Of a DNA stretch of 64,000 nucleotides, positions 1 through 64,000 are shown in pieces. This stretch comes from a virus. A program made the translations under genes and the position numbers. Position 1 is the stretch's first letter. Each line of letters begins with the position of its first letter. The notes beneath the pieces were generated by a model. That model saw only the letters and a list, made by a program, of their open reading frames with translations, ran no database searches and was not told where the DNA came from. Where the stretch lies: positions 1 through 64,000 of IMG/VR virus record IMGVR_UViG_3300015371_000029; one strand, 5' to 3'.

Positions 1-482
1 GGCTCGTCACCGTTGTCCTCGATGCCGGCCATTTCGCGAGCCTCTGCGATGGTCATGCCAGCCGGGGGCCGACCGCGACCTGTCCAGGTCTCGCTTGCGT
101 CGATGCCGGTCTCCTCGCTGTAGATCCGCTTGACCTCTGCGATCGACTTGCCCGAGTAGACGGAGAGCCGGATCCAGCGGATGCCCTCGTCGCGGAATGC
201 GACGATCTTCTTGGCGACTTGCTTCGGCGTTCCGGAGATCTCCAGTTCGGGGTCGTTGTTGACCTCGGACTGGTAGTACGGCTTGCTGAGACTGGAAGCC
301 GAGACTCCCAACTCTTCCGCCGCCGACTCCAGCGTGTGACCCTGCTTCTGCAGCTTGTCCACGTCGCGCTGGTTGATGTCGTACTTGGAACGACGACCTG
401 CCGGCTTCGCGGTCTCCTGCTTGGCGGCTGCCCGCTTGGCAGATCCGCGCTTGGCCGCCACAGCCTTCCTGGTGCGGGGCAT
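1..482 (-). CDS. Putative DNA-binding protein with AT-hook (cut by window edge)
   Basis: The frame opens at an ATG at 482 behind AAGGAGGGAGCAACC and stays open to the window edge, so the C-terminus is missing (about 160 residues seen). A basic Lys/Arg/Ala-rich start (residues 1-32) precedes a helix-turn-helix-like stretch (about 42-63). RWIRLSVYSG lies at 102-111 and a GRGRPP AT-hook at 135-140. The RW-R-[LI]-[SA]-[VI]-Y-x-G segment also occurs in the gene at 19516, so the two appear related. A role in binding phage or host DNA is inferred from the AT-hook and basic start; no named family is claimed. Confidence 0.75.
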   Translation of the reverse strand, partial: MPRTRKAVAAKRGSAKRAAAKQETAKPAGRRSKYDINQRDVDKLQKQGHTLESAAEELGVSASSLSKPYYQSEVNNDPELEISGTPKQVAKKIVAFRDEGIRWIRLSVYSGKSIAEVKRIYSEETGIDASETWTGRGRPPAGMTIAEAREMAGIEDNGDE

Positions 483-625
483 GGTTGCTCCCTCCTTCTG
501 GTAGATGTATCTTGACCAGCGATCATAGCTGATTTCCCAGCTAAACGCTAGGCCAGGAGCTGTTGCGCTCCGATATGGCAGAAAGGCCTGGTAACAAGCA
601 CCTTCCTGCCATTTCGCAGCGAAGC
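483..625 (-). promoter_or_regulatory. Hairpin leader, variant form
   Basis: Read leftward, this gap holds AGCTG-GGAAAT-CAGCT and GGAGC-GCAACA-GCTCC hairpins plus a looser GCAGGAAGG/CCTTTCTGC pairing, then AAGGAGGGAGCAACC before the ATG. It resembles the array leaders but lacks GGTACC. Confidence 0.5.
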
Positions 626-775
626 TCAGTCCGTTGTCTCTTGCGGCTTCAGTTCGAAACCGGCCTCCCAGATCGCGTCATGGAGGTCGCCAGGGCCAGG
701 CAGATCTGCCCGATCAAACCCGGCCTCTTCCAGTTTCTGGATGACGAGTTCTTCATCCTCGATGTCTGAATTCAC
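626..775 (-). CDS. Small acidic protein of unknown function
   Basis: 49 residues from a GTG at 773-775, whose GTGA overlaps the stop of the upstream gene, so the pair is translationally coupled. AAGGGAGAACGAA lies just before the GTG and fixes this start; upstream in-frame codons run through the neighbouring gene. The protein is acidic (IEDEELVIQKLEEAG) with no recognised domain. Confidence 0.65.
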   Translation of the reverse strand: MNSDIEDEELVIQKLEEAGFDRADLPGPGDLHDAIWEAGFELKPQETTD

Positions 776-924
776 TTCGTTCTCCCTTCGCGATGGGCTC
801 TTGCATCTCGTTCCGCCTCGACCTTGTTGGTTCGGCTCTGTGGCGAAAGCCAGCCGCACGAGCACTCGGCTTGATACCAAGTGCCCATGAGCTTCGTGAC
901 GATGATGTTCGTCCGATGCTTCAT
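772..924 (-). CDS. Small CSCGW-motif protein
   Basis: 50 residues from an ATG at 922-924 that overlaps the stop of the upstream gene (ATGA). The core WYQAECSCGWLSP is followed by a polar helix with a His near the end (ARAHRE). The spacing of two Cys and a late His suggests a small metal-binding or disulphide fold, but no family name is assigned. It is clearly related to the product at 1568-1717 (VICSCGWITP). The gene is too short for many ORF callers; coupling on both sides supports it. Confidence 0.7.
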   Translation of the reverse strand: MKHRTNIIVTKLMGTWYQAECSCGWLSPQSRTNKVEAERDARAHREGRTK

Positions 925-1250
925 CAGTCCCTGCCGAAGCCGAGCGGCAATTCCGCGCCCTCGGCAGCGTCGATGGCGGTCTCGACTTCCGACCAGTTCT
1001 CCAGCGGATCCTCGGCGATGCTCTCGATGTCGATGTTGTCGATGATCTCGTTGAGCTTCTCGCCGAGCGCCGACTGTTGAAGGTTCTCCGGCAGGTTGTC
1101 GCGCCAGTCTTCGTACTCGCTCTGGATCTCTCTCAGCTCTTGAAGAGCCTCGGAGAGTGCGTCGCCAGCCGATGAGACTTCGTTCATGGCGTTACGTGCC
1201 TTCTCAGCAGCCTCGCCCCAGCGAACAGGACGAGATTTGGTCTTGGCCAT
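924..1250 (-). CDS. Acidic coiled-coil protein of unknown function
   Basis: 108 residues with AAAGGAGGATAG directly before the ATG. A short basic N-terminus (MAKTKSRPVRWGEAA) leads into long amphipathic helices from about residue 13 to 75, consistent with a coiled coil, then an acidic tail. It is the first gene of a coupled trio with 772-924 and 626-775. No catalytic motif was seen. Confidence 0.8.
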   Translation of the reverse strand: MAKTKSRPVRWGEAAEKARNAMNEVSSAGDALSEALQELREIQSEYEDWRDNLPENLQQSALGEKLNEIIDNIDIESIAEDPLENWSEVETAIDAAEGAELPLGFGRD

Positions 1251-1350
1251 CTATCCTCCTTTGGCTAATGCGAGGCGGGTGTTACGCCTCATCGAGTGGC
1301 GACGTGCTGAACGGGGGGTTGGGGCACGCCGCCACTCGATGAGACGACCA
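1251..1350 (-). promoter_or_regulatory. Leader with 14-bp inverted repeat
   Basis: CTCATCGAGTGGCG (1288-1301) and CGCCACTCGATGAG (1330-1343) form a perfect 14-bp stem with a 28-nt loop, longer than the array hairpins. AAAGGAGGATAG follows before the next gene. No T-run follows, so it is not an obvious intrinsic terminator. Confidence 0.7.
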
Positions 1351-1575
1351 TTACTGGCCGTCTCGCTTGTATCCGCGCTGCTCCAGCAAGCTGTGGATCT
1401 TATCCTGGAGATCTTTCATCTCCTCCAGGTTCAGCTCCAGATGCTCCATCATCCACGCTTTCTGCGCGGGCGTCCACTCATCTATGATCTCTGGATTCTC
1501 GACTAGCTCCTTGAGATCTTCGGTGAGCGCCCGCATGAACTCGCGAATGACTGTGAGGTTGTCCGGACTAGACAT
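1351..1575 (-). CDS. Helical protein of unknown function
   Basis: 74 residues, almost wholly predicted helix and rich in Glu, Leu and Lys (HLELNLEEMKDLQDKIHSLLEQRG). The ATG lies inside the last codons of the upstream gene (8-nt overlap) with GGAGG about 9 nt upstream, so it is coupled. Nothing identifies a function. Confidence 0.75.
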   Translation of the reverse strand: MSSPDNLTVIREFMRALTEDLKELVENPEIIDEWTPAQKAWMMEHLELNLEEMKDLQDKIHSLLEQRGYKRDGQ

Positions 1576-1717
1576 GATCCTGGGCCTCCGCTTCTGCAGT
1601 CGCTCTGTAGTTGTACCAAGGCGTGATCCAGCCGCAAGAGCAGATCACTCTGTACTGCTTCCCCGATTGGGGATCATCGCGTTCGACTATCTGGATGATG
1701 TGCTCTCTAGTCATCAT
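1568..1717 (-). CDS. Small CSCGW-motif protein, paralogue of 772-924
   Basis: 49 residues starting at either of two ATGs (1715-1717 or 1712-1714); the first overlaps the upstream stop (ATGA). YRVICSCGWITPWYNYRATAEAEAQDH matches the 772-924 product in its CSCGW core, following Pro, Ala-rich helix and late His. It lies in a coupled trio with 1714-1920 and 1351-1575. Confidence 0.7.
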   Translation of the reverse strand: MMTREHIIQIVERDDPQSGKQYRVICSCGWITPWYNYRATAEAEAQDHV

Positions 1718-1920
1718 GCATCCTCTGCACTGAAGACGAACACGTTGCCGTCGCGAGCAAGAGAGATGACTGACCCCTTGATGATCGGGTCGCTGTAGCC
1801 CTTCGGCTTCAGGACCTCTTCATAGTAGCGAAGCAGTGCATCCTTCATGTTCTCGCCCTGTCGGATTGCGACAACTCTCTGGCGCTTTCCGCCTTGGTAG
1901 TAGATACGAAAACGTCTCAG
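1714..1920 (-). CDS. Small basic protein with probable CTG start
   Basis: 68 residues. The leader AGGAGGGTACC is followed immediately by CTG at 1918-1920, the position where other array genes have their start codon, and no in-frame ATG, GTG or TTG lies near it. The sequence (RRFRIYYQGGKRQRVVAIRQGENMKDALLRYYEEV) is coding-like and stays open until TGA overlaps the next ATG. An internal Met at about residue 25 would be an alternative start but has no Shine-Dalgarno. Function unknown. Confidence 0.6.
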   Translation of the reverse strand: MRRFRIYYQGGKRQRVVAIRQGENMKDALLRYYEEVLKPKGYSDPIIKGSVISLARDGNVFVFSAEDA

Positions 1921-1989
1921 GGTACCCTCCTCTGTGTTGCTTACGGAGCCTTGCGCTCCCGCCCTGAGTCTAGTCAGGGCGGCAGAGCA
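1921..1989 (-). promoter_or_regulatory. Array leader: two hairpins plus strong RBS
   Basis: Leftward order: GCCCTGA-CTAGAC-TCAGGGC, then GGAGC-GCAAG-GCTCC, then GAGGAGGGTACC adjoining the CTG start. Confidence 0.75.
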
Positions 1990-2334
1990 TTACTCAGCTT
2001 CTGCTTCCGGTTCCGGCAAGCCGCGCTCGTGCGCACGCTTCCTGTACTCGATGATCTGTGCCTCTTCTAGGTCGCCGTAGATCATCTCCTGCTGCTTGGC
2101 ACTGTGCTTCGCTTCCCAGAGCTTGATCTGCTCCTCTGCCATCCTCCGCTGGATTCGCGTCCTGCGCAACTTCGAGGCTTCGCTCCACGGCAGGAATGCC
2201 GGCAGGTTCATCTCGACCTGCATTTGTTGCGAGGCGAGATACACCAGATAGGAGATCCAAGCGACTGACAATGCTGCAAAGCCGACGCCGACAAAGATCC
2301 CCAAGAACGTCCAGAGAGTCGCAGCGATGATCAT
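1990..2334 (-). CDS. Membrane-anchored protein of unknown function
   Basis: 114 residues. Residues about 4-34 are strongly hydrophobic (IIAATLWTFLGIFVGVGFAA and on), one or two membrane passes, followed by a charged helical cytoplasmic-type tail (RRTRIQRRMAEEQIKLWEAKH) ending in PEPEAEAE. The ATG overlaps the stop of 2331-2669 (ATGA) behind AGGAGGAGCTTCA. Confidence 0.75.
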   Translation of the reverse strand: MIIAATLWTFLGIFVGVGFAALSVAWISYLVYLASQQMQVEMNLPAFLPWSEASKLRRTRIQRRMAEEQIKLWEAKHSAKQQEMIYGDLEEAQIIEYRKRAHERGLPEPEAEAE

Positions 2335-2669
2335 TGAAGCTCCTCCTGGTTCAGGTATTCGACCGGATCTGCCTTCTCGATGGCCGCTACCTCATAGGAG
2401 GCAGCGTACCATTCGTCTCCGTCCGCTTCGCAGATCGCGTACCAGTGTCCCTTGAATCCGGCGATGTCGTTGATGTCGTGTTGCATCCACGCACACTCGC
2501 CAACGGGATCCCACGATTCCGCCAACGTGTCATGAACTCTGACCACTCGTATGCGGTCGGGCGTCTCAGCATTGATCTCCATTCGTCGGATGACGAGGAC
2601 ATCGCCCGGATTCGGCTTAGGCAGATCGTCGCCGGGCATGAACGGGTTGCGAGTGTCGTCTTCGAACAT
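2331..2669 (-). CDS. Protein of unknown function
   Basis: 112 residues from the ATG at 2667-2669 in a TGATG overlap with the upstream stop; a GTG one codon earlier is an alternative. The beta-rich pattern (GDVLVIRRMEI, DRIRVVRVHDT, GHWYAICEADGDEWYAASYEV) suggests a small barrel. No family recognised. Confidence 0.75.
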   Translation of the reverse strand: MFEDDTRNPFMPGDDLPKPNPGDVLVIRRMEINAETPDRIRVVRVHDTLAESWDPVGECAWMQHDINDIAGFKGHWYAICEADGDEWYAASYEVAAIEKADPVEYLNQEELQ

Positions 2670-3058
2670 CACTCGCCTCTGGGAACAGGCCGAAGAGAGA
2701 TCTCGCCAACGTCATATGCCTGCTCGATGACGAATGTCTCGTTGGTGCGGATCTCTCGCGCGTCGTAGGGAGCCTCGTCACCGTTGTCATGCACCACGAT
2801 CACCCTCATCGTTGGTTCTGATTGGGGTTTCGTGAACGGCTGGACGAAGTTCATGCCGACGAGCGTGATCTGGAGCAGGCTTGGCGTGCCATCCTCGTTC
2901 CAGATGACTTCCAAGTATCCCTTGCGCGCGAGGCTTCGCGCCGCCGAGATGACGGTCTGGTTCTCTCGATCAATTCCCTTGCTGTGTCGCAAGTCATCGA
3001 GAAGCTTCTTCTCGTATGAATTGACGTTCGGAAGCCGATACTCAGTCGGAAATTCCAT
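2669..3058 (-). CDS. Possible winged-helix protein
   Basis: 129 residues from the ATG at 3056-3058, chosen because AGGAGGGTGCCAT lies directly before it; a longer frame would run through the leader hairpins. Residues 15-50 (KKLLDDLRHSKG to ARSLARKGYLEVIWNEDG) look like a winged-helix head with a beta wing. The second half is beta-rich (TMRVIVVHDNGDEAPYDAREI). DNA binding is only a suggestion. Confidence 0.75.
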   Translation of the reverse strand: MEFPTEYRLPNVNSYEKKLLDDLRHSKGIDRENQTVISAARSLARKGYLEVIWNEDGTPSLLQITLVGMNFVQPFTKPQSEPTMRVIVVHDNGDEAPYDAREIRTNETFVIEQAYDVGEISLRPVPRGE

Positions 3059-3141
3059 ATGGCACCCTCCTTTTGGTATGATAGCTGGATAGCTACCGGG
3101 AAGGGGCGCATCTCTGCGCCCCAACCGCTAGCTGTCGAGCA
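3059..3141 (-). promoter_or_regulatory. Array leader: two hairpins plus strong RBS
   Basis: Leftward: GCGGTTG lock, GGGGCGCA/TGCGCCCC stem, CTTCCCGG lock, then TAGCT-ATCC-AGCTA and AAAAGGAGGGTGCC. Confidence 0.8.
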
Positions 3142-3567
3142 TCAGACTCCTGTAGCAGACTCCTGCACCGGATCGCAGAACTCCTGAGCGATCTGGCGAA
3201 GATCCGTCAACTTGGCATAGGCCCCGTCGCCGCAAGGAGCGCTGTACCTGATGTCGTAGCTCTCATCCGTGTCGCTGCGCTCCACGGTGAAGTCGCCGCG
3301 ACCGTTGGCCGGCACTTCGTCCTTGGGCTCGTCGCCGCCCTCCATCTTGGACAGCCGCTCGACGATGCGCTGGAACCGATTGACGCCGCAGTGCCACTCG
3401 TCGCTGCCGCTGACGGTGTCGTAGATCTGGTAGACGTCATCGTCCATGACATCTGTGCGGAAGTACAGAACGTTGTCCTTGCGGACAACGACGCAGTTCT
3501 GCACATAGTGGTCGCGAACGACATCGAACAAGCCGTAGCGGAGCACTAGCTCCTTGACCTTGATCAT
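3142..3567 (-). CDS. Protein of unknown function
   Basis: 141 residues from the ATG behind AAGGAGGGTGCC. It contains mixed helices and strands (KELVLRYGLFDVVRDHYVQ, NVLYFRTDVMDDDVYQIYD) and three Cys without zinc-finger spacing. No domain recognised. It is alone in its cassette. Confidence 0.75.
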   Translation of the reverse strand: MIKVKELVLRYGLFDVVRDHYVQNCVVVRKDNVLYFRTDVMDDDVYQIYDTVSGSDEWHCGVNRFQRIVERLSKMEGGDEPKDEVPANGRGDFTVERSDTDESYDIRYSAPCGDGAYAKLTDLRQIAQEFCDPVQESATGV

Positions 3568-3643
3568 GGCACCCTCCTTGATAGGGCTTATATGGAGTTC
3601 GGAATTGAACTCCCCAGGGCGCTTACTCAGCGCCCCAGGCAGG
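3568..3643 (-). promoter_or_regulatory. Array leader: two hairpins plus strong RBS
   Basis: Leftward: TGGGGCGCT-GAGTA-AGCGCCCT, then GGAGTTC-AATTCC-GAACTCC, then AAGGAGGGTGCC. Confidence 0.8.
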
Positions 3644-3994
3644 TCACTCACGCCATTCCTCTTTCCAGAGTGGATCCACGAAGTCATCGACCATCAGAAG
3701 ATCTGGCCAACAACTTTCTTGACCGGTGGTTCTCGCGGGTCCGTGACAATTGTCGCAGATCTGTTGCTCTTTCGGCGTCGTAGCCTTCATGAGCCAGAAG
3801 CCGTTGCACCAGTGGCAATCGTGCCCACGAACACGAATGCCACTCTTCTTGAACTCCACGTAGCCACGGGCATACCGACAGGCATTTCCGTGACCAGGAA
3901 TCCAAATCGAAGAGTGATCGACTCCGCATTCGACCTCGACATATGCCAGGGTCTGCATCCGCTCCGTCAACGTTTGTACGCCGACGACTCTCAT
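3644..3994 (-). CDS. Zinc-ribbon protein
   Basis: 116 residues. Two CxxC knuckles at C60/C63 (CHWC) and C80/C83 (CDNC) make a four-Cys zinc ribbon. The N-terminal half is beta-rich (TLAYVEVECGVDHSSIWIPG). The ATG overlaps the stop of 3994-4545 (TGATG), so it is coupled to the DUF6011-like gene, which is also a Cys-knuckle protein. Nucleic-acid or protein binding is likely for such ribbons, but the target is unknown. Confidence 0.8.
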   Translation of the reverse strand: MRVVGVQTLTERMQTLAYVEVECGVDHSSIWIPGHGNACRYARGYVEFKKSGIRVRGHDCHWCNGFWLMKATTPKEQQICDNCHGPARTTGQESCWPDLLMVDDFVDPLWKEEWRE

Positions 3995-4545
3995 CACTTG
4001 TCCCGGCAGACCGGGCCGATGCCGAGCTGCCTAGACAGTTCGTCCGTCAACGTGCGGCCGCAAACGTAGCAGCGACCGATCTCGCGACCGAAGCGGGGGC
4101 CGGCATCGGGATCGTTCTTGATCGCTGTCAGGATGCGAGCCTTCTCGGGCTTCGCCTTGATCGGCCAACGAGCATCCGACGCCCAGACATCCACGAAGGT
4201 CGTGTACGTGCCCTTCTTGACGCTGTAGAACATCAGCGTCCCATCGGGCTTCGGAATTGCGTAACGACCGTCAGCCACTTCAGGCAGCTTACCTTCACTG
4301 TCGCTGTCCCTTGCTGCCCAGGGAAGAGGCTTGAGCGTGTCGATCACGTCACCGGCTCGCTTCTTGGGGATCTTGGCGAAGTCCACATCCGCGAGCCAGG
4401 CTCGTTGTTCCGGACTGAGCTTCGACAGATCCTTGCCGTCGCGCAGGCTGTTGAGGTAGGTCACCTGAGGTTCTGTCGCGAGCGGCCCGGTCAGTAGATG
4501 CTCCGGCACTGGCGAGCGTTCCTCCGAACGTTCTCTTGTAGTCAT
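3994..4545 (-). CDS. DUF6011-like zinc-binding protein
   Basis: 183 residues. The C-terminus (about 155-182) carries CYVCGRTLTDELSRQLGIGP-C, the pattern of the DUF6011 domain common in actinobacteriophages: C159, C162 and a distal C180 in a GIGPVC context. The central region includes a beta segment (GRYAIPKPDGTLMFYSVKKG) seen in larger phage proteins that carry this tail. The biochemical role of DUF6011 is not established. It heads a two-gene cassette behind AGGAGGGTACCA. Confidence 0.8.
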   Translation of the reverse strand: MTTRERSEERSPVPEHLLTGPLATEPQVTYLNSLRDGKDLSKLSPEQRAWLADVDFAKIPKKRAGDVIDTLKPLPWAARDSDSEGKLPEVADGRYAIPKPDGTLMFYSVKKGTYTTFVDVWASDARWPIKAKPEKARILTAIKNDPDAGPRFGREIGRCYVCGRTLTDELSRQLGIGPVCRDK

Positions 4546-4612
4546 TGGTACCCTCCTATTGGTTGTTCGGACATAATGTCCAGACCGGGCAGCCGAAGCT
4601 GCCCGACCTGCG
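4546..4612 (-). promoter_or_regulatory. Array leader: two hairpins plus strong RBS
   Basis: Leftward: GGGCAGC-TTCG-GCTGCCC with a UUCG tetraloop, GGACATTATGTCC, then AGGAGGGTACCA. Confidence 0.8.
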
Positions 4613-4976
4613 CATTACGCGCCGATGAAGGATGAACTAGGAAGCTTGAGCCGTAGCCTGTACACTTCTTCGTTGGGCCTTCATCCCATGTTAAGCCCTG
4701 CCTAGCCGGACCGAGCCGAACCCGACCGAGGCCGGTCGTGCCGCGCCAAACATGCCGCGCCAAGCCGCGCCTAGTCAATGCAAGTCCAGCCTTGCCTTAC
4801 CCCGCCGCGCCAGGACACGTTCGGCCGCACCTGGCACGGCTTTGCCCCACCACGTCCCGCGCCGCCTTGCCATTCCTTGACAATGCCACGTCTGGACGCG
4901 CCTTGCCGTGGCCGGTCACGTCAAGCCCAGCACAGGCAATCCGCGCCTGGCCTGGACGTGCCCCGCCCCACCCAGG
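4613..4976. repeat. Non-coding stretch with degenerate pentanucleotide repeats
   Basis: This gap has no convincing gene. From about 4695 the plus strand runs in NNNCC pentamers (AAGCC CTGCC TAGCC GGACC GAGCC GAACC CGACC), then slips phase and continues with CCGCG, CCTTG and CCAGG units to about 4976. The left part holds a separate CATGGGATGAAGG / CCTTCATC inverted repeat (about 4626-4690). Confidence 0.65.
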
Positions 4977-5699
4977 TTAGCCCTGAGCAGTTTCTTCATG
5001 CTTGATGCTCCGACGGTGATTGTCATGAGCATCTTCCTCAGTGCGGTTTCGACCCTTCTTGGCATCTCCTTCCGCAGGAGGCTTGTGATTCCTGCTGTTC
5101 GTGAGCTGCGCGAGGAATGAGCCGAATTCAGGGCGGTAGTCGCCCAGGCCATACTTCTGCGACCGCTCAACCACGAGATCGAGGAAGTCTCCATCGAGAT
5201 CCTCAGGGTCATATGCGATCTCGGCTTCGAGGTTCCATTGCTCAAACTTCGGCCGGGTGCGAGGCACTCGTCCCGATCCTGCTCCGGCGTTGGAGACCAT
5301 CGCTGTGTAGCGATAGCCTTCATCCCAGAGCGACTTCTGATCGCGAGGGCCGTCATAGAGCAACGGGATCCTGTACTCGCAGACGACGAGTGATCGCTTG
5401 ATCTCCTCGCCCTTGCGCCACTTCGTCGCCGCCGAACGCAGCAACTCTTTGACGTTCTTGCTCGGAATGTACGGGCCGATCCCAGGATCGAGATAGATCC
5501 GCAGTTGCCATTCCAGTTCACGCAGACGAGCTTCGTCATCGAGCGACTTTCTGCGCTTCTGCCCGAGCAAGTAGTACGCCCGGTACAACTCTGAGTCGCG
5601 ATCAACCTCGCCGTTGCTCATGAGAAGCGGTGAAGTGCCCTTCAGGTGCAGGGTCGCTGTGGCGTAGCCCACTGGCACGATCCTTCTTAACCAAGACAT
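4977..5699 (-). CDS. Unknown protein with RAMP-like motifs
   Basis: 240 residues from the ATG behind AGGAGGGTGCCAT; the longer frame would run into the leader. An N-terminal strand (ATLHLKGTSPLLM) is followed by PYIPSKNVKELLRSAATKW (77-94), like the Y-[IL]-P-G-x-x-[LIV]-[KR] helix of RAMP/Cas7-type folds. Near the C-terminus come RTRPKF-x-W (147-155) and a glycine-rich GLGDYRPEFGSF loop (184-195), also RAMP-like. The last 40 residues are charged and probably disordered. The RAMP comparison is by eye; there is no neighbouring CRISPR component. Phage proteins with the RTRP-x-F/G-x-GD-x-RP pattern are common but uncharacterised. Confidence 0.75.
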   Translation of the reverse strand: MSWLRRIVPVGYATATLHLKGTSPLLMSNGEVDRDSELYRAYYLLGQKRRKSLDDEARLRELEWQLRIYLDPGIGPYIPSKNVKELLRSAATKWRKGEEIKRSLVVCEYRIPLLYDGPRDQKSLWDEGYRYTAMVSNAGAGSGRVPRTRPKFEQWNLEAEIAYDPEDLDGDFLDLVVERSQKYGLGDYRPEFGSFLAQLTNSRNHKPPAEGDAKKGRNRTEEDAHDNHRRSIKHEETAQG

Positions 5700-5776
5700 A
5701 TGGCACCCTCCTATGGGTCTGATAGAACGCTGGATAGCGTCCGGCGGGGGAGCCATTTCTGGCCCCCAACCGCACG
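5700..5776 (-). promoter_or_regulatory. Array leader: two hairpins plus strong RBS
   Basis: Leftward: GCGGTT lock, GGGGGCCA-GAAA-TGGCTCCCCC, then GACGCT-ATCC-AGCGTT, then AGGAGGGTGCCAT. Confidence 0.8.
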
Positions 5777-5962
5777 CTACATTGAGACCTTCTTCACCGA
5801 GATGACGAAGGCCCCTTCAGGGAAGAACGCGGTGACGCACGGTCGCAGTTCTCCATTCACGAGTTCTTGATCGAGACTCGTGAGGTCGGCTGTCGCAGTA
5901 GCCTTCTCGTTGCCGAGCAGCCTCTGCTCCAACCACATGGCGAACTCCTCTGCCGTCATCAT
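5777..5962 (-). CDS. Small protein of unknown function
   Basis: 61 residues. The start is in an ATGATGA overlap with the stop of 5959-6417, so it is coupled; either ATG could serve. A helical N-terminus (TAEEFAMWLEQRLLG) and beta C-terminus (CVTAFFPEGAFVISVKKV) suggest a small alpha/beta fold. Confidence 0.7.
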   Translation of the reverse strand: MMTAEEFAMWLEQRLLGNEKATATADLTSLDQELVNGELRPCVTAFFPEGAFVISVKKVSM

Positions 5963-6417
5963 CCCCAGCGTCTCCGGAATGCCCGGAACTGGAACTCGCG
6001 ACGCATCAGCGTCGCAGCATCTTCATCGACCTTTTCGTACAGGTCTCCGACGAGCGCCATGACTTCGAGTTCCTGCCCGACATTCGCCTCGGCGATGGCC
6101 CGTCTCTGGACTGACGTTGGACGACTGCGAACGAACTCGCGACCGAACTCCGTCAACTCCCAGAAGCCGGTCTTGCCGGCGATCTTGTCGATCACGCCCA
6201 TCCGTCGCATGTACGCGAAGCGGATGGCTACGCAGTGACGAGCATGCCAGGCCGTGTCTTCATCGCTCGCCGCCTTCGGCCAGATCGTCTCAGCGACTCT
6301 CTGGATGTCAACTTCTCCGTCGCGATTCTGAAGATCGTTGACGATGGCGAGTAGCTCGCGGTCACTGAAGTCCGTGATCCGTAGGCTGATGCTGCCGTTG
6401 TTACTTCCACGGGGCAT
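5959..6417 (-). CDS. Probable winged-helix DNA-binding protein
   Basis: 152 residues. FSDRELLAIVNDLQNRDGEVDIQRVAETIWP (18-48) and VAIRFAYMRRMGVIDKIAGKTGFWELTEFGREFV (64-97) have the pattern of a winged helix with a wing ending in WELTEFG. The ATG lies inside the end of 6401-6823 (17-nt overlap). The upstream partner is also HTH-like, suggesting a regulatory pair. Confidence 0.75.
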   Translation of the reverse strand: MPRGSNNGSISLRITDFSDRELLAIVNDLQNRDGEVDIQRVAETIWPKAASDEDTAWHARHCVAIRFAYMRRMGVIDKIAGKTGFWELTEFGREFVRSRPTSVQRRAIAEANVGQELEVMALVGDLYEKVDEDAATLMRREFQFRAFRRRWG

Positions 6418-6823
6418 AGGCGTGTCCGCCTCCTTGTACGCCTCGGGTCGGACGGATCATCTCTTCCTCCCGCAAGTAGCGAAGGGAGGCATTGACCGTT
6501 CCATTGGCCAACCCGAGTTCGTTGATGAGTTCGCGGGCCGTCCAGTCAGGCTTTTTCGGACGGTCCTTCATGAGACCTAAGATGGTCTCAGCATGACGCT
6601 TGATCGCCGGTGTGACGACCAACGGCTGCTTGGCCCGGCTGGTCTGCTTCGACTTCGGGCCAGGCCTCGTGCCGTTCGCAGCCTTCAGGATCCGGTCGAT
6701 GATCGCTTGCTCTTCCCGAAGGGAAGCGACATGCATCATCATTTGGTCGATCTCTTCCTGAAGCTGATTGCGCTTCTCACGCAACGGTGCGATGATCTCG
6801 CTAACCGTCTTGTCTACTTTCAC
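6401..6823 (-). CDS. Coiled-coil plus winged-helix DNA-binding protein
   Basis: 140 residues from a GTG behind AAAGGAGGGTGCCAA. Residues 5-48 form a coiled coil, 52-60 are a basic RPGPKSKQ linker resembling an AT-hook, and 75-138 form a winged helix (TILGLMKDRPKKPDWTARELI to ASLRYLREEEMIRPTR). This layout is typical of small phage transcription regulators. It is the first gene of a three-gene cassette. Confidence 0.8.
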   Translation of the reverse strand: MKVDKTVSEIIAPLREKRNQLQEEIDQMMMHVASLREEQAIIDRILKAANGTRPGPKSKQTSRAKQPLVVTPAIKRHAETILGLMKDRPKKPDWTARELINELGLANGTVNASLRYLREEEMIRPTRGVQGGGHAYAPWK

Positions 6824-6905
6824 TTGGCACCCTCCTTTTGTAGGCTATGCTAGTAGTGCATCTCTGCACCGGGAAGCGTTTCGTCTCCGAAACGCAACCG
6901 CTACA
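6824..6905 (-). promoter_or_regulatory. Array leader: two hairpins plus strong RBS
   Basis: Leftward: GCGGTTGC lock, GCGTTTC-GGAGAC-GAAACGC, CTTCCCGG lock, GTGCA-GAGA-TGCAC, AAAAGGAGGGTGCC. Confidence 0.8.
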
Positions 6906-7085
6906 GAATTGTGTGGACGAGCAGGCAGAGAAACGAGGTAGGAGGATGCCATATTCTCAGGGCCTCGCTGTTGCTTCTACCTTAACCCTCTAGGACAATG
7001 TCCTTGGTGTGACTGGCAAAGAGCTTTGACTCATCCACAGCTATCGTGCAACCTCCTAGTTTAGCTTAGGGCATCACCCGGCTTT
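6906..7085. other. Unassigned gap, possibly decayed cassette
   Basis: No supported gene. On the minus strand an AGGAGG (about 7050) precedes a possible 18-codon frame (GTG..DESKLFASHTKDIVLEG) with poor spacing. A GGACATTGTCC palindrome lies near 6992. With the start-less leader at 7086-7163 this looks like a cassette that lost its gene. Confidence 0.4.
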
Positions 7086-7163
7086 CACCGTATGATACCC
7101 TCCGTCCTGCGGGCCTTATTGCCCCGTCTGGAGCGGGTTAGGCTCCAGTCGGCGCAGCAATGC
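7086..7163 (-). promoter_or_regulatory. Orphan array leader without a downstream gene
   Basis: Leftward: CTGGAGC-CTAACC-CGCTCCAG, then GGGCAATAAGGCCC, then GGACGGAGGGTATC. The sequence after the RBS (ATACGGTGAAAGCC) gives no ORF longer than a few codons in any frame near it. Confidence 0.65.
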
Positions 7164-7451
7164 CTAGATGCCTGCGCTTCTCTTGTTGGTGATCATCTCG
7201 CGAACCTCGACGGGATCGAGACCTGTGAACTCCCATTGGTCGTTGAGCCAGACGTAGGCTGCCTGGAAGGATTCGCCCATGTCGATCAGGCCGATGGTGT
7301 AGTCCCTGGTTTTCTCCCAGAGCCTTAGCCTCAGCCTCTCGATGTACAGATCGTACATGGTGCTCATGTGCGGGAAATCACCCTTGATGTCCCGAGCAGC
7401 CGCATCTGCTATCGCTCGTAGCAGTTGATCCTGATTCGTTGAAACGCTCAT
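7164..7451 (-). CDS. Protein of unknown function
   Basis: 95 residues, mainly helical (DQLLRAIADAAARDIKG, MYDLYIERLRLRLWEKTRDY). The ATG overlaps the stop of 7448-7666 (ATGA), so it is coupled. No motif recognised. Confidence 0.75.
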   Translation of the reverse strand: MSVSTNQDQLLRAIADAAARDIKGDFPHMSTMYDLYIERLRLRLWEKTRDYTIGLIDMGESFQAAYVWLNDQWEFTGLDPVEVREMITNKRSAGI

Positions 7452-7666
7452 GAATCGAGGATCGACTTCGCATCGTTCTCCAGCCTGACGTACATGTCAC
7501 GGATCTCTGACCAGTGTTCATGGTAGTGCCTGGCTGTTGCGCGTTCGTGCATCGTTGTCGCTGCGTCGATCTTCTGCCGATAGTCCTCGGCCTGTTGCGT
7601 TGCCTCCCGGCGTCGGTCGCCGATCAACCTCGCAATTCGGAGAGCCTTTTCCTCCGCAGTTTGCAA
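7448..7666 (-). CDS. Helical protein with TTG start
   Basis: 72 residues from a TTG at 7664-7666 placed correctly behind AAAGGAGGGGTACAGA; no nearby in-frame ATG exists. Continuous charged helix (EEKALRIARLIGDRRREATQQ..HYHEHWSEIRDMYVRLEND), likely coiled coil. Function unknown. Confidence 0.7.
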   Translation of the reverse strand: MQTAEEKALRIARLIGDRRREATQQAEDYRQKIDAATTMHERATARHYHEHWSEIRDMYVRLENDAKSILDS

Positions 7667-7782
7667 TCTGTACCCCTCCTTTGGTCGGTTGGAGCCGGTA
7701 GCTCCGGGCCAATGCCCCGAAGGGCAGAGACCCGCAGCACCCAGCCGGAGGGTATTTGGCGGGATGCGCTATGGAGGATGAC
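7667..7782 (-). promoter_or_regulatory. Array leader: two hairpins plus strong RBS
   Basis: Leftward: GCCC-TTCG-GGGC inside a longer CTCTGCCC..GGGCATTGG arm, then GGAGC-TACCG-GCTCC, then AAAGGAGGGGTACAGA before the TTG. Confidence 0.75.
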
Positions 7783-8397
7783 TTACTCCTCCACTCCTGC
7801 AATTGCCCTCAGCTGCTTCGTGATGCTGTCGTTCGACGCGAGGTTGAACGCCTCTTCGTACTTGGCGAACGCCTCTTCCTCCAGGAAGTGCATCCTGACG
7901 TCCATGACCGGCTGTCCTTCCCTGGTCACGAGACCTTCCTGCTCAAGGATGTCCTCCCAGGTCGAATCGTCTGCCATCTCGCCGGAGATGCGCGGGTAGG
8001 GCATCCGATCCATGACCTCAGGGTCGCCGTCGTCGATCTTCTGGAGCAGCTCCTTGGCTCGCTCGGCCTCGACGTCATTCGGCAGCCACCAGCTAGCAGC
8101 CGCCTCGCCGTCGTCCTTGCCGCGCTCGGCGGCAACGTGCTCGGCCCAGGTCTCGCTAACGAGCTGACGGATCGCTTCGACAATCGCGCCGAGATGACGC
8201 GATCCCTCGACCTTTCCGCCCTTCTTGTCGAACTGCTCGTTACAGACCCACATCGCCTTGGACGAGTTGAGCCAGTCGTACTTGACGTCGTGCGCTTCAA
8301 GGCCGTGGATGAACTCGTCGGCCATCTCTTTGATGAGCGGATCCTGCTTCAGCCTATCGACAACTTCTTGATAGTGCTCAGCTCTCATGCTGAACAA
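7783..8397 (-). CDS. Protein of unknown function, TTG start
   Basis: 204 residues from a TTG at 8395-8397, chosen because AAGGAGGGATACA precedes it at the array's usual spacing; an ATG three codons later (MRAEHYQEV) is the alternative. Acidic and helical, with a W-rich centre (SETWAEHVAAERGKDDGEAAASWWLP). No domain recognised. It is one of the larger products of the left bank. Confidence 0.75.
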   Translation of the reverse strand: MFSMRAEHYQEVVDRLKQDPLIKEMADEFIHGLEAHDVKYDWLNSSKAMWVCNEQFDKKGGKVEGSRHLGAIVEAIRQLVSETWAEHVAAERGKDDGEAAASWWLPNDVEAERAKELLQKIDDGDPEVMDRMPYPRISGEMADDSTWEDILEQEGLVTREGQPVMDVRMHFLEEEAFAKYEEAFNLASNDSITKQLRAIAGVEE

Positions 8398-8481
8398 TGT
8401 ATCCCTCCTTATTTTCTGGCTAAGTAGCGGGATGCTACCGAACCGGACAGCGCATGTCTGCCCGATCCGCTAGACGCCTGC
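8398..8481 (-). promoter_or_regulatory. Array leader: two hairpins plus strong RBS
   Basis: Leftward: CGGGCAG-ACATGCG-CTGTCCG, then GTAGC-ATCCC-GCTAC, then AAGGAGGGATACA before the TTG. Confidence 0.75.
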
Positions 8482-8754
8482 TTACGAAATGATCTTGATG
8501 ATGTGGTACGGAAGATGGTCGCCCTGATGTCCACCGGGCTGAAGATGCTGCCAGATCTCAGCGCCGTCGTCCCGTAGCAACTCGGCGACACGGTTCAGGA
8601 TCTTCGCGATCATCGCCGTCAGCTCTTCCATCGGATCACCGCCGCCGACCGAAATCAGGCTGGCCATGTTCTGTGCGATGAACTCGACCGGCCGACCCTG
8701 CTCTGCTTCCTGCAGGATCAGCCAGGCTCCGAGCCTATCAGCTTCTGTATACAT
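8482..8754 (-). CDS. Protein of unknown function
   Basis: 90 residues behind AAAAGGAGGGTACCA. Largely helical with a glycine break (SLISVGGGDPMEELTAMIAKILNRVAELL) and a His-rich end (QHLQPGGHQGDHLPYHIIK). Single-gene cassette. Confidence 0.75.
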   Translation of the reverse strand: MYTEADRLGAWLILQEAEQGRPVEFIAQNMASLISVGGGDPMEELTAMIAKILNRVAELLRDDGAEIWQHLQPGGHQGDHLPYHIIKIIS

Positions 8755-8818
8755 TGGTACCCTCCTTTTATTGGACGTGATGTCCGGCCCGCTCCGCTTC
8801 TACGGAGCGGTCCGCACC
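8755..8818 (-). promoter_or_regulatory. Array leader: two hairpins plus strong RBS
   Basis: Leftward: CCGCTCCG-TAGAAG-CGGAGCGG, GGAC-ATCAC-GTCC, AAAAGGAGGGTACCA. Confidence 0.85.
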
Positions 8819-9022
8819 TCACGGTTCCAGGTGCTTCATCCTGCCTTCCGGCCTCAGTTGCTCCTCGATCAGCATTGTCGTGAGCTTATTGCTCACCCGC
8901 TCGCTGAGTGGCGTTACCTTGAACGGGATCGTCCTGATGAGAATGTCCATCAGGTTATCGACATCTGGCTGAGTCGCCGGAATCTCCGGTGATCCGAGAG
9001 CGATGACGAGGTAGCGGATCAT
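8819..9022 (-). CDS. Small protein of unknown function
   Basis: 67 residues. The ATG overlaps the stop of the DUF2786 gene (ATGA), so the two are co-translated. Mixed alpha/beta (MIRYLVIALGSPEIP..ILIRTIPFKVTPLSERVSN). No family recognised. Confidence 0.75.
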   Translation of the reverse strand: MIRYLVIALGSPEIPATQPDVDNLMDILIRTIPFKVTPLSERVSNKLTTMLIEEQLRPEGRMKHLEP

Positions 9023-10023
9023 GACGGCAGCTGGCCTTTCTTGTCTCCCCGAACCTGCTCGCCCTGGGGCACAATCCGGGCATCTGCTCCGGCCTTGCCG
9101 CCTTGAACGCGAGCCGACCAGTCGATGCTCCGGCCGTAGCGGTAGCTCGTTGCACGACGCTTCGCCTTGACCGGCTTACGAGCTGCCGAGCAACGCTCGC
9201 ACTGGCAGTCGTCCGGATGAGGACGCAGCTCCGGGAAGTCATCGAACAACGCTTCCCGAGCCTGCTCGCGGATGTCACGAACGGCCAGGGCCATCGAGTT
9301 GCTAGACGACTCCTGCCGCTGACCTTGCATCTCATCGAACCGACGCTTGATCGTGGCGACGTAGCCGTCCATGAACGACAGCGCCCAGGTCGTTGGATGC
9401 ATCCGGATCCGTTCCTCGTCCGGGTGATGCGCGGCGAGATGCCTGTCGTAGGCACGCTTCATCGCTCCCTTGTCGTTCGTCTTGACGCCGCCGGTGCCGT
9501 TCGGGATCACCCATTCGGGCCGACCGGCCCAGATGGCGATGTCCGTGTACTTCATGCCGGCGTTCTTGGCGTTGTAGACGTTGTGTCCAAGGGACAGTGA
9601 CGGATCGAACTTCGGCTTCAGACGCAGTGACATCTGAAGGAAGAGGTCGGTGAAGAGCAGTTCCAGATAGCTCAAGTCCGACGGCATGCCGTACACCGCC
9701 TGCTTCAGCTCCTTGTGATTCCAGACGGAGCTGGATGTGTAGCAGCGGCAGAACGTGACGCAGTACGTCCAGAGCCAGTGGATCCTCTGCCGGACATCGT
9801 AGTCGATGCCCTTCAGCTCCGTGTACCAGGACACATCCATGTCACGGCGTTCTACGATCTTCGCCTTCTTGTCGTCATGGAGCAGAAGCAGGGCCTGGTC
9901 GATGGCATACTTCTCCATCAACTGGTCGGCCTTGGCGAGGAATGACTCGCGCTCCGCTTCGAACTCCGTGGCGTTCGCCTTGGCGATCAACCCTCGGACT
10001 CGTCTTAGGATGTCTTCAGACAT
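9019..10023 (-). CDS. DUF2786 domain protein
   Basis: 334 residues. The N-terminus (4-45: ILRRVRGLIAKANATEFEAE..KADQLMEKYAID) is a clear DUF2786 domain, which in phage proteins is usually followed, as here, by a longer conserved region (about 60-240). A CQCERC knuckle near residue 281 and a basic tail suggest nucleic-acid contact. The molecular role of DUF2786 is not known; some family members sit in defence or phage accessory loci. It is the largest gene of the left bank. Confidence 0.85.
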   Translation of the reverse strand: MSEDILRRVRGLIAKANATEFEAERESFLAKADQLMEKYAIDQALLLLHDDKKAKIVERRDMDVSWYTELKGIDYDVRQRIHWLWTYCVTFCRCYTSSSVWNHKELKQAVYGMPSDLSYLELLFTDLFLQMSLRLKPKFDPSLSLGHNVYNAKNAGMKYTDIAIWAGRPEWVIPNGTGGVKTNDKGAMKRAYDRHLAAHHPDEERIRMHPTTWALSFMDGYVATIKRRFDEMQGQRQESSSNSMALAVRDIREQAREALFDDFPELRPHPDDCQCERCSAARKPVKAKRRATSYRYGRSIDWSARVQGGKAGADARIVPQGEQVRGDKKGQLPS

Positions 10024-10091
10024 GCGGTACCCTCCTTTAGTTGCTAGTGGACATGAAGTCCGAACCGGGCTTTCTCAGCCCGATTCGCACG
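10024..10091 (-). promoter_or_regulatory. Array leader: two hairpins plus strong RBS
   Basis: Leftward: TCGGGCT-GAGA-AAGCCCGG, GGAC-TTCAT-GTCC, AAAGGAGGGTACCGC. Confidence 0.85.
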
Positions 10092-10385
10092 TCATCTCTT
10101 CTTGGGTTCTTTCGGCTCGCTGCGTCGCCTCTCCATCTCCCGGTCGAACTCGGGCTGACTGCGGATGAAGTTGGCGCAAGGAGCCAGGCCGGGGCCGACA
10201 CTCGCGATGACGTAATCGACGTTGCTGACCGTCGTCATGCTGAGATAGAGCTTGCGACCCTCGATGACGATGCTGTCGTCGCCTGCCTCAAAAGCCGCGA
10301 GGATCGCGATGCGGTGATCGAACAGCTCGAACAGCTCGAATGTCTTCGGCTTCTTGTCATCCACTGGCGCTATGCGCTTTCGCAC
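10092..10385 (-). CDS. Protein of unknown function, GTG start
   Basis: 97 residues from a GTG 9 nt after GGAGGG, a slightly longer gap than usual because the normal position reads ACG-TAG. Beta-rich centre (DSIVIEGRKLYLSMTTVSNVDYVIASV) and a charged, probably disordered tail (EMERRRSEPKEPKKR). Confidence 0.7.
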   Translation of the reverse strand: MRKRIAPVDDKKPKTFELFELFDHRIAILAAFEAGDDSIVIEGRKLYLSMTTVSNVDYVIASVGPGLAPCANFIRSQPEFDREMERRRSEPKEPKKR

Positions 10386-10456
10386 TACGTTACACCCTCC
10401 TTCGCTATGGGCAGTATGCCCCGGAGAGGAGCTTAGTTGAAGCTCCTCAACGGCGC
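10386..10456 (-). promoter_or_regulatory. Array leader: two hairpins plus strong RBS
   Basis: Leftward: GAGGAGCTT-CAACT-AAGCTCCTC, GGGC-ATACT-GCCC, AAGGAGGGTGTAACGTA before the GTG. Confidence 0.8.
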
Positions 10457-10657
10457 TTACCGTTTCTTGCGCGTCCAGCCTTCGCGCTTCTTCATGAAGT
10501 CGAGCGCAGCATCTCCCATGAGTATGTAGTGGTCGATGACTTCGCCGTCCTTGATGATCTCGACGCTGTACTGCTTGTGATCGACGCGATCCTGGAAGGG
10601 TGTCGCGACGACCTGGTTGCCGGTTTTCGTATACAGGATGACTGTCGTATCGCTCAT
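10457..10657 (-). CDS. Small protein of unknown function
   Basis: 66 residues. The ATG overlaps the stop of the KTSC gene (ATGA). The pattern of short strands and a terminal helix (VILYTKTGNQVVATPFQD, YSVEIIKDGEVIDHYI, DAALDFMKKREG) suggests a small beta sheet with a helix. Confidence 0.75.
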   Translation of the reverse strand: MSDTTVILYTKTGNQVVATPFQDRVDHKQYSVEIIKDGEVIDHYILMGDAALDFMKKREGWTRKKR

Positions 10658-10950
10658 CTATACGGCCCCAGTTTCAGGCCTTCGTACTGGTTCCTGATCC
10701 TTGTGTTGATGTAGCGGCCCGTACTCGTGGAGTAGGCGGCAGCGACTGCTCGTTGCCGGCTTACTCCGTAGTACACATAGATCGCGTCGGACTTGTACTG
10801 TACGTACATGTTGCCGGCGTTATCCCAGCCGATCCTCTTCACATTGGAGCTGTCGATTTCTCGCCAGTTGACGAAGACATCCTGTGCCGGCCACATGCCG
10901 CCGCCGGGGATCCGGAGCGGCATCGAGTCGAGCTTCCTTGTGACAGGCAT
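10654..10950 (-). CDS. KTSC domain protein
   Basis: 98 residues from the ATG at 10948-10950, which overlaps the upstream TAA (TAATG); longer in-frame starts run through the neighbouring gene. Residues 31-90 (EIDSSNVKRIGWDNAGNMYV..VYYGVSRQRAVAAAYSTSTGRYINTRIRNQYE) match the KTSC domain: strand pair, V-Y-Y-Y-GV turn, helix, then GRY-x-N-x-x-I-R. KTSC occurs in short phage and bacterial proteins and fused to nucleic-acid enzymes; its function is unclear. It is the middle gene of a coupled trio. Confidence 0.85.
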   Translation of the reverse strand: MPVTRKLDSMPLRIPGGGMWPAQDVFVNWREIDSSNVKRIGWDNAGNMYVQYKSDAIYVYYGVSRQRAVAAAYSTSTGRYINTRIRNQYEGLKLGPYR

Positions 10951-11156
10951 TACTTCATCTCCCTGAACTCGATGACGAAGTGACGAACGGGGAGACCGGA
11001 GATGCCGTGCTTCGGCTTCGCCGTGAGCATCCATTCGTCAGCACCGTGGCTTTGGTCTATGTTGAACACATAGCCCTCGGCCGTACTGGCGTTAGTGATC
11101 TGCCTGAGGCTTCGATCAAGCCGTTCGACGACCCATTCTATCAGGTCTTCTGGCAT
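10950..11156 (-). CDS. Small protein of unknown function
   Basis: 68 residues behind AAGGAGGGTACCAAGA. An N-terminal helix (EDLIEWVVERLDRSLRQI) leads into a beta region (YVFNIDQSHGADEWMLTAKP). It heads the trio with the KTSC gene. Confidence 0.75.
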   Translation of the reverse strand: MPEDLIEWVVERLDRSLRQITNASTAEGYVFNIDQSHGADEWMLTAKPKHGISGLPVRHFVIEFREMK

Positions 11157-11281
11157 TCTTGGTACCCTCCTTGGTTAGGTGCGAGCGCACCGGGTGCCCA
11201 CATTTTGTGTGGGACACCGCTACGTTCATTCGCGCAACCCCCGAGGCTCCGGGGTTAGACAACTAGCCTGAACGGACGAAG
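11157..11281 (-). promoter_or_regulatory. Array leader plus extra terminator-like hairpin
   Basis: Leftward: AACCCCG-GAGCC-TCGGGGGTT (extra hairpin after the upstream stop), then GGTGTCCCACA/TGTGGGCACC, GGTGCG-CT-CGCACC, CAAGGAGGGTACC. Confidence 0.8.
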
Positions 11282-11671
11282 CTAGGACGGGCGTGGTGGC
11301 CAGGAAAGCGGGGCAGGGTCGATCCAGGCCCCTGGTGTGCACGGCTTCTCGGACGGCTTCACCGCGTGGGTCTTGTTGCAGTAGGTGCAGTACACGAGAA
11401 CGCTTCGCTCGTGCTTGTAGTCATGCTCGCACGAGGGATCGTAGTCTTGCATGAGATCCCAAGTGGTGAACTCGCCCGCGATGTAGGCTTCGTACACCCG
11501 CGTCGCAGTTGCTCGGTCGGTGTAGAAGCGGTTGATCTCGCCGTACTGGTCGTCGAACTTGAGGCGAACTGAGAGACCTTCATCGCCCGTGGTGTTCTGG
11601 TACCAGCGTACTCGGCGGGTCGTCCGCTTCATCGGCCGATCCGACTGCCAGCTCTTATGTAAGGCCCTCAT
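11282..11671 (-). CDS. Zinc-binding protein of unknown function
   Basis: 129 residues. The N-terminus is basic, the middle helical, and C81, H83, C95 and C98 (CEHDY..VYCTYC) form a plausible zinc knuckle. The ATG overlaps the stop of 11668-11883 (ATGA). Confidence 0.75.
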   Translation of the reverse strand: MRALHKSWQSDRPMKRTTRRVRWYQNTTGDEGLSVRLKFDDQYGEINRFYTDRATATRVYEAYIAGEFTTWDLMQDYDPSCEHDYKHERSVLVYCTYCNKTHAVKPSEKPCTPGAWIDPAPLSWPPRPS

Positions 11672-11883
11672 GTGCCGTACTTGGCCTCGTAGTACCTGTC
11701 GTAGTCGCCTGTATCAGGCGGCCAAGGCAGGCCGTGCTTCTCGGCGTGACGCTTCCCGCCGGCAACGGCTTCTGCGTCCCAGTCCGACTCCTTCCAAGGG
11801 CCGATGTGTGGCGGCCCGTCGTTCATCTCGTCGGCGAGTGAGGCGTAATCCTCCTCATCCATCTCTTCGCTGAGCTTACTCAT
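11668..11883 (-). CDS. Small acidic protein of unknown function
   Basis: 71 residues from the ATG behind AGGAGGGTACCA; upstream in-frame sequence is leader. Acidic N-terminus (SEEMDEEDYASLADEMND) and aromatic-rich C-terminus (GDYDRYYEAKYG). No motif recognised. Confidence 0.75.
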   Translation of the reverse strand: MSKLSEEMDEEDYASLADEMNDGPPHIGPWKESDWDAEAVAGGKRHAEKHGLPWPPDTGDYDRYYEAKYGT

Positions 11884-11955
11884 TGGTACCCTCCTATTTG
11901 GTTCGTTCATGGAGCCTGTGCTCCTGCCCCGAAGCTCGTCGGGGCAGCAGAACAT
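11884..11955 (-). promoter_or_regulatory. Array leader: two hairpins plus strong RBS
   Basis: Leftward: CTGCCCCG-ACGAGCTT-CGGGGCAG, GGAGC-ACAG-GCTCC, ATAGGAGGGTACCA. Confidence 0.85.
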
Positions 11956-12339
11956 TCACCAGTCGAGATCGTGCGACCCATCGGGCCAGACGATGTAGAG
12001 CGGCTTGGCTGCTCTGCGGGTCTCGCGGATCACCATCCAGGTGCCGCTGCCGCGCCGCATCTCGTTCCGACCGAACGGTGTCGTGACCACGATGTCGGAG
12101 ACCTTGACGATCTCGCGGTTGCGCTTACGGTTCTGCTCTGCGTCACCGCCCGGATGTGGGACGGTCTCGTAGCCGAGCTGCTTAGAGATCCGCAGCATCT
12201 GCTTATCCGCGCCATCCTCGCACATGCCGTTGTGCAGATAGGACTTACCCTTGCGCAATGTCCGCAAGAGCATCTTGACCGTCGTGATCTGCTGTTCGGT
12301 CATTCCTCGGCGGGTGCCCGAGAAGCCAACGTGAATCAC
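11956..12339 (-). CDS. SLOG/DprA-like nucleotide-binding protein
   Basis: 127 residues from a GTG behind AAAGGAGGGTATCAGCT. It has a Rossmann-like start (IHVGFSGTRRGMTEQQ, 2-17), a central HNGMCEDGADK segment, DIVVTTPFG (about 82-90) and a GSGTWMVIR-x-R helix. This is the pattern of phage SLOG-superfamily proteins, which bind nucleotides or nucleotide-derived signals. The ligand cannot be told from sequence. SLOG proteins occur in both phage metabolism and defence signalling. Confidence 0.75.
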   Translation of the reverse strand: MIHVGFSGTRRGMTEQQITTVKMLLRTLRKGKSYLHNGMCEDGADKQMLRISKQLGYETVPHPGGDAEQNRKRNREIVKVSDIVVTTPFGRNEMRRGSGTWMVIRETRRAAKPLYIVWPDGSHDLDW

Positions 12340-12414
12340 AGCTGATACCCTCCTTTGCTATGGTGCGAGCGCACCGGGTGCTGCCCCACCGCAGAGGGGC
12401 AGACACCGCTGTGC
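12340..12414 (-). promoter_or_regulatory. Array leader: two hairpins plus strong RBS
   Basis: Leftward: GGTGT lock, CTGCCCC-TCTGCGGT-GGGGCAG, CACCCGG lock, GGTGCG-CT-CGCACC, AAAGGAGGGTATCAGCT before the GTG. Confidence 0.85.
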
Positions 12415-12891
12415 TCAGTTGTTCTTTCGGAGCCAGTGCTCCTCGTGCTTCTTGTTGTCCGCGATGCTGACGACCTCGATGTTGTTGTAGTCGCCGTAGT
12501 CTTCCTCGGTCATCTGCTTCGCCAGCTCGGGCGACGTGGCCGAGACGACATCCCAGAAGCGGATGTAGCCGTCCTTGTCCGCGCCATCTTCGTTCGGGCC
12601 GTAAAACGAGCCGCGCACCAGGTAGCGGTGCTCGGTTGTGCCGACCTTGTTGAAGCTGTAGCGGGCGTCGGCGATGTAGCAGTTGTTCGTCCGCACCTTC
12701 GCGCTGATCTCGGCCATCATCTTCTCGGCCTCTTCCAGCGTACGGAACTGCATCGCCTTGTCCGCGTCGTCGCGAGCGCCGCTGGCGCTGAAGCGCGGCT
12801 TGTCCTCATCGAAGTCCCATTCGCGAAACGTGCCTCGCGTCGGGCTTTCGATGATGAAATACTCGCCGAAGTTGTGCATGCTAAGAGGCAC
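12415..12891 (-). CDS. Protein of unknown function
   Basis: 158 residues from a GTG at 12889-12891, with GAGGTGATC upstream in the preceding gene; an ATG at 12879 (MHNFGEYF) is an equally possible start. It overlaps the previous stop by 11 nt. Strand-rich ends flank a helix (TLEEAEKMMAEISAKV). No domain recognised. Confidence 0.7.
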   Translation of the reverse strand: MPLSMHNFGEYFIIESPTRGTFREWDFDEDKPRFSASGARDDADKAMQFRTLEEAEKMMAEISAKVRTNNCYIADARYSFNKVGTTEHRYLVRGSFYGPNEDGADKDGYIRFWDVVSATSPELAKQMTEEDYGDYNNIEVVSIADNKKHEEHWLRKNN

Positions 12892-13144
12892 TGACGATCA
12901 CCTCGACGGTCGAGGATGCGACCAGCATCTGTCCGAGTCCGGTGCCGAGGTTCGGGCTGGCACGGAACTCCTTGTAGTGCTCCTCGCAACCATTTCCCCA
13001 AGACCCGAAGACCGTGGGGAAGTCGTACTCAGCCGTCTTGTCGCACTGGAAGTTGCACCGAGGCAACGTACTGACCTCGATGATCTGGTGCGGAACCAGC
13101 GTGACCGACTCGCCGTTGAGACGCTTACCTACCTTGCGTTTCAT
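12881..13144 (-). CDS. Protein of unknown function
   Basis: 87 residues from the ATG behind AGGAGGGTACCC. A basic start (MKRKVGKRLNGES), three Cys (CNFQCDK.., GCEEHYKE) and a final hydrophobic strand. CxxxC and a distal C-x-x-H could bind metal. Longer in-frame reading would cross the leader. Confidence 0.75.
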   Translation of the reverse strand: MKRKVGKRLNGESVTLVPHQIIEVSTLPRCNFQCDKTAEYDFPTVFGSWGNGCEEHYKEFRASPNLGTGLGQMLVASSTVEVIVSAS

Positions 13145-13227
13145 GGGTACCCTCCTATTTTGTTCTGGAGCGGGTGCTCCGAGCGCCGCCCGGTGTAACT
13201 TAGTTGGGCGGCGTTGCGCAGGATCCG
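13145..13227 (-). promoter_or_regulatory. Array leader: two hairpins plus strong RBS
   Basis: Leftward: CGCCGCCC / GGGCGGCG stem whose loop contains AACTAAGTTAC, GGAGC-ACCC-GCTCC, ATAGGAGGGTACCC. Confidence 0.85.
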
Positions 13228-13425
13228 CTATTCGACGGGCTTGTAGAGGTTCAGGCCCAGCTTCAGCTCGGTGTCCGGGACATCGATGTTGCCGGCGGTC
13301 GTCGCGAACATCTCGCTGCTGCCGGACTTGGACTTCCCGAACGACTTGCTGATGTCGCACACGATGGTCAGCTTCTTGTTCTTGCCCGTTCCGCTGACCG
13401 TCATCTCGACGTTCTTTGCTGGCAT
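13228..13425 (-). CDS. Conserved small phage protein
   Basis: 65 residues from the ATG behind AGGAGGGTACCGAA. KNVEMTVSG..KLTIVCDISKSFGKSKSGSS..FATTAGN resembles a short protein found in many phages and some bacteria with the same strand-strand-SKSG-turn pattern; its function is not known. Confidence 0.75.
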   Translation of the reverse strand: MPAKNVEMTVSGTGKNKKLTIVCDISKSFGKSKSGSSEMFATTAGNIDVPDTELKLGLNLYKPVE

Positions 13426-13513
13426 TTCGGTACCCTCCTTTTGGTAGTTAATGGCCGGTGCAAGTAGCTTATGCACCGGGTGCCATCCCTTTCGAGATGG
13501 ACACCGCTACATA
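13426..13513 (-). promoter_or_regulatory. Array leader: two hairpins plus strong RBS
   Basis: Leftward: GCGGTGT lock, CCATC-TCGAAAGG-GATGG, CACCCGG lock, GGTGCA-TAAGCTACT-TGCACC, AAAAGGAGGGTACC. Confidence 0.85.
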
Positions 13514-13768
13514 CTACTCGGCGAGTTGCTTGTTCAGCTCTCTGATGCGAACCTTCGCCTCCAGTTCGCGAACCTCTTGCTCGGCGGGACTGAGCGAGGC
13601 GACCTGATTGACGGGACTGCGCAGCGCGCAGATGAGTACGCCGATCCAGCCCAGAAGAACTCCCCAGACCCAGCCGTTCGACCGGCCCTTGCCCGTGGCG
13701 ATGTGCTGTGAGAGCCAGATCGCTGCGACCCATGAGCCGAACCAGAAGAGAACGATGATTGCTGCCAT
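13514..13768 (-). CDS. Two-pass membrane protein
   Basis: 84 residues. Two hydrophobic segments (about 2-20 and 32-50: WVWGVLLGWIGVLICAL) flank a short GKGRSN loop, then a cytoplasmic helix (ELEAKVRIRELNKQLAE). Small two-pass proteins of this shape are often superinfection-exclusion or membrane-modifying factors in phages, but this is not shown here. Confidence 0.75.
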   Translation of the reverse strand: MAAIIVLFWFGSWVAAIWLSQHIATGKGRSNGWVWGVLLGWIGVLICALRSPVNQVASLSPAEQEVRELEAKVRIRELNKQLAE

Positions 13769-13847
13769 TTTGGCACCCTCCTATTTGGGTTTTGTGTGGG
13801 CGAAATTGCCCGGTCGGGGCTTACGCAGCCCCGCCCGCGCGATTGCG
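13769..13847 (-). promoter_or_regulatory. Array leader: two hairpins plus strong RBS
   Basis: Leftward: CGGGGCT-GCGTA-AGCCCCG, GGGCAATTTCGCCC, AATAGGAGGGTGCCAA. Confidence 0.8.
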
Positions 13848-14327
13848 CTACATGTGTTCGACGAACTTTACCGACTGGCTCTCTCGACCATCGAGAGACA
13901 TCGTTCCGACTCGCCAGATGCACTCTCCTTGCTCTACGAACTCGACGGTGACGTACAGCGCAGGTTCACCGTCCCAGTTGACGTGGAAGCCCTGCTTACG
14001 CGGCGAGCTGTCCGAGACATCCAGTTCGACCGATGGGAGTCGGAGCATCCCGCCGACCACAACCGGCTGCGGCTGCTTGACTAGCTTACCGTGGAAGTGT
14101 TCCATGACTTCCTTCGGCGGCTCGCCCTGATCGGCCGGCAGGTCTGACCAGGTCATCCATTCGTCGCCCGGATCCTTGAGGTCGATGACGTCGCCGCGCA
14201 GCCGGAACTCCAACCGTTCGGGGCCTTCGGCCTCGGTCATCGTGACGGTGTAGCGGAACTCGTAGATCGCTCCATCCGGACTTATCCAAAGGCAAGTCGG
14301 ACTGGTGGGATCGTTGACGATCTCCAT
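13848..14327 (-). CDS. Beta-rich protein of unknown function
   Basis: 159 residues behind AAGGAGGGTACCAAC. Alternating strands throughout (AIYEFRYTVTMTEAEG, RLEFRLRGDVIDL, PALYVTVEFVEQGECIWRV). No motif recognised. Single-gene cassette. Confidence 0.75.
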   Translation of the reverse strand: MEIVNDPTSPTCLWISPDGAIYEFRYTVTMTEAEGPERLEFRLRGDVIDLKDPGDEWMTWSDLPADQGEPPKEVMEHFHGKLVKQPQPVVVGGMLRLPSVELDVSDSSPRKQGFHVNWDGEPALYVTVEFVEQGECIWRVGTMSLDGRESQSVKFVEHM

Positions 14328-14405
14328 GTTGGTACCCTCCTTCGTAGCTTAGCATGGGCAGATGCCCGGATGCCCCATCGTTAGATGGGGACACCGCGCT
14401 ACTGC
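14328..14405 (-). promoter_or_regulatory. Array leader: two hairpins plus strong RBS
   Basis: Leftward: GCGGTGT lock, CCCCATC-TAAC-GATGGGG, GGGCATCTGCCC, a CTAAGCTAC spacer, AAGGAGGGTACCAAC. Confidence 0.85.
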
Positions 14406-14612
14406 TTACCTGACGCTGACGAGCTTGCCGTTCTCCATCTTGCCTGTTGCGTACCAGACGTGGGGTTGCGGGTAATGCGGGCCTTCGATGGAGACTTCTC
14501 CGTCTTGCGGGATCGTCTCCAGGCCGTTGGCGGTAACGGTGACGTGATCGCCGTTCTTGACGGCCTCCTTCAGGGCCTTCTTGGTCTTGAAGTTCGGATG
14601 TGCGTATGCCAT
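14406..14612 (-). CDS. Conserved small phage protein (GPHYP type)
   Basis: 68 residues from the ATG behind CGGAGGGTACCA. HPNFKTKKALKEAVKNGDHVTV..GEVSIEGPHYPQPHVWYA matches a short family common in unrelated phages, with a helix, an SH3-like strand and the EGPHYP-x-PH-x-WYA signature. Function unknown. Confidence 0.8.
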   Translation of the reverse strand: MAYAHPNFKTKKALKEAVKNGDHVTVTANGLETIPQDGEVSIEGPHYPQPHVWYATGKMENGKLVSVR

Positions 14613-14690
14613 TGGTACCCTCCGTTGTAGCTTAGTTTGGGCCAGTTGCCCGGAACCCATCCTACGTTGTCTTGCAGGATGGGAGCCGCG
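14613..14690 (-). promoter_or_regulatory. Array leader: two hairpins plus strong RBS
   Basis: Leftward: CCCATCCT / AGGATGGG with a 12-nt loop, GGGC-AACTG-GCCC, a CTAAGCTAC spacer, ACGGAGGGTACCA. Confidence 0.85.
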
Positions 14691-14975
14691 CTACCGTCCG
14701 CCGCAACCGGCATGTCCGCAGCCGCCGCAGAATCCGCCATTACAACAAGCGCATCCGCATGGGCCGGGCCTGTGCGCTCTGGGCGCCAGTGCCGGAATCT
14801 CGATGACGTGAACGGCCTCGACGTGCTCGCCCAGAATGCCTTTCATCTCAGCGATCTCGGCCTCGATCTCGGCGTCGGTCTTGCCGGCGACGTAGCTTCC
14901 GGCAACCTTCTTGCCGAAGAAGCCATACTCGCCGTTGACGCCGTGATCGATGTACTCGATCTTTATGGTCGTCAT
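14691..14975 (-). CDS. Protein with Cys/Gly-rich metal-binding tail
   Basis: 94 residues from the ATG behind AAGGAGGGTACTC. The body is alpha/beta (TTIKIEYIDHGVNGEYGFFG, a DAEIEAEIAEMKG helix). The last 22 residues hold seven Cys in a Gly/His background (GPCGCACC..FCGGCGHAGCGG), which looks metal-binding. Function unknown. Confidence 0.8.
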   Translation of the reverse strand: MTTIKIEYIDHGVNGEYGFFGKKVAGSYVAGKTDAEIEAEIAEMKGILGEHVEAVHVIEIPALAPRAHRPGPCGCACCNGGFCGGCGHAGCGGR

Positions 14976-15043
14976 GAGTACCCTCCTTTGGTAATTGGTG
15001 CGATGACACCGGCAAGGCTCTCCGCGAGGAGAGCCAACCGCTG
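14976..15043 (-). promoter_or_regulatory. Array leader: two hairpins plus strong RBS
   Basis: Leftward: GCGGTT lock, GGCTCTC-CTCGCG-GAGAGCC, TTGCCGG lock, GGTG-TCATCG-CACC, AAAGGAGGGTACTC. Confidence 0.85.
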
Positions 15044-15229
15044 TCATGCCGGCAGCCCGTCCTTAACGTACCTGGACAGGAAAAGCGCCAGCATGAACTC
15101 GGTGAAGCTTGCCTCGTTGGGAACGAGGCTCAAGATCCACCGAGACACATCAGCCGCCTCTTCGTCGGTGAGCGTTCCACCGTCGTAGACGCGCTGATGA
15201 AGCTCGTGAGCTTCATCTACAGTCAACAT
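15044..15229 (-). CDS. Small helical protein of unknown function
   Basis: 61 residues from the ATG behind AAAGGAGGGTATCG. Helical (VDEAHELHQRVYDGGTLTDEEAADVSRWILSLV) with an EF-like acidic turn but no full calcium loop. Confidence 0.75.
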   Translation of the reverse strand: MLTVDEAHELHQRVYDGGTLTDEEAADVSRWILSLVPNEASFTEFMLALFLSRYVKDGLPA

Positions 15230-15328
15230 CGATACCCTCCTTTTGTACTTTGGCGTGGGAACACACCGGGTGCCATCCTTATGTAGGATGGACACCGCTG
15301 CGTTCTTACCACTTCCAGCCGAAGCGGA
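15230..15328 (-). promoter_or_regulatory. Array leader: two hairpins plus strong RBS
   Basis: Leftward: GCGGTGT lock, CCATCCT-ACATA-AGGATGG, CACCCGG lock, GGTGTG-TTCC-CACGCC with one G-T pair, AAAGGAGGGTATCG. Confidence 0.85.
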
Positions 15329-15703
15329 TCATGCGGCTTTGGTGTTGATGATGGAGCTGATCTCGACCTTCAAGCGGTTGCGCGCCTCGACCACCTGACG
15401 GTTGTATGAGATCTTCTGGTCGATGTCGCCGTAGATGATGTTGGCAGGCTTCTTCGGGGTGAGCTGAATGTCGATCCACTTCCCGTCGTCGCCGCCGAAC
15501 ATCTTCGCGTAGTCGTTGTACGCCTTCTCGATGCTGGTGATCTCCCAGCCGTCCGGGACGCTGTCCTGGGCGAAGTCCTCGACCTCCATGAAGGTGTGAG
15601 CATCGACCAAGAGGCTTATGACGGCCTCCTCGCCCTTCTTGGGCAGACCATGTCTTGAGTAGTTGATGGTGTAGACCGCCTCCGGCCACTTATGCCATTT
15701 CAT
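15329..15703 (-). CDS. Protein of unknown function
   Basis: 124 residues behind CAGGAGGGTACTC. Strand-rich N-terminus (VYTINYSRHGLPKKGEEAVISLLVDAHTF) and helical C-terminus (ISYNRQVVEARNRLKVEISSIINT). No domain recognised. Confidence 0.75.
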   Translation of the reverse strand: MKWHKWPEAVYTINYSRHGLPKKGEEAVISLLVDAHTFMEVEDFAQDSVPDGWEITSIEKAYNDYAKMFGGDDGKWIDIQLTPKKPANIIYGDIDQKISYNRQVVEARNRLKVEISSIINTKAA

Positions 15704-15771
15704 GAGTACCCTCCTGTTGGTAAATGGGGCTGATCCCCCGAAGCTGCCCTGTTACGGGCAGCAACGGTGGT
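15704..15771 (-). promoter_or_regulatory. Array leader: two hairpins plus strong RBS
   Basis: Leftward: CGTT lock, GCTGCCC-GTAACA-GGGCAGC, GGGG-ATCAG-CCCC, CAGGAGGGTACTC. Confidence 0.85.
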
Positions 15772-16038
15772 TCAGTCGTTGATGGCGTGCTCGCGCTTGC
15801 TCTCGACGACAGGCCAGCCGAATGAGCGCCAGCGCCCTTCGGTCGGCTCGGAGTATGAGCAGAGCGTGACCTGGCGCTTCTCCTTGAGCCGCTCGCTGCG
15901 GTGGTGCGGCGCGAGGTTGATGACGTTGTCGCCGCCTGCGTTGCTGGCGGGCCAACAGGCGTCCGAGCGAAGCATGTCGAACGGGAACTCGCCGTCGCCC
16001 TCGACAACGAAGCGATGGAGATAGACTTTCCTTGCCAT
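15772..16038 (-). CDS. Protein of unknown function
   Basis: 88 residues from the ATG behind AAGGAGGGTACATC. Basic, with strands at both ends (KVYLHRFVVEGDG, RWRSFGWPVVES) and a histidine pair (APHHRSERLKEKRQ). No motif recognised. Confidence 0.75.
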   Translation of the reverse strand: MARKVYLHRFVVEGDGEFPFDMLRSDACWPASNAGGDNVINLAPHHRSERLKEKRQVTLCSYSEPTEGRWRSFGWPVVESKREHAIND

Positions 16039-16115
16039 GATGTACCCTCCTTGTGGTATGCGGACTAGATGTCCGGAAGGCTCCCTGTTGTAGTTAAGGG
16101 GAGCCAACCGCGCAG
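16039..16115 (-). promoter_or_regulatory. Array leader: two hairpins plus strong RBS
   Basis: Leftward: GCGGTT lock, GGCTCCC / GGGAGCC with a 13-nt loop, TTCCGG lock, GGAC-ATCTA-GTCC, AAGGAGGGTACATC. Confidence 0.85.
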
Positions 16116-16256
16116 CTAGCGCGAATGGATGATGTCGATGAGCCGGTTGAACCAGGCGCGGGTCTGCGGCTCGATGACCGTCTCGACCGTGACCTGCGGG
16201 GCGGGCCTGTTGTGCCGGCGGGCCTTCTCGTTCCGGCGGCGCTGCTTCTTGCTCAT
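16116..16256 (-). CDS. Very small basic protein
   Basis: 46 residues from the ATG behind AAGGAGGGTACTC. Strongly basic start (SKKQRRRNEKARRHNRP) then a helix (TRAWFNRLIDIIHSR). Could bind nucleic acid; unproven. Confidence 0.7.
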   Translation of the reverse strand: MSKKQRRRNEKARRHNRPAPQVTVETVIEPQTRAWFNRLIDIIHSR

Positions 16257-16344
16257 GAGTACCCTCCTTGTGGTGTGTGTTTGGAGCGATGCTCCGGGTG
16301 CCGTTCGCTGTAACTTAGTTGAGCGAACGGACACCGCAGCTTCG
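16257..16344 (-). promoter_or_regulatory. Array leader: two hairpins plus strong RBS
   Basis: Leftward: GCGGTGT lock, CCGTTCGC / GCGAACGG with loop TCAACTAAGTTACA, CACCCGG lock, GGAGC-ATC-GCTCC, AAGGAGGGTACTC. Confidence 0.85.
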
Positions 16345-16560
16345 CTATGCGGGAAGTATGACGGCGATGCTGTCCGGGATGACGTGGTAGATGTCGTCGC
16401 CGTTATCCCACTTCACCGGGATCGCGTCGCCAACTTCGCTGCCGTCCGGTGCCATGACCGTTCCGTACTTCGAATCCGGGATGGATGCGACACGCGAACC
16501 GACCTCGATGTCGTTGAGATCGTAGTCCAGCGAGAAGCATTCGTCGGAATGCATAGGCAT
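16345..16560 (-). CDS. SH3-like barrel small protein
   Basis: 71 residues behind AAAGGAGGGTAC. Strand pattern VGSRVASIPDSKYGTVMAPDG..IPVKWDNGDDIYHVIPDSIAVI is that of small KOW/SH3-like barrels common in phages. No partner is known. Confidence 0.75.
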   Translation of the reverse strand: MPMHSDECFSLDYDLNDIEVGSRVASIPDSKYGTVMAPDGSEVGDAIPVKWDNGDDIYHVIPDSIAVILPA

Positions 16561-16636
16561 GTACCCTCCTTTTTCGTTGTTTTGTTGCGGCTACAAGACC
16601 GGGCGATGTTATTCGCCCGATCTTCTAGTCGTCATG
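16561..16636 (-). promoter_or_regulatory. Array leader: two hairpins plus strong RBS
   Basis: Leftward: TCGGGCGA-ATAAC-ATCGCCCGG, a weak TTGT-AGCC-GCAA second stem, AAAAAGGAGGGTAC. Confidence 0.7.
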
Positions 16637-16717
16637 CTAGAGCTGGGAAAGGTTGGGCTGCTTCCCCGTCAGCTTCCAGATCTTGAGCGCGAGATCGACT
16701 TTGTCCTTTAGCGACAT
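16637..16717 (-). CDS. Possible 26-residue peptide
   Basis: ATG at 16715-16717, four nt after the upstream TGA, giving MSLKDKVDLALKIWKLTGKQ and six more residues before TAG. There is no strong Shine-Dalgarno, so expression would depend on coupling to 16722-16904. It fills a cassette space exactly up to the next leader, which supports it. Confidence 0.5.
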   Translation of the reverse strand: MSLKDKVDLALKIWKLTGKQPNLSQL

Positions 16718-16721
16718 GACA

Positions 16722-16904
16722 TCACGTCGCGATCTGGACTGCGAGCATGGCCGGACAACCGTTCTTGACGAGCTTCCGGAACAAGCTTAGATCGACCTCG
16801 TTGGCTGAGGTGACTGCGACGAGCGGGTTGATCCCGCCGCGCTGGAGAGACTCGACTTTCCAATCGAATGTCTCCTCTTCCTTGTCATCATACCAAGGTC
16901 GCAT
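16722..16904 (-). CDS. Small protein of unknown function
   Basis: 60 residues from the ATG behind CAGGAGGGTACAAC; the much longer in-frame extension crosses the leader. The start MRPWYDDKEEE resembles MASWYDSSRM of the next cassette upstream. A beta-helix pattern follows (GINPLVAVTSANEVDLSLFRKLVKNG). Confidence 0.7.
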   Translation of the reverse strand: MRPWYDDKEEETFDWKVESLQRGGINPLVAVTSANEVDLSLFRKLVKNGCPAMLAVQIAT

Positions 16905-16993
16905 GTTGTACCCTCCTGTTGAAGATGGCTCGGTGCGGGATGCACCGGGGAGCCTTCCCGTTGTACTTAGCTGCGGGAAGGCAACCGCTGCAT
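16905..16993 (-). promoter_or_regulatory. Array leader: two hairpins plus strong RBS
   Basis: Leftward: GCGGTT lock, GCCTTCCC / GGGAAGGC with loop containing CTAAGTAC, CCCCGG lock, GGTGC-ATCCC-GCACC, CAGGAGGGTACAAC. Confidence 0.85.
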
Positions 16994-17113
16994 CTAGGCG
17001 TTGAAGCCGAGCGCGAGCAAGACTCGCTTGATGAACGATGTCCTGGGCTTCGGCGCGTCGAGCATCATCATCTCGGCGTGCGTCATTCGGGACGAATCGT
17101 ACCAACTCGCCAT
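16994..17113 (-). CDS. 39-residue protein of unknown function
   Basis: ATG behind AAGGAGGGTACTC; MASWYDSSRMTHAEMMMLDA then a basic helix (SFIKRVLLALGFNA). It is short but has the full leader and strong RBS, so it is accepted as a gene. Confidence 0.7.
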   Translation of the reverse strand: MASWYDSSRMTHAEMMMLDAPKPRTSFIKRVLLALGFNA

Positions 17114-17180
17114 GAGTACCCTCCTTGTGTTCGGCAATCGGATGATTACCGGGAGCATCCCCCTTTCGGGGGATGACCCG
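17114..17180 (-). promoter_or_regulatory. Array leader: two hairpins plus strong RBS
   Basis: Leftward: CATCCCCC-GAAA-GGGGGATG, GGTAATC-ATCC-GATTGCC (one G-T pair), AAGGAGGGTACTC. Confidence 0.85.
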
Positions 17181-17573
17181 CTACTCGTCCGAGAACTTGT
17201 GTTTCGGGCAACGATGAACCCGTAGGCCGTCGATGCTCTTCGTCATGATCGCCTTTTCGTTGCACTTGGGGGAAGTGATGATCCGGAGCTGGTAGAACGA
17301 TCCGGCGGGGCCGGATGCGGTGGTCTTGCCTCGGCGCTTCTTGAGGTAGACGATCTCCAACTCGCCGGTCTCCGGATCCGGGATGTGCGCTCCGCATGTC
17401 GGATTGTCGGGGACGTTGTTGCGGTCGGTCTGTTGAATCCGCCTCGGCGGGCCGAATTGGAGTTGTTCCTTGTGCGGGACGGCGAAGCGCGCGGCGGCGG
17501 TTGCGCGTCCGTTGTGGACGAGCTTCTTGCCTCCGCGAGCTTTCCGCGCCTTGCGGCGTTGAGATCCGCTCAT
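17181..17573 (-). CDS. Basic protein with scattered Cys/His, first gene of left arm
   Basis: 130 residues behind AAGGAGGGTACAAA. A basic N-terminus (MSGSQRRKARKARGGKK) and Cys at 60, 104 and 122 with nearby His (CGAHI, RCPKHKF) suggest metal or nucleic-acid binding. As the most upstream gene of the leftward bank it should be the first translated. Function unknown. Confidence 0.75.
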   Translation of the reverse strand: MSGSQRRKARKARGGKKLVHNGRATAAARFAVPHKEQLQFGPPRRIQQTDRNNVPDNPTCGAHIPDPETGELEIVYLKKRRGKTTASGPAGSFYQLRIITSPKCNEKAIMTKSIDGLRVHRCPKHKFSDE

Positions 17574-17660
17574 TTTGTACCCTCCTTGTAGAAACGGCTT
17601 TGGGGCGACTCGCGCTCCGATAGGGGTCGCGCGGCTACGTTGATCAGACGCTTATTGGCG
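17574..17660 (-). promoter_or_regulatory. Leader of the first left-arm gene
   Basis: Contains GCGAC..GTCGC around CCCCTATCGGAGCGCGA and AAGGAGGGTACAAA; the second hairpin is unclear. It overlaps the inverted repeat described at 17612-17681. Confidence 0.55.
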
Positions 17661-17681
17661 GCGCGGCCCCTACCGGAGCGC
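17612..17681. repeat. 21-bp inverted repeat
   Basis: GCGCTCCGATAGGGGTCGCG (17612-17631, plus C) and GCGCGGCCCCTACCGGAGCG (17661-17680, plus C) are inverted copies differing at two positions, 28 nt apart. The right copy also pairs with the next repeat (17705-17719). Confidence 0.8.
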
Positions 17682-17740
17682 CCGACGGCCATTTCTAGCT
17701 CGCATCGGGCGTCCGGTAGCCATTAGGAGGGGGTACCATT
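17670..17740 (+). promoter_or_regulatory. Rightward-facing copy of the array leader
   Basis: CTACCGGAGCGCCCGA (17670-17685) pairs with TCGGGCGTCCGGTAG (17705-17719), and TAGGAGGGGGTACC (17724-17737) follows. This is the array leader in the opposite orientation. The start position after GGTACC reads ATT; the first ATG is 21 nt further on. Confidence 0.65.
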
Positions 17741-17757
17741 TTAACGAAGACTTCGTG

Positions 17758-18030
17758 ATGAAAAGCTTTACAACGTTCGCCGTAATCCTCTCGATTGACT
17801 TTTTCGTTCCCTACTTGCCGGAATCCCCGGATTGGAGTAAGTCTCTCCGGTTGAGGCGTTCGGTTGCGGTAAGGCGTTCCGCTCTACTAACGGTCGGCCC
17901 CGGTCGCCCGATGATTTTCGGTCGCGTTACGGACTATGCTCGTAACTTGGTCTCCGTCCCGATTCGGTCGTCGGGAAGGGCTATTGCGGCCCCTAGTTAT
18001 AGCCCGAGATCGTTGCCGAATTACTCTTGA
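17758..18030 (+). CDS. Doubtful ORF behind rightward leader
   Basis: 90 codons from ATG (a GTG precedes it by one codon). Spacing from the Shine-Dalgarno is too long for normal initiation, and codon third positions lack the usual G/C bias of the neighbouring genes. The N-terminus is hydrophobic (FTTFAVILSIDFFV), the rest Arg/Ser-rich. It may be non-coding; listed because the leader upstream and the terminator at 18450-18494 bracket it. Confidence 0.2.
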   Translation: MKSFTTFAVILSIDFFVPYLPESPDWSKSLRLRRSVAVRRSALLTVGPGRPMIFGRVTDYARNLVSVPIRSSGRAIAAPSYSPRSLPNYS

Positions 18031-18449
18031 TCCCGTCGGTATCGCCGCCCGGCCTCCTTTCAAGCTACCGATCCCGGCGCGAACTTGCGGAGATGTCCCC
18101 GTAGTTTCGCGTCTATCCGGTCGGCTCTTGATCGGCCTAAAGGCTAGCGTCCCGCTCCGTTCCAACCGCCTCGGGGGTTCCGGTAGTCGCGTTCCCGATT
18201 GTTAAGTTGCTTCGGGTCGGCGCTCCGGCCTTCCGGACGGGTTGCCCTCGACTCGCGAGGGAGGCCCGTTGAGGCCCGCTTCCCTCGGCTCCGTCCGTTT
18301 CCGGCGTTGCTCCGAGGGGCGCTCCCTCCCGCTAGCTCGCGAATCGGAGGGAGCTAGCGGCGAAGCCGTCCGCGCCTTCGACAACCGCGCTTCTAGCTCC
18401 GCTAGAAGCGTAACGTCTCACAACTGTTGATAGTTGATAAAAGTACGGA
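18031..18449. other. Non-coding stretch rich in strong hairpins
   Basis: No gene seen. Clear stems include CGCTTCTAGC-TCC-GCTAGAAGCG (18388-18410, 10 bp, 3-nt loop), CTCCCTCC/GGAGGGAG near 18322-18352 and an overlapping CGCTAG/CTAGCG alternative, and CCCTCG/CGAGGG near 18246. This density suggests a structured RNA or hub DNA elements. Confidence 0.5.
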
Positions 18450-18494
18450 AATAGCGGGTTTTTTCTTTTCCCGCTATTAGCGAACTTTTTTTTA
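18450..18494 (+). terminator. Intrinsic terminator
   Basis: AATAGCGGG (18450-18458) and CCCGCTATT (18470-18478) form a 9-bp stem with a T-rich 11-nt loop, followed after AGCGAAC by a run of T from 18486. It would end rightward transcription from 17.7 kb. Confidence 0.75.
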
Positions 18495-19402
18495 CGATGC
18501 AAAGAGGGAAAACGGGTAGTTGGAAGATGTGCAAGGCGTTCTAAGGCGGTTTCGGGGGTTCGGGGTAGCTAGGGCGGTTTAAGGGGATTCTAGGCGATGT
18601 ACGGGCCTTACACAAAGCCGGAGAGGTATTATCAAGTAGGGGGTTCGGGGGTTCGGGGGTAGGGACGATAGGGGCCGTGTCGAGTTGATTCAGGATTTCG
18701 GGTAGTTGGAGGGGATTTTCGGGTCGATTGAGGGGGTTCGTAGCTTACGCTGGGGTGGGTTGTGCAGACCGGGGATTGAAAACCCCTGGTAATCGGCACT
18801 GGGTTGTGGGAAGTGGAATTGAGCGTGTCGAATTGTGTGTAGGTTTGATGGCGAAATGGGGGCATAAATGGGGGCATAAACCCGTGTTTCTGCGTTGCTT
18901 TGCGATGAAATGCCCCGTGCACAAAGTTTTTCGTGGAAAAGTTGAGTTGCAGGGGGCCGTTTTTTGTAACTTAGCTTGACCTGTTTTGCCGCCAGAAAGT
19001 TGGCCAAAGACCAGCGTAATCCGATGGTTTTTCGGCCTGAAAGTTGAAATGAGTTGATCCAGCGTAATCCGATTCTTTTTATGGGTTGAGTTGCCCGATT
19101 TTCGTGCTTACGATGCGTTGAGATGAGTTGGCTGCCCTAGTGGGCGCGGAGGGCGTGAAAATTGGGTTGCGATGGGCTTACGATGGCCTGAGATGAGATG
19201 AGTTGCCGGGGGCCGGGGTGCCGGCGAGGCCGGCATCGCAACGCAACCCATCGCGCACGCGCGCCCTGACGGGGCCAACGCATCGCATCGCGGGGGCCGC
19301 CGAGTGTAGCTTACTGCTCAACCCAATTACCCATCGTAAATCGCCCCCATCGCAAGTCGTCCCAACTCTATTCGAAACAGGTAAGGCCACTATTTGTAAA
19401 GA
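18495..19402. other. Non-coding hub, candidate origin/regulatory region
   Basis: No gene is supported over 900 bp. The plus strand is strongly G over C (27 G and 8 C in 18541-18600). It carries CCAGCGTAATCCGAT twice (19011-19025, 19059-19073), GGGGGCATAAAT-type tandem copies near 18856-18884, GCTTACGATG..TGAGATGAG twice (about 19109 and 19176), pentamer runs (ATCGC AACGC AACCC ATCGC), a TGCCGGC-GAG-GCCGGCA hairpin (19219-19235) and GCGATGGG/CCCATCGC arms (19169-19176, 19247-19254). Repeats between divergent gene blocks suit a replication origin or early control region; this is inference. Confidence 0.45.
19011..19073. repeat. 15-bp direct repeat pair
   Basis: CCAGCGTAATCCGAT occurs exactly at 19011-19025 and 19059-19073, 48 bp apart (about 4.6 helical turns). 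Could be an iteron or operator pair. Confidence 0.75.
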
Positions 19403-19515
19403 TCCCCCTTTCGGGGGGTAGCGGTCGGCCCGGATCGTCGATACGCTCTAGCTAGCGCGGCGAGCGAAAAGCCGCGCGACGGACGGGGCCGAACCCCGGA
19501 GTAGGAGGTAGGAAA
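19403..19515 (+). promoter_or_regulatory. Structured 5' leader
   Basis: A CCCCC-TTTC-GGGGG hairpin (about 19403-19418) is followed by a nested element: TCGGCCC (19425-19431)/GGGCCGA (19486-19492), CGTCG (19436-19440)/CGACG (19477-19481) and CGCGGC (19456-19461)/GCCGCG (19471-19476). GTAGGAGGTAGGAAA then precedes the ATG at 19516. Confidence 0.7.
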
Positions 19516-19884
19516 ATGTCGAAGGATCCCGGAAGCTACGCGGCGGTTCGCGCGGCGGTAAAGCGCGGCGAGACGCTAGTCGGGTACGAAAGGGCGAACG
19601 GTCTCCGCTCGCTCGCTCCGAAGTACTACGCGGCCGAAGTAGAGCTAGGTATCGCGGCCGAAATCGCTCCGTCCCTCTTCGCGAAGGACGGGACGCCGAA
19701 GACGACGCGTCTCGGCGCGGCGATTCGCTCGGCGCGGAAGGCGAACGTCCGTTGGTCCCGAATCGCGATCTACCTCGGGATCCCGGAGACTCGCGCTCGG
19801 GACCTCGCCGCGAAGGCGGGCTACGAACCGACCTACGTTGGTCTCGGCCGCCGTTACGGTCTCGAAAACGGGCCGAACGACTAG
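19516..19884 (+). CDS. Putative DNA-binding regulator
   Basis: 122 residues. Basic and alanine-rich, with RWSRIAIYLGIPETRARDLAAKAG (79-102) reading as a helix-turn-helix and matching the RWIRLSVYSG segment of the protein at 1-482. Residues 40-78 (AAEVELGIAAEI, KTTRLGAAIRSARKANV) are also helical. It stands alone in the hub with a structured leader upstream and a terminator just downstream, as expected for a regulator of the divergent arms. The regulatory role is inferred. Confidence 0.75.
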   Translation: MSKDPGSYAAVRAAVKRGETLVGYERANGLRSLAPKYYAAEVELGIAAEIAPSLFAKDGTPKTTRLGAAIRSARKANVRWSRIAIYLGIPETRARDLAAKAGYEPTYVGLGRRYGLENGPND

Positions 19885-19899
19885 CCCGCGACGAACCGA

Positions 19900-19930
19900 A
19901 GGAAAGGCCCGCTACGCGGGCCTTTTCTTT
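19900..19930 (+). terminator. Intrinsic terminator
   Basis: AAGGCCCGC-TAC-GCGGGCCTTTTCTTT: a 9-bp stem, 3-nt loop and T-rich tail directly after the 19516 gene. Confidence 0.9.
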
Positions 19931-20393
19931 GGTCCCGTACGGATGCGCTGCGTTGCGTTGCGGGACTCCTAAGTTGCGGTGCGGCCCCCGTGCAAGGAAA
20001 ACCAGTCACAAACCCCGAGCACAACTCCACACGACACCCCGAAAAAATTTTCAACTCATCCCAGAATCTGCCGCACAACTTTTACCCCGAAACCCACACG
20101 CCCCGAACCGCCGAAAAACGAAAAGCAACTCCACTAAAACTCTGCTCAACTGCCCACTTCCCCTCTACCCTACGCGCCCGCGCTCCCGGCCGGACGTAGA
20201 ACAGACTGACTCATGCACATTTTCCTCGTGATCGCGCGTACGCTACTAATCTCCATAGAGTCAGGGGTCGTATCCGCGCGTGTACGCGTCATCGCGACAC
20301 ACACAGCGCACGCTGCAGCAGCTCCGCCCGCGCGGGAGGGCGAGACCAGCTATACTAACCCACTTAACAACCTAACACGCCACAGGAGGGAAA
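19931..20393. other. C/A-rich non-coding leader of the rightward arm
   Basis: No gene supported. The plus strand is C- and A-rich (21 C and 6 G in 20041-20100), the reverse of the bias left of 19.4 kb. A possible -10 (TATACT near 20351) lies upstream of the first gene but no convincing -35 is seen; CGCCCGCGCGGGAGGGCG near 20325 is an imperfect palindrome. Confidence 0.5.
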
Positions 20394-20684
20394 ATGGGCA
20401 CCATCACCGTCGTCCACACAAAGGTTCTCACCCTCACCTGCACAACTGAGGAGTTCTTCGAGCGGTTCCCCCTAACAAGGGACTACGACAAAGCAACGCT
20501 GGAGAAGTTCGCCCTGGGGATCTGGCGCAACGGCGACAAGGCCGGCAGGCACAAGGGGCTGTTCGGGAATCTGGTCAAGTCGAACGACTACCGCGCCACA
20601 GTAGATCTACCCAACCCCACACCCCGCCGCACCCCTAAGAAATCCAACACCACACCGAAGCGCAGCGCGCGAAAGCCCCGCTAA
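20394..20684 (+). CDS. Small basic protein, first of rightward arm
   Basis: 96 residues behind ACAGGAGGGAAA. The first 65 residues are mixed alpha/beta (TITVVHTKVLTLTCTTEEFFERFP..ATLEKFALGIWRNGDK). The end is a Pro/Thr/Arg/Lys-rich disordered tail (PTPRRTPKKSN) that could contact nucleic acid. Function unknown. Confidence 0.75.
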   Translation: MGTITVVHTKVLTLTCTTEEFFERFPLTRDYDKATLEKFALGIWRNGDKAGRHKGLFGNLVKSNDYRATVDLPNPTPRRTPKKSNTTPKRSARKPR

Positions 20685-20782
20685 CGGTTCACTTTTCGCG
20701 CCAACTCCGAACACGTTAGAATACCCCTAGCTCGAAAACCATTTGAACACCGCCACACACCACACACCCACGGGAGCTAAAC

Positions 20783-20962
20783 ATGAGTACAATCCTAGCA
20801 ATAGAGACGAGTACATCGCGGCAGGAGATACCCGGCCGCTACCAGGTTGTAGAAGACGACAACCTAGTCGAGGAGACGATGAAGCTCCTCACGGCGCTCA
20901 AAGTCCTTCAGGAACGGGTCGAGAAGAAGATCGCATTTGAGGAGCGGGGGCTGAACTTTTGA
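20783..20962 (+). CDS. Small helical protein
   Basis: 59 residues behind ACGGGAGCTAAAC. Ends in a charged coiled-coil-like helix (VEETMKLLTALKVLQERVEKKIAFEERG). Its stop overlaps the next start (TTGA). Confidence 0.7.
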   Translation: MSTILAIETSTSRQEIPGRYQVVEDDNLVEETMKLLTALKVLQERVEKKIAFEERGLNF

Positions 20963-21165
20963 TCCTCACCCGATTACTACCCTACAAGACACGCAAGAAG
21001 CTCTACTTCAAGCACTACGGCCCGCTCATAGCCCAGGTACGAGAGCACGACTGCGGGGACAAGTACGAATGCGAGTTCTGCCTCACGCGGATCTACATGA
21101 TCGGGCAGGCCTCAATCGACTACGGTATCGACCCCGACGTAGAAGCAGAGGAGATGTACCAGTGA
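20959..21165 (+). CDS. Small protein with CxxC, TTG start
   Basis: 68 residues from a TTG in a TTGA overlap. Basic beginning, then CGDKYECEFC with C-x4-C-x2-C spacing that could bind metal, and an acidic end. It is coupled on both sides. Confidence 0.65.
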   Translation: MILTRLLPYKTRKKLYFKHYGPLIAQVREHDCGDKYECEFCLTRIYMIGQASIDYGIDPDVEAEEMYQ

Positions 21166-21404
21166 AGATTCCTAACATCCCTAACATCATTTGCCTAGTC
21201 CGAGGGCACCGCTGGCACAACGAACAGGGCGGATCCCAGATCGCCACGTCCGACGGCGCTAGCATTTGCTACCGTTGCGGGCACCGGGAGCAGCGCGGAG
21301 CCGATCCTGCGTCCTGGTTCGACTATCCGACCGACGCGACCGACAGCTGGGGCACGATCAACCCCGACAAGATCCCGGACGACGCCTCGCTGAGGTACAA
21401 ATGA
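21162..21404 (+). CDS. DUF1660-like zinc-binding protein
   Basis: 80 residues from a GTG overlapping the upstream TGA. NIICLVRGHRWH and ICYRCGHRE give the C..GH-x-W..C-x-x-C layout of DUF1660 prophage proteins. The C-terminal half is acidic and aromatic. Function of the family is unknown. Confidence 0.7.
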   Translation: MKIPNIPNIICLVRGHRWHNEQGGSQIATSDGASICYRCGHREQRGADPASWFDYPTDATDSWGTINPDKIPDDASLRYK

Positions 21405-21637
21405 ACATCCTCACGCTAAAATCTATCAAAGACCTCCGGCCCGGAGATCAAGTAGTCGCACTCGACAACGAGGAGGAAGGTGAACTTCTCATAGTTGTCG
21501 ATGCAACCCGGCTGCTACTCGGGAACATCCAGGTTCGCTACCACGCCGGGATCTTTGAGTACGACGCGATCTACAGCCAGGACGACTCAGCCAGGCAGGT
21601 CGTCGTTCTCGACAAGCCGCTAGAGGTAGCCGGATGA
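21401..21637 (+). CDS. Small beta-barrel-like protein
   Basis: 78 residues; ATG in an ATGA overlap. LRPGDQVVALDNEEEGELLIVVDATRLLLGNIQVRYHAG has the strand pattern of a small SH3-like barrel. No family recognised. Confidence 0.7.
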   Translation: MNILTLKSIKDLRPGDQVVALDNEEEGELLIVVDATRLLLGNIQVRYHAGIFEYDAIYSQDDSARQVVVLDKPLEVAG

Positions 21638-21828
21638 TCGTCATAGAGTTGTCACACCCGAGCGACCCGCGCTACCTCTTGATCTTTGGTGAGCCGCCCG
21701 AGCGCATATCGCCCGAAGAGGTCGGCTCCTGGCAGTACGGCAAGCCGCTACTGTTCCCGCCTGGCCCCGTCACCCACGCCTACGCACAGCCGGACGGTGC
21801 CGGCACAGACTGGATTCGTCCGAATTGA
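21634..21828 (+). CDS. Small protein of unknown function
   Basis: 64 residues; ATG overlaps the upstream stop (ATGA) and its own TGA overlaps the next TTG. Proline-rich second half (LLFPPGPVTHAYAQPDG). Confidence 0.65.
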   Translation: MIVIELSHPSDPRYLLIFGEPPERISPEEVGSWQYGKPLLFPPGPVTHAYAQPDGAGTDWIRPN

Positions 21829-21917
21829 GGATCGACGTTCTCTTCCTCTGGGCGATTGTTGCGTTGCTGGCCGGTCTCCTGTTCGGTCTCGCAATCGGGG
21901 CCTGGTTGCTCTCTTGA
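21825..21917 (+). CDS. 30-residue single-pass membrane peptide
   Basis: TTG start in a TTGA overlap; almost the whole product is one membrane helix (VLFLWAIVALLAGLLFGLAI). Coupled on both sides, which supports it despite its size. Confidence 0.6.
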   Translation: MRIDVLFLWAIVALLAGLLFGLAIGAWLLS

Positions 21918-22438
21918 TCGCCGTCTTCGCGATTGACCCCGGAAAGGCCACCGGCCTCGCTTCGGGGATCTTTGACGAGACGCAAAAAAGCATGTACCAG
22001 GTGCTCAAGAAGGCGAAGCGCCTCCAGACCACGACGATCAGCGGCACCCCCGTCAGCCAGGCTCGGCAGCTCTCGGCGCGCTGGCGCTCCTTCCGCTCGC
22101 TAACCTACGCTCTGGACGGCGTGCCGCTTGAGAACATCTACATGTTGATCGAAGACTTTCAAATCTCGCCGACGACACCGCCTGGTGAGCAGATCCTCTG
22201 GGCAATGAAGGTCACTTGGTGCCTAGTCGGCTACCGTCACGGCGGGGCAGATGAGTGGGATCGGCAGGTAGCCCCCCCGCTGGCGCCGGTCGAGATCGAG
22301 TGGCAGTCACCGTCCCAGGCAAAGTCCTACGCCACCGACGAGCGGCTACGGCGCTGGGGCCTCTGGGTCAAAGGGAAAGATCACGAGCGCGACGCACTTC
22401 GACACGTCGCTGCCTTTCTCAACAACCACATCAAGTAG
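21914..22438 (+). CDS. RuvC-like Holliday junction resolvase
   Basis: 174 residues from a TTG overlapping the upstream TGA. It has the RNase H-like acidic set: D8 in AIDPGKATG, E80 in MLIEDF, and D156/H157/D160 in KDHERDALRH, as in RuvC-type resolvases that cut branched DNA. Phages use such enzymes to resolve recombination and packaging intermediates, which fits its position just before the terminase genes. Length is normal for the family. Confidence 0.8.
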   Translation: MIAVFAIDPGKATGLASGIFDETQKSMYQVLKKAKRLQTTTISGTPVSQARQLSARWRSFRSLTYALDGVPLENIYMLIEDFQISPTTPPGEQILWAMKVTWCLVGYRHGGADEWDRQVAPPLAPVEIEWQSPSQAKSYATDERLRRWGLWVKGKDHERDALRHVAAFLNNHIK

Positions 22439-22446
22439 AGGAGAAA

Positions 22447-22701
22447 ATGTTCTTGGCCAGCCTCCGCAAAACTTCCGATCTGCGCAACGACCCGCGTTAC
22501 GACTTCATGGTCGGACACCTACTCGGTGTCGCTGAACACTTGATCTACCATCTGGCGCTTTACGGCGACGAGAAGGAGCAGGAAATGGCCCGCCGCTCCA
22601 ACAACAACCTCGCCTTCTTCTACACAGGCTCACGCGAGCCGCTGCCGGAATGGCCGCCCGAAGCCGCCACGCCGCCCGAGAAGCTCATCCGAAAACCATG
22701 A
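22447..22701 (+). CDS. Helical protein of unknown function
   Basis: 84 residues behind AGAGGAGAAA. Central helix (FMVGHLLGVAEHLIYHLALYGDEKEQEMARR) and proline-rich tail. Its end overlaps the next ATG (ATGA). Confidence 0.7.
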   Translation: MFLASLRKTSDLRNDPRYDFMVGHLLGVAEHLIYHLALYGDEKEQEMARRSNNNLAFFYTGSREPLPEWPPEAATPPEKLIRKP

Positions 22702-22916
22702 GTGACGAAGAGCACTACATGAGCATTCCGGTCTCCGAGTTCGAAGCATTGCACGAAAAACTGGATAGGGCGCGACTGATCGCTCGAACTCTCTTTGCGA
22801 TGGTGCCTCGACAAGCATGGCTCGATTCGGGTGGCGACGATGGTCAAGGGCATTACGAGGGTGACTATCGGGCCGCAACACTGCAGAAAGAGATCGCCAC
22901 CTGGGATCAGGAATGA
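22698..22916 (+). CDS. Helical protein of unknown function
   Basis: 72 residues; ATGA overlaps on both sides. SEFEALHEKLDRARLIARTLFAMVPR is helical and the end is acidic. No motif recognised. Confidence 0.7.
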   Translation: MSDEEHYMSIPVSEFEALHEKLDRARLIARTLFAMVPRQAWLDSGGDDGQGHYEGDYRAATLQKEIATWDQE

Positions 22917-23239
22917 AGTTCTATGACGACACGACTGGGTGGGATCTCTGGACTCTGCACCCCAACACGACTTACAGCACTAACTACTACATCAACACGG
23001 TGACCAACGCATTCCGGGAGTTCGGCGAGAAGCTCAAGAAGATCAACATCGCATTCCGCCCCAAATGGGGCAGCCGCGAGTGGCACCGCGCAAACCATCT
23101 CGCGGTCACCTCGCGGGAGTTCCCGAGACCCCTGCCGGCCCGTCTCATGGTCTACATGCCTGAGCCGACCTTCCGCAAGTGTCCTTCTCGGCGCGGGCAC
23201 ACCGGCTGGGTGCGACGCGGCACGCGGAGGCCGCTTTGA
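22913..23239 (+). CDS. Basic protein of unknown function
   Basis: 108 residues. Aromatic and Thr-rich N-terminus (YDDTTGWDLWTLHPNTTYSTNYY), basic C-terminus (KCPSRRGHTGWVRRGTRRP). Coupled on both sides by ATGA and TTGA overlaps. Confidence 0.7.
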   Translation: MKFYDDTTGWDLWTLHPNTTYSTNYYINTVTNAFREFGEKLKKINIAFRPKWGSREWHRANHLAVTSREFPRPLPARLMVYMPEPTFRKCPSRRGHTGWVRRGTRRPL

Positions 23240-23412
23240 CGCACAACCGGATCGTCTTCAAGCTCATCTTCGTGAATGAGGAGACGGAGGAAGAGTTGTG
23301 GATCGAAGAGAAGGAGTTGTACGTTGAGCACAACGACTCGGTTGTCTGGAAGATCCCAAGCCGCTTCACAGAGGAAGGCATCTTTGTATCGGTGAAGGTC
23401 GTCCAGGGTTGA
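23236..23412 (+). CDS. Small beta-strand protein, TTG start
   Basis: 58 residues from a TTG in a TTGA overlap. Alternating strands (RIVFKLIFVNEETEEELWIEEKELYVEHNDSVVWKI). Unknown function. Confidence 0.65.
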   Translation: MTHNRIVFKLIFVNEETEEELWIEEKELYVEHNDSVVWKIPSRFTEEGIFVSVKVVQG

Positions 23413-23552
23413 CGAAGCCGTACTTGACGAAGGTCTGGATCGGTCGCCATTGGTGGTATCTCGACACCCGCAAGAGATGGAGAAGCCGTAACGTGTTCAT
23501 TTTTCGGCGCTGGGTCGGATCCGTCAGCTATCGTAAGACGAACGATGTCTAA
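23409..23552 (+). CDS. Small basic aromatic protein, TTG start
   Basis: 47 residues from a TTG in a TTGA overlap. Trp/Arg-rich (VWIGRHWWYLDTRKRWRSRNVFIFRRWVG). Overlaps the next gene by 8 nt. Confidence 0.6.
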   Translation: MTKPYLTKVWIGRHWWYLDTRKRWRSRNVFIFRRWVGSVSYRKTNDV

Positions 23553-23721
23553 TCTTCCCGTCAATTTCTGGGTTTTGTGCATTCCGGCTAAGGAGTTGAA
23601 CATACTCCACCACGCAATGAGCTTGCTCGTTAGCCGACCTGACCTGTCTGAGAGTGAATCTCAAATAGCAGAACAGGTCGCCGCAGACCTCCGCGCCGAG
23701 CACGCCCGCCGCAGTCACTAG
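23545..23721 (+). CDS. Small protein of unknown function
   Basis: 58 residues; ATG inside the end of the previous gene. VNFWVLCIPAKELNILHHAMSLLV then a polar helix. Last member of the overlapping chain. Confidence 0.6.
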   Translation: MSNLPVNFWVLCIPAKELNILHHAMSLLVSRPDLSESESQIAEQVAADLRAEHARRSH

Positions 23722-23801
23722 CCTCTCTGCCTCGCGCGTACGTCCCTACCCTATGGGGAGGGGTAGACAGCTGGCGTAGCATCCAGTAAGATCCCCGCTG
23801 C

Positions 23802-23987
23802 GTGCAGATTCGTGGCCTAATCCCAGTTCCGCCGAGAGTCCCGCCGCCGCCGCCGGTCTGGCACTCAATCCAGCCCGGCCCAGGGCAAATTCCAATCGAC
23901 CAGTACGAGTGGGATGAGCGCAGCAACAAGGTCAGGCGGGTTACGGAACATGTCGTCGTGTACAAGTACCCGGAGCGGCCACTTTGA
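23802..23987 (+). CDS. Possible proline-rich protein, GTG start
   Basis: 61 codons from GTG without a clear Shine-Dalgarno. Proline-rich (PVPPRVPPPPPVWHSIQPGPGQ) with a charged end. It is flanked by an 80-bp gap holding a CTACCC..GGGTAG hairpin (about 23747-23766) that may end the upstream operon. Confidence 0.45.
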   Translation: MQIRGLIPVPPRVPPPPPVWHSIQPGPGQIPIDQYEWDERSNKVRRVTEHVVVYKYPERPL

Positions 23988-23990
23988 GAT

Positions 23991-24194
23991 ATGACAGTCG
24001 CGTTCTTCAATCAACCCATGTCGCTCACGATTGAAGAGTGTGACAGCGAGATCGCAAAGATCTGGAAAATGATCAAATCAGCCCCACTCTCACAGGAAAA
24101 CCCCGCTCGCAGGCATCGTATTGATGTCTACCTTGATGCGCGGCTTCAGATCCAGAAGGAGGCCGAAATGGAACTTGTGGGAGATCCGCAGTAG
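23991..24194 (+). CDS. Small helical protein before terminase
   Basis: 67 residues; ATG three nt after the preceding stop. Helical and acidic-basic mixed (IEECDSEIAKIWKMIKSA, IDVYLDARLQIQKEAEMELV). Unknown; position suggests a head or packaging accessory. Confidence 0.6.
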   Translation: MTVAFFNQPMSLTIEECDSEIAKIWKMIKSAPLSQENPARRHRIDVYLDARLQIQKEAEMELVGDPQ

Positions 24195-24213
24195 GGCGAA
24201 TGGGAGGGCGCGG

Positions 24214-25044
24214 ATGCCTATCAACGTGAGCCCAAACGCCCCGAAGAGGGGCGATCCTCGCAAGCTTCGCAAGCTGGAGCACCACGAGCCGGGGGAGTCG
24301 GCCTACGGCCGCGCCATGTACAAGAAGCGCCAGGAGGCGAGTCGCAAGAAGCGTAAGCACAACGGCGCTCAGTCTGTCGCTCGCAAGGCACGCCTGGCCT
24401 CGGAGCCAGCGCCGAAGACCGAAGCGGAGCGCAAAGAGCGAATGAAGAGTGCGAAGCCTCTCTATTGCGGCGCGAAGACGAAGCAGGGCAAGAAGTGCCG
24501 CATGGCTGCCGGCCTCGGCACGAACCATCTCGGGATCGGGGCCTGCAAGTTTCACGGCGGCAACACTGCCGCCCACATCGTCTCGGCCGCAAAGAAGAAG
24601 GCGCAGGCGAACGCCATCCTGCTCGGAGCGCCGAAGGAGATCAACCCGCTCGACGCGATCATCTGGTGCATCCAGATCAAGGCGGGCGAAGTTCAGTGGC
24701 TGAGCGAGAAGATCGCCGACATCGAGCAGAAGGATTGGATCGAAGAGTCGATGGTTGGGAAGCGGTTTCACCTCTTTGTACGGCAGCGCGACGACGCAAC
24801 GAAGTCGCTCGTGGACTTCTCCAAGACGGCGATCACCCTCGGTCTCGCAGAGCGCGCAGTCAAGCTCGCGGAGCAGTACGGCGAGATGCTAGCGCAGCTG
24901 ATCAAGGGGATCCTCGGCGATCTCAACCTCGACGCGAATCAGCGAGCGGCTGCGCCGGCAATCATCCGGCGACACCTGATCCTCGTCCAGGGCGGTACTT
25001 CAGCAGGAGAGCTGCCGCCGGGAACTGAGGAACTCGCTCAATGA
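24214..25044 (+). CDS. Probable terminase small subunit
   Basis: 276 residues behind GGGAGGGCGCGG. A basic region (RKLRKLEHH..KKRQEASRKKRKHNG, 15-50) precedes LYCGAKTKQGKKCRMAAGLG..ACKFHGGNT (about 85-115), the Cys-rich HGG motif seen in many phage small-terminase-type proteins. Long helices fill the C-terminus. Its stop overlaps the start of the large terminase, the usual order. It would recognise phage DNA for packaging. Confidence 0.75.
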   Translation: MPINVSPNAPKRGDPRKLRKLEHHEPGESAYGRAMYKKRQEASRKKRKHNGAQSVARKARLASEPAPKTEAERKERMKSAKPLYCGAKTKQGKKCRMAAGLGTNHLGIGACKFHGGNTAAHIVSAAKKKAQANAILLGAPKEINPLDAIIWCIQIKAGEVQWLSEKIADIEQKDWIEESMVGKRFHLFVRQRDDATKSLVDFSKTAITLGLAERAVKLAEQYGEMLAQLIKGILGDLNLDANQRAAAPAIIRRHLILVQGGTSAGELPPGTEELAQ

Positions 25045-26513
25045 TCGATGCGGTCTTTCCGAAGGGAGCCATAGATGTTGCCTTGGAACGGCTCTTTCCG
25101 AGTCCAGATCCGCACACGAACGATCCCGTCGGTTGGGTCAACGATAAGCTTCATGAGTTCATTTGGAGCAAGCAGCGTGAGATCCTGGAGTCGGTTCGGG
25201 ACAACCGCTACACAGCCGTCAAGTCCTGCCACGGGCCGGGCAAATCTTATACTGCCGCCCGAGCTGTCTGCTGGTGGCTAGACATCCACGAGTTGGGGTC
25301 GGCCTTCGCCGTCACCACGGCTCCCAGCTGGCCTCAGGTGGAGGCGATTCTTTGGCGCGAGATCAACCGCGCACACCGGAAGGGCGAGCTGAACGGACGC
25401 ATCACCCGCGAGTGTCATTGGTACATGGGGGAGGGCCGCTCCAACGAGGAGCTGATCGCCATGGGCCGGAAGCCTGCAGACTACGACGAAGAGGCATTCC
25501 AAGGCATCCATGCGCGCTACGTTCTGATCGTGATTGACGAGGCCTGTGCAGTACCGCCTGCACTCGTCAATGCGGCGAAGACGCTGATGACGAACCCCTA
25601 TGCACGCATCCTCGCTATCGGCAACCCGGACGATCCGGCCAGCTGGTTCGCGGATGCGTGCAAACCGGGCAGCGGCTGGAACACCATCAAGATCTCGGCC
25701 TGGGACACTCCGCACTTCACCGGCGAGAAGGTCCCGGACGAGTTGCTGCTGGATCTCGTGTCGCCGGAGTGGGTAGACGAGCGCCGCGACGACTGGGGAG
25801 AGGGATCCAACATCTGGCAGTCCAAGGTCGAGGCAGAGTTCCCGGATGTCTCGGATGAGTACCTGATCTCGCCCGCGTTCCTTCAAAAGGCGTATGATAC
25901 CAATATTCCGGGTTTCGAGTTCGGGCGCTACGGCATAGACATCGCGCGGATGGGCGAAGATAAAACAGCCATCTACCGGAATCGCGGCGGACACATCCGT
26001 TTCGTGGATTCTTGGGGGCAAACCGACACGATGCGCACGGCCGGTAAGATCGGATTGATCCTGCAGGGTCATTATCCGCGCCGGGTACCCGCTACGGTCG
26101 ATGCAATCGGCGTCGGGGCCGGTGTAGCCGACCGTTTGCGCGAGCGCGGCTTCGAAATCAGCGCCTTTGAGGGCAGTGCACGCGCTTTTCGATACAACAA
26201 GTTCAAGAATCGGCGTGCCGAGATTTTCTGGGGCTTCCGTCAGCAGATGGAAGCGGGCCTGATCGACCTCGATCCAGAGGACACGAAGCTTGCAGCGGAG
26301 TTGCAGAACATCAAATACTGGATCGACTCATCGCAACGCATCGTAATCGAGTCGAAAGAGGAGATGCGCAAGCGCGGATTCCCCTCTCCAGACCGCGCTG
26401 ACGCTGCAGTCTACTCGACTGCCTCCCTCAACCTCACGGCAGAGCAGATTATCGCCAATGAAATGACTGGCGAAGGCCCGCTCGCCGACGATTTGATGGA
26501 AAAGGTGATGTAA
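25041..26513 (+). CDS. terL: Terminase large subunit
   Basis: 490 residues. ATPase: Walker A SCHGPGKS (62-69), Walker B VLIVIDEA (161-168), coupling motif GNPDD (194-198). Nuclease: first aspartate in GIDIARMGEDKT (about 300), then VDAIGVGAG and DRADAAVYS (about 455). This is the motor and nuclease that fills the prohead. Starts in an ATGA overlap with the small subunit. Confidence 0.95.
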   Translation: MIDAVFPKGAIDVALERLFPSPDPHTNDPVGWVNDKLHEFIWSKQREILESVRDNRYTAVKSCHGPGKSYTAARAVCWWLDIHELGSAFAVTTAPSWPQVEAILWREINRAHRKGELNGRITRECHWYMGEGRSNEELIAMGRKPADYDEEAFQGIHARYVLIVIDEACAVPPALVNAAKTLMTNPYARILAIGNPDDPASWFADACKPGSGWNTIKISAWDTPHFTGEKVPDELLLDLVSPEWVDERRDDWGEGSNIWQSKVEAEFPDVSDEYLISPAFLQKAYDTNIPGFEFGRYGIDIARMGEDKTAIYRNRGGHIRFVDSWGQTDTMRTAGKIGLILQGHYPRRVPATVDAIGVGAGVADRLRERGFEISAFEGSARAFRYNKFKNRRAEIFWGFRQQMEAGLIDLDPEDTKLAAELQNIKYWIDSSQRIVIESKEEMRKRGFPSPDRADAAVYSTASLNLTAEQIIANEMTGEGPLADDLMEKVM

Positions 26514-26514
26514 A

Positions 26515-28044
26515 GTGGCGATCAAGATCAGCGAACTCTCATCTCGCCCGCCGACAAACGAGATCGGCACCGTTCTCCAAGGCGTTTTCTCTCCTGCATC
26601 GATGGAAGCGTTCGTAACGCCGTTGATGGACGTCACGGAGTGGGTTCCGGAGCTGACTTGGCCCACTTCCGTGAGCACTTACCACCGTATGCGGGCAGAT
26701 ACGCAGGTCGGCGCGCTCTATCGGGGCGCGACACTGCCAATTCGCCGCTACAAGTGGATGATCGACCCAAATGAGGCTCCTGACGACATGGTTCAGGCGC
26801 TTTCACAGGATTTGAACATCCCAATCGAGGGCGAAGAGGAAATTTCTCCACGTCGGAGGCGAAAGCACCGCTTCATCTTCGGCGAACACCTGCGAAAGGC
26901 GCTTTTGGGCCTGATCTACGGTCACATGTTCTTCGAACAGGTCGTAGAGATCCAGGAAGACGGCAAATGGCACCTGCGGAAGCTTGCGGAGCGGATGCCG
27001 AACACGATTCAGCAGATGATCGTGGCTCCGGACGGCGGTTTGGTGGCAATTCAGCAGAACATCCAGTCGAACAACTACCTGCTGAACCCGGCGACAGACC
27101 CATTCCCTACAATTCCGGTGGATCGGCTGGTGGCCTATGTCTGGGACTTGGAGGGCGGGAACTGGTTCGGCCGTTCTTTGTTCCGTGAGTGCTACAAGAA
27201 CTGGTTGATCAAGGATCGTCTTCTGCGGATCGATGCCATCAATCACGCGCGTGCCGGCGGCGTTCCGATTGCAACAGCCCCGCCAGAGGCGACGCAGGGT
27301 GAGATCTCCAAGATCAGCCAGATGGCACAGGAGTTCAGGGTCGGAGAAACCTCGGGCGGCGCTGTGCCGTACGGAACTAGTTTCGACATCATCAAGTCAT
27401 CGAGCGTCAGCACCGTGGATTCGATGAAGTACCACGACGAGGCGATGGCTCGCTTCTTCTTGATGATGTTCATGCAGCTGGGGCAGACTCGCACCGGCAG
27501 TCGCGCGCTCGGGGCAACCTTCATTGACTTCTTCAAGGAGTCGCAGGACACGATTGCTTGGTGGTTCGCCGACATCTTCGGGGAGCATGTGATCGAGGAT
27601 TGGGTGGACTGGAACTACGGCGAGGATGTCGAGGTCGTGCCGATGCTCACATTTAAGCGCGACCCCGATATGGCTATCGCTGACATTGTGACCTTGATCG
27701 AGGCCGGTGCGATTGTCGTTGATAAGGATCTGGAAGCCGCTCTAAGAGATGAGCTGGGACTCCCGGATAAGGCGGCAGGCGCTAAGAATCCGCAGGCGTT
27801 GGAGAAGCCGGGTCCGCCACCGCAACCGCCGCCACCGCCGCCTCCGGAGAAGACAACTCCGGAGATACCGCCGCCGGGAGAAACAGTTCCGCCAACTCAG
27901 CAGAAGCCCGCAGACAAGCCGGTCACTGCTGCAGGCCGACTAGAGCGGACGGGTGACGGTGATGGGGGCTTGCTCCCTCCCTCTGCACGGTCCAGTGCTC
28001 GTCCGCTCGAAGCGGCAATCAGATTTTTCAGGAGAGATGAATGA
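26515..28044 (+). CDS. Portal protein (DUF935/Mu gp29-like)
   Basis: 509 residues from a GTG behind AAAAGGTGATGTAAA. RADTQVGALYRGATLPIRR (55-75), KSSSVSTVDSMKYHDEAMARFF and RTGSRALGATFIDFFKES match the Mu gp29-type portal family. The last 90 residues are proline-rich (PPPQPPPPPPPEK) and probably disordered. It forms the dodecameric ring for DNA passage at the head vertex. Confidence 0.9.
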   Translation: MAIKISELSSRPPTNEIGTVLQGVFSPASMEAFVTPLMDVTEWVPELTWPTSVSTYHRMRADTQVGALYRGATLPIRRYKWMIDPNEAPDDMVQALSQDLNIPIEGEEEISPRRRRKHRFIFGEHLRKALLGLIYGHMFFEQVVEIQEDGKWHLRKLAERMPNTIQQMIVAPDGGLVAIQQNIQSNNYLLNPATDPFPTIPVDRLVAYVWDLEGGNWFGRSLFRECYKNWLIKDRLLRIDAINHARAGGVPIATAPPEATQGEISKISQMAQEFRVGETSGGAVPYGTSFDIIKSSSVSTVDSMKYHDEAMARFFLMMFMQLGQTRTGSRALGATFIDFFKESQDTIAWWFADIFGEHVIEDWVDWNYGEDVEVVPMLTFKRDPDMAIADIVTLIEAGAIVVDKDLEAALRDELGLPDKAAGAKNPQALEKPGPPPQPPPPPPPEKTTPEIPPPGETVPPTQQKPADKPVTAAGRLERTGDGDGGLLPPSARSSARPLEAAIRFFRRDE

Positions 28045-28202
28045 AGAAGATGATCGTGCTCTTCTATCATACCTGCCTTGAGGACGAAGACGAGGCGAAG
28101 TCTCTCTGCAAGGAAATGATCGACCAGATCCAGCGTAGACGAGATGCCCAGGGAGTCGCCAAAGAGGTTTTCACGATCCAAGGGGTGGTGATCGACGCAT
28201 GA
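28041..28202 (+). CDS. Small protein of unknown function
   Basis: 53 residues; ATGA overlap with the portal stop. Alpha/beta (KMIVLFYHTCLEDEDEAKSLCKEMIDQIQRRRDA). Lies in a chain of very small genes between portal and protease. Confidence 0.65.
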   Translation: MKKMIVLFYHTCLEDEDEAKSLCKEMIDQIQRRRDAQGVAKEVFTIQGVVIDA

Positions 28203-28282
28203 ACAGAACTCTGACAGTCGGAGAGATCGCATGGGTCTCAATAGCGATCATTCTTCTTGTCTGGCTCGTCCATACCTGGTAG
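28199..28282 (+). CDS. 27-residue membrane peptide
   Basis: ATGA overlap with the previous gene; one membrane helix (IAWVSIAIILLVWLVHTW). Accepted because it is coupled and fills the gap exactly. Confidence 0.55.
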   Translation: MNRTLTVGEIAWVSIAIILLVWLVHTW

Positions 28283-28411
28283 ATGGAGAAGAAGAACCCA
28301 TACAAAATGCGGCCGGGGCACCAACCACCGAAGAAGGATGTCCCAAGATGGCCGCTGGTAGAGAAGCGAAAGGAGGTTGGGAATGCCGCAGAAAATCGGA
28401 AAGGGACCTAA
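28283..28411 (+). CDS. Small basic protein
   Basis: 42 residues; ATG directly after the preceding TAG. Lys/Pro-rich (MEKKNPYKMRPGHQPPKKDVPRWP). Overlaps the next gene by 29 nt in a different frame, so only one may be strongly expressed. Confidence 0.5.
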   Translation: MEKKNPYKMRPGHQPPKKDVPRWPLVEKRKEVGNAAENRKGT

Positions 28412-28514
28412 GGGGCCGACGTTTCACACCAAGACCCCGAAGGGCACGAACCTGCCAGTTGGCCGCAAGAATCCGGGCGCTGGAAAGAACACCCTCAAGA
28501 GGGGAGGTAAGTAG
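28383..28514 (+). CDS. Small Gly/Lys-rich protein
   Basis: 43 residues behind an excellent AAAGGAGGTTGGGA. Low-complexity GK/PK content (KIGKGPKGPTFHTKTPKG). The strong Shine-Dalgarno within the previous gene indicates it is made. Confidence 0.6.
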   Translation: MPQKIGKGPKGPTFHTKTPKGTNLPVGRKNPGAGKNTLKRGGK

Positions 28515-28708
28515 TGGCAGGAAAGACCAACACATCAATTCCAACGCCTGCCAAGAGCCTCGGCGGGCGCTTCGGTGCTGGCGACCCACAGGTTGCCTCT
28601 CCGGAGACGCAGCCCTTGGAGACGGCTATGCGTGACTTCCCACGCACGGCGACCTTCAAGAAGGCGTACGACAAGAGCCGGAAGACCGGCGGGACCGGCC
28701 TCAGTTAG
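28514..28708 (+). CDS. Small protein of unknown function
   Basis: 64 residues from a GTG overlapping the upstream TAG, behind GGGGAGGTAAGTA. Polar N-terminus and a basic helix (FKKAYDKSRKTGG). Confidence 0.6.
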   Translation: MAGKTNTSIPTPAKSLGGRFGAGDPQVASPETQPLETAMRDFPRTATFKKAYDKSRKTGGTGLS

Positions 28709-28722
28709 GGGAGGTGTAGTAA

Positions 28723-28779
28723 GTGTCCGCACCCAAAGGCATCATTAGGCCGAAGCCAGCCACGAAGCGGGGAAAGTAA
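28723..28779 (+). CDS. Possible 18-residue basic peptide
   Basis: GTG behind GGGGAGGTGTAGTAA; encodes MSAPKGIIRPKPATKRGK and ends in a TAATG overlap with the protease gene. It may serve mainly to couple translation. Confidence 0.45.
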   Translation: MSAPKGIIRPKPATKRGK

Positions 28780-30518
28780 TGCCGTACGAGCTGAAGAAGA
28801 GTGGCGGCCAGTACTGCGTCTACAAGAAGGGCGACAGCAGCCCTGTGCCCGGTGGCTGCCACGCAACCCGCAAGGAGGCGGTCGCTCACATGCGCGCTCT
28901 CTACGTCAATGTCGAGGGATCGCTGTCTGATCCTCCGGCGACCATGGAGGATGCGCAGGTGATTGCCGACAACAACGGCTGGGCGCTGGAGAAGATCGAC
29001 GGCACAGCGTTTTGGCGGCTGAAGAATGTCCCGATTGCTTCAACCGGAATCGAGTACGCTCTCTCAACTGGTAAGCACACGTTTACGCCAGAGGATCTGG
29101 CCGATGCTGTAGCTGCGCAGGAGGATCCAGCAATTGTACAGCCTCGCATCTGGCTCGGGCACACGGATCCTCGGTTCAACGGTGACGGGGAGCCAGCACT
29201 CGGCCGTGTTGAGGCGATGCGGCTCTCCGAGGATGGGAACACGATCCTCGGAGACTACGTGGGGTTGCCGGAATGGCTCGCGAAGATCATGCCGGTGGCC
29301 TATCCCAGCCGCTCCATCGAAGGGCAGGTCAATGCCAAGACGGTGACAGGGAAGCAGTACGGTCTCGTCATCACTGCAGTCAAGCAGCTCGGCATCGTCT
29401 GGCCCGGAATCAGCACGCTGGAAGACATCCCGGTGCTCCTCAGCTCTCAGGGGCCGAAGGATGTCAAGATCGAAGCCGCGAAAGGAGGTACGTTGGACAT
29501 AGCGGCAGAGGTCAACGTCGAGGATGTTCGCCGGGCGTTCTACGATGAGCTGCAGGCCCAGGAGGATCCGAACAAGAAGTGGTGGTGGATCAGGGTTCAG
29601 CAGGTCGTCAGCGGCAAGGGGCAGTTGATCGTGGACGATGACAATGGCCAGCTCTACCGGGTCGAATACTCGGTCTCGGGCGAAAAGATCAAATTCGCCG
29701 ATCCGGTGCCAGTCAAGATCCAGTACCAGGATCAGCCAGCCGACTCGATGGCTGCTGCTGCCGCTGTCATCGCCGGCATCTGCGCGGTAGACGATGTCCC
29801 AAAGATCGTCTATGCGTCGCGGGAAGAGTCGTTGATCGCAGACGACAAGGAAGCAACATCAACATCAACGGAAGGGGTGGAGATGGACGAGGCGACTCGG
29901 AAGTTCCTTGCCGCCAAGTTCGGCCTGGCGGAGGATGCCAGCGAGCAGGAGATCGAAGGCATTCTCGCCGGAGTCGGCAACGGCAAGCCAAAGGACGTGA
30001 AGGCAGAGACGGAGACGCCGCCCGACGCCGACGACGGCGACGAGGACGACGGCAACAGCGCCGATGAGGACGAGGAGAGCGAGACAACGCCAGCCTCGAC
30101 TCCGGCAACGCCGACGGCGGCGCAGGAAGGCGTCGTGTCGGTCGATGCGGCAACGTGGGAGGAGGTCCGGGCGAATGCGGCGCTTGCCGCGAAGATGAAC
30201 GAAGACCGGATCGCCGCCGACGACGGACGCATGCTCGACGACGCGATCAGGGCCGGCAAGTTCCCACCGTCCCGCAAGGAGCACTACGTCAAGCTCCTGA
30301 AGGCAGATCGCGACGGTACCAAGTCGATGATCGAGGGCCTGAGCCCAGGTCTGATCCCGGTCAGCGAGCGTGGCAACTCCGGAGGCAGCGAGGAGTTGAA
30401 GGCGGGCCAGGCAAGCAACGCTGCTGAGGGACTTCCGGGGGATTGGTTCCCCGAGGTCGCCTCGATCCGCGCAAGGGCCGCTCAGGAGCGGCACGTCTTC
30501 CAGGCCAAAGAAGGGTAG
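28779..30518 (+). CDS. Capsid maturation protease fused to scaffold (Mu gpI-like)
   Basis: 579 residues. The protease part has LGHTDP (catalytic His about 128) and AYPSRSIEG (candidate Ser 177/179), as in Mu protease I. The C-terminal part is an acidic disordered stretch (DADDGDEDDGNSADEDEE, 410-430) and helices typical of a scaffold. An N-terminal 45-residue GGCHATRKEAVAHMRAL module precedes the protease. It processes the prohead during assembly; the scaffold can also start internally at residue 369. Confidence 0.85.
   Translation: MPYELKKSGGQYCVYKKGDSSPVPGGCHATRKEAVAHMRALYVNVEGSLSDPPATMEDAQVIADNNGWALEKIDGTAFWRLKNVPIASTGIEYALSTGKHTFTPEDLADAVAAQEDPAIVQPRIWLGHTDPRFNGDGEPALGRVEAMRLSEDGNTILGDYVGLPEWLAKIMPVAYPSRSIEGQVNAKTVTGKQYGLVITAVKQLGIVWPGISTLEDIPVLLSSQGPKDVKIEAAKGGTLDIAAEVNVEDVRRAFYDELQAQEDPNKKWWWIRVQQVVSGKGQLIVDDDNGQLYRVEYSVSGEKIKFADPVPVKIQYQDQPADSMAAAAAVIAGICAVDDVPKIVYASREESLIADDKEATSTSTEGVEMDEATRKFLAAKFGLAEDASEQEIEGILAGVGNGKPKDVKAETETPPDADDGDEDDGNSADEDEESETTPASTPATPTAAQEGVVSVDAATWEEVRANAALAAKMNEDRIAADDGRMLDDAIRAGKFPPSRKEHYVKLLKADRDGTKSMIEGLSPGLIPVSERGNSGGSEELKAGQASNAAEGLPGDWFPEVASIRARAAQERHVFQAKEG
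29883..30518 (+). CDS. Probable internally initiated scaffold protein
   Basis: ATG at residue 369 of the protease gene sits behind GGAAGGGGTGGAG. From here to the shared stop are 211 residues (MDEATRKFLAAKFGLAED..). Mu makes its scaffold Z from an internal start in gene I in the same way, so two products from this gene are likely. Confidence 0.6.
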   Translation: MDEATRKFLAAKFGLAEDASEQEIEGILAGVGNGKPKDVKAETETPPDADDGDEDDGNSADEDEESETTPASTPATPTAAQEGVVSVDAATWEEVRANAALAAKMNEDRIAADDGRMLDDAIRAGKFPPSRKEHYVKLLKADRDGTKSMIEGLSPGLIPVSERGNSGGSEELKAGQASNAAEGLPGDWFPEVASIRARAAQERHVFQAKEG

Positions 30519-30527
30519 GTGAACTAG

Positions 30528-30956
30528 ATGGCCAACGATTGCATTCCGTTCTTCGAGCCAGGGCAGCATCCGACCGGCAAGGCAACCGCTGCAATCACCG
30601 GGAAGCGGTTCTTGCAGGTCTCGGGCAATCGCACCGGTGGCCCGTTGCTCGGAACCAACACCGAGAACCTCTACCAGGTTGCGCAGGCAGGGGCAGCAGG
30701 CACTGCCGGCGCCAACCGTGAGGTGATCGGCGTCGCAGCGTACGACGTGCCCAACGGAGGCACGGTCAAGATCATTCGGGGCGGCATCGTTCCGGTGACT
30801 GCCGCCGCTTCGCTGTCGGCGGGCGCTCGCGTCTCGACCGACGCCACCGGCCAGGTGATTGCCTACACGGCAACCGCCGGCAACGTCCAGGTCGGCATCC
30901 TCATGGCCGACGTCACTTCGGGCAACGACGCAGAAGTTGCCTTGACGGGATTCTAG
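30528..30956 (+). CDS. Capsid decoration protein (DUF2190-like)
   Basis: 142 residues. Beta-rich, with IPFFEPGQHPTGKATAAITGKRFL and GIVPVTAAASLSAGARVSTDATGQ, the pattern of DUF2190/head-decoration proteins that lie between protease and capsid in many phages. It would bind the outside of the mature capsid. Confidence 0.8.
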   Translation: MANDCIPFFEPGQHPTGKATAAITGKRFLQVSGNRTGGPLLGTNTENLYQVAQAGAAGTAGANREVIGVAAYDVPNGGTVKIIRGGIVPVTAAASLSAGARVSTDATGQVIAYTATAGNVQVGILMADVTSGNDAEVALTGF

Positions 30957-30968
30957 GAAGGAGGGAAA

Positions 30969-31940
30969 GTGAACAGCAAAAGGATCTTTGTTCCGGAACA
31001 GCCGGGGATCATTGCTTCGGATGGGATGATCGCCGCGCAGACGACGTACCCGAATCCCGTCGCGCATCCTCTCGGCCCGCCCACGATCTCAAGCACGACC
31101 TACTCGGTTGACATCGCGCTTCAGCAGCCGACGCGGGTCACGCGAACGATCATGGACTTGACGATGCAGCGGTTCTTCGCGGATCGCGTCTTCACGAACG
31201 CAGGTGGCGTGACCGGCGGCGCGGTGATCTACGACATCGCGCTCACGAACGACATCTACCTGGAGCGCGACATCGGCAAGGTCGCCCCCGGCCAGGAGTT
31301 CCCGATTGTCACCAGCCTGAGGCGCGCACCCTCGGTGGCGGCAGTCGAGAAGTGGGGCGGCAAGTTCTTCATCACGGACGAGGCCCGCGACCGCAACGAC
31401 GTGTCCGTCTACACCCGCCACATCCGGCAGCTCGCCAACACCATCGTCCGCAAGATCAATCAGCGGGCGGTCGAGGTTCTGGATGCGGCGGTCTCGACGT
31501 ACACCCGCACGGTCACGGGCAACAGCTGGGGATCGGTCGTCACTGCCGGCTCCAGCGCGTCCAATGCGACCGCTTGGCCGGGTCGCGACTTCGCCAAGGC
31601 GCAGTACCAGGCCGAGGTCGAGGAGTTGGGGATCGTGTACGACCTCTGGATCATGAATCCGGCGGAATACCTCAACCTCGCGACGATCTACGGCCAGTAC
31701 CTCAACGATCTGCTCAGCTCCATCGGCGTCGATGTGTTCGTCACCAACCGCGTGACGGCTGGTACGGCCTACGTCGTCGCCTCCGGCCAGGTCGGGCAGA
31801 TGCGCGTCGAGCAGCCGCTGGCCACGGAGACATGGCGGGACAGCGACGGCCGGCAGCAGACCTGGACGCAGAGCAGCGTTCGCCCGGTCATGTTCGTGGA
31901 CAACCCGCCCGCAGTCCTCAAGTTCACGGGCCTCACATAG
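30969..31940 (+). CDS. Major capsid protein
   Basis: 323 residues from a GTG behind AAGGAGGGAAA. Position after protease and decoration genes, length, and the sequence pattern (DRVFTNAGGVTGGAVIYDI..GQEFPIV..AAVEKWGGKFFITDEARDRN) fit an HK97-fold major capsid protein. A conserved long helix (YTRHIRQLANTIVRKINQRAVEVLDAA) would be the spine helix. Confidence 0.85.
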   Translation: MNSKRIFVPEQPGIIASDGMIAAQTTYPNPVAHPLGPPTISSTTYSVDIALQQPTRVTRTIMDLTMQRFFADRVFTNAGGVTGGAVIYDIALTNDIYLERDIGKVAPGQEFPIVTSLRRAPSVAAVEKWGGKFFITDEARDRNDVSVYTRHIRQLANTIVRKINQRAVEVLDAAVSTYTRTVTGNSWGSVVTAGSSASNATAWPGRDFAKAQYQAEVEELGIVYDLWIMNPAEYLNLATIYGQYLNDLLSSIGVDVFVTNRVTAGTAYVVASGQVGQMRVEQPLATETWRDSDGRQQTWTQSSVRPVMFVDNPPAVLKFTGLT

Positions 31941-31952
31941 GAGGGGGTGCAC

Positions 31953-32453
31953 ATGGCATACGAAGTTGCAGAGGAGTTCAAGGGCCAGGAAGGCAAGGGC
32001 CGGATCGTCAAGCACCTGATCTTCACCGCGCAGATCGAAACGGAGAACCCGATGTTCCCCGGCACGAAGATGCGTTCCGAGAGGCTTTACCGCCTCAACG
32101 AAGAGGTGCCGGTCGAGGTGCTGGACGACTACAACCTCTCCAGGGGCGAGTCCCTGGGATCGTTCTACACCGACGAGGAGTTGGAGCAGGGCGTTCCGCA
32201 GGCCGCAGCACTGGAGACCGGCGTTGCCCAGATCGCGGAGGCGGGCAGCGGCGGCGATTTCTCCGAGATGGGGGAGGCCGAGCTGGCCGACTACCTCATC
32301 AAGAACAAGCCGACCGTCGATGAGACGGTTCGGATGGCCGGCAACGACCCGGACACCGCTCAGCGCCTCCTGGAGGCAGAGCACATCGCGACGGAGGACG
32401 AGCCTCGGGCTGGAGTCGTCAAGGGACTCAATGCCATCATCGAGTCCGAGTGA
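31953..32453 (+). CDS. Head-tail connector region protein
   Basis: 166 residues from the ATG eight nt after AGGAGG (a GTG two codons earlier is too close). A beta N-terminus leads into a helical LEM/HeH-like end (EAELADYLIKNKPTVDETVRMAGND). Such helical tails are common in head-completion genes next to the capsid; exact role unknown. Confidence 0.7.
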   Translation: MAYEVAEEFKGQEGKGRIVKHLIFTAQIETENPMFPGTKMRSERLYRLNEEVPVEVLDDYNLSRGESLGSFYTDEELEQGVPQAAALETGVAQIAEAGSGGDFSEMGEAELADYLIKNKPTVDETVRMAGNDPDTAQRLLEAEHIATEDEPRAGVVKGLNAIIESE

Positions 32454-32466
32454 GCAACTGAAGCAT

Positions 32467-32512
32467 GAGGGCGACGGCCGAATTTGCTAGCCGCATCCCG
32501 GTCGTCGCCCTC
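32467..32512. other. Intergenic inverted repeat
   Basis: GAGGGCGAC (32467-32475) and GTCGCCCTC (32504-32512) form a 9-bp stem after the connector gene. No T-run follows, so it may attenuate or process the capsid message rather than end it. Confidence 0.6.
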
Positions 32513-32538
32513 GCCTCTTGAGAAGGAAGGAGCATCGG

Positions 32539-32907
32539 ATGGAGAGATACCAAGGTAGGCTCGTCGCCGATGGAAATGGCAACCTTCTGGCTGACGAAGG
32601 GCCAAGGAGGGGCGAGCCAGTCGCCTTTGACGAAGGGCAGTTCATCTTCGTTGCACCAGGCGAGCCGTCGCACAACGAGCGGCACCATCAGCAGTTCGCA
32701 CAAATGGCGGGAACGGTGGACGAGTCGATGACCGACGACCCGGATCTCGTCAACGTGAAAGATGGCGAGAATCTGCACCATTTCGAGGTGCAGCCGGACG
32801 ATCCGCACTACGATGAAGACGCACCGAACCTGACGAGGCCAGTTCAGTTGCCGGATTCGGTCTCGGCAACGATCACCGGACACACGGAGGCGTACAAGAA
32901 TGCATGA
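32539..32907 (+). CDS. Virion-region protein of unknown function
   Basis: 122 residues behind AGAAGGAAGGAGCATCGG. Polar and His-rich (SHNERHHQQFAQ, HYDEDAPNL), low in hydrophobics. Its position suggests a structural or accessory virion part. Confidence 0.65.
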   Translation: MERYQGRLVADGNGNLLADEGPRRGEPVAFDEGQFIFVAPGEPSHNERHHQQFAQMAGTVDESMTDDPDLVNVKDGENLHHFEVQPDDPHYDEDAPNLTRPVQLPDSVSATITGHTEAYKNA

Positions 32908-33532
32908 AATCTGGACGCCCCAACTAGCGGTACCCGAAGGCGCGGGTGCCAAGATCATCATGCCAAGCTCGCCGCTGGTTCCCACTCGCGACGGCGCGGA
33001 GCTTTGGTGGAGCGACCTCGACAAGGACATCCGTCAGTGGATCGACAAGTTCTTCAAGTCGAGGGACGACCTGAAGCAGCGGGCCGTGCTGATGGCCGGT
33101 TCTCTGGCCTTTTGGTCGAGCCAGAAGATCCAGGACCTGCTCTGGGGAGCGACGGCGTACACGGCCATCACGCCGATGATCTTTCATCTGTACGCATCGG
33201 CCATCGATGACACGTTCAACGGCGCGACTGCCGGCAAGTCTGCGTACACGAGCTACGCCGCTCTGTCGCTCACCAACAACACCACAATCTTCGCAACCGG
33301 ATCGGGAACGACGACCTACACCAAGACGTTCCCTTCCGACGCAGCGAAGTCCTGGCCGACCTCGACGGGCACCGGGACGAACAACACCATCACGTATCTG
33401 GGGATCCTCGACGGGAACATCGGCACGTCGGCCGACCATGGCATGGCCTGGTGCACGGTCACATCCACTACGATCAACTCCGGCGACACTCCGCAGCTGG
33501 CCCAGAACGCCATCACGGTGGTGCAAGACTGA
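32900..33532 (+). CDS. Beta-rich virion protein
   Basis: 210 residues. A helical amphipathic N-terminus (SDLDKDIRQWIDKFFKSRDDL) then a Thr/Ser/Gly-rich beta domain (SLTNNTTIFATGSGTTTYTKTFPS..ITYLGILDG). This composition is typical of phage surface or tail-accessory proteins. The last codon overlaps the next ATG. Confidence 0.65.
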   Translation: MHEIWTPQLAVPEGAGAKIIMPSSPLVPTRDGAELWWSDLDKDIRQWIDKFFKSRDDLKQRAVLMAGSLAFWSSQKIQDLLWGATAYTAITPMIFHLYASAIDDTFNGATAGKSAYTSYAALSLTNNTTIFATGSGTTTYTKTFPSDAAKSWPTSTGTGTNNTITYLGILDGNIGTSADHGMAWCTVTSTTINSGDTPQLAQNAITVVQD

Positions 33533-33846
33533 TGCCTGGTAAGCGGACAGGCACCCTGACGCTGGAGACTCCTGCTAGCGAGATCTCGTACGGGAGCACA
33601 ATCCGCATTTCCTTCACGACCGAGAACGTTGACCTGCCGGCGACCTATGTCCGTTGCTACCAAAACGGCAAGCTCGTCTACGCTTCGGGCGGTTGGCCGC
33701 CGCAGGCCGAATTCACTCTCTCGTCGCAGGGCTACACCGGCGGCGAGGCAGAGGGACATGCATCACTCGAAGTTGCCGATCCTGACCGGCGTGGAAAGAC
33801 CAAGGTTCTCGACGAGGTGAACTTCCAAGTCAACGCGGCGAGCTAA
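33532..33846 (+). CDS. Ig-like beta-sandwich protein
   Basis: 104 residues, TGATG overlap. Strand pattern GTLTLETPASEISYGSTIRISFTTENVD..YVRCYQNGKLVYAS..FTLSSQGYTGGEAE resembles an Ig-like fold used on phage surfaces for weak carbohydrate binding. Confidence 0.65.
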   Translation: MPGKRTGTLTLETPASEISYGSTIRISFTTENVDLPATYVRCYQNGKLVYASGGWPPQAEFTLSSQGYTGGEAEGHASLEVADPDRRGKTKVLDEVNFQVNAAS

Positions 33847-34106
33847 TGGCTCACATGGAGCAGCCGCTCGTACGGTCACTGGACGAGGCCGCAATTCACA
33901 TCTCGTCTTTGGCCGTACGAGTGGGTGCTCTTGAGAAGGATGTATCGGATATGCTGCAAAGGTTCGATACGCTGGAGACTCCCCTTATGAAATTGCTTTG
34001 GTTTCGAGTTCAGGGCTGGCCTGGGCATCCGAAGCTGTTCGGTAAGGTGAGGCTCAACGCCGACCGTCCGAAATTACGTCCCTGGAGGCGTAAGCATGGC
34101 GACTAA
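33846..34106 (+). CDS. Small coiled-coil protein
   Basis: 86 residues, TAATG overlap. A coiled coil (AAIHISSLAVRVGALEKDVSDMLQRFD) then a basic end (KVRLNADRPKLRPWRRKHG). It overlaps the start of the repeat protein by 11 nt. Confidence 0.65.
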   Translation: MAHMEQPLVRSLDEAAIHISSLAVRVGALEKDVSDMLQRFDTLETPLMKLLWFRVQGWPGHPKLFGKVRLNADRPKLRPWRRKHGD

Positions 34107-37100
34107 GCTTTACACGCATACTCGCTTGTCGAACATTCCACCCGGCTCGACAATGGGCCGTGGTCGCAACGATGCCAGGGCAGACGGTACGGCGGTTGGC
34201 TGGAGCGTTATCCCGATGACCACTGTCATCAACGATGGCGCGAACGGCACCTTTCAAGCTCTGGGAAACGTCAACACCGTCACTGGCCCGACGAATGGCC
34301 TCGAAATTCTTCAGAGTGGCATTACGCAAATTGAATTTCTCTCGCCGCCGCTCGCCGCTGATGTGACAATCAGCGGAACAATTACATTTAACCTCTGGGG
34401 CCACGAGTTCAGTATGAACGACAATGCTGGCCCGCAGTGTATCATTGAGCGCGTCGATTCGACAGGCGCAATCGTGAGCACAGTTGCCAACAGCGAGAAG
34501 GGCACCGAGCTTCCGGTCACGACTGACGCTGTTCAGAACTGGACTGCCACGCCGACGAGCACTACCTTCAATCGCGGCGACCGGATTCGTCTTCGCATCC
34601 TGATCAATGACGTTGGGGTAATGGCATCCGGCGGTAGCGGATCGTTCACGAACGATGCAACAACAACAGGTACTCAGGGCGATACTTGGATTCAGTTCAC
34701 CGAGAACTTGACATTCGAGACGACTGCTCCTGCCGGGTCAACGCTGTATCTCACGGATACGAACTCTGATGTAACTGGTGCCAACCTGGAGAAAAAAGCG
34801 TTGACAACTCGCGGCTCTGGTTCAGTAGACGCTCCTACCTCTAGCGTCGCTGGATGGACTGCGCCTGTAATTGCGACGGCCTCGGCGGGAGGAACACAGC
34901 TTGAGTGGTACACAGACCCGGTGACTGCATTCACCTTGGGAGGCATGGCGAAATTCAACATTCGTGCCAAATACGATGCCGGCCCGAATGCTCTCATTTG
35001 GTGTGAAATCGCCGTGGTCAACGGCGACGGTTCCGGGGCGGTTGTTTGGGGAACAGGGCTCCAGTATTCGGGCACTCTCGGGACAACGGACAGCGCGCAG
35101 ATCGGCTACGTGGCAGGCGACGACATCGCGGTGACGACTGGGCAGCGCATCCGCATCAGGATCGGCATAGACGACATCACCCAAGCGATGATCAGCGGCA
35201 AGACCATTACGTTTTCGTACAACGGCGGAACAGCCGCTGCCGCTGGTGACTCGTGGATTACACTTCCGCAGACAATTACGATAAGCGGGCCTGGGCCGAA
35301 GGCAATTACGCCGGCACAGGTTTCGGCCTTCTCGACTCTTGTCGGGGCGATTCGTCGTCTCGCCGCAATTATCACAGGGCAGATTGCGGCAACTTCGACC
35401 GTCTCGGGCGGCGGTTATCGCGTACTCACACCAATCACCCCCACTACCAATATTCTGGCGACATCTTCGGTCGCAGGATCAATTGTCCGGCTTCGTGTCG
35501 TTACGCTCGCTCCTGCGTCAATCTCTGCAACTTCAACAATGTCAGGTAGTGTCCGTGTTTCCCGCGCCATCAAACCAGCACAAGTTTCTGCGACCAGCAC
35601 GATGTCGGGCTCGACTCGGGCCACTCGCGCCGTAGTCCCGGCCCAAATCGGAGCTACTTCTGCTGTCAGCGGTTCCGTTCGCGCAACGCGGCGGATAACC
35701 CCAGCGTCGATTACCGCTGCCACAACGGTGACTGGCGTTGTAACCCCTATTCGCCGCGTTGCGCCGACGACAATTTCTGCAGCATCGACGGTCAGCGGAG
35801 CCGTCACCAAGGGCGGGGGAGTAAAACAGCTTCTTCCTGGGGCGATCTCCGCTAGCTCAACTGTTTCTGGGTCTGTGGGCGTCCGCAGGATCCTCGTTCC
35901 GGCGTCAGTCGCGGCCACGGCATCTGTCTCTGGAACCGTAAGGATCCTGCGGGCCATCTTGCCTGGGCAGGTCAGCGCGACAAGTACGGTCGCGGGAAGT
36001 CTCCGTGTTACCCGTCGCATCATACCTGCCCAGGTAGCGGCTACATCAACGGTCTCAGGCGTCGTGACGAGGATTGGCGCAACACGCCTGATCTCCGGCA
36101 CACTCAGCGCAACATCGACAGTTTCCGGACAAGTATCCACGATCCGCAAGGTTGCTGGCGTAGTCGCGGCCACAGCTACGGTTAGTGGTTCGCTCACGAG
36201 AATTGTTCGTCCATCCGCAGGGACGATAAATGCGACGACCATACTGAGCGGCTCAATTAGAGTCACACGGGCTGTTCTGCCGGCGCAAATTCTCGCGACC
36301 ACATCCGTTACTGGCGCAGTCCGCATACTGCGCAAGATTGCGCCAGCAACAATTTCCGCCACATCCGTCGTCTCCGGAAATCTCTTCAAGCTCGGGCAGA
36401 AGCCGATCATAGGCGCGAATGTTCAGGCGATCAGCACGGTCGCAGGAAACATCCGCGTCACGCGCCGTATCAGCGGACAGATCAACGCTACTTCATCTGT
36501 CGTCGGAACGGTAACGAAGCGGGCAAGAGTTGCTGGGGTAATTCAGGCCACGGCTACGGTCTCGGGATCTGTCCGCATCCTTCGCGGCGTCCTGCCAGCT
36601 CTGATCCAGGCAGCCTCGACCGTTACTGGATCCACAAGGGTCACCCGGAAGATTTCCGGAGCTGTAGTGGCGACCTCGGCGGTATCCGGCTCAATCATTC
36701 GTTCGGGAAAGATCACCGGAACAATTACTGCGACTTCGACGGTTGCGGGGACGATTCGGCCGTTGCGCGGAATCTTCCCGGCGACCATCCTGGCCTCTTC
36801 GACGGTCAGCGGCAAGGTCGTTCGTCGCATCTCTATTGCTCCCTCTCTCATCAACTCTACTTCTACCTTGAGCGGAAGAGTTGTAGTTGTCAGGAGGATT
36901 GTTCCGGGACTGATTAACTCTACAACGACTCTAAGCGGAAGGATTGTAGTCGTTCGGAGAGTTGTTGCGAGTCTGATCAGCTCCACGACGATCATCTTCG
37001 GAGCGGTCGGGGTGCGTCGGGGCATCGCCGGGAATATCCTCGCCACCTCAACTGTCACAGGGTTGGTGCAGCTAACAGGAATCGCTCGGATCGTGCCCTC

Positions 37101-37332
37101 GCCAGTCTTCGCGACCAGTGTAGTGTCCGGGTCAGTTTTCCGATATACTCCGACCGTCACCTACAGCCATGCCGGCACGGGAACGATCTTCGACCGTGTT
37201 GCGACGGGAGCGGCGTTGGTCGGATCCGGCAACATTATGGTTGGCACTTCGGGGACAACCTCTGGTGATGGGAACAACGGTGTGACTGATCCAGGCGAAG
37301 TCATGTCCGGAAAGACAGGAGTGATCTCTTGA
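34096..37332 (+). CDS. Giant repeat surface protein
   Basis: 1078 residues. Residues 1-395 hold two beta domains with a shared pattern (TLYLTDTNSDVTG, GDSWITLPQTITIS), and residues about 405-1010 carry some 29 copies of a 20-residue unit with the core [SA]-[AT]-[TS]-[ST]-x-[VL]-[STA]-G followed by a basic [RK]-x-[IV] stretch and a P-A-x-[IV] turn. The C-terminus is Gly/Ser/Asn-rich. Repeated beta units like this form fibres or solenoids on virions. Homing by exact copy is unlikely because codons differ between units. Binding target unknown. Confidence 0.75.
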   Translation: MATKLYTHTRLSNIPPGSTMGRGRNDARADGTAVGWSVIPMTTVINDGANGTFQALGNVNTVTGPTNGLEILQSGITQIEFLSPPLAADVTISGTITFNLWGHEFSMNDNAGPQCIIERVDSTGAIVSTVANSEKGTELPVTTDAVQNWTATPTSTTFNRGDRIRLRILINDVGVMASGGSGSFTNDATTTGTQGDTWIQFTENLTFETTAPAGSTLYLTDTNSDVTGANLEKKALTTRGSGSVDAPTSSVAGWTAPVIATASAGGTQLEWYTDPVTAFTLGGMAKFNIRAKYDAGPNALIWCEIAVVNGDGSGAVVWGTGLQYSGTLGTTDSAQIGYVAGDDIAVTTGQRIRIRIGIDDITQAMISGKTITFSYNGGTAAAAGDSWITLPQTITISGPGPKAITPAQVSAFSTLVGAIRRLAAIITGQIAATSTVSGGGYRVLTPITPTTNILATSSVAGSIVRLRVVTLAPASISATSTMSGSVRVSRAIKPAQVSATSTMSGSTRATRAVVPAQIGATSAVSGSVRATRRITPASITAATTVTGVVTPIRRVAPTTISAASTVSGAVTKGGGVKQLLPGAISASSTVSGSVGVRRILVPASVAATASVSGTVRILRAILPGQVSATSTVAGSLRVTRRIIPAQVAATSTVSGVVTRIGATRLISGTLSATSTVSGQVSTIRKVAGVVAATATVSGSLTRIVRPSAGTINATTILSGSIRVTRAVLPAQILATTSVTGAVRILRKIAPATISATSVVSGNLFKLGQKPIIGANVQAISTVAGNIRVTRRISGQINATSSVVGTVTKRARVAGVIQATATVSGSVRILRGVLPALIQAASTVTGSTRVTRKISGAVVATSAVSGSIIRSGKITGTITATSTVAGTIRPLRGIFPATILASSTVSGKVVRRISIAPSLINSTSTLSGRVVVVRRIVPGLINSTTTLSGRIVVVRRVVASLISSTTIIFGAVGVRRGIAGNILATSTVTGLVQLTGIARIVPSPVFATSVVSGSVFRYTPTVTYSHAGTGTIFDRVATGAALVGSGNIMVGTSGTTSGDGNNGVTDPGEVMSGKTGVIS

Positions 37333-38066
37333 CATACGTCGTTACCTTTTCAGACTACGAGCCAACACCTCGCTTTGACGATGTTCCCTGGACAACCCTT
37401 CGGATCGAGGAGTCAGCCCTTTTCGACGGACCTTGGACGGAGATCGACACCGTTATCCTTCAGCCGACTGATCCGGATCCTGAGCATCCGATGTCAAGAT
37501 CATTCACGACCGATGCCGCCACTCTCCAGAATGGCTGGTATCGAGTCTCCTTCATCGATGACTTGGGGAATGTTCTATACACAGATCCGATCTTCAACCG
37601 TGCCGGCGGCAGGGATCAGAACTACTTTCCGACGGTTCGAAACGTGGGCTCGAAGCTCATGTCACGGACGAAAGATCAATTCGGGAATCTCTGCGGAACC
37701 TTCACTACCGAAACAACGCCGACGAATGATCAAGTCGAGTCTGTGATCGAGGGCATCATCACGGAAATAGCCGACGTGATTGGAGATAAGGTGCCCGAGG
37801 AGCTAATCGATGATGCGCAGAACGTGACTGCGCTCCGGGCAGCGATGCAGATAGAGCTGGACTTCTTCTCTGATCAGGTCAACACCGGACGTTCGATCTA
37901 TCCGCAGTTGAAGGATCAGTACGATCTTGCCCTGAAGAATCTCTCGGTCGCCGTCAATGAGTACGGGACAGGCGACGGCGATGTTCAGGCAGCCGGGACA
38001 GGTGGCAATCCCGAGTTTTCCTTCCCGCCGATCTACTACCCGCCCTGGTACGAAGTCACCGAATGA
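37329..38066 (+). CDS. Neck/connector protein
   Basis: 245 residues from a TTG overlapping the upstream TGA. Beta N-terminal domain (YVVTFSDYEPTPRF..WTTLRIEESALFDGPW) and a helical C-terminal half (VIGDKVPEELIDDAQNVTALRAAMQ). Location between surface protein and morphogenesis gene suggests a neck or adaptor role. Confidence 0.6.
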   Translation: MTYVVTFSDYEPTPRFDDVPWTTLRIEESALFDGPWTEIDTVILQPTDPDPEHPMSRSFTTDAATLQNGWYRVSFIDDLGNVLYTDPIFNRAGGRDQNYFPTVRNVGSKLMSRTKDQFGNLCGTFTTETTPTNDQVESVIEGIITEIADVIGDKVPEELIDDAQNVTALRAAMQIELDFFSDQVNTGRSIYPQLKDQYDLALKNLSVAVNEYGTGDGDVQAAGTGGNPEFSFPPIYYPPWYEVTE

Positions 38067-38518
38067 GAATCATCATCAATTCGAAGGGATTCGGCCGCGT
38101 TGATCTGAAGTTCACGCGCCTGAGCGAGGCTGCGATTGATGCGCGGCCAGCGATGATAGAGGTCGCAAAGCTGATGTTGGAGATCATCCGAAAGAATTTC
38201 GAGAGCGGTGGTCGGCGCGGCGGCGGATCCTGGGCCCAGGATTCAGCTGCTTGGACGGAACGCAAAATCGAGGAGGGAATGGATCCTCGTGTCGGTTTCT
38301 ACACCGGCAGGCTCTACGGATCATTTGCGAGGCCGCGTGCTAAGAACCAAATCTGGGATGTCGGACCACACCACATCGTTCTCGGATCGCGCCTGCCCTA
38401 TGCCCGTACAGCAGACAAGCATAGGCCGTACATGAAGTTCACGCAGACGGATCGCCTCGCGATGCGCGGAATCATCAAGGAATACTTCAAGTTGGCCTGG
38501 AGGGAGGGAGGCCTGTGA
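38063..38518 (+). CDS. Virion morphogenesis protein (Mu gpG-like)
   Basis: 151 residues. NFESGGRRGGGSWAQDSAAWTERK and FYTGRLYGSFAR reproduce the W..L..T..K....L..TG.L..S signature of Mu gpG/P2 gpS-type proteins, which act at the head-tail joint. ATGA overlap with the previous gene. Confidence 0.75.
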   Translation: MRIIINSKGFGRVDLKFTRLSEAAIDARPAMIEVAKLMLEIIRKNFESGGRRGGGSWAQDSAAWTERKIEEGMDPRVGFYTGRLYGSFARPRAKNQIWDVGPHHIVLGSRLPYARTADKHRPYMKFTQTDRLAMRGIIKEYFKLAWREGGL

Positions 38519-39168
38519 GCGTGATCGAGACTCAGCCGTCTATCTTTGGCGCCATCGAAATCGCCGACCAGCTTGAGCAAGCAGTGGTCGATACCCTCAG
38601 CCTCTGGTTCAAGACGTACTTGACGGAGTACGAGCTTCAGGCCGGTCTGATCACTGACAAGTACGAAGATCTGAAGCACCCGACGCCGCGCTCCTATCTG
38701 AAGGCAAATCAGGTAGATCAAAGTTCGTATGAAGCGATGCCTAGCATCGTAGTGGTGAGCCCTGGTCTTAGCCCTCGAAATGCGCCGAAGGCGGAAGGAG
38801 ATGGAACCTATCGCGTCTTCTGGAACATTGGGGTCGGGGCCTTCGCGAGCGCAAACACACGGAAGGACACGCTGAAGCTCATCCGTGTCTACGCGGCCAT
38901 CATTCGTACAATCATGCTTCAAAAACAAGGTCTAGGAGGGTATGCCGATGGCACAACGTGGCTAGATGAAAGCTACGACAATGACTTCGGGTTCGCTGAT
39001 GATCAGACGATCAGCGCATGCCAGGTGGCATTCGACATCGAAGTGGCTGGCGTTGTGTCTCGGTACGGCGGGCCTGCTGCTGTGCTGCCAGATCCAGATA
39101 TGCCGGGGAGTCACTGGCCGCAAGTTCTCACCCACGAAGAGATCGTGGAGATCGAGGAGGAGCAATGA
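38515..39168 (+). CDS. Probable tail terminator/completion protein
   Basis: 217 residues from a GTG in a GTGA overlap. Alpha/beta with AMPSIVVVSPGLS and YRVFWNIGVGAFASANTRKDTLKLIRVYAAIIR, the strand-helix pattern of tail terminator proteins, placed just before the sheath as expected. Confidence 0.65.
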   Translation: MSVIETQPSIFGAIEIADQLEQAVVDTLSLWFKTYLTEYELQAGLITDKYEDLKHPTPRSYLKANQVDQSSYEAMPSIVVVSPGLSPRNAPKAEGDGTYRVFWNIGVGAFASANTRKDTLKLIRVYAAIIRTIMLQKQGLGGYADGTTWLDESYDNDFGFADDQTISACQVAFDIEVAGVVSRYGGPAAVLPDPDMPGSHWPQVLTHEEIVEIEEEQ

Positions 39169-39389
39169 CGAAAGGTGCAGGGAAGTACAAGTACGTCGGG
39201 AATCATGTGGGCGATCTCGACAGCGGCCAGATGCTGGAGGTTGGCGAAGAGGTCGAGCTGACCCCGGAACAGGCCCAGGCTCCGCTTGCCCAAGCAATGC
39301 TGGACGAGGGCCTTTTGATCGAGGCTGAGACGCCAGCGCCCGCAGAATCAAGCAAGTCAAAGTCGAAGAGCACGAGAGAGGAGGGGTAG
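39165..39389 (+). CDS. Small protein before tail sheath
   Basis: 74 residues, ATGA overlap. A short beta unit (KYKYVGNHVGDLDSGQMLEVGEEVELTPEQ) and a Ser/Lys-rich disordered tail. Short proteins of this kind often precede sheath genes; role unknown. Confidence 0.7.
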   Translation: MTKGAGKYKYVGNHVGDLDSGQMLEVGEEVELTPEQAQAPLAQAMLDEGLLIEAETPAPAESSKSKSKSTREEG

Positions 39390-39393
39390 ATAA

Positions 39394-40833
39394 ATGGCGC
39401 GTCCAGGAGTAACTGTCTCTGTCCAGACTGCGCCGCAGCCTGCGTCGTCGCCAACCGATGCCGGCGTTGCGTTCATGGCGGGTTTGTGCGACGCAGGCCC
39501 GGCGACGATCCCTCAGGAGGTCTTCAGCCTGACGGATTTCGTGAGCAAGTGCGGCGACCGCGTGTCATACAGCAGTCTCTACGACTGCGTTGATGCGTAT
39601 TTCCGTGAAGGCGGGAACAGCGCCTTCATCGCAAGGGTGGTCGGGCCAGCCCCCGTGATCGCCACCAAGAACCTGAACACGGCCACGGCGACGGTTTCTT
39701 TGATCGTCAGCGCGCTCGGGCCGGGAACGTACGGGAACAACATTCAAGTCGCTGTGCTTGCAGGCCTTAGCTCCGGCTACCGCCTTCAGGTCACCTACAA
39801 CAGCGTCATTGTCGAGACCTCGCCGGACTTGACGACGCAGCAGGACGCCGTAGCATGGGCGAACGGGAACAGCGACTACATCACAGTCGCAATCGGCGCT
39901 GGTACCGGGCCTCCGCAGGTCGCTGCCGCCGCTGCTCTTGCGAATGGCGCCGACGACCGAACCAACATCACCGATGCTCAGTGGCTGACCGCCCTCAACC
40001 TTTTCACGAAGGATCTCGGGCCGGGGCAGGTCTTGGCTCCGGGCCGGACAAGCGATCCGGGGCACTTGCAGCTTACTGCGCACGCGCAGGCGAACGGTCG
40101 CGTGGCGTTGCTGGATCTGCCCGACTCGGCCACGAAGGCAACGTTGCTCGCATCGACTTCTCCGGCGACGGGCGGCAACGGGCAGTACGGCGCTGCGTTC
40201 GCTCCCTGGGTTGTGATCCCCGGCGTCGTCGCCAATACGACCAGGATCGTGCCGCCTTCGGCTGTCATGGCCGGGGTGATCGCTCGGAACGACGCGGCGA
40301 CCAATCCGAACACTCCGGCAGCTGGTGATCGCGGTCAGCTTCAGTTCGCGGTCGGTCTCAGCCAGGTGCCCTGGGACGACACCACCCGTCAAGATCTGAA
40401 CACCGGCGGCGTGAACGTCATCCGGAGCATGTTCGACGGATTCCGGAACTACGGCTATCGTTCGCTGGCCAATCCGGTCAGCAACGCGGCCTGGCTCGAC
40501 TTCAGCAACGTCCGCTACCTGATGTGGCTCGCTGCTCGCTGTTACAACGTGGGCGAGAGCTTCGTCTTCGATGTGATCGATGGGCAGGGCCAGACAATCT
40601 CCGCGTACGCTGGTTCGCTCGCTGCCCTCTGCCTCGCGGACTACAACGCCGGCATCATCTACGGCGCGACCTCGGGCGAAGCGTTCAACGTCGATGTCGG
40701 GCCTGCCGTAAACACACCCGCGACGATTGCCGACAATCAGCTCCGGGCAGTCGTGGCTGTCAAGCCGTCACCGTTCGCGGAGCTGGTCTCCATTCTGATC
40801 GTGAACGTTCCGATCACAGGGAAAGTCTCCTGA
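39394..40833 (+). CDS. Tail sheath protein
   Basis: 479 residues behind GAGAGGAGGGGTAGATAA. N-terminal PGVTVSVQTAPQPASSPTDAGVAFMAG, the central FREGGNSAFIARVVG and C-terminal NTGGVNVIRSMFDGFRNYGYRSLA..WLDFSNVRYLMWLAARCYN are typical of contractile sheath proteins. It sets the phage as a myovirus; the sheath contracts to drive the tube through the envelope. Confidence 0.92.
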   Translation: MARPGVTVSVQTAPQPASSPTDAGVAFMAGLCDAGPATIPQEVFSLTDFVSKCGDRVSYSSLYDCVDAYFREGGNSAFIARVVGPAPVIATKNLNTATATVSLIVSALGPGTYGNNIQVAVLAGLSSGYRLQVTYNSVIVETSPDLTTQQDAVAWANGNSDYITVAIGAGTGPPQVAAAAALANGADDRTNITDAQWLTALNLFTKDLGPGQVLAPGRTSDPGHLQLTAHAQANGRVALLDLPDSATKATLLASTSPATGGNGQYGAAFAPWVVIPGVVANTTRIVPPSAVMAGVIARNDAATNPNTPAAGDRGQLQFAVGLSQVPWDDTTRQDLNTGGVNVIRSMFDGFRNYGYRSLANPVSNAAWLDFSNVRYLMWLAARCYNVGESFVFDVIDGQGQTISAYAGSLAALCLADYNAGIIYGATSGEAFNVDVGPAVNTPATIADNQLRAVVAVKPSPFAELVSILIVNVPITGKVS

Positions 40834-41189
40834 TGCATGACGGCAGCTGGCTTCGGGAAAAGCGACGCAAGATCGTCGGCCCTGGCCCTCATGCCTGTTT
40901 CTTCTGCAAGAAGATGATCGCAGGAAGGTATGTGGTTCATCATGTGGACGGGGATCATTTGAATGATTCCCCTGGGAACCTGGCTGCCGCTCACAGTCGG
41001 TGCCACAACTCGCACCACATGAAGGGGAACAAGCGTCGGGCGGGGAAAGTCCTCACCGCCGAACATAGGGCTGCCATCAGCAGGGCCAACATCGGAAACA
41101 AGCACACAACCGGAAGGACGCTGACAATGGAGCACCGTCGAAAGATCAGCGCCGCGTTCCAACGTCGGCGCGAAGGAAAGGTGAGCTGA
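40833..41189 (+). CDS. HNH homing endonuclease inserted between sheath and tube
   Basis: 118 residues, start in a TGATG overlap with the sheath stop. C22/C25 (CFFC), VHHVDGDHLNDSPGNL and SRCHNSHH give a complete HNH zinc-finger nuclease. Residues 75-110 hold two NUMOD3-like DNA-binding units (TAEHRAAISRANIGNK, TMEHRRKISAAF). Sheath and tube genes are normally adjacent, so this is a mobile insertion. Its end reads GKVS, as does the sheath end. Confidence 0.88.
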   Translation: MHDGSWLREKRRKIVGPGPHACFFCKKMIAGRYVVHHVDGDHLNDSPGNLAAAHSRCHNSHHMKGNKRRAGKVLTAEHRAAISRANIGNKHTTGRTLTMEHRRKISAAFQRRREGKVS

Positions 41190-41190
41190 C

Positions 41191-41646
41191 ATGGCTGGAG
41201 GGCCAACCAGGCAGGACACACACCGGATTCACGTCAAGATCGCAGATCCGGCGAAGCCAGACGCGATGATCGACTACGGTGTCTGGGACAAGTTCTCGGG
41301 CGGCGAAGTCGATTCCGACGAGACCAAGTACAACCCCGGCGGGATGGCTCCTCCTGTCTCGCTCGGAGGGCGCAGGACGGTGGGCAATGTGACGATCTCG
41401 CGGCTGTACCGGCTGTATCGAGATCATGCGAAGTTGAACACGTTGCTCGCCTCGGCCGGCAAGTCCAAGGCTGTGATTCAGCGTCAGCCCCTGGACATCC
41501 AGGGGAACGTCTTCGGCAACCCGCTCGTCTACAACGGGACGCTGAAGAGGGTCGCCCCGCCCGATCTGGACTCGGAGCAGTCAGGGGCAGCCCTACTGGA
41601 GCTGGAGTTCACGGTCGATGGATTCCCGCACGTGCAGAACGCCTAA
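41191..41646 (+). CDS. Tail tube protein
   Basis: 151 residues behind AAAGGTGAGCTGAC. Beta-rich with RTVGNVTISRLYRLYRDHAKLNTLLASAG and NPLVYNGTLKRVAPPDLDSEQSGAALLELEF, placed after sheath and HNH gene and before the tail chaperone. It builds the inner tube. Confidence 0.82.
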   Translation: MAGGPTRQDTHRIHVKIADPAKPDAMIDYGVWDKFSGGEVDSDETKYNPGGMAPPVSLGGRRTVGNVTISRLYRLYRDHAKLNTLLASAGKSKAVIQRQPLDIQGNVFGNPLVYNGTLKRVAPPDLDSEQSGAALLELEFTVDGFPHVQNA

Positions 41647-41667
41647 CGATAGGTGAAGGGAGCAGAA

Positions 41668-42261
41668 ATGACTGAAGTTGACGAAGGATTGGAGCAAGAC
41701 GGCCAGGTGTCGTTCGGAGAGCTGATCGATGAGAGGTCTCCCGTCGAGGAAGACGACACAAGCCTGCTCGATGCTCTTGCCGACCAGCGGAACGTACTCT
41801 CGGAGACCCGAGAGACGTTCATCCCGATCCAGGGCTACGAGGGATCTGGGATGACGTTGTACGCACAATACCGCCTGGTGGACGGCGACGAGCTATCGAA
41901 GATCGGACGCAGGATCACCCAACAGTTCGGTCGCAAGCAGGTCTACGAGCGGAACCTGTACGCCTCGCTCGATACCATGATCGCTGCCTGCACAGGCATC
42001 TTCATAGATCGTGGCGACGGCGAGAAGATTCAGCTCAAGCACAACGGCATGCCGATCACCGGCTTTACCCAGGAGCTAGCAGAGGCTCTGCGGTTCGCCG
42101 ACGAGATCGACCCTCGTCAACCGGCCCGTTCGGTTCTTCTGGGCTTGTTCGGAAACAACATCGTTGCCATCCAGCAGCACAGCGTCTGGCTCGGTCGCTG
42201 GATGGGGGACACTTCTGCCGACATCAACGTCGAGTTCATGGAAGCGGAGGGAAATCTCTAA
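41668..42261 (+). CDS. Tail assembly chaperone, short form
   Basis: 197 residues from the ATG behind GAAGGGAGCAGAA (an in-frame GTG lies five codons earlier). Acidic N-terminus, then a helical core (SKIGRRITQQFGRKQVYERNLYASLDTMIAACTG). It lies between tube and tape measure, where tail chaperones are encoded as a frameshifted pair. It binds the tape measure protein during tail assembly. Confidence 0.8.
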   Translation: MTEVDEGLEQDGQVSFGELIDERSPVEEDDTSLLDALADQRNVLSETRETFIPIQGYEGSGMTLYAQYRLVDGDELSKIGRRITQQFGRKQVYERNLYASLDTMIAACTGIFIDRGDGEKIQLKHNGMPITGFTQELAEALRFADEIDPRQPARSVLLGLFGNNIVAIQQHSVWLGRWMGDTSADINVEFMEAEGNL

Positions 42262-42473
42262 CGACCGATGCGCTCATGGCCGCCGCACACGTAGCCCTCT
42301 ACGGAATGGATCCAATGGAGTTTCTGGATATCAAGGACCCGTTTCGTAGAGGGCTAATGCAACTGATTGCCAACAAGGCGCATGAGCTGGACAGAAGGAG
42401 AGATCAGGAGCGGGCCAATCTCATAGCCTATGAGGTCGGCAAAATGCTCAATACTGCCTTCGGAAGGAAGTAA
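42255..42473 (+). CDS. Tail assembly chaperone, -1 frameshift extension
   Basis: The slippery heptamer G-GGA-AAT (42249-42255) sits three codons before the short-form stop, in the correct frame. After a -1 shift, reading continues TCT-CTA-ACG through 42276 to 42473 (SLTTDALMAAAHVALYGMDPMEFLD and on), giving a long form. An ATG at 42276 could also start a separate 65-residue product, but it has no Shine-Dalgarno. Confidence 0.8.
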   Translation, partial: SLTTDALMAAAHVALYGMDPMEFLDIKDPFRRGLMQLIANKAHELDRRRDQERANLIAYEVGKMLNTAFGRK

Positions 42474-42476
42474 GCG

Positions 42477-44531
42477 GTGGCCGCTGACGAGCCGGTAATC
42501 GTCAACACGATCCTCGCAGGCTGGCGTGAATTCGTCGTAGCCGCGAATGCCGAGAAGGAGGCTATGCGTGAACTGGGCCTCCAAGTCGGCTGGACGGGCA
42601 AGGAAGGCGTCCTGCTCGGGAAGCGGTTCAACGTCGCCAACCAGGCGATGTTCACGGCTCGCCGCCTCGCTTACGGCACAACGCTCGCGGTCGTCGGTGC
42701 CGGCGTGGCTGCCCTTCACATGGGGTGGTCGTATCGGAGTGCAATGCAGGAAGCAAGTGTCGCGCTCCAGCCGGTGTTCCGAGGAACACAGGGCCTGAAG
42801 GAGGAATTGGGATCACTCTTCCGGGTCGCCGCCTTCACGCCTTTCCAGTTCAAGGACATCACCGTTGCCTTCCGGCAGATGTACGGAGCGTTCCACCCGT
42901 TAGGGATCTCAGTAGAGACGACGAACGAGACAATTCGGTCGATGACCGACGCGCTCGCCTTCGTCGGCCGATCTTCACCAGGGGCGCTGAATCGAGTTGC
43001 AGTTGCGCTCCAGCACATGGCGTTCCAGGGACGCCTAACAGGGCAGACGGTGCTCCAGCTCGCTCGCGACGGCCTGCCGATCTACGCCGCGCTGACGACG
43101 GAGCTAGGCTTGACGGCGGATCAGATGCACCACGTCGGTGCGCTCGGAATCCCGGCCCTGGACGCTCTGAATGCTATCAACAAGTACATATCTACGACGC
43201 CAGGGTACATGCAGGCAGCCTTGCACCAATCCACGCAGACTCTCTCGGGCGCGTTCGCCACCTTCAAGGATCTGCTTTCTCAGGCAGTTGGCGGGGCGCA
43301 GGGCGGATTCTTTGGTGGCTTGCAGAGTTTCTTCCAGCGCGTCGATCTCGCGCTCGCCCCATTCTACAGCGCCGATAAGCCGATCACGCTCACTGCCTTC
43401 GTGAAGGCTGTTGATCAGGTTTTGTCGCCGAAGACGCACGTGATCCTGAACCTCTTCCAGCTCTTGAACGGGATCATTCTCGGGTTTACGCAGACACTGA
43501 AGGGGTTCGGCCTGGCACTCACATTCGTCACCAGCAAGCTCGGCATCATGACGGGCAACGGGAATCGAATGGGTTTTGTGTTCAAGTGGCTAGGAAGGAT
43601 CATGGGCACCTTGCTCGGGATCTGGCTGCTGTATCGCACCTACCTGATCGCGGCCCGTCTCGCGGAGCTAGCCTACACATCGGCCCTGGTGATCAAGAAC
43701 TCAGTGGTCCTCATCAGTATTCTGTTGACGAACGCCGAGGCCCGTGCTCAGGCAGCCGAATACTTCATGACGAGGTTCAAGCTGATCCCGGCGATCATTC
43801 GTGCGACACTCGCCGTGAGGATGTATGCCTTGGCTCTGATCTTCGGAGGCCGGCAGAGTCGGATGTGGATCAATATGGGCAAGATGGAGAAGCTCATGGT
43901 GGCGCTCCGATTCAGACTGATCGCGCTGGCCACCGGATTCTCGGCAATGGCGGAGTCGGTCGGGCTGAGTACGCTCGCCTTCGGCGGCATTATTGGCCTG
44001 GCGATTGCCCTGATCGCCCTGATCGTGATTCTCTACTTCAAGTGGAACTGGTTCCACAACCTTGTTAACAACACGTTTAGCTGGTTCATCCATCAGAGTC
44101 CGCTCGTGAAGTTTGCGATCCTGTCTGCCTTCGGGCCTCTCGGCTACGCTGTCGGCATGATCTACCTAATGATCAAAGCGATTCAGTCTTTGATCAAGTG
44201 GATCCACGCGATTCACTGGCCGCATCCTCCTGGCTGGCTGAAGTGGGCAGCCCTTGCTTCCAATCCTGTAGCTCTCGGCATCTACGGGATTACAAAGGCG
44301 TTCGCAGGCGGCGGTCAGATGACGCAGGCCGGTCTTGCTCTTGTCGGTGAGCGCGGGCCAGAGGTCCTGGCGCTCCCAGGCGGCGCATCCGTTACGCCGA
44401 TGGAGAAAGTGTCGTTCCAGGCTCCTTCTCTCCCCAAGTACATCGAACTTCACAGCCACATCTACCTCAATCGTGAAAAGATCGCGAAGGCGGTCACGAA
44501 GCACAAGCTGGATGCGGAGGCACGCGAATGA
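42477..44531 (+). CDS. Tape measure protein
   Basis: 684 residues from a GTG behind GGAAGGAAGTAAGCG. Helical throughout, with hydrophobic stretches near 390-470 and 495-600 (IIGLAIALIALIVILYF) and a C-terminal GQMTQAGLALVGERGPEVLALPGG motif typical of tape measures. Its length implies a tail of about 100 nm by the usual 1.5 angstrom-per-residue rule. It is injected ahead of DNA. Confidence 0.88.
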   Translation: MAADEPVIVNTILAGWREFVVAANAEKEAMRELGLQVGWTGKEGVLLGKRFNVANQAMFTARRLAYGTTLAVVGAGVAALHMGWSYRSAMQEASVALQPVFRGTQGLKEELGSLFRVAAFTPFQFKDITVAFRQMYGAFHPLGISVETTNETIRSMTDALAFVGRSSPGALNRVAVALQHMAFQGRLTGQTVLQLARDGLPIYAALTTELGLTADQMHHVGALGIPALDALNAINKYISTTPGYMQAALHQSTQTLSGAFATFKDLLSQAVGGAQGGFFGGLQSFFQRVDLALAPFYSADKPITLTAFVKAVDQVLSPKTHVILNLFQLLNGIILGFTQTLKGFGLALTFVTSKLGIMTGNGNRMGFVFKWLGRIMGTLLGIWLLYRTYLIAARLAELAYTSALVIKNSVVLISILLTNAEARAQAAEYFMTRFKLIPAIIRATLAVRMYALALIFGGRQSRMWINMGKMEKLMVALRFRLIALATGFSAMAESVGLSTLAFGGIIGLAIALIALIVILYFKWNWFHNLVNNTFSWFIHQSPLVKFAILSAFGPLGYAVGMIYLMIKAIQSLIKWIHAIHWPHPPGWLKWAALASNPVALGIYGITKAFAGGGQMTQAGLALVGERGPEVLALPGGASVTPMEKVSFQAPSLPKYIELHSHIYLNREKIAKAVTKHKLDAEARE

Positions 44532-45160
44532 CAATCATGCCGCGCCATTTCTACGACATCAATGCCGACACCGGCGTAACGATCCGTGTCCTGCGCGACT
44601 CGACCCCACCAAGCCTGTCGGCAGGCGGCGCTCGTTGGTCGGTTGTCGAAGTCCCGCGCCGCGTCTCCTTCACGCAATGGCAGGGCCGCGATCCTTTTCA
44701 ACTCGATGTTCCGATCCTCTTCAATGGCTATCCGGACAAGAGCATCGAGAACGACTGTCGCAAGCTGACGACGATGTTCCTTAGTCCCGAATTTGAAGAG
44801 CCGCCGAAGATCACGATTGATGGCGCTCTGCCGATCTCAGATCGTCGCTGGGTCATACAGGGGATCACCTGGGGATCGAACGTCTATTGGGCGAAGACCG
44901 AAGAGGGTCAGCCCTACCGCCTGCGACAGGATGCGGTCGTTCACTTCCTGGAGTATCGGCCCGAGCGGAAGGTACACATCCTCGCAACGAACACGCTACC
45001 GAACTTCTACCAAGTACCGAAGGGTCAGACCGTTACGATGAGGCAGATTGCGAAGGCAATCTGGGGTAGTGCCCGTCGCTGGCGCGACATTAAGAAGGCG
45101 AACCCAAACATTCGTGATCCCAATCACATCAAAGGCCCGAAGAGGGTGAGGGTGCCCTAG
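44528..45160 (+). CDS. LysM-like baseplate protein
   Basis: 210 residues. An N-terminal beta domain (RRVSFTQWQGRDPFQLDVPILFNGY) resembles other contractile-tail hub adaptors; residues 165-208 (QTVTMRQIAKAIWGSARRWRDIKKANPNIRDPNHIKGPKRVRVP) form a LysM-type peptidoglycan-binding module. It probably joins tape measure to hub and touches the cell wall. Confidence 0.8.
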   Translation: MTIMPRHFYDINADTGVTIRVLRDSTPPSLSAGGARWSVVEVPRRVSFTQWQGRDPFQLDVPILFNGYPDKSIENDCRKLTTMFLSPEFEEPPKITIDGALPISDRRWVIQGITWGSNVYWAKTEEGQPYRLRQDAVVHFLEYRPERKVHILATNTLPNFYQVPKGQTVTMRQIAKAIWGSARRWRDIKKANPNIRDPNHIKGPKRVRVP

Positions 45161-47281
45161 ATGGCTCCTAAGCACAGCGCGAAGACAGCCGTTCATGTAA
45201 TCGAACGGTCGCAGTTGAGCCGTCGCAAGATTCAGCGGGAGCTGATGGGCGATGACATCGACCTGGAGCAGCTCGTCGTCTACTTGAGGAGCAGGTTCCA
45301 GTTCGATGCTGCGGAGCGTGTGGTAGATCTTACCGTCAGCCGTGATATCGAGCAGGCCTCGACCATCAAGCTTACCGTGGATGACTATGATCGCTCGCTG
45401 CTCCACTCACATCGCCTACACAACAGTCTCGACATTCAGATCGATGGGATGTGGTTCAGGCTCGTGAAAGTGGAACGAACACCCGGCTCTGATCAGATGG
45501 ATCTAACATTTGAGCAGAGAGAGATTGCGATTCTGCGAACCTACCCGAAGCCGCACACCCCACACAACGGTGTGATCTTCGCTGATCGCTCACAGGTCAC
45601 TCGCGCTGAGTTCATCTTGCGCCTGATCCGCGAAGCGAAGGAGTTCGGCAGAGCCATTCCGGTCGTGATCCCGGAGCTGGCATTCACGCAAGAGATCGAG
45701 AAGGCTGCCGATGCTCCGACCTGGGGCAAGGCTTCTGACGGAGCAGCGGCTGCCGGCGGGGGCATCCCGACTGATTACAACGTCTTGTCCAAGAGCGATG
45801 CGAACACTTCTCCGCAACGGGTAGCTTCGCACCAGCTTACCGTCAAGGGTACGGCGGCGACAGCGGATCAGATTCGTAACTGTAACACAATTGTCGCCAC
45901 GGGGATTTCGATGGGCGTGAAGCGGAAGCTGCTCGTTGCCGCAATCATGGTTGCCACAGTCGAATCGACTCTCCACAATCTGCCCGGCGGCGACCGGGAC
46001 AGCGTTGGTTTGTTCCAGCAGCGAGCAAGCTGGGGCAGCTATCAAGCTCGTCATGATCCAGCTACTTCGGCAAGGGCATTCTACAAAGCGGCAGTAGCAA
46101 AAGAACGTTTCGAGCCGACGATGCCGCTTCACAAGTTGTGCAGCGACATTCAGCGCGACTACACCTGGAACACTTCGCAGATGGGATCCAACTATGCGAA
46201 GTACGAAGACGAGGCGAAGCGTTGGGTGACTGCCTACGGCGTTCCAGGCCTGATGCACGAGGGATCTGCAGCATCCGCTAACCTAATGGGGGACACCAGC
46301 GGCGGTGGTTCGGATTACGTCTACTACAGGGGCACGCCGAAGGAAAATGACAAAGTCTGGAAACGAGAGGATTCTTGGACTTGCATCCGTAGACTCGCGG
46401 ATGAAGTTCAATGGCGCGCATTCTTCATCAGCGGAGTCTTCTACTTCATGAGCGACGACGACCTCTACAAGACTCAGCCCATCATGATCTTTGACGAGTC
46501 CACGCCGGGAGTCGAGGGTGTCGGATTCGACATCGACATCGGCAAGAAGACCTCCGAGCTTACGATCAATGCCCGTGTCGGATCCTGGCTCGCACCACCT
46601 GGCGCTGTCGTACTTGCCAAGAATCTCGGCCCTGCGAACGGACGTTGGTTGGTCACCAGCTATGAACGTTCGCTCTTCAGAGAGGATCCGGCGACAATCA
46701 CCGTCATCAAGCCCCAGGCCGAGCTGCCTGAGCCGCTCGATGATCAGGTTCAGACTCTGCCCAGCTGGGCGAACGTCGATCCGAAGACTGGCGACGTGCC
46801 ATCCAGTGTTCCGCAGCAAGCAGGCTGGGCAGGCATTGTGACCGACGGATCCGCGAACGCAGTCGTACAAGTCGCGGAGTTCGCCTACCAAGAGGAGCAG
46901 AAGCATCACTACGCCTACCTCCAGAAGCGCCCATTCCCGGACACCCTGTTCTCGGCCGAGGCGCACGCTGGAATTGACTGCTCTGCCTTCGCGACACTTT
47001 GCTTCAAGGAGGCAGGAGCGCCCGATCCGAATGATTCCGACCCGCCCTACAACGGACAGGGTAATACCGGAACGCTCGTTCGCCACGGCAAGGCGGTGTT
47101 CTCGCCGCAGCCGGGGGATCTCATCTTCTACGGCGGCTCACCAGTGTATCCAGGACATGTCGCGGTGTACGTCGGCGGCGGCAAGGTCATCGAAATCGGA
47201 TCCCAGCAGGGGATCTTGAAGATCGCCTGGAACTACCGGCCCGTGATCGCGGTTCGGCGCTATGTAGGGGCAGCCCTGTGA
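45161..47281 (+). CDS. Tail hub with transglycosylase and NlpC/P60 domains
   Basis: 706 residues. Residues 1-150 form a hub-like beta region. About 245-340 is a lysozyme-like domain (VESTLHNL..GDRDSVGLFQQR-x-SWG; Glu 268), widespread in actinobacterial and actinophage proteins. 400-550 is again hub-like, and 570-706 is NlpC/P60 with C607 (GIDCSAF) and H666 (PGHVAVY). It would cut glycan and peptide to let the tube through the wall. Confidence 0.88.
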   Translation: MAPKHSAKTAVHVIERSQLSRRKIQRELMGDDIDLEQLVVYLRSRFQFDAAERVVDLTVSRDIEQASTIKLTVDDYDRSLLHSHRLHNSLDIQIDGMWFRLVKVERTPGSDQMDLTFEQREIAILRTYPKPHTPHNGVIFADRSQVTRAEFILRLIREAKEFGRAIPVVIPELAFTQEIEKAADAPTWGKASDGAAAAGGGIPTDYNVLSKSDANTSPQRVASHQLTVKGTAATADQIRNCNTIVATGISMGVKRKLLVAAIMVATVESTLHNLPGGDRDSVGLFQQRASWGSYQARHDPATSARAFYKAAVAKERFEPTMPLHKLCSDIQRDYTWNTSQMGSNYAKYEDEAKRWVTAYGVPGLMHEGSAASANLMGDTSGGGSDYVYYRGTPKENDKVWKREDSWTCIRRLADEVQWRAFFISGVFYFMSDDDLYKTQPIMIFDESTPGVEGVGFDIDIGKKTSELTINARVGSWLAPPGAVVLAKNLGPANGRWLVTSYERSLFREDPATITVIKPQAELPEPLDDQVQTLPSWANVDPKTGDVPSSVPQQAGWAGIVTDGSANAVVQVAEFAYQEEQKHHYAYLQKRPFPDTLFSAEAHAGIDCSAFATLCFKEAGAPDPNDSDPPYNGQGNTGTLVRHGKAVFSPQPGDLIFYGGSPVYPGHVAVYVGGGKVIEIGSQQGILKIAWNYRPVIAVRRYVGAAL

Positions 47282-49116
47282 CGCTGCATCAGGATCGTGA
47301 GGTTCGCCGCAACTCTCTGCCACGTATCTGGTCAGGGATGGTAGCGCGAGCGCCGTCGAGCTACAATGATTTGCTCGATGTTTCGATCCCGGACATGCAC
47401 CCGGATCTTGTCTTCAGCGATCTTCGCTGGACTTCTAATGGCACGCTGCCCGAGGTAGGGGATCAGTGCCTGATCGCTTTCGACAACAATCGCGAACCTT
47501 GGGTGCTTTCGGTCTGGTCGGCCACGATGTCGGGCGGCGCATCTGGCCCCGCTGGCGGCGACCTCTCTGGTACATACCCTAATCCGACCGTTTGGCGAGC
47601 GAGTGGGACGCTCACCTTCGGAACTTCGAACGACGTTCATCTGTTCCGCACGCGTGCGCTTGGTCTACAAACCGACAGCGACATAGCGGCGCTTTCTCTT
47701 TATGCGTTTGGAGGGCCGAGTCAAGGGGGCATCTGGAGTCAGCGTCAGCTCGCTGGCGAAGTAAGCTACGCGAGTTGGGTCGGCACCGTGGGCGGCGCGG
47801 CGGACGGTTATGACCGTTTCGAAATACTCGCTGATGGCAAGACGCAATGGGGATCGGGCAGTGCTGCTCCTGACACGAACTTGTATCGTGGAGGGTCGAA
47901 TTTCCTGAAGACTGATGGACAGTTCGGCATTGCTGGCCCTGTCTACGTCGATATGGCTGGTGCCGGGAACAAGCTCTACTTCGGCAGTGCACAGGATGTG
48001 AACCTTTACCGCTCGGCAGCAAGCGTACTCAAGACAGACGGCGACCTCATCATCAACAACAATGGTACGCCTCTCGTAATCGGCAGTGCTGTAGCGAACC
48101 TTCTACGCCTCGCTCCTGTCGATGGAAACATCCTTGCACTGCTGAACAGCGGCAACGGCTACGGTACATTTCGGGCCGAACAGATCCAACTCGATACTGA
48201 CACAAATCTTTACCGTACAGGAGCCAACGTCATTACGACCGACGGTGCGCTTCGTGCCGGGAATGATCTTCGTGCGAACTCCGGCACCGCGAACCAGGTT
48301 TGGGTCGGACATACAGGAGGTGCACTCGCCTCTCAAATCACTTTCGGTTCGGCGCTCGATGCGATTCTTTACCGCGCGGCTGCGAACTACCTCGCGACTG
48401 ACGGGCTGTACATCGATAGATCGAGTGCTGGTTACAAGATCTACTTTGGCGGCGCGGGCGACACAAATCTTTACCGTGTAGCGGCGTCGAACTTGAAGAC
48501 CGACACTACGTTCAAAGCGGGCCAGAGTCTAGTTGCTGCGGAGTCAGGGTCGGGCCACGTCTACATTCGCAACAATGTCGGTCGAGTCTACTTCGGCGTC
48601 AGCGATGACACAAGTCTCTATCGCTCAGCGGCGAATACGCTCAAGACTGACGGATCATTCGAGGCGGGCGGCCATCTATACTCCGCTTTGTACACCCAGA
48701 TCGGTGGAGATTGCTACGTCGGTGGCTGGGTCTATCTTGGCTACGGAAATATCGACGTTGCATTGCTTCGCTACGGAGCCGGGATCTGCGGTCTTGTTAA
48801 CAACAGCGGCGCGTTTCAGACGCACTATGCAGCGGCGTTCTCGGTGCAGTCTGATCGCAAGGCCAAGAGCGAAATTGAGCCCGCCGAAGTTTCGACAGAG
48901 AAGCTACTCAACGCGGGCATCTACACTTATCGACAGGACGGGCGCGAGGAAGGCGACGACCGCCATTTGGGGTTGCTAGCGGACGAGTTGCCTGACGAGG
49001 TTGTGACTCGCGGCGAGACAGATGTCGTTGATCTTTACAAGCTTTCGACTGTGCTAGTCGCGACCATTCAGCAACTCGACAGACGACTACAGGCCATCGA
49101 GGGAAAGGAGGGCTAA
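47278..49116 (+). CDS. Baseplate spike/fibre with S74 chaperone domain
   Basis: 612 residues from a GTG in a GTGA overlap. An OB-like N-terminus (PDLVFSDLRWTSNGTLPEVGDQCLIAFDN) is the contractile spike base. The middle has repeats of DTNLYR-x-AA-x-x-LKTDG. The C-terminus (from about 520: SDRKAKSEIEPAE, Ser 525, to VDLYKLSTVLVATIQQLDRRL) is a Peptidase_S74 intramolecular chaperone that trimerises the fibre and cuts itself off. Confidence 0.88.
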   Translation: MTLHQDREVRRNSLPRIWSGMVARAPSSYNDLLDVSIPDMHPDLVFSDLRWTSNGTLPEVGDQCLIAFDNNREPWVLSVWSATMSGGASGPAGGDLSGTYPNPTVWRASGTLTFGTSNDVHLFRTRALGLQTDSDIAALSLYAFGGPSQGGIWSQRQLAGEVSYASWVGTVGGAADGYDRFEILADGKTQWGSGSAAPDTNLYRGGSNFLKTDGQFGIAGPVYVDMAGAGNKLYFGSAQDVNLYRSAASVLKTDGDLIINNNGTPLVIGSAVANLLRLAPVDGNILALLNSGNGYGTFRAEQIQLDTDTNLYRTGANVITTDGALRAGNDLRANSGTANQVWVGHTGGALASQITFGSALDAILYRAAANYLATDGLYIDRSSAGYKIYFGGAGDTNLYRVAASNLKTDTTFKAGQSLVAAESGSGHVYIRNNVGRVYFGVSDDTSLYRSAANTLKTDGSFEAGGHLYSALYTQIGGDCYVGGWVYLGYGNIDVALLRYGAGICGLVNNSGAFQTHYAAAFSVQSDRKAKSEIEPAEVSTEKLLNAGIYTYRQDGREEGDDRHLGLLADELPDEVVTRGETDVVDLYKLSTVLVATIQQLDRRLQAIEGKEG

Positions 49117-49385
49117 TGCCCGTTGAGCAAGCGAACACTGTACAAATCACCTGTGACAATCCGGACTGTCCAGGTACCGATCTCGACCCGGCTGACCGGA
49201 CGGGGTGGTTTTTTGTGACTAGCGAGATCTACGGACAGCCGACGAAGCAACACGTCTTCTGCTGTAAGGAGTGCGCCGCTGCTGGAGCAATCAACCCCGA
49301 TGTCTCGCTCGGCGAGCCGGTAGTTGTTCCGGAACCAGTGCCGGGGCCAGGACCAGGGCCAATTTCGCCAGGGCCAAGAGCATGA
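49116..49385 (+). CDS. Small zinc-binding protein in baseplate region
   Basis: 89 residues, TAATG overlap. ITCDNPDCPG and HVFCCKECAA give a four-to-five Cys zinc knuckle, followed by a Pro/Gly/Val tail (PEPVPGPGPGP). Perhaps a chaperone-like or structural accessory; unknown. Confidence 0.72.
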   Translation: MPVEQANTVQITCDNPDCPGTDLDPADRTGWFFVTSEIYGQPTKQHVFCCKECAAAGAINPDVSLGEPVVVPEPVPGPGPGPISPGPRA

Positions 49386-49561
49386 GTGCGAACGGAACAA
49401 CCCCAACTCCGGAGCAGCGGATCGCCTGGCTCCAGAACGAGCTGAATGATGCGCATCTCGTGATTGGCCGGCAACAAGTGCAACTGCTTCAGCTGCAGCA
49501 AGCTCTCTTTCAGGCCCAGGGGCAGAAGGAGAAGGAACAGGAGGCGAAGGTTGCCGACTGA
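49382..49561 (+). CDS. Small coiled-coil protein
   Basis: 59 residues, ATGA overlap. Gln/Leu-rich heptads (LVIGRQQVQLLQLQQALFQAQGQKEKE). It overlaps the next gene by 11 nt and supplies its ribosome binding site. Confidence 0.7.
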   Translation: MSANGTTPTPEQRIAWLQNELNDAHLVIGRQQVQLLQLQQALFQAQGQKEKEQEAKVAD

Positions 49562-49877
49562 GACTCCGCACTTCAACCTTCCGTTCAAGCTCGCTTCGCT
49601 CGGCGCGAAGGTTGTTGAGCAGGGCGAGCTAGAGGACATCGCTAACTGCGTGCTCGTGATCGTCAGCACGCACGTTGGCGAGCGCGATCTTGCTCCGGAT
49701 CTCGGCGTCCCGGATCCGACCTTCCGGCTCATCCCAATTGGGGCAGATCGCATCGCCTCTGTGATCGGGGAGCAGGAGCCACGCGCCTCGCTTGTTGTGA
49801 CCGAGAGCATCGATCAGCGCGACGCACTACTCGACATCATCAACATCAAGATCTCGACTGTGAGGGGCAATAACTGA
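49551..49877 (+). CDS. Baseplate wedge protein (gp25/W-like), TTG start
   Basis: 108 residues from TTG behind CAGGAGGCGAAGG. The strand-helix order (LPFKLASLGAKVVEQGELEDIANCVLVIVSTHVGERDLAPDLG) matches the gp25-like wedge family. It initiates sheath polymerisation at the baseplate. Confidence 0.8.
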   Translation: MPTETPHFNLPFKLASLGAKVVEQGELEDIANCVLVIVSTHVGERDLAPDLGVPDPTFRLIPIGADRIASVIGEQEPRASLVVTESIDQRDALLDIINIKISTVRGNN

Positions 49878-51064
49878 TGCCTGGATACATCTCTTACCCA
49901 GTCGATGCGACACCCGAGGAGATCCTGGCCACCGCGTACAGCTACATCAAGGGACTTTCCCCGCAATGGCTGGAGAACGACGGGAATCTCGATACCTGGA
50001 TCCTTCAGGCTATGGCGAGCGAGATTTCGGATGTACGCGAACTGGCGAGAGATGTTCCGGACACGATCTTCCAATACTTCGGGCAGAGCGTGCTCGGTTT
50101 CCCGGCCATCGACGCTGTCTCAGCAACCGTGAACTCGACCTGGACGGCTATCAACAATGCTGGCTACACGATTCCTGCCGGCACCCAGGTAGCGATCCAA
50201 GACGCGCTCGGAAACCTGCAAGCGTTCCAGACGGTCGTGGACGTCATCATTCCGGCCGGAAACACTACGACGGCGACTGGAGCTGTGCTCCTGGAAGCAC
50301 TACAAGCAGGGGCTGCCGGATCTGGCCTCGGCGGGGTTGGAGTTCAAGCGAAGCTACTCGACACGCTCGTTTGGGTCGGCACTGTGACGCTCACCGGCGC
50401 TACCTCTGGTGGCCTCGATGCTGAGACCTCGACTCAGTACAACGACCGGCTCGCGACGCACTTGCTACTGCTCTCGACACGGCCGATCCTCGCGGCCGAC
50501 TTCTCGATCAAGGCCCTGGAAGTACCGGGCGTCTACCGTGCCGTCACCATCGACGGATACAATCCGGCAGGAGGCGGAACGTACAACAATGAGCGGATGG
50601 TTACGGTCGCCGCCGTCGATGTAAACGGTAACAATGTCTCTTCCGGCGTCAAGACGCAGATTCAGACTCTGCTCGACGCGAATCGTGAGCTCAACTTCGT
50701 AGTCTGGATGATGGATCCTACTCGCTCCTCCGTCGATGTCACCTTCGCAGCGAAGACGTTCGCTGGCTACGACGCTGCAACTGCTGCTGCAAACGCCGTC
50801 GCTTCGATTCAGCAATATCTCAATCCAGCCACTTGGGGGATCGACCCGGCCACTTCGGATACCGGCGGCATCCAGACATGGGTCGAGAAGAACATCGTCC
50901 GCTACAGCGAGGTCGCTCAGCAGATCTCCAATGCGGACGGGATCGACTACTGGACTTCGCTCACCATGAGATTGAGCGGCGGAACATTCGCGGCCGCAGA
51001 CGTAACTGTTCCCGGCCCAGCGTCTATCGTTAGCGCCGGAACGATCACTCCCACCGTGACGTAA
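49877..51064 (+). CDS. Baseplate protein J-like
   Basis: 395 residues. Helical N-terminus (DATPEEILATAYSYIKG), IPAGTQVAIQDALGNLQAFQTV strand region, TSTQYNDRLATHLLLLSTRPILAADFSIKALEVPGV and TVAAVDVNGN are the order found in P2 gpJ/Mu gp47 wedge proteins. It lies between W-like and I-like genes, as expected. Confidence 0.88.
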   Translation: MPGYISYPVDATPEEILATAYSYIKGLSPQWLENDGNLDTWILQAMASEISDVRELARDVPDTIFQYFGQSVLGFPAIDAVSATVNSTWTAINNAGYTIPAGTQVAIQDALGNLQAFQTVVDVIIPAGNTTTATGAVLLEALQAGAAGSGLGGVGVQAKLLDTLVWVGTVTLTGATSGGLDAETSTQYNDRLATHLLLLSTRPILAADFSIKALEVPGVYRAVTIDGYNPAGGGTYNNERMVTVAAVDVNGNNVSSGVKTQIQTLLDANRELNFVVWMMDPTRSSVDVTFAAKTFAGYDAATAAANAVASIQQYLNPATWGIDPATSDTGGIQTWVEKNIVRYSEVAQQISNADGIDYWTSLTMRLSGGTFAAADVTVPGPASIVSAGTITPTVT

Positions 51065-51676
51065 ATGGCATCAATCTTCGACCGCATATACCCGCAGTTC
51101 AAGAACTTCCAGACGACAGACCTGGCGACTTACATCCAGGCCCTCTGCGGCATGGTTCAGCCACTCTCCGATCTCGCTTCGACCGGAGACAACGAGCAAG
51201 ATGGCTGGTCGGCGCTGCTCGACCTGACGCGCGTGCCGAACGACGCCCTGCCCTGGCTTGGGCAGCTCGTCGGCGTACACTTCCTGAACCCGGCGCTCTC
51301 AGTCGCGGATCAGAAGAATCAAATAGCAGCCAGGATCGGCTGGCAACGTGGCACCCTCGCTTCGATGCAGGCAGCTATCTCTCCGCTCCTCAGCGGATCG
51401 AAGTATGTCGCGATTCAGGAGCGTGATACCAGTCCGTATCATTTCTTGATCACAACGTTCAACTCGGAGACTCCCAAAGATTCTGGCGGCGTGAATGCCT
51501 CGCCTGCCATCATCGCTGCCATCGAAAGCCAGAAGCCTGCCGGACTACGGTACACTTATACCATGACGACGGGCGGTGACTACGCCTTCGTCAGGGGAGC
51601 GTACGCGACCTACACCGTCGTCCGTTCAACTTACGCGACGTACAACGGCTTGAAAAACAGGACAATAGGAGGGTAG
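51065..51676 (+). CDS. Tail protein I-like
   Basis: 203 residues starting directly after the J stop. GWSALLDLTRVPNDALPWLGQLVGV and KNQIAARIGWQRGTLASMQAAI fit the P2 gpI family, which links wedges to fibres. The last 30 residues are Tyr/Thr-rich (FVRGAYATYTVVRSTYATYN). Confidence 0.82.
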   Translation: MASIFDRIYPQFKNFQTTDLATYIQALCGMVQPLSDLASTGDNEQDGWSALLDLTRVPNDALPWLGQLVGVHFLNPALSVADQKNQIAARIGWQRGTLASMQAAISPLLSGSKYVAIQERDTSPYHFLITTFNSETPKDSGGVNASPAIIAAIESQKPAGLRYTYTMTTGGDYAFVRGAYATYTVVRSTYATYNGLKNRTIGG

Positions 51677-51681
51677 GTGAG

Positions 51682-52935
51682 ATGCTAACCAGTTCGCGCT
51701 TCGCGGTTCAATATCCGCAGCTGACCGATTCTCCGGATGTCCCGCGTGATCTAACATCAATCGTGACGCAGGGGATCGAACGTGCCATCTTGCACGGCGG
51801 CTCGGGAACGCTCGCTGCAAGGCCAACCAGCTCGCCTGGAACTCCCGGCATCGTCGGGCGGCTCTACGCAGCAACGGATCAAACGCCGCCTCGTCTCTTC
51901 TACGATCACGGCACCGGCTGGTTCGATGTCGGAGCGTTGATCGCACTCTCGGTCACGACAGGAATCATCGCAGACGGCGCAGTAACGGCCGCCAAGATGG
52001 CTACCGATACGATCACGGCGACGCAAATTGCTCCCGATGCAGTCGGAACCAGCGAGATCGCTGCCGGCGCTGTTGGGAATGCGGAGCTAGCAGCAAGTTC
52101 TGTTGCGGCCGGAAACATGCAAACGAACTCGGTGCCTACTGCCGCGATCCAAGCAAACGCGGTGAACTTCTCCAAGATCGCCTCGGACGTTCCTGTCGTC
52201 CCGGTTGGAGCGGTGATGGACTGGCCTTGGCATCACAACCAGCTCCCGACCTGGGCCCTGCTGCCGTACGGGCAGTTGCTGACACAGGCTGCCTACCCGG
52301 CTATGCAGATTCTGGCCGATGCAGCGAGCCGTCCCTATGGCGGCGTGGCCGGAACGAGCTTCAATATGCCGGATATGCGCGGTCGCTCCGCTGCCGGCAG
52401 GGACGACATGGGAGGAACTGTCGCGGGTCGCGTCACCGTCGCGATCTCTGGAATCAATGGAACGACTCTCGGATCCGCCGGTGGCACCGAAGGCGTTACG
52501 CTGTCAACGGCTCAGATCCCCGCTCACAATCACACCCAGACGGCGCATGGCCATACCGTCAATGCTCACTCGCATACGGTAAATGCTCACTCGCACACGG
52601 TGAACGCTCACTCTCATGGCATCTCGCAAAACCAGCACTACCACGGAACGTCCCATACCTACTGGACGGGCGATCCGGGCGGCGAGCTTGGAGCAGTGGG
52701 TGCCGTTCAGCCTGGTGGCTCGACGGTTTACGGGTCGCAGGCAATCACCGGAGCACTCGCAGACGTTTCGGTCAACAATGCATCGCCGGGAACCGATGCT
52801 CAATCACCGGGAACCACTACGACAGCTCCGGGCACCGACTCTCAAGCTCCCACGATTCAGAACACGGGCGGGGATGGTGCGCACCCCAACGTTCAGCCGA
52901 CCATCGTTGTCAACAAGCTGATGAGAGTTCTCTAA
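51682..52935 (+). CDS. Tail fibre with collar domain and His repeats
   Basis: 417 residues. A helical stalk (120-170: TDTITATQIAPDAVGTSEI) precedes a phage tail-collar domain (PYGGVAGTSFNMPDMRGRSAAGRDDMGG). A tip follows with three AHSHTVN repeats (from about 290: HTVNAHSHTVNAHSHTVNAH) of the HxH type that binds metal along the fibre axis in phage receptor tips. It is the likely receptor-binding fibre. Confidence 0.85.
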   Translation: MLTSSRFAVQYPQLTDSPDVPRDLTSIVTQGIERAILHGGSGTLAARPTSSPGTPGIVGRLYAATDQTPPRLFYDHGTGWFDVGALIALSVTTGIIADGAVTAAKMATDTITATQIAPDAVGTSEIAAGAVGNAELAASSVAAGNMQTNSVPTAAIQANAVNFSKIASDVPVVPVGAVMDWPWHHNQLPTWALLPYGQLLTQAAYPAMQILADAASRPYGGVAGTSFNMPDMRGRSAAGRDDMGGTVAGRVTVAISGINGTTLGSAGGTEGVTLSTAQIPAHNHTQTAHGHTVNAHSHTVNAHSHTVNAHSHGISQNQHYHGTSHTYWTGDPGGELGAVGAVQPGGSTVYGSQAITGALADVSVNNASPGTDAQSPGTTTTAPGTDSQAPTIQNTGGDGAHPNVQPTIVVNKLMRVL

Positions 52936-53195
52936 TGCACCCGGTCGAAACACTTCGCAGGATCTGGACTCCTGAACGCGAAGTAGAAGAGATCTTCACC
53001 AATCTGTCGCCACAGACGGAACTTGATTCGTTGATCCGCGATCTTCTCCATAGAACCGTTCAGCAGAAAGGGCCGGTCACCCTCAATCTGGATGTCCTCA
53101 ACGTCGGGACTCTGCGCTGGGAGATCGTACATCACGAACCGATGCCGGGGGTGGTAGGCGGGAGAGAAATATCCATCTGGGTAGAGCAAGGCTAG
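52935..53195 (+). CDS. Small protein after fibre gene
   Basis: 86 residues, TAATG overlap. Helical start (VETLRRIWTPEREVEEIFTNL) then strands (PVTLNLDVLNVGTLRWEIVHHEP). Unknown; perhaps a fibre assembly factor. Confidence 0.68.
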   Translation: MHPVETLRRIWTPEREVEEIFTNLSPQTELDSLIRDLLHRTVQQKGPVTLNLDVLNVGTLRWEIVHHEPMPGVVGGREISIWVEQG

Positions 53196-53207
53196 GAAGG
53201 GAGCAAA

Positions 53208-53999
53208 ATGTTCATCGAAGCAGCAAACTTCACGGCAGTTCGGAAGCGGTCAATAGACCTGATCGTGATCCACGACATGGAGTACCCCGAGAAGCTCACC
53301 GCCGCCGAGGATGTGGCGCGGTACTTCCACAACCAGAGCAAGGGGCCGAGCGGATCGAGCGCGCACTACTGTTGCGACAACAACTCCACGGTTCAGTGCG
53401 TCGCCGACCACGACGTTGCCTGGGCAGCTCCGGGGGCGAACCATGATGGCCTTCAGTTCGAACATGCCGGCTATGCGAGGCAGACGACCGCCCAGTGGCT
53501 CGATGACTACAGCGCCAGGATGCTGTTTCAGGTCTCGGCTCCGCTCGTCGCGACCAAGTGCCACGTCCACAAGATCCCACCGAAGTTCCTGCGCGCTCCG
53601 GCCCTGGTCGCGCAGAGGCGCGGCATCACGACGCACTGGGAGGTCACGAAGGCGTTCAGCAACGGAATCGGGCATACCGATCCCGGCTCAAACTTCCCCA
53701 TCGAGCGGTACATGAACGCAGTCCTGAAGGCGTACGGAGTCAAGAAGCGCCCGCGCGACGTGAAGAAGGCGATGAACACCTTGCGCAAGGGGAACACCGG
53801 CTACCAGGTGAAGATCATGCAGCGCCTGCTGAACTACGAGGAGAAGCGGGCCTGGGACGACATCAAGGTGGATAGCGTCTTCGGAACGGACACGGAGCGC
53901 GAGTTGCGCGAGTTTCAGAAGCGTGCCGGCCTGACGCCGGATGGGATCTGCGGCCGTTACACTTGGCAGGCGCTCTGGGCCGCCAGGGGAGCCAAGTGA
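53208..53999 (+). CDS. Endolysin: amidase plus peptidoglycan-binding domain
   Basis: 263 residues behind AGGAAGGGAGCAAA. N-terminal Amidase_2-type domain: zinc ligand H22 (VIHDMEY), SAHYCCDN, QFEHAGYA and the final GHTDPG (H156, D158). The C-terminal PG_binding_1 domain (about 188-260) has LRKGNTGYQVKIMQRLLNYE and FQKRAGLTPDGICGRYTWQAL. It cuts the amide between muramic acid and peptide at lysis. Confidence 0.9.
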   Translation: MFIEAANFTAVRKRSIDLIVIHDMEYPEKLTAAEDVARYFHNQSKGPSGSSAHYCCDNNSTVQCVADHDVAWAAPGANHDGLQFEHAGYARQTTAQWLDDYSARMLFQVSAPLVATKCHVHKIPPKFLRAPALVAQRRGITTHWEVTKAFSNGIGHTDPGSNFPIERYMNAVLKAYGVKKRPRDVKKAMNTLRKGNTGYQVKIMQRLLNYEEKRAWDDIKVDSVFGTDTERELREFQKRAGLTPDGICGRYTWQALWAARGAK

Positions 54000-54187
54000 C
54001 CAGCCTCCCTGCACGCAGACCGGCCGAGACAACAGCCGCTGCTTCGGCCATCGCCCTGCTTATCGTCAAGGCGCTCGGGGTCGATGATCCAGATACCCTC
54101 GTGGCACTCGCCGTCGTGATCGGATTCATCCCGACCATCGTGACCTGGATCGTTCAAATGCGTCGCCATGCTCGCAGCAGTCCTTAA
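53996..54187 (+). CDS. Probable holin
   Basis: 63 residues from a GTG overlapping the endolysin stop. Two hydrophobic stretches (AASAIALLIVKALGV, LVALAVVIGFIPTIVTWIV) and a basic end (MRRHARSS). Size, two-pass shape and position right after the endolysin support a holin that forms the lysis hole. Confidence 0.7.
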   Translation: MTSLPARRPAETTAAASAIALLIVKALGVDDPDTLVALAVVIGFIPTIVTWIVQMRRHARSSP

Positions 54188-54389
54188 TGACCCAACTCTT
54201 CTCGGAATCGCTGCCTGTATCTCCGCCATCGGCGGGGTTACTACAACGATCCTTGGGAGCAGGAGGGCTCGACGTGAAGAGCGTGACAAGAGCGAGGAGG
54301 AATGCCGCGAGCGTTTGAAGGCCGCTCGGAAGGAAGCAGAAGAGGCAGCATTCGAGTTGCACAGGAGGAAGATGGAGTATGGCAACTAA
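54168..54389 (+). CDS. Membrane protein with cytoplasmic coiled coil (second holin candidate)
   Basis: 73 residues, overlapping the previous gene by 20 nt in another frame. One hydrophobic segment ([25 protein letters not shown]) then a charged coiled coil ([31 protein letters not shown]). May be an antiholin or partner. Confidence 0.65.
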
Positions 54390-54747
54390 AATCGTGATTG
54401 TACTCGGATCACTTTTGCTTGTGGCATCAGGCGCGCTCGCCGCCGCTGCTCTAACGGCGACGAGTCAAAACGAACCAACGAAAACCGTCACGATAGATGT
54501 CGGGACGGGTCCGGCAGGGCCGCCAGGCCCGAAGGGAGATCAAGGAGACCCTGGGCCGAAGGGCGACACAGGCCCGCAAGGGCCAGCAGGCCCACCCGGA
54601 GCGAAGGGCGATACAGGGCCAGCGGGTCCAGCTGGGCCGGCAGGCCCGCCAGGAGGCCTGGTTTGCCCAACCGGATTCTCGGCTGGAGACCTCGTGATCA
54701 ACCATCCCGGCGGCCAGGTAACACTCTTCACCTGCTTGAAGAACTAG
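54379..54747 (+). CDS. Secreted collagen-like protein
   Basis: 122 residues. A signal or anchor helix ([21 protein letters not shown]) is followed by a run of about 16 Gly-X-Y triplets (from [17 protein letters not shown]) and a small Cys-containing C-terminal domain ([17 protein letters not shown]). Collagen repeats on phage products usually trimerise. Placement in the lysis cluster with an export signal is unusual. Confidence 0.8.
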
Positions 54748-55047
54748 GTGTCTTACATCTTGACCCTGGTGGCCACGCTGCTTGTTGGCATCCATGTCTC
54801 GGTCTACTGCTACGCACCGCTCGGGTACGACTGGAAGACGTCAGATGCGTATACAATCCTCTACCCTCATGGGCCGAAGATCTACCTTCAGCATTGTCGA
54901 AGAGTTGTTGCTAAGGATCCCTACTGGGTGGTGGTTTTTGGCCATGAGATCTTGCATGCGAAGCACCCGTCCTGGTCGGAAAGGCGCGTGCTCCGGAATC
55001 AGCAGAGATACAGCCGCATCGTGCTAAGGGCGCTAAACTCACTATGA
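54748..55047 (+). CDS. Membrane-anchored protein with HExxH motif
   Basis: 99 residues from a GTG directly after the previous TAG. A membrane segment (ILTLVATLLVGIHVSVYCYA, 4-23) is followed by an outside-type domain and GHEILHAKHP (H66, E67, H70), the zinc-protease HExxH signature in a short context (FGHEILHAKHPSW). A small predicted metallopeptidase is plausible but needs a third ligand; function unproven. Confidence 0.6.
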   Translation: MSYILTLVATLLVGIHVSVYCYAPLGYDWKTSDAYTILYPHGPKIYLQHCRRVVAKDPYWVVVFGHEILHAKHPSWSERRVLRNQQRYSRIVLRALNSL

Positions 55048-55325
55048 GTACGCTGTTTGGGGCAGTCGCTCAGGGCATCGTCGGCGTCGGTGCACTACTG
55101 CTAGGCATAGCCGCCTGGATCTATTGGTCAGTCGTAACGCCTCCGACCGTCGCAGCGGTCTTCCACATCTCAATGTTCTTCGGCTGTGTGGCCTGCTACG
55201 CGATCATCGCGACCGCTCTCGGCTACCGGGCGACTGAGCGTGTTGAAGAGAAGGTCGAGAACGTAGACATCGTACAGCATGCTGATGAGGTCGAGCATGC
55301 CGATGAGGTGAAGCGAGAGGGCTAG
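55044..55325 (+). CDS. Two-pass membrane protein
   Basis: 93 residues, ATGA overlap. Two membrane segments (GVGALLLGIAAWIYWSVV, VFHISMFFGCVACYAIIATAL) and an acidic tail with repeats (VQHADEVEHADEV). Lysis-related or exclusion role possible. Its stop directly abuts the stop of the opposing gene. Confidence 0.7.
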   Translation: MSTLFGAVAQGIVGVGALLLGIAAWIYWSVVTPPTVAAVFHISMFFGCVACYAIIATALGYRATERVEEKVENVDIVQHADEVEHADEVKREG

Positions 55326-55784
55326 TCAATCCCGAAGTGCATAATCGAGCTGCCGCAACTCGTTGTTGATCCTAACGAGTGCGCTCTTGCCCCAATCTTC
55401 CTTGTGCACCTTCAGCGCCCAGGCCGCGATGTAGGCCCGCCTCTTCTCCAGGTAGATCTTGTTCAAGTTGCGCCAGGTCTCCCAGTCGAGCGTTGCGGCC
55501 TCTTCCCGCGTCAGGTCTTGCTTGGGCAGCCTCTTGTCCGTTCCGCCCCAGGCCTTCAATGCCTGGAGGAGAACGTGGGCGATCCGGCGCGCACGCAACT
55601 TGTCGAGCGCCAGTTCCTCGTTCGTTGCGTCGCTGCCTAGTCGCCTCGGCCAGCTGCCAATATGGATCGCGAGAGCGAGCGCCCACCTCAGGCGGTCTCG
55701 CTCAATCTTCTCGATGTTCCGAATCGTCTCTTTCTCGGGAAGGATCGTTGCCGAGTCTGTGTACTCCAGTAGGTAGTGGCTCAC
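55326..55784 (-). CDS. Helical protein of unknown function
   Basis: 152 residues from a GTG behind AAGGAGGCGAGG. Helical and basic (NIEKIERDRLRWALALAIHIG, KLRARRIAHVLLQALKAWGG, IYLEKRRAYIAAWALKVHK). No motif. It is convergent with the lysis cluster with no bases between the stops. Confidence 0.75.
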   Translation of the reverse strand: MSHYLLEYTDSATILPEKETIRNIEKIERDRLRWALALAIHIGSWPRRLGSDATNEELALDKLRARRIAHVLLQALKAWGGTDKRLPKQDLTREEAATLDWETWRNLNKIYLEKRRAYIAAWALKVHKEDWGKSALVRINNELRQLDYALRD

Positions 55785-55945
55785 CCTCGCCTCCTTAGCT
55801 CCTTAGCCCAGGCCTTGCTCGGAAAGACTGCGAGACAACACGCCTCGTGGCCAGACAACTCGCTGCAAGCCGAAACCGGCCCGCGAGCCGCCTAACGGTT
55901 GTTCCGGTGCTCTCCGGCCATGCAGTGGCCTTGATATAGAATTCA
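55785..55945. other. Gap within leftward arm
   Basis: No gene. On the minus strand a GGCC-ACTGCAT-GGCC hairpin lies just after the upstream gene, without a T-run, followed by a GC-rich stretch to AAGGAGGCGAGG. Confidence 0.4.
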
Positions 55946-56365
55946 CTATTCAGAGCACCCACGCTCGCTCATGTATTCGTGCCAGCGTTCGGGACTCCAA
56001 TTAGGGTTGGGTATTACGTGCAATTCAGTGAACTTGTCAGTTCGCTCAATTGCCTGTAACACCAAATCTGCCTGTGAGACGGGCACGCATGTGTACTCGC
56101 CGTTGATAAGACCGCTTACGCGACGGACATTGATCCTAGTCTTCGCCGCCAGCCAACTATGCGGGCCTTCGAAGTCTCCGCCAACTATGAGCGGCCTGTC
56201 CGCTAGCCAACTCACTACCCACTCGCGTAGGATAATTGACAGCTCGTACCCCGGTACAACCTCTGCCTCGCCTGCTCCGTTGTACTTTTGCTGCGGGATC
56301 GAGCGGGTCTGTTCCATTCGTTCGCGGTGTAGCTTGACAGTATGCGCTTTGTATGATTTGTTCAT
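55946..56365 (-). CDS. Probable helix-turn-helix protein
   Basis: 139 residues. WLAAKTRINVRRVSGLINGEYTCVPVSQADLVLQAIE (71-107) is a helix-turn-helix pattern. No Shine-Dalgarno precedes the ATG; it sits 8 nt after the upstream terminator, so a leaderless or separately promoted message is possible. Likely a regulator. Confidence 0.7.
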   Translation of the reverse strand: MNKSYKAHTVKLHRERMEQTRSIPQQKYNGAGEAEVVPGYELSIILREWVVSWLADRPLIVGGDFEGPHSWLAAKTRINVRRVSGLINGEYTCVPVSQADLVLQAIERTDKFTELHVIPNPNWSPERWHEYMSERGCSE

Positions 56366-56367
56366 GG

Positions 56368-56411
56368 AAAGGAGGGCGGCTCAGGAACCTCCGTAAGCTG
56401 AGCCGCCCACG
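56368..56411 (-). terminator. Terminator-like hairpin after HU gene
   Basis: Leftward: GGGCGGCTCAG (56398-56408) and CTGAGCCGCCC (56374-56384) form an 11-bp perfect stem with a 13-nt loop, then TCCTTTCC. Confidence 0.75.
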
Positions 56412-56420
56412 TCGATCCTC

Positions 56421-56768
56421 CTACATCATCGTCTGGAGTTTCTTCACCGCCGGCAACTTCGCGTCCTTCAGCGGCTTGACGATCTTCGCACGGATGACTG
56501 CGCTTGCCGGCTTGGCCGGAATCGGGATCTCCTCGCCGGTCTGCGGATTGCGACCCATCCGCTTCTTCTGGGCAGCCCGGACAGCAGGGCCGATAACGAC
56601 GCCAGCCACCTTGACCCGGTAGCCCTCGGCGACGGTCTTCACGACGTACTCATCGAGCGCGTCGAGCATTTCCTTGACGTCGTTCTTGCTCCAGCCGCTG
56701 TCGCTGTTTCCCAGCTGCTCGACCAGTTCCTCGATCATCTCCGACTTCGTTACGAGTGGCAGTGCCAT
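56421..56768 (-). CDS. HU-family DNA-binding protein
   Basis: 115 residues from the ATG behind GAAGGGAGCAAA; a longer frame would cross the leader. It carries the HU core: KSEMIEELVEQLG, then VAGVVIGPAVRAAQKKRMGRNPQTGEEIPIPAKPASAVIRAKIVKPLKD, with the RNPQTGEEI arm that inserts into DNA. It bends and compacts DNA and may aid replication or packaging. It has its own structured leader and terminator, so it is probably a single transcription unit. Confidence 0.92.
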   Translation of the reverse strand: MALPLVTKSEMIEELVEQLGNSDSGWSKNDVKEMLDALDEYVVKTVAEGYRVKVAGVVIGPAVRAAQKKRMGRNPQTGEEIPIPAKPASAVIRAKIVKPLKDAKLPAVKKLQTMM

Positions 56769-56871
56769 TTTGCTCCCTTCAAGTAGTTTTGGTGCGGAAG
56801 GGCCAGGGGGAAAGGGTGACCTGGCTTTTTCGAGCTGCATACTCTATCCGCACCAATCTAGTCATCTCTTC
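56769..56871 (-). promoter_or_regulatory. Structured leader of HU gene
   Basis: Arms TTGGTGCGG (56789-56797)/CCGCACCAA (56848-56856) enclose CCAGG (56803-56807)/CCTGG (56820-56824). On the plus strand the inner stem plus CTTTTT (from 56824) could also act as a weak rightward terminator. Confidence 0.6.
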
Positions 56872-57462
56872 CTACAGAAGCCCGCAGGCCCGTGCCGTGT
56901 TAGGCCATGGAGTGAAGCCGCGTGATCTCCAGGCCCGTTCCGCCGCCCACATTTGTTCAAGCGGCGTCCAGTGATCGGCAGTCCCTTTGGAGCTGAGTAG
57001 GCCGTTCCCGTAGCTCGCCTGGAACGAGATGTCCATTTGCAAGCCTCCCCAATACGGTGATCCGGAATCGTTCCACGCACCTTCACGGCTGTGGATACAA
57101 AGCCAGGAGGAGTAGTGGGGTGGGAGCGGCGGGTGCAGCGAATCCCATCGAGCCTGATACCTCGCCAAGAGGCTTCGGTACCAACGGAGAGCCGCCTGGT
57201 GAAATCGCAGGCCTCGTCTGATGGCTTCTCTGACATCGCTGTACGCAGCCGGGGCGCGAAGACTCTGGCGCAGGTCATGTTGTGCGTTCCTGTACCAGAT
57301 GACTGCGTGCTGGCTGTGAGTGATGCTCCGTTTGAAGTATGCAATTCGCTGTTCAAGACTGAGGTTCCTCTTGTGGTAGAGGAAGTGTGCTTGGGCTGGT
57401 TGTCCCGCGATCCCTCCCAGGATCGCTAGGAGGATCACGGTTAGCGACAGCTTACGCCACAT
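56872..57462 (-). CDS. Secreted Rpf-like muralytic enzyme
   Basis: 196 residues behind AAGGAGAACCCTTCGC. Signal peptide (LSLTVILLAILGGIAG, cleavage near AQA at 25). Helical middle (35-105), then a transglycosylase-like domain from about 115: WLCIHSREGAW with Glu 127, YWGGLQMD, GTADHWTPLEQMWAAERAW and PWPNTARACGL. This is the layout of resuscitation-promoting-factor/transglycosylase-like proteins of actinobacteria. It would cut peptidoglycan outside the membrane, yet lies away from the lysis cluster, between HU and replication genes. Confidence 0.85.
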   Translation of the reverse strand: MWRKLSLTVILLAILGGIAGQPAQAHFLYHKRNLSLEQRIAYFKRSITHSQHAVIWYRNAQHDLRQSLRAPAAYSDVREAIRRGLRFHQAALRWYRSLLARYQARWDSLHPPLPPHYSSWLCIHSREGAWNDSGSPYWGGLQMDISFQASYGNGLLSSKGTADHWTPLEQMWAAERAWRSRGFTPWPNTARACGLL

Positions 57463-57504
57463 GCGAAGGGTTCTCCTTGTTTTGCTTACTGGACAGCGGG
57501 TGCA

Positions 57505-57945
57505 CTACGCTCCGCCACGAGTTGCACGTGGTCCCGCTGGAGCCGAGTTTTTGATCACTATCACCCCCTCTTTTTGTTCCTTACTCATGTGCTTGCATAT
57601 CTTGCAATTACGTTTTCCACTTAGGAAAATGTACACATTTTCAGGAACGGTTAGATCGTGTCCTCGTTGACACACCTTCTTTTTGGTGAGCGCCATGGCT
57701 CGTTTGACATTCTCTCGGTGTGTCACGGGTTCGGCATGGTAAGGATTTACACACCATTTGTTTCGGCACAGATGATCCAGTTCTAGGCCGTCAGGAATTG
57801 GGCCGACGAGTAGCTCGTAAGCTACACGAATAGCAGGTACAGCTTTGTGTCCGGGCAAGTAGAATCGAGCATAGCCTGTGCTGTGACAGGCCGTCCAGCG
57901 CCAGCAGCCCCGAGTCTCTCTCACCTTTGACCAAAACCTATCCAT
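57505..57945 (-). CDS. HNH endonuclease
   Basis: 146 residues. ELDHLCRNKWCVNPYHAEPVTHRENV (55-80) is a complete HNH motif, and C92/H96/C114/C117 form a second zinc site. It starts inside the last codons of dnaE (8-nt overlap) and has no good Shine-Dalgarno, so it relies on coupling. It is likely a free-standing homing endonuclease. Confidence 0.85.
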   Translation of the reverse strand: MDRFWSKVRETRGCWRWTACHSTGYARFYLPGHKAVPAIRVAYELLVGPIPDGLELDHLCRNKWCVNPYHAEPVTHRENVKRAMALTKKKVCQRGHDLTVPENVYIFLSGKRNCKICKHMSKEQKEGVIVIKNSAPAGPRATRGGA

Positions 57946-60900
57946 CTGGATCTATGACCCACATCTGGGAGATGTTTATTTGTCTCGTGGCCCAACCGGG
58001 CTTTACGCCCTTGACTAGCAAGAGGTCATGTCCCAGCTCTAGCTCCCAGAGCCATTGCTTCATCTTGGGGTAGTGCCAGCGATCACAGCGGACGATTAAC
58101 TGGTCATCCTCGTCGTCACAGACCATCACCAACCACTCACGAAGGTGGGGATCGCGTACCTTCTCGGGATCGAGAGGCACGCCTGTCCTGGCTAGGTTGA
58201 TCTCGAACAAATCGCGGACGTTGCGGGTGTTCACGACGCCGAGCCAGACGAGCGGGATGTCTTCGCTGCGGAAGTATGGCAGGCTTGCTGAGGTATGCGT
58301 CGGTACCGGCAGGTCGCCTAGAGCGCCTAGCTTGATCTTCCGCTTCACATCCGTCAGTGCCCGGTCGAGCCAGAGCGCGTTGAACGGATCCTCTCTGTCC
58401 GCGAACTTTTTGATGTCGGCCAACTTCTTCGGTCCGACGCCCTTCACGTTGATCAGGCTGTCCCAGGTTATGTTGGCTCCGCGACGAGGCTGAACCTCGC
58501 GCCAGTCCACGATGCCCCTGGCGAGCGAAGGGCCAATGCCCTTGATCTGCTTCAGGCCTGAGTAGACGCGGCCACGCTTCCGGCTCCAATCCTCAATGCT
58601 GTTACGAGGATTCGGCGGGCGTACTTCGATGTTGTGCCGATCAGCGTCCCGAACGAGCAGCGAGATGCGATCGTCGCGACCGTTCCGGATCCGTAGCTGC
58701 TCTGTGTAGAAGAGATCCGGGACGTGCTGTTTGAACCACATCGAGTACCAACCGATCTTCGTGTACGCGACCGAGTGCGCCCAGTTGAAGGCGTAGGATC
58801 CGGCGGTGATACACTGGCCCCAGATCTCCTTGATCAGATCTTCGGACATGTCGGGATGAAGGTATCTCGCCCCATCGTAGAACTGCTGCCAGCGACGGTT
58901 GAACTCTTGCTCGCCGATCTTCCGCGAGATGATCTTTCTAACCTCGGCCCTATGCGTCCAGTCGAAGTTGCCGATCTCGCCCAGGATGCGTAGGATCTGC
59001 TCCTGGTAGACAATTTGGTAATGCGTGGAACCGCAGATCTTGTCGAGGGCCGGGTGCCGCTCGCGCGGTTGCTTTATCCCTTCCTTGATGTCGATGTACT
59101 CGCCAACCGACCCGTTATGCAAGGGTCCGGGACGGGCTAGTGCGTTCACATCGACGCATTCGCGGAAGGAATCTGGTTTCAAAGCGCCGCAAACGTAGCG
59201 CATCGCACGGCCCTCGAATTGAAAGATTCCGATTACGTCGTTGTTGTGGAATCCGTCTATGGTCTTTTTGTCTGTTTGGTCGATGTTGTACAGGTCGTCT
59301 AGCGACCACCCCATCTCCTTGCGGCAGCGGTTCAGCATCGTCATGTTGGAGAGACCGAGGAAGTCCAGCTTCAGCAGCCCCTTGCTCTCAGCGTCGTACT
59401 TATCCATCGAAACGACCTGAATACGCTCTCCGTCCATCTCGCGCTCGTAGACTGCCGCCACATCGGTGATCGGGCCGGTGGAGACGACCAGGCCGGCAGC
59501 GTGTACGCCGAAGCCCCGGTAGTTGCCTTCCAGATCCATCGCGATCCCTAGCTCGGGGTGCTCTTCAAAGATCTTCTTAGCTGCGTCGAACTGAAGCACC
59601 GTGTCTTCAATGGTCGCAGAAGCACGCAGGTCTCCGGACGACCGCTCGATCAGGACATCCTTCACCTTCTCAACCTTCCACTTCGGGATCCGGTAGACGC
59701 GAGCTACGTCATCGAGGCTGTTCTTGGCCTTGTAGCCGGTGAAGGTTCCGATGTTGTTGACGCACTCCTCGCCGTACTTACCCGCAAGGTAGCCACGAAC
59801 TTCGGCGCGATGCTCGCTGTCGAAGTCCAGATCAATGTCCGGCAGATCCTGACGGGTCAGGTCGATGAATCGCTCGAAGACGAGATCGGGATAGTCCATC
59901 GGGTTGACCTCGGTGATTCGTAGCAGCCAACAAACGAGCGAAGCGGCTGCCGAACCACGGGCGGGGCCGACGGCAATTCCCTCATTCTTCGCCCAGCGGA
60001 TCGCATCGCTGACGACCAGGAAGTAGTCGAGGAAGTCTTTGCTTTCGATGATCGACATCTCGTGCTTGAGACGTTCGCGGTACCGGCGCTGGAGCCTGGG
60101 GGAGAGGCTACTACAGCGCCGGTATCGCCATCCCTCTTCGATCCAGTCTCGCCAGCACTGAAGCCGACCATTCTCCATGTTCAGGTACTTCGGCTCCAGC
60201 GGATAGCGCACCATCGGGAGAGAGGGAAGATCCACTTGGCAACGCTCGTAGATCTCCTCCGAGTTGAGGATTGCCTGAAGTGCTGTTTCGCGAGAAAGGC
60301 CGGTCGCCACGAGCCTGCGCAGGAGCGCAGAGTCGTTCATCGGAGGACACAAATTCTCCTTGTATCCCCAAGACCGTGCTTGCTCCTCTAGCGTAAGGTT
60401 TCCTGATCGAACAGTATGGAGGATCTTCTGGATCTCTTTTTCGGTCGGGATTGTGTAGTGGCAATCAAGCGTAGCCACGACGGGAATGCCAAGATTACGT
60501 CCAAGTCTCTCGATGAGAGGATTGGCGCGCCGAGTCTCAGAGAGGTTCGGGAAGGCTTGGACTTCGAGGTAGTAAGCATCTCCGAAGGCTTCTTTGAACT
60601 GTCTTGCGACGGTTCGGCCTCTGCGGTAGCTCGCTTGTTCCGGCGGGACAAGCTTGCCTCCAACCAGGCTCGTGAAGAGGAGTGATCCCTGACAGCCTGA
60701 GAGGATGATATTACCTTCCCTGTGTTCATTGAGCATCTCCCAATCTGCTGTGGGGTGGTAGTGGAATCCTTTGCTATATGTTTTGCTAACAAGTTGTAGG
60801 AGATTTCGATAGCCCTCTTGCGTCGAGGAAAGAACGGTGAGGTGGTTCTTGCGCTGCTTAGCTTCATCCCCGATCTCGCCGCAGTACAACTCGACGCCGA

Positions 60901-61243
60901 AGATTGGCCGGACGCCCTGCTTGAGGGCAGCCTTCTCTAGCTGGACGTGGCTAGAGATGTTTCCATGCTCCGTCATCGCCAGTCCGCGCATTCCGATCTC
61001 GGTCGCTCGCCTGACGTGAGCCTCGGGTAGCTGGTAGGCGTCGAGATAGGAGAAGGTCGAGTGGTGGTGCAGGCTGACGAACGTCATCTCCCGCGACCTG
61101 CGAGGCAATCGGCGGGTCTTCTGAGATATGCGAATCCACTTCGGCTGATCGTCGTGGTCGCACTCGTCCGAAGAGATGTGCTGCCGGAAGCTAGTTGCTT
61201 CGAATTGCTCTTCTTTGCCGATTGTCTTTCTAGGTGGCGCCAT
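57938..61243 (-). CDS. dnaE: DNA polymerase III alpha subunit
   Basis: 1101 residues from the ATG at 61241-61243 (MAPPRKTIG); a later Met at residue 53 is closer to the usual DnaE start. The PHP domain (FVSLHHHSTFSYLDA, about 55-70, then TEHGN) is followed by the polymerase core with GPARGSAAASLV (about 423) and catalytic PDIDLDFDS (about 465). A helix-hairpin-helix (GVGPKKLADIKKF) and OB-like C-terminus follow. It is a full replicative polymerase, so the phage probably copies its own DNA. It overlaps the upstream methyltransferase by 14 nt. Confidence 0.93.
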   Translation of the reverse strand: MAPPRKTIGKEEQFEATSFRQHISSDECDHDDQPKWIRISQKTRRLPRRSREMTFVSLHHHSTFSYLDAYQLPEAHVRRATEIGMRGLAMTEHGNISSHVQLEKAALKQGVRPIFGVELYCGEIGDEAKQRKNHLTVLSSTQEGYRNLLQLVSKTYSKGFHYHPTADWEMLNEHREGNIILSGCQGSLLFTSLVGGKLVPPEQASYRRGRTVARQFKEAFGDAYYLEVQAFPNLSETRRANPLIERLGRNLGIPVVATLDCHYTIPTEKEIQKILHTVRSGNLTLEEQARSWGYKENLCPPMNDSALLRRLVATGLSRETALQAILNSEEIYERCQVDLPSLPMVRYPLEPKYLNMENGRLQCWRDWIEEGWRYRRCSSLSPRLQRRYRERLKHEMSIIESKDFLDYFLVVSDAIRWAKNEGIAVGPARGSAAASLVCWLLRITEVNPMDYPDLVFERFIDLTRQDLPDIDLDFDSEHRAEVRGYLAGKYGEECVNNIGTFTGYKAKNSLDDVARVYRIPKWKVEKVKDVLIERSSGDLRASATIEDTVLQFDAAKKIFEEHPELGIAMDLEGNYRGFGVHAAGLVVSTGPITDVAAVYEREMDGERIQVVSMDKYDAESKGLLKLDFLGLSNMTMLNRCRKEMGWSLDDLYNIDQTDKKTIDGFHNNDVIGIFQFEGRAMRYVCGALKPDSFRECVDVNALARPGPLHNGSVGEYIDIKEGIKQPRERHPALDKICGSTHYQIVYQEQILRILGEIGNFDWTHRAEVRKIISRKIGEQEFNRRWQQFYDGARYLHPDMSEDLIKEIWGQCITAGSYAFNWAHSVAYTKIGWYSMWFKQHVPDLFYTEQLRIRNGRDDRISLLVRDADRHNIEVRPPNPRNSIEDWSRKRGRVYSGLKQIKGIGPSLARGIVDWREVQPRRGANITWDSLINVKGVGPKKLADIKKFADREDPFNALWLDRALTDVKRKIKLGALGDLPVPTHTSASLPYFRSEDIPLVWLGVVNTRNVRDLFEINLARTGVPLDPEKVRDPHLREWLVMVCDDEDDQLIVRCDRWHYPKMKQWLWELELGHDLLLVKGVKPGWATRQINISQMWVIDPDG

Positions 61244-61769
61244 TGTCGTACCCAACCTCCCCTGGTTCGGTGCCGTAGAACGGCATCCCCTGCATTCGCT
61301 TCTGGAAGACCATGCAGATTCTAGCCGTATGGTGCGGACGCAGTACGACCACGATCCGCAGCGTGTGGTTGCAGCGTGGCGGACGGCCTGGCTCCTTATC
61401 GCCGTACACCACGAGCCAGCCACCTTCCCTCAGAACTCGCACCGCCTCAGTGGTGTACTGCCCTTTGTTGAGCTTTGGGGTGCCATAGAGCAGCTCGGAT
61501 TGAGCGTCGCTGTAGGGAGGGTCGAGGATGACGCAGTCGTAGGAGTCGTCTTCGAATGGCAAGTCATGGGCGTCCGCAACGATGTCCGCCCCAACGTCTT
61601 CGCGCAGGTCCATAATCTTCCCATAGTCAGCCATGCCTCCAAATGGTTGTAGAACCTCTTGTGGATATCCCAAGAGCTTGATCAGGTTGTCTTCGAAGTG
61701 GAGCGGGAACGCCCCTTTGTACTTCGACTTTGCCACACGAGGTAGCGTCCAGACAATTGTGCTAATCAT
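61230..61769 (-). CDS. SAM-dependent DNA methyltransferase-like protein
   Basis: 179 residues from the ATG at 61767-61769, overlapping the stop of the gene upstream. Motif I-like LQPFGGMADYG, AHDLPFEDDSYDCVILDPPY with DPPY at 83-86, then LREGGWLVVYGDKEPG. DPPY methyltransferases modify adenine N6 or cytosine N4. No partner nuclease is present, so it may protect phage DNA; the target is unknown. Confidence 0.8.
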   Translation of the reverse strand: MISTIVWTLPRVAKSKYKGAFPLHFEDNLIKLLGYPQEVLQPFGGMADYGKIMDLREDVGADIVADAHDLPFEDDSYDCVILDPPYSDAQSELLYGTPKLNKGQYTTEAVRVLREGGWLVVYGDKEPGRPPRCNHTLRIVVVLRPHHTARICMVFQKRMQGMPFYGTEPGEVGYDNGAT

Positions 61770-62280
61770 GGTATTGTTCAGCCCTTCGCTTGACCTCTGC
61801 ATTTAGGTGGGCATTGTGGCAGAAGTGCATCAGGTCGTTGATGTCCTCGGTGATGAGATCGAACATCCCGTACATCAGCTCTGGCTGGAGTGGCTCCGTC
61901 ACGTACAGGGCGACCGGCTTGCCATGCCCTACTGCCCACCCTGCCTCTAGGTGCGCGTTCTTGCCGCAGGGCAGAAGCAGCACAACGGCGTCGGCTGCCT
62001 CCAGGTGCGACATGTCGCGAAGGAACCCTGCCTGCGCACGCTTATGCCGGAGAGCATTCGCGAAGACCCAGCCCGGTATGGGGTCTGTCCAGTGACTGAC
62101 CTTCAGGTCGGCTACAGACTTCTCCTCGCCGTTGATAAAGAAGGTCATCGTATTGAATACATCCGACCAGTGGAAGCCTTCTTCATCCCGCCAGTTGTAG
62201 TACGGCAACGCCCACTGCTCTAGGCAGTCGAGGATGCCTTCGTAGCGAGGGTTCCTCCAGCTGCTAGCGACGTAGATCAT
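61762..62280 (-). CDS. Nucleoside 2-deoxyribosyltransferase-like protein
   Basis: 172 residues. MIYVASSWRNP at the start, SHLEAADAVVLLLPCGKNAHLEAGWAVGHGKPVALY (91-126) with the catalytic-type Glu in HLEAGWA match the NDT family, which exchanges bases on deoxyribose. ATGA overlap with the next gene upstream. May recycle or modify deoxynucleosides. Confidence 0.82.
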   Translation of the reverse strand: MIYVASSWRNPRYEGILDCLEQWALPYYNWRDEEGFHWSDVFNTMTFFINGEEKSVADLKVSHWTDPIPGWVFANALRHKRAQAGFLRDMSHLEAADAVVLLLPCGKNAHLEAGWAVGHGKPVALYVTEPLQPELMYGMFDLITEDINDLMHFCHNAHLNAEVKRRAEQYHD

Positions 62281-62588
62281 GGTAGCTCACCTGCAACTTC
62301 GTACATGATCTCTAGACCGCACATCGCGGCGACGAGATGTTCGCAACGAGCACCGGCGCTCCGCTCCCAGCCCTCTAGCATGTAGGCCGCGTCGCAGTCG
62401 AGCAGCATACCGATGTCTGCCTTCATGTACTCTTCGTAGGTCGGCTCTCCTGACTTCTTCAGGATCACGACCTCGCAGGGGTTGACCGGGGTGTAGCCGT
62501 TCCGAGCGAGTAGTTCGCAGGCTCGATCAAAGTGAACCAGATACTCGGGATAGTCCTTGATGCGTCCGCTGACGTAGATCCGCTTCAT
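62277..62588 (-). CDS. DUF4406 protein (NDT superfamily)
   Basis: 103 residues. RIYVSGRIKDYPEYLVHFDRACELLARNGYTPVNPCEV is the DUF4406 pattern, with DIGMLLDCDAAYMLEGWERSAGARCEHLVA completing the fold. It shares the fold of its neighbour 61762-62280. ATGA overlaps on both sides. Confidence 0.8.
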   Translation of the reverse strand: MKRIYVSGRIKDYPEYLVHFDRACELLARNGYTPVNPCEVVILKKSGEPTYEEYMKADIGMLLDCDAAYMLEGWERSAGARCEHLVAAMCGLEIMYEVAGELP

Positions 62589-63649
62589 GACGGCCGATCC
62601 TCGTCAGTCGTCGTGATGCCGGCCCAGGGGTTCGCGAGCCATTCCTGGGGCTGAATGCCGTCGAGCATTTCTCCGTCCGGCATGCAGAACGTGCCATCCT
62701 CCCAATCGTGGCCGTCCCACTTATCGGGAGGCACGCCCATTGCCGCGAGAGAATTGACGCGATGACGGATTGAACAACCCCGGTCGAGTTTCCCCATGAA
62801 GACGCACTTCCCGGCCTGGTAGCAGACCGGCGTAAACGTTTGCGGCAGAGGCTGAGAAACTCTCGCCCACTGCCAAGCGCCGTCGCGCGGGTGGATGCCC
62901 AAGGAATCACTCGGGTGCCAATAGGTGCTAACGTGGCTACGGATCACCTTGACAATCCCGATAGCGACCGAGCGCCATTCGAACTGCGCCTGGGTGCAGA
63001 GCCGCTTCCCCATCTCGGTGACGAGGTTGCGAAAGTTCGTCTTGTAGTTCAGTCGCGTCGTCACGCAATGAGGCAGAAGTCCACGAGCATCCTCGGCAGG
63101 AACGCCCATACCGATCAGAGTCTCGTATGCCTGCTCGGCCTGCTCCAAGCCTTCCAAGAACTTCACGAGCGCATCAGCATCACTCGCGATTGTGGGCGGA
63201 ATCGCTGCTTCCTGGGCGATGCCACGCTTGACAGCGAAGCGAAGCGACTCCTGCGCATAGACGGCAGTACGCTGCCTCACCATCTGGTGGGTGAAGGCGC
63301 GGGTGACGCCCTCGATGAAGAAGTGGAGATCGATGAACTCCCAGGCTGCCTTCAGGTGCGTCCGGAGGGATTCCTCCCAATACTCCACGCGCTCTTCATC
63401 CGTGATGTGGCTGAGATCGTAGGTCGGCTTGCCGGCATACATCCGGAAGGCCGAAGCGACGACGCCGAGCGGATCCGGTGTCGCACTGAGAAGGAAGACC
63501 TGTGGAGTCACGCGCGACTTAGCCTCATCCCTCTTCATCGGCGTAGCCTCGAACATCGCTGCGTCGCCGTAATGGATGAGATCCTTGGATTGTTCGTGAT
63601 CCTGGCGATCAAGGCGGTCGAATGTGTCCTGTTCGCGTTCGGCGCTCAT
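62585..63649 (-). CDS. thyX: FAD-dependent thymidylate synthase
   Basis: 354 residues. The ThyX motif appears as RQR-x-x-V-Y-A-Q-ESLRF (125-138) after the helix THQMV. LLPHCVTTRLNYKTNFRNL (about 193-212) is also characteristic. It makes dTMP from dUMP using FAD and methylene-tetrahydrofolate. The C-terminal 100 residues, with CYQAGKCVFMGKLDRGCSIRH, extend beyond a minimal ThyX. ATGA overlap with the upstream gene. Confidence 0.92.
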   Translation of the reverse strand: MSAEREQDTFDRLDRQDHEQSKDLIHYGDAAMFEATPMKRDEAKSRVTPQVFLLSATPDPLGVVASAFRMYAGKPTYDLSHITDEERVEYWEESLRTHLKAAWEFIDLHFFIEGVTRAFTHQMVRQRTAVYAQESLRFAVKRGIAQEAAIPPTIASDADALVKFLEGLEQAEQAYETLIGMGVPAEDARGLLPHCVTTRLNYKTNFRNLVTEMGKRLCTQAQFEWRSVAIGIVKVIRSHVSTYWHPSDSLGIHPRDGAWQWARVSQPLPQTFTPVCYQAGKCVFMGKLDRGCSIRHRVNSLAAMGVPPDKWDGHDWEDGTFCMPDGEMLDGIQPQEWLANPWAGITTTDEDRPS

Positions 63650-63966
63650 AGCTCCCCCTTCAGGATGCGCGCCGCGAAGATCGCGTAGTTGATGATGTCC
63701 GGGATCTCTTCCAGGATGTCAATTGCCGGCGGGTCGGTGCCCTCGCGCTCCGCGTACTCCAGTGCCTGGAAGACCCGCTCGACCTTGATCTTGGCCTGAC
63801 GGATCTGATCCATGGCGGAGTATTGCTTCCAGAGACCGTGTCGGATCCGCTCGCGATCCATGTGCACATCGACGGCGTTCTGGACGATCCTTTGGTAGGC
63901 CGCTGCGTCTTGAAGGGTGATCGCGTCCTCATCGAAGTCGAGGACAAAATCTGGCTTTGTACTCAT
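63646..63966 (-). CDS. Nucleotide-modification-associated protein (DUF1599-like)
   Basis: 106 residues behind CTAGGAGGCTACG. A helical fold ending in EEIPDIINYAIFAARILKG, the conserved end of the nucleotide-modification-associated domain found beside thymidylate synthase genes in phages. It begins the visible part of the metabolism operon, coupled to thyX by an ATGA overlap. Confidence 0.75.
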   Translation of the reverse strand: MSTKPDFVLDFDEDAITLQDAAAYQRIVQNAVDVHMDRERIRHGLWKQYSAMDQIRQAKIKVERVFQALEYAEREGTDPPAIDILEEIPDIINYAIFAARILKGEL

Positions 63967-64000
63967 CGTAGCCTCCTAGCTGTTTCGATCAGGGTTTTGT

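Follow-up and report, generated by a model that had tools for sequence, protein, structure and literature searches.

In T7-type early mRNA, irregular RNase III hairpins with internal loops lie between the early genes of one long transcript; to our knowledge, these sites have neither an alternative hairpin sharing one of their arms nor a stop codon placed systematically in the stem. Cluster K mycobacteriophages carry start-associated and extended start-associated sequences (SAS/ESAS), in which it is the sequence of the repeats that is conserved; support for pairing at the RNA level was scant in the study that described them (PMC3203893). The put RNA of phage HK022 suppresses pausing and termination of RNA polymerase and occurs at few sites (PMC9378689).

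The DNA analysed here, a window of 64,000 nucleotides (positions 1 to 64,000 of the 66-kb record IMGVR_UViG_3300015371_000029), comes from an uncultured myovirus, a virus of bacteria, in which nearly every gap between small genes carries a foldable RNA. Its GC content is 59%. The original prediction described an array of about 28 two-hairpin leaders ahead of small leftward genes. Every leader described was present on the minus strand, and 28 were counted, from the one with its Shine-Dalgarno sequence (SD) at 1931 to the one with its SD at 17125 (Table 1). Beyond these, SD 17586 has an atypical leader, and the leader at SD 496 is partial. Each leader comprises a core hairpin, a second hairpin that begins 0 to 5 nt past the core, and a strong SD, AAGGAGGGTACC; the conserved element is AAGGAGGGUACC, and the SD extension GUACC is common to all array leaders. 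The second stems quoted as examples, GGAC-ATCAC-GTCC, GGGC-ATACT-GCCC and GGTGC-ATCCC-GCACC, were located in the leaders with SDs at 8766, 10401 and 16917, respectively. The core stems reached a mean score of 21.7 versus 11.8 for shuffled sequence, and 68% exceeded the 95th percentile of the shuffles. When the whole genome was scanned for a core with arms, the array leaders ranked top, at a specificity too low for use as a detector. The first gene of the array is not preceded by a translated gene, and there the fold is absent. Scans of the minus strand revealed no sigma-70 promoter-like site in the array and no intrinsic terminator (GC stem plus U run) between 1000 and 18600. A cmscan of the window against Rfam 15 gave 0 matches at the gathering score, and a Pfam scan of 20 window proteins, most of them from the array, detected no phage nuclease domain and no candidate RNA-binding protein.

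Table 1. Leaders of the array and the region ahead of its first gene, in coordinates of the window (CM, covariance model).
Feature	Coordinates	Strand	Core	Remarks
Whole array	1921..17192	-		28 putative two-state leaders between small leftward genes
Leader 1	17115..17192	-	17156-17175	A arm, CGG inner helix, B/C hairpin, SD; CM R2 E 4.8e-9
Leader 2	16907..16999	-	16952-16982	
Leader 3	16560..16643	-		SD 16570; long A:B hairpin present, without second hairpin (B:C)
Leader 4	16258..16347	-	16301-16330	
Leader 5	16041..16122	-	16079-16105	
Leader 6	15705..15779	-	15743-15762	
Leader 7	15231..15308	-	15273-15291	
Leader 8	14977..15052	-	15016-15035	
Leader 9	14614..14700	-	14656-14683	
Leader 10	14331..14407	-	14373-14390	
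Leader 11	13772..13850	-	13815-13833	
Leader 12	13429..13516	-		CM hit 13467-13516
Leader 13	13146..13230	-	13184-13213	A:B weak
Leader 14	12344..12419	-	12381-12402	
Leader 15	11885..11964	-	11924-11947	
Leader 16	11161..11230	-	near 11197-11213	A:B short
Leader 17	10391..10465	-	10426-10448	
Leader 18	10026..10104	-	10061-10087	
Leader 19	8756..8827	-	8789-8810	
Leader 20	8399..8486	-	8439-8469	
Leader 21	7670..7743	-	7713-7726	
Leader 22	7094..7165	-	7128-7148	SD 7104; orphan copy, no ORF after it
Leader 23	6826..6912	-	6876-6895	
Leader 24	5702..5784	-	5748-5767	
Leader 25	4547..4627	-	4581-4610	Leader also ahead of the homologous gene in 7 other array loci
Leader 26	3568..3656	-	3613-3639	A:B weak by eye
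Leader 27	3061..3139	-	3103-3122	A = AGCTA, B = TAGCT, C = AGCTA; CM R2 E 2.9e-11 (member of the R2 seed)
Leader 28	1921..1999	-	1959-1982	SD 1931; no ATG/GTG/TTG at the right spacing, possibly CTG start
Leader of first array gene	17576..17640	-		SD conserved; no comparable A/core/B/C fold

Both predicted hairpins were confirmed, but the two-hairpin description had missed a third arm, A, and the stop codon that it holds. Arm A lies upstream of the core and pairs with B, a segment made up of the 5' side and the loop of the second hairpin. The partner of B is either A, which gives one long irregular hairpin usually containing a G•G mismatch, or C, which gives the second hairpin. In 68 of 69 leaders the two helices had B in common, and one segment thus takes part in two mutually exclusive conserved pairings, as is expected of a two-state RNA controlled by the ribosome. 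Within the long hairpin, the G•G mismatch and the inner helix vary least; some leaders contain the mismatch only and lack the internal loop.

Both pairings were supported by arm-swap tests within phages (94 leaders), in which A:B scored 17.1 versus 12.6 (z = 15) and B:C 14.6 versus 11.6 (z = 11), with 0 of 2000 swaps as good in either case, whereas the control pairing A:C gave z = 0.3. Within the window, the z values were 9.8 for A:B and 6.2 for B:C (0 of 5000 swaps each). For an unused phage (L060, n = 9), A:B was again significant (z = 5.1), and B:C alone was borderline (269 of 5000 swaps). The rightward region, which served as a control for the arm swaps, was not significant, and in one phage (G010, L035) no B:C pairing was visible. 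Since direct sequence similarity between A and C did not exceed that after arm swaps, the claim of two folds rests on A:B and B:C separately. A:B was more stable than B:C in all 69 leaders, by a mean of 9.5 kcal/mol, so B:C would persist only when A is covered or removed. Two independent hairpins are therefore an incomplete picture: the upstream arm that holds the stop codon offers a stabler pairing, with which the second hairpin has to compete.

In two hand-built alignments, changes on both sides were present at 11 of 17 and 15 of 18 pairs, and when the registers were slid the paired share dropped from about 95% to 34 to 49%. The covariation is thus large. On the mRNA strand, the core stems contained 83 G•U versus 19 A•C pairs (p = 5e-11; 45 versus 51 after shuffling), which indicates that RNA is what is selected; in the A:B helix G•U was not favoured (33 versus 24 A•C). 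The arm swaps, the compensatory changes and the strand-specific G•U excess strongly support the view, already put forward from the variable stems, that the leaders are an RNA element in which pairing is kept and sequence is free.

In 61 of 69 leaders, arm A contained the stop codon of the upstream gene, which places a ribosome-accessible codon in the competing arm; the stop straddled the end of A in five leaders and was upstream of A in a few. The distance from stop to core was not fixed (mostly -6 to -18), so a ribosome would cover A to differing extents, which speaks against a ribosome switch, and the distance from stop to SD was about 64 nt. The predicted openness of the SD was equal in the two folds (0.479 versus 0.471, p = 0.33), which speaks against an SD hidden in one of them, and was higher in real than in shuffled leaders (0.507 versus 0.422 and 0.490 versus 0.402, p < 4e-7). 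When C was replaced, predicted openness fell from 0.488 to 0.454 (p = 0.025). The suggestion that the leaders control translation is accordingly unsupported in the form of SD hiding.

Our preferred, tentative reading of the exclusive pairings, RNA-level selection, stop position, energy gap and SD openness is that each leader is a two-state intercistronic RNA that acts as an insulator and whose fold is set by the ribosome finishing the upstream gene. Because the deciding segment contains the stop codon, this ribosome probably sets the fold that lies in front of the next gene. With A ribosome-free, A, usually including the stop codon, would pair with B and close a long irregular hairpin consisting of A:B, usually the G•G mismatch, the inner helix, the internal loop and the core. 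With a ribosome at the stop codon, A would be covered, the core hairpin could stay and B would pair with C, giving two short hairpins for which there would be room between the ribosome at the stop and the following start. Either way, the gap would be folded on itself with the strong SD open, so that the next gene would initiate at its own SD, independently of translation of its neighbour. The benefit would be insulation, that is, steady independent initiation without scanning or coupling between genes, and protection of the gap. The missing fold ahead of the first array gene and the lack of promoter-like and terminator-like sites fit this reading. Both the role of the ribosome as the switch and the insulation benefit are inferred, and a compact genome could place stop codons in A without function.

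The main rival, which we consider unlikely, is an mRNA processing site, where RNase III or a similar enzyme would cut the A:B-plus-core hairpin near the mismatch or internal loop. The core would be left as the 3' hairpin of the upstream mRNA, and the downstream mRNA would refold B:C as a protective 5'-terminal hairpin, the conserved competition then reflecting the states before and after the cut. A:B, inner helix and core do form an irregular, interrupted stem of about 20 bp between genes, as RNase III sites do, and by analogy resemble the RNase III hairpins between genes in the early mRNA of T7. B:C cannot prevail as long as A is attached; after the cut it would lie close to the 5' end just created, since the second hairpin starts directly past the core, and a hairpin located at the 5' end of a bacterial mRNA, or close to it, can make the mRNA more stable (PMC3997798). 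Moreover, a long transcript would need processing because the array lacks promoters. Processing leaves the frequent stop codon in the stem unexplained, however, and it is at odds with the missing nuclease domain among the scanned proteins and with the leaders that have no internal loop. Less probable still is an RNA regulon, in which a phage or host protein would recognise the G•G mismatch or the internal loop, regulating all leaders together; the mismatch and inner helix are shared by all array leaders, as is GUACC, but a second, competing helix would not be needed, and the Pfam scans offer no candidate for the protein. Classical translational coupling, with one fold hiding the SD and upstream translation releasing it, would fit a stop codon that lies in a stem ahead of the following gene, the situation in the RNA-unfolding model (PMC12548453), but it is very improbable given the equal and raised SD openness and the long distance from stop to SD. 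We disfavour even more a DNA-level element for recombination, cassette exchange or protein binding: inverted repeats often act as signals in DNA, and the genes around the leaders are mosaic, but the strand-specific G•U excess of the cores and the strict tie to stop codon and SD argue against it, and the free sequence offers proteins no motif. Terminators or chance folds are refuted, even though GC-rich stems are common at such a GC content, by the arm swaps, the control region and the terminator scan.

The same architecture was found in 12 other uncultured contigs, also before homologous genes, where it is retained with unrelated stems, which brings the candidate leaders to some 160 in 13 contigs. 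Together with the large covariation, its retention ahead of homologous genes goes against both outcomes that the original prediction had named as refuting it. The motif AGGAGGGTRCC was absent from the 12 actinophages examined as cultured relatives. Model R3 gave one match, in Gordonia phage Schomber (56782-56839, E 4.8e-4), with the stop codon of gene 69 in the A arm; this match may be an isolated relative or due to chance. A search for the host via the terminase in genome contigs yielded no relative.

If the insulator reading is true, phages hold a general device, independent of sequence, by which every gene in a long operon becomes an expression unit of its own, with its fold determined by the ribosome that departs from the gene before it, and the leaders would be natural parts for operons whose genes stay mutually undisturbed. 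As about 28 natural variants occur in one genome, alongside the candidates in the other contigs, the pairing rules can be read from the data, and insulation and inter-gene mRNA processing are thus directly testable with reporters.

The leaders are not ESAS, not terminators and not members of any Rfam family, and literature searches for alternative folds between phage genes gave no matching case. With some reservation, we propose that they could form a new RNA class: two-state punctuation, set by the ribosome, at almost all junctions without gene overlap in an early phage operon, where the last codons and the stop of a gene would be co-opted as one arm of a switch that would shield or process the junction with the following gene. 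The irregular intercistronic hairpins with internal loops are a feature in common with T7-type RNase III sites. Like SAS/ESAS (PMC3203893), the leaders occur in many copies before early or non-structural genes, with a conserved extended SD beside the start and inverted repeats immediately upstream, and the comparison with cluster K drawn in the original prediction holds only as an analogy. It fails for the repeats, whose conserved sequence and poorly supported pairing are the opposite of the free sequence, conserved pairing and two exclusive pairings sharing one arm observed here; in place of the 13-bp GGGATAGGAGCCC at start sites the leaders carry their own conserved element, and in place of the 17-bp sequence-conserved inverted repeats they have stems that differ while pairing is kept. 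As in attenuation or coupling by RNA unfolding (PMC12548453), a ribosome would cover one arm and shift the pairing; those systems, however, involve one leader peptide or gene pair, whereas the leaders lie at nearly every operon junction, neither of their folds hides the SD, and they have no terminator. Compared by description, put RNA (PMC9378689) is likewise a structured, nascent, cis-acting RNA of early phage transcripts, whereas the leaders are present at nearly each junction and have a second, alternative fold linked to the stop codon.

In the window, which covers 64 of the 66.4 kb of an uncultured virus record, 28 Shine-Dalgarno (SD) sequences lie on the minus strand from 17.2 down to 1.9 kb, most commonly as AGGAGGGTACC or AGGAGGGTGCC, each ahead of a small gene and with a folded leader upstream. 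The 5′ half of a leader consists, in this order, of arm A, a G, one side of an inner helix (either CGG or, in a second leader type, GA), an internal loop, and the core stem with its loop. The 3′ half continues with an internal loop, the other side of the inner helix (CCG or TC), a G, arm B, a loop, and arm C, followed by a short A/C-rich spacer, the SD, and the start codon. The two G's are usually opposed as a mismatch. The original prediction described a two-hairpin leader; the core and the B:C hairpin are present, but this picture omitted A, which also pairs with B, the pairing frequently including loop nucleotides of the B:C hairpin.

Pairing was analyzed in a swap test with 94 leaders having a strong core, in which the best antiparallel complementarity was scored between fixed windows left, right, and further right of the core and partners were exchanged among leaders from the same phage. 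As swapping preserves composition and all shared motifs, only leader-specific matching counts. Native complementarity was 17.1 versus 12.6 after swapping for A:B (z = 15) and 14.6 versus 11.6 for B:C (z = 11), with 0 of 2,000 swaps reaching the native value in either case, and z was 0.3 for A versus C. With non-overlapping windows, the window phage alone gave z = 9.8 for A:B and 6.2 for B:C, and the nine leaders of L060, a previously unused phage, gave z = 5.1 for A:B and a borderline result for B:C (269/5,000). Neither signal was found at GGAGG sites in the rightward region, which served as a control, and B:C was not evident by this test in the G010 phage (L035). In alignments of 12 GGAAG-type and nine CGG-type leaders, 96% and 94% of cells were paired and both sides had changed in 11/17 and 15/18 pairs, respectively; sliding the partner by 1 to 3 columns lowered pairing to 34 to 49%. 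As these alignments were chosen by hand with the structure already known, they carry less weight than the swap test. A model of the nine CGG-type leaders found further array leaders in other phages, on the coding strand.

When core stems were located with equal treatment of G•U and A•C, the mRNA strand contained 83 G•U versus 19 A•C (P = 5e-11; shuffled, 45 versus 51), with 21 cases of the second leader type's conserved structural A•C counted separately. Since the same positions are A•C mismatches on the other strand, this excess shows that it is the transcribed RNA that is under selection. No such excess was seen within the A:B helix, where G•U and A•C occurred about equally often.

In computed minimum-energy folds, the A:B and B:C helices share at least 2 nucleotides in 68 of the 69 leaders having both, and A:B is predicted to be more stable in all 69, by a mean of 9.5 kcal/mol. 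Because A:B is more stable and A precedes B and C in transcription, formation of B:C is predicted to require that A be covered or removed by cleavage; B:C pairing is nevertheless conserved. The longest-ORF rule places the stop codon of the upstream gene inside A in 61/69 leaders and across its end in five, and we infer that a ribosome at this stop is the obvious candidate to cover A. The first gene of the array, which has no gene upstream, possesses the SD without the fold.

The SD is predicted to be more open than in dinucleotide-shuffled leaders in both states (0.507 versus 0.422 and 0.490 versus 0.402; P < 4e-7 for both). Given this openness, and as structure directly after an upstream stop codon correlates negatively with translational coupling according to a review (PMC12548453), we favor the leader as a putative insulator between genes, which would remain folded whether or not a ribosome sits at the previous gene's stop. 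Exchanging C for that of another leader lowers the predicted openness with A covered from 0.488 to 0.454 (P = 0.025). The main rival, in which the leader is a processing site and B:C caps the downstream product, accounts for the second fold but leaves the stop codon in A unexplained. Hiding of the SD by the fold was rejected, the predicted openness being 0.479 versus 0.471 between the states (P = 0.33).

Features of the window and of related phage contigs or loci (L numbers)
Feature	Position	Strand or direction	Remark
Terminase, portal, head protease, major head protein, tail sheath	window	rightward	
DnaE-like DNA polymerase, small genes	window	leftward	
CTGAGACG after SD AGGAGGGTACC	window 1905-1931		no ATG/GTG/TTG at usual spacing; CTG start possible
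Leader named by its SD position	SD 3071		A = AGCTA, B = TAGCT, C = AGCTA
C-rich, low-complexity stretch (~290 nt)	window 4690-4980		apparently non-coding; flanked by two leftward genes
Complete leader with SD (CGGAGGGTATC)	window 7070-7165		no ORF >4 codons after it; orphan copy or decayed gene
SD-like AGGAGGGGGTACCATT (~17725) in inverted-repeat-rich stretch	window 17640-17740	+	resembles mirror image of leader at array start
Stretch without clear gene (~800 nt)	window 18500-19330		G-rich, low complexity on + strand; adjoins leftward array start
tRNA-minihelix-like RNA	L033 ~13334, L060 ~13554		
tRNA-minihelix-like RNA	L029 16786, L030 11368, L031 15933, L037 18033	reverse complement	
Gene family with SD AGGAGGGAGC	L033 11371, L060 11842		
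Gene family with SD AGGAGGGAGC	L028 15303, L029 15466, L030 9441, L031 14628, L130 4380	reverse complement	

Leaders of the same kind occur in the related contigs G003 to G011 (G007 and G011 being near duplicates), G014, IMGVR_UViG_3300036832_000620, and IMGVR_UViG_3300036832_000251. As either the SD or a short motif of the leader served to retrieve carriers, which were afterwards inspected or scored, SD conservation is partly selected, although leaders taken within arrays by GGAGGG[TA] only still showed GUACC, at 88 to 98%. Homologous genes have leaders of the same architecture but with unrelated stems; for example, homologs of gene 3994-4545 are preceded by a leader in seven other array loci. 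Upstream of one homologous gene in six related phage contigs, the leader is replaced by a tRNA-minihelix-like RNA with a 7-bp acceptor-like stem and a 5-bp T-arm (TTCRACT-type loop), without D and anticodon arms, which is perhaps an attP or tRNA remnant. In several copies of a further family, with SD AGGAGGGAGC, a TATACT-like promoter box (e.g., GCGATATACTCT) takes the leader's place, possibly as promoter of the leader operon or of a regulator.

By DNA polymerase comparison, the closest cultured relatives are actinobacteriophages (~45% identity), and terminase and sheath matches include phages of Arthrobacter, Streptomyces, Brevibacterium, and Gordonia. The SD motif was absent from the 12 cultured actinophages examined; one of these, Gordonia phage Schomber, gave a single model match, in which the stop codon of gene 69 lies within the A arm.
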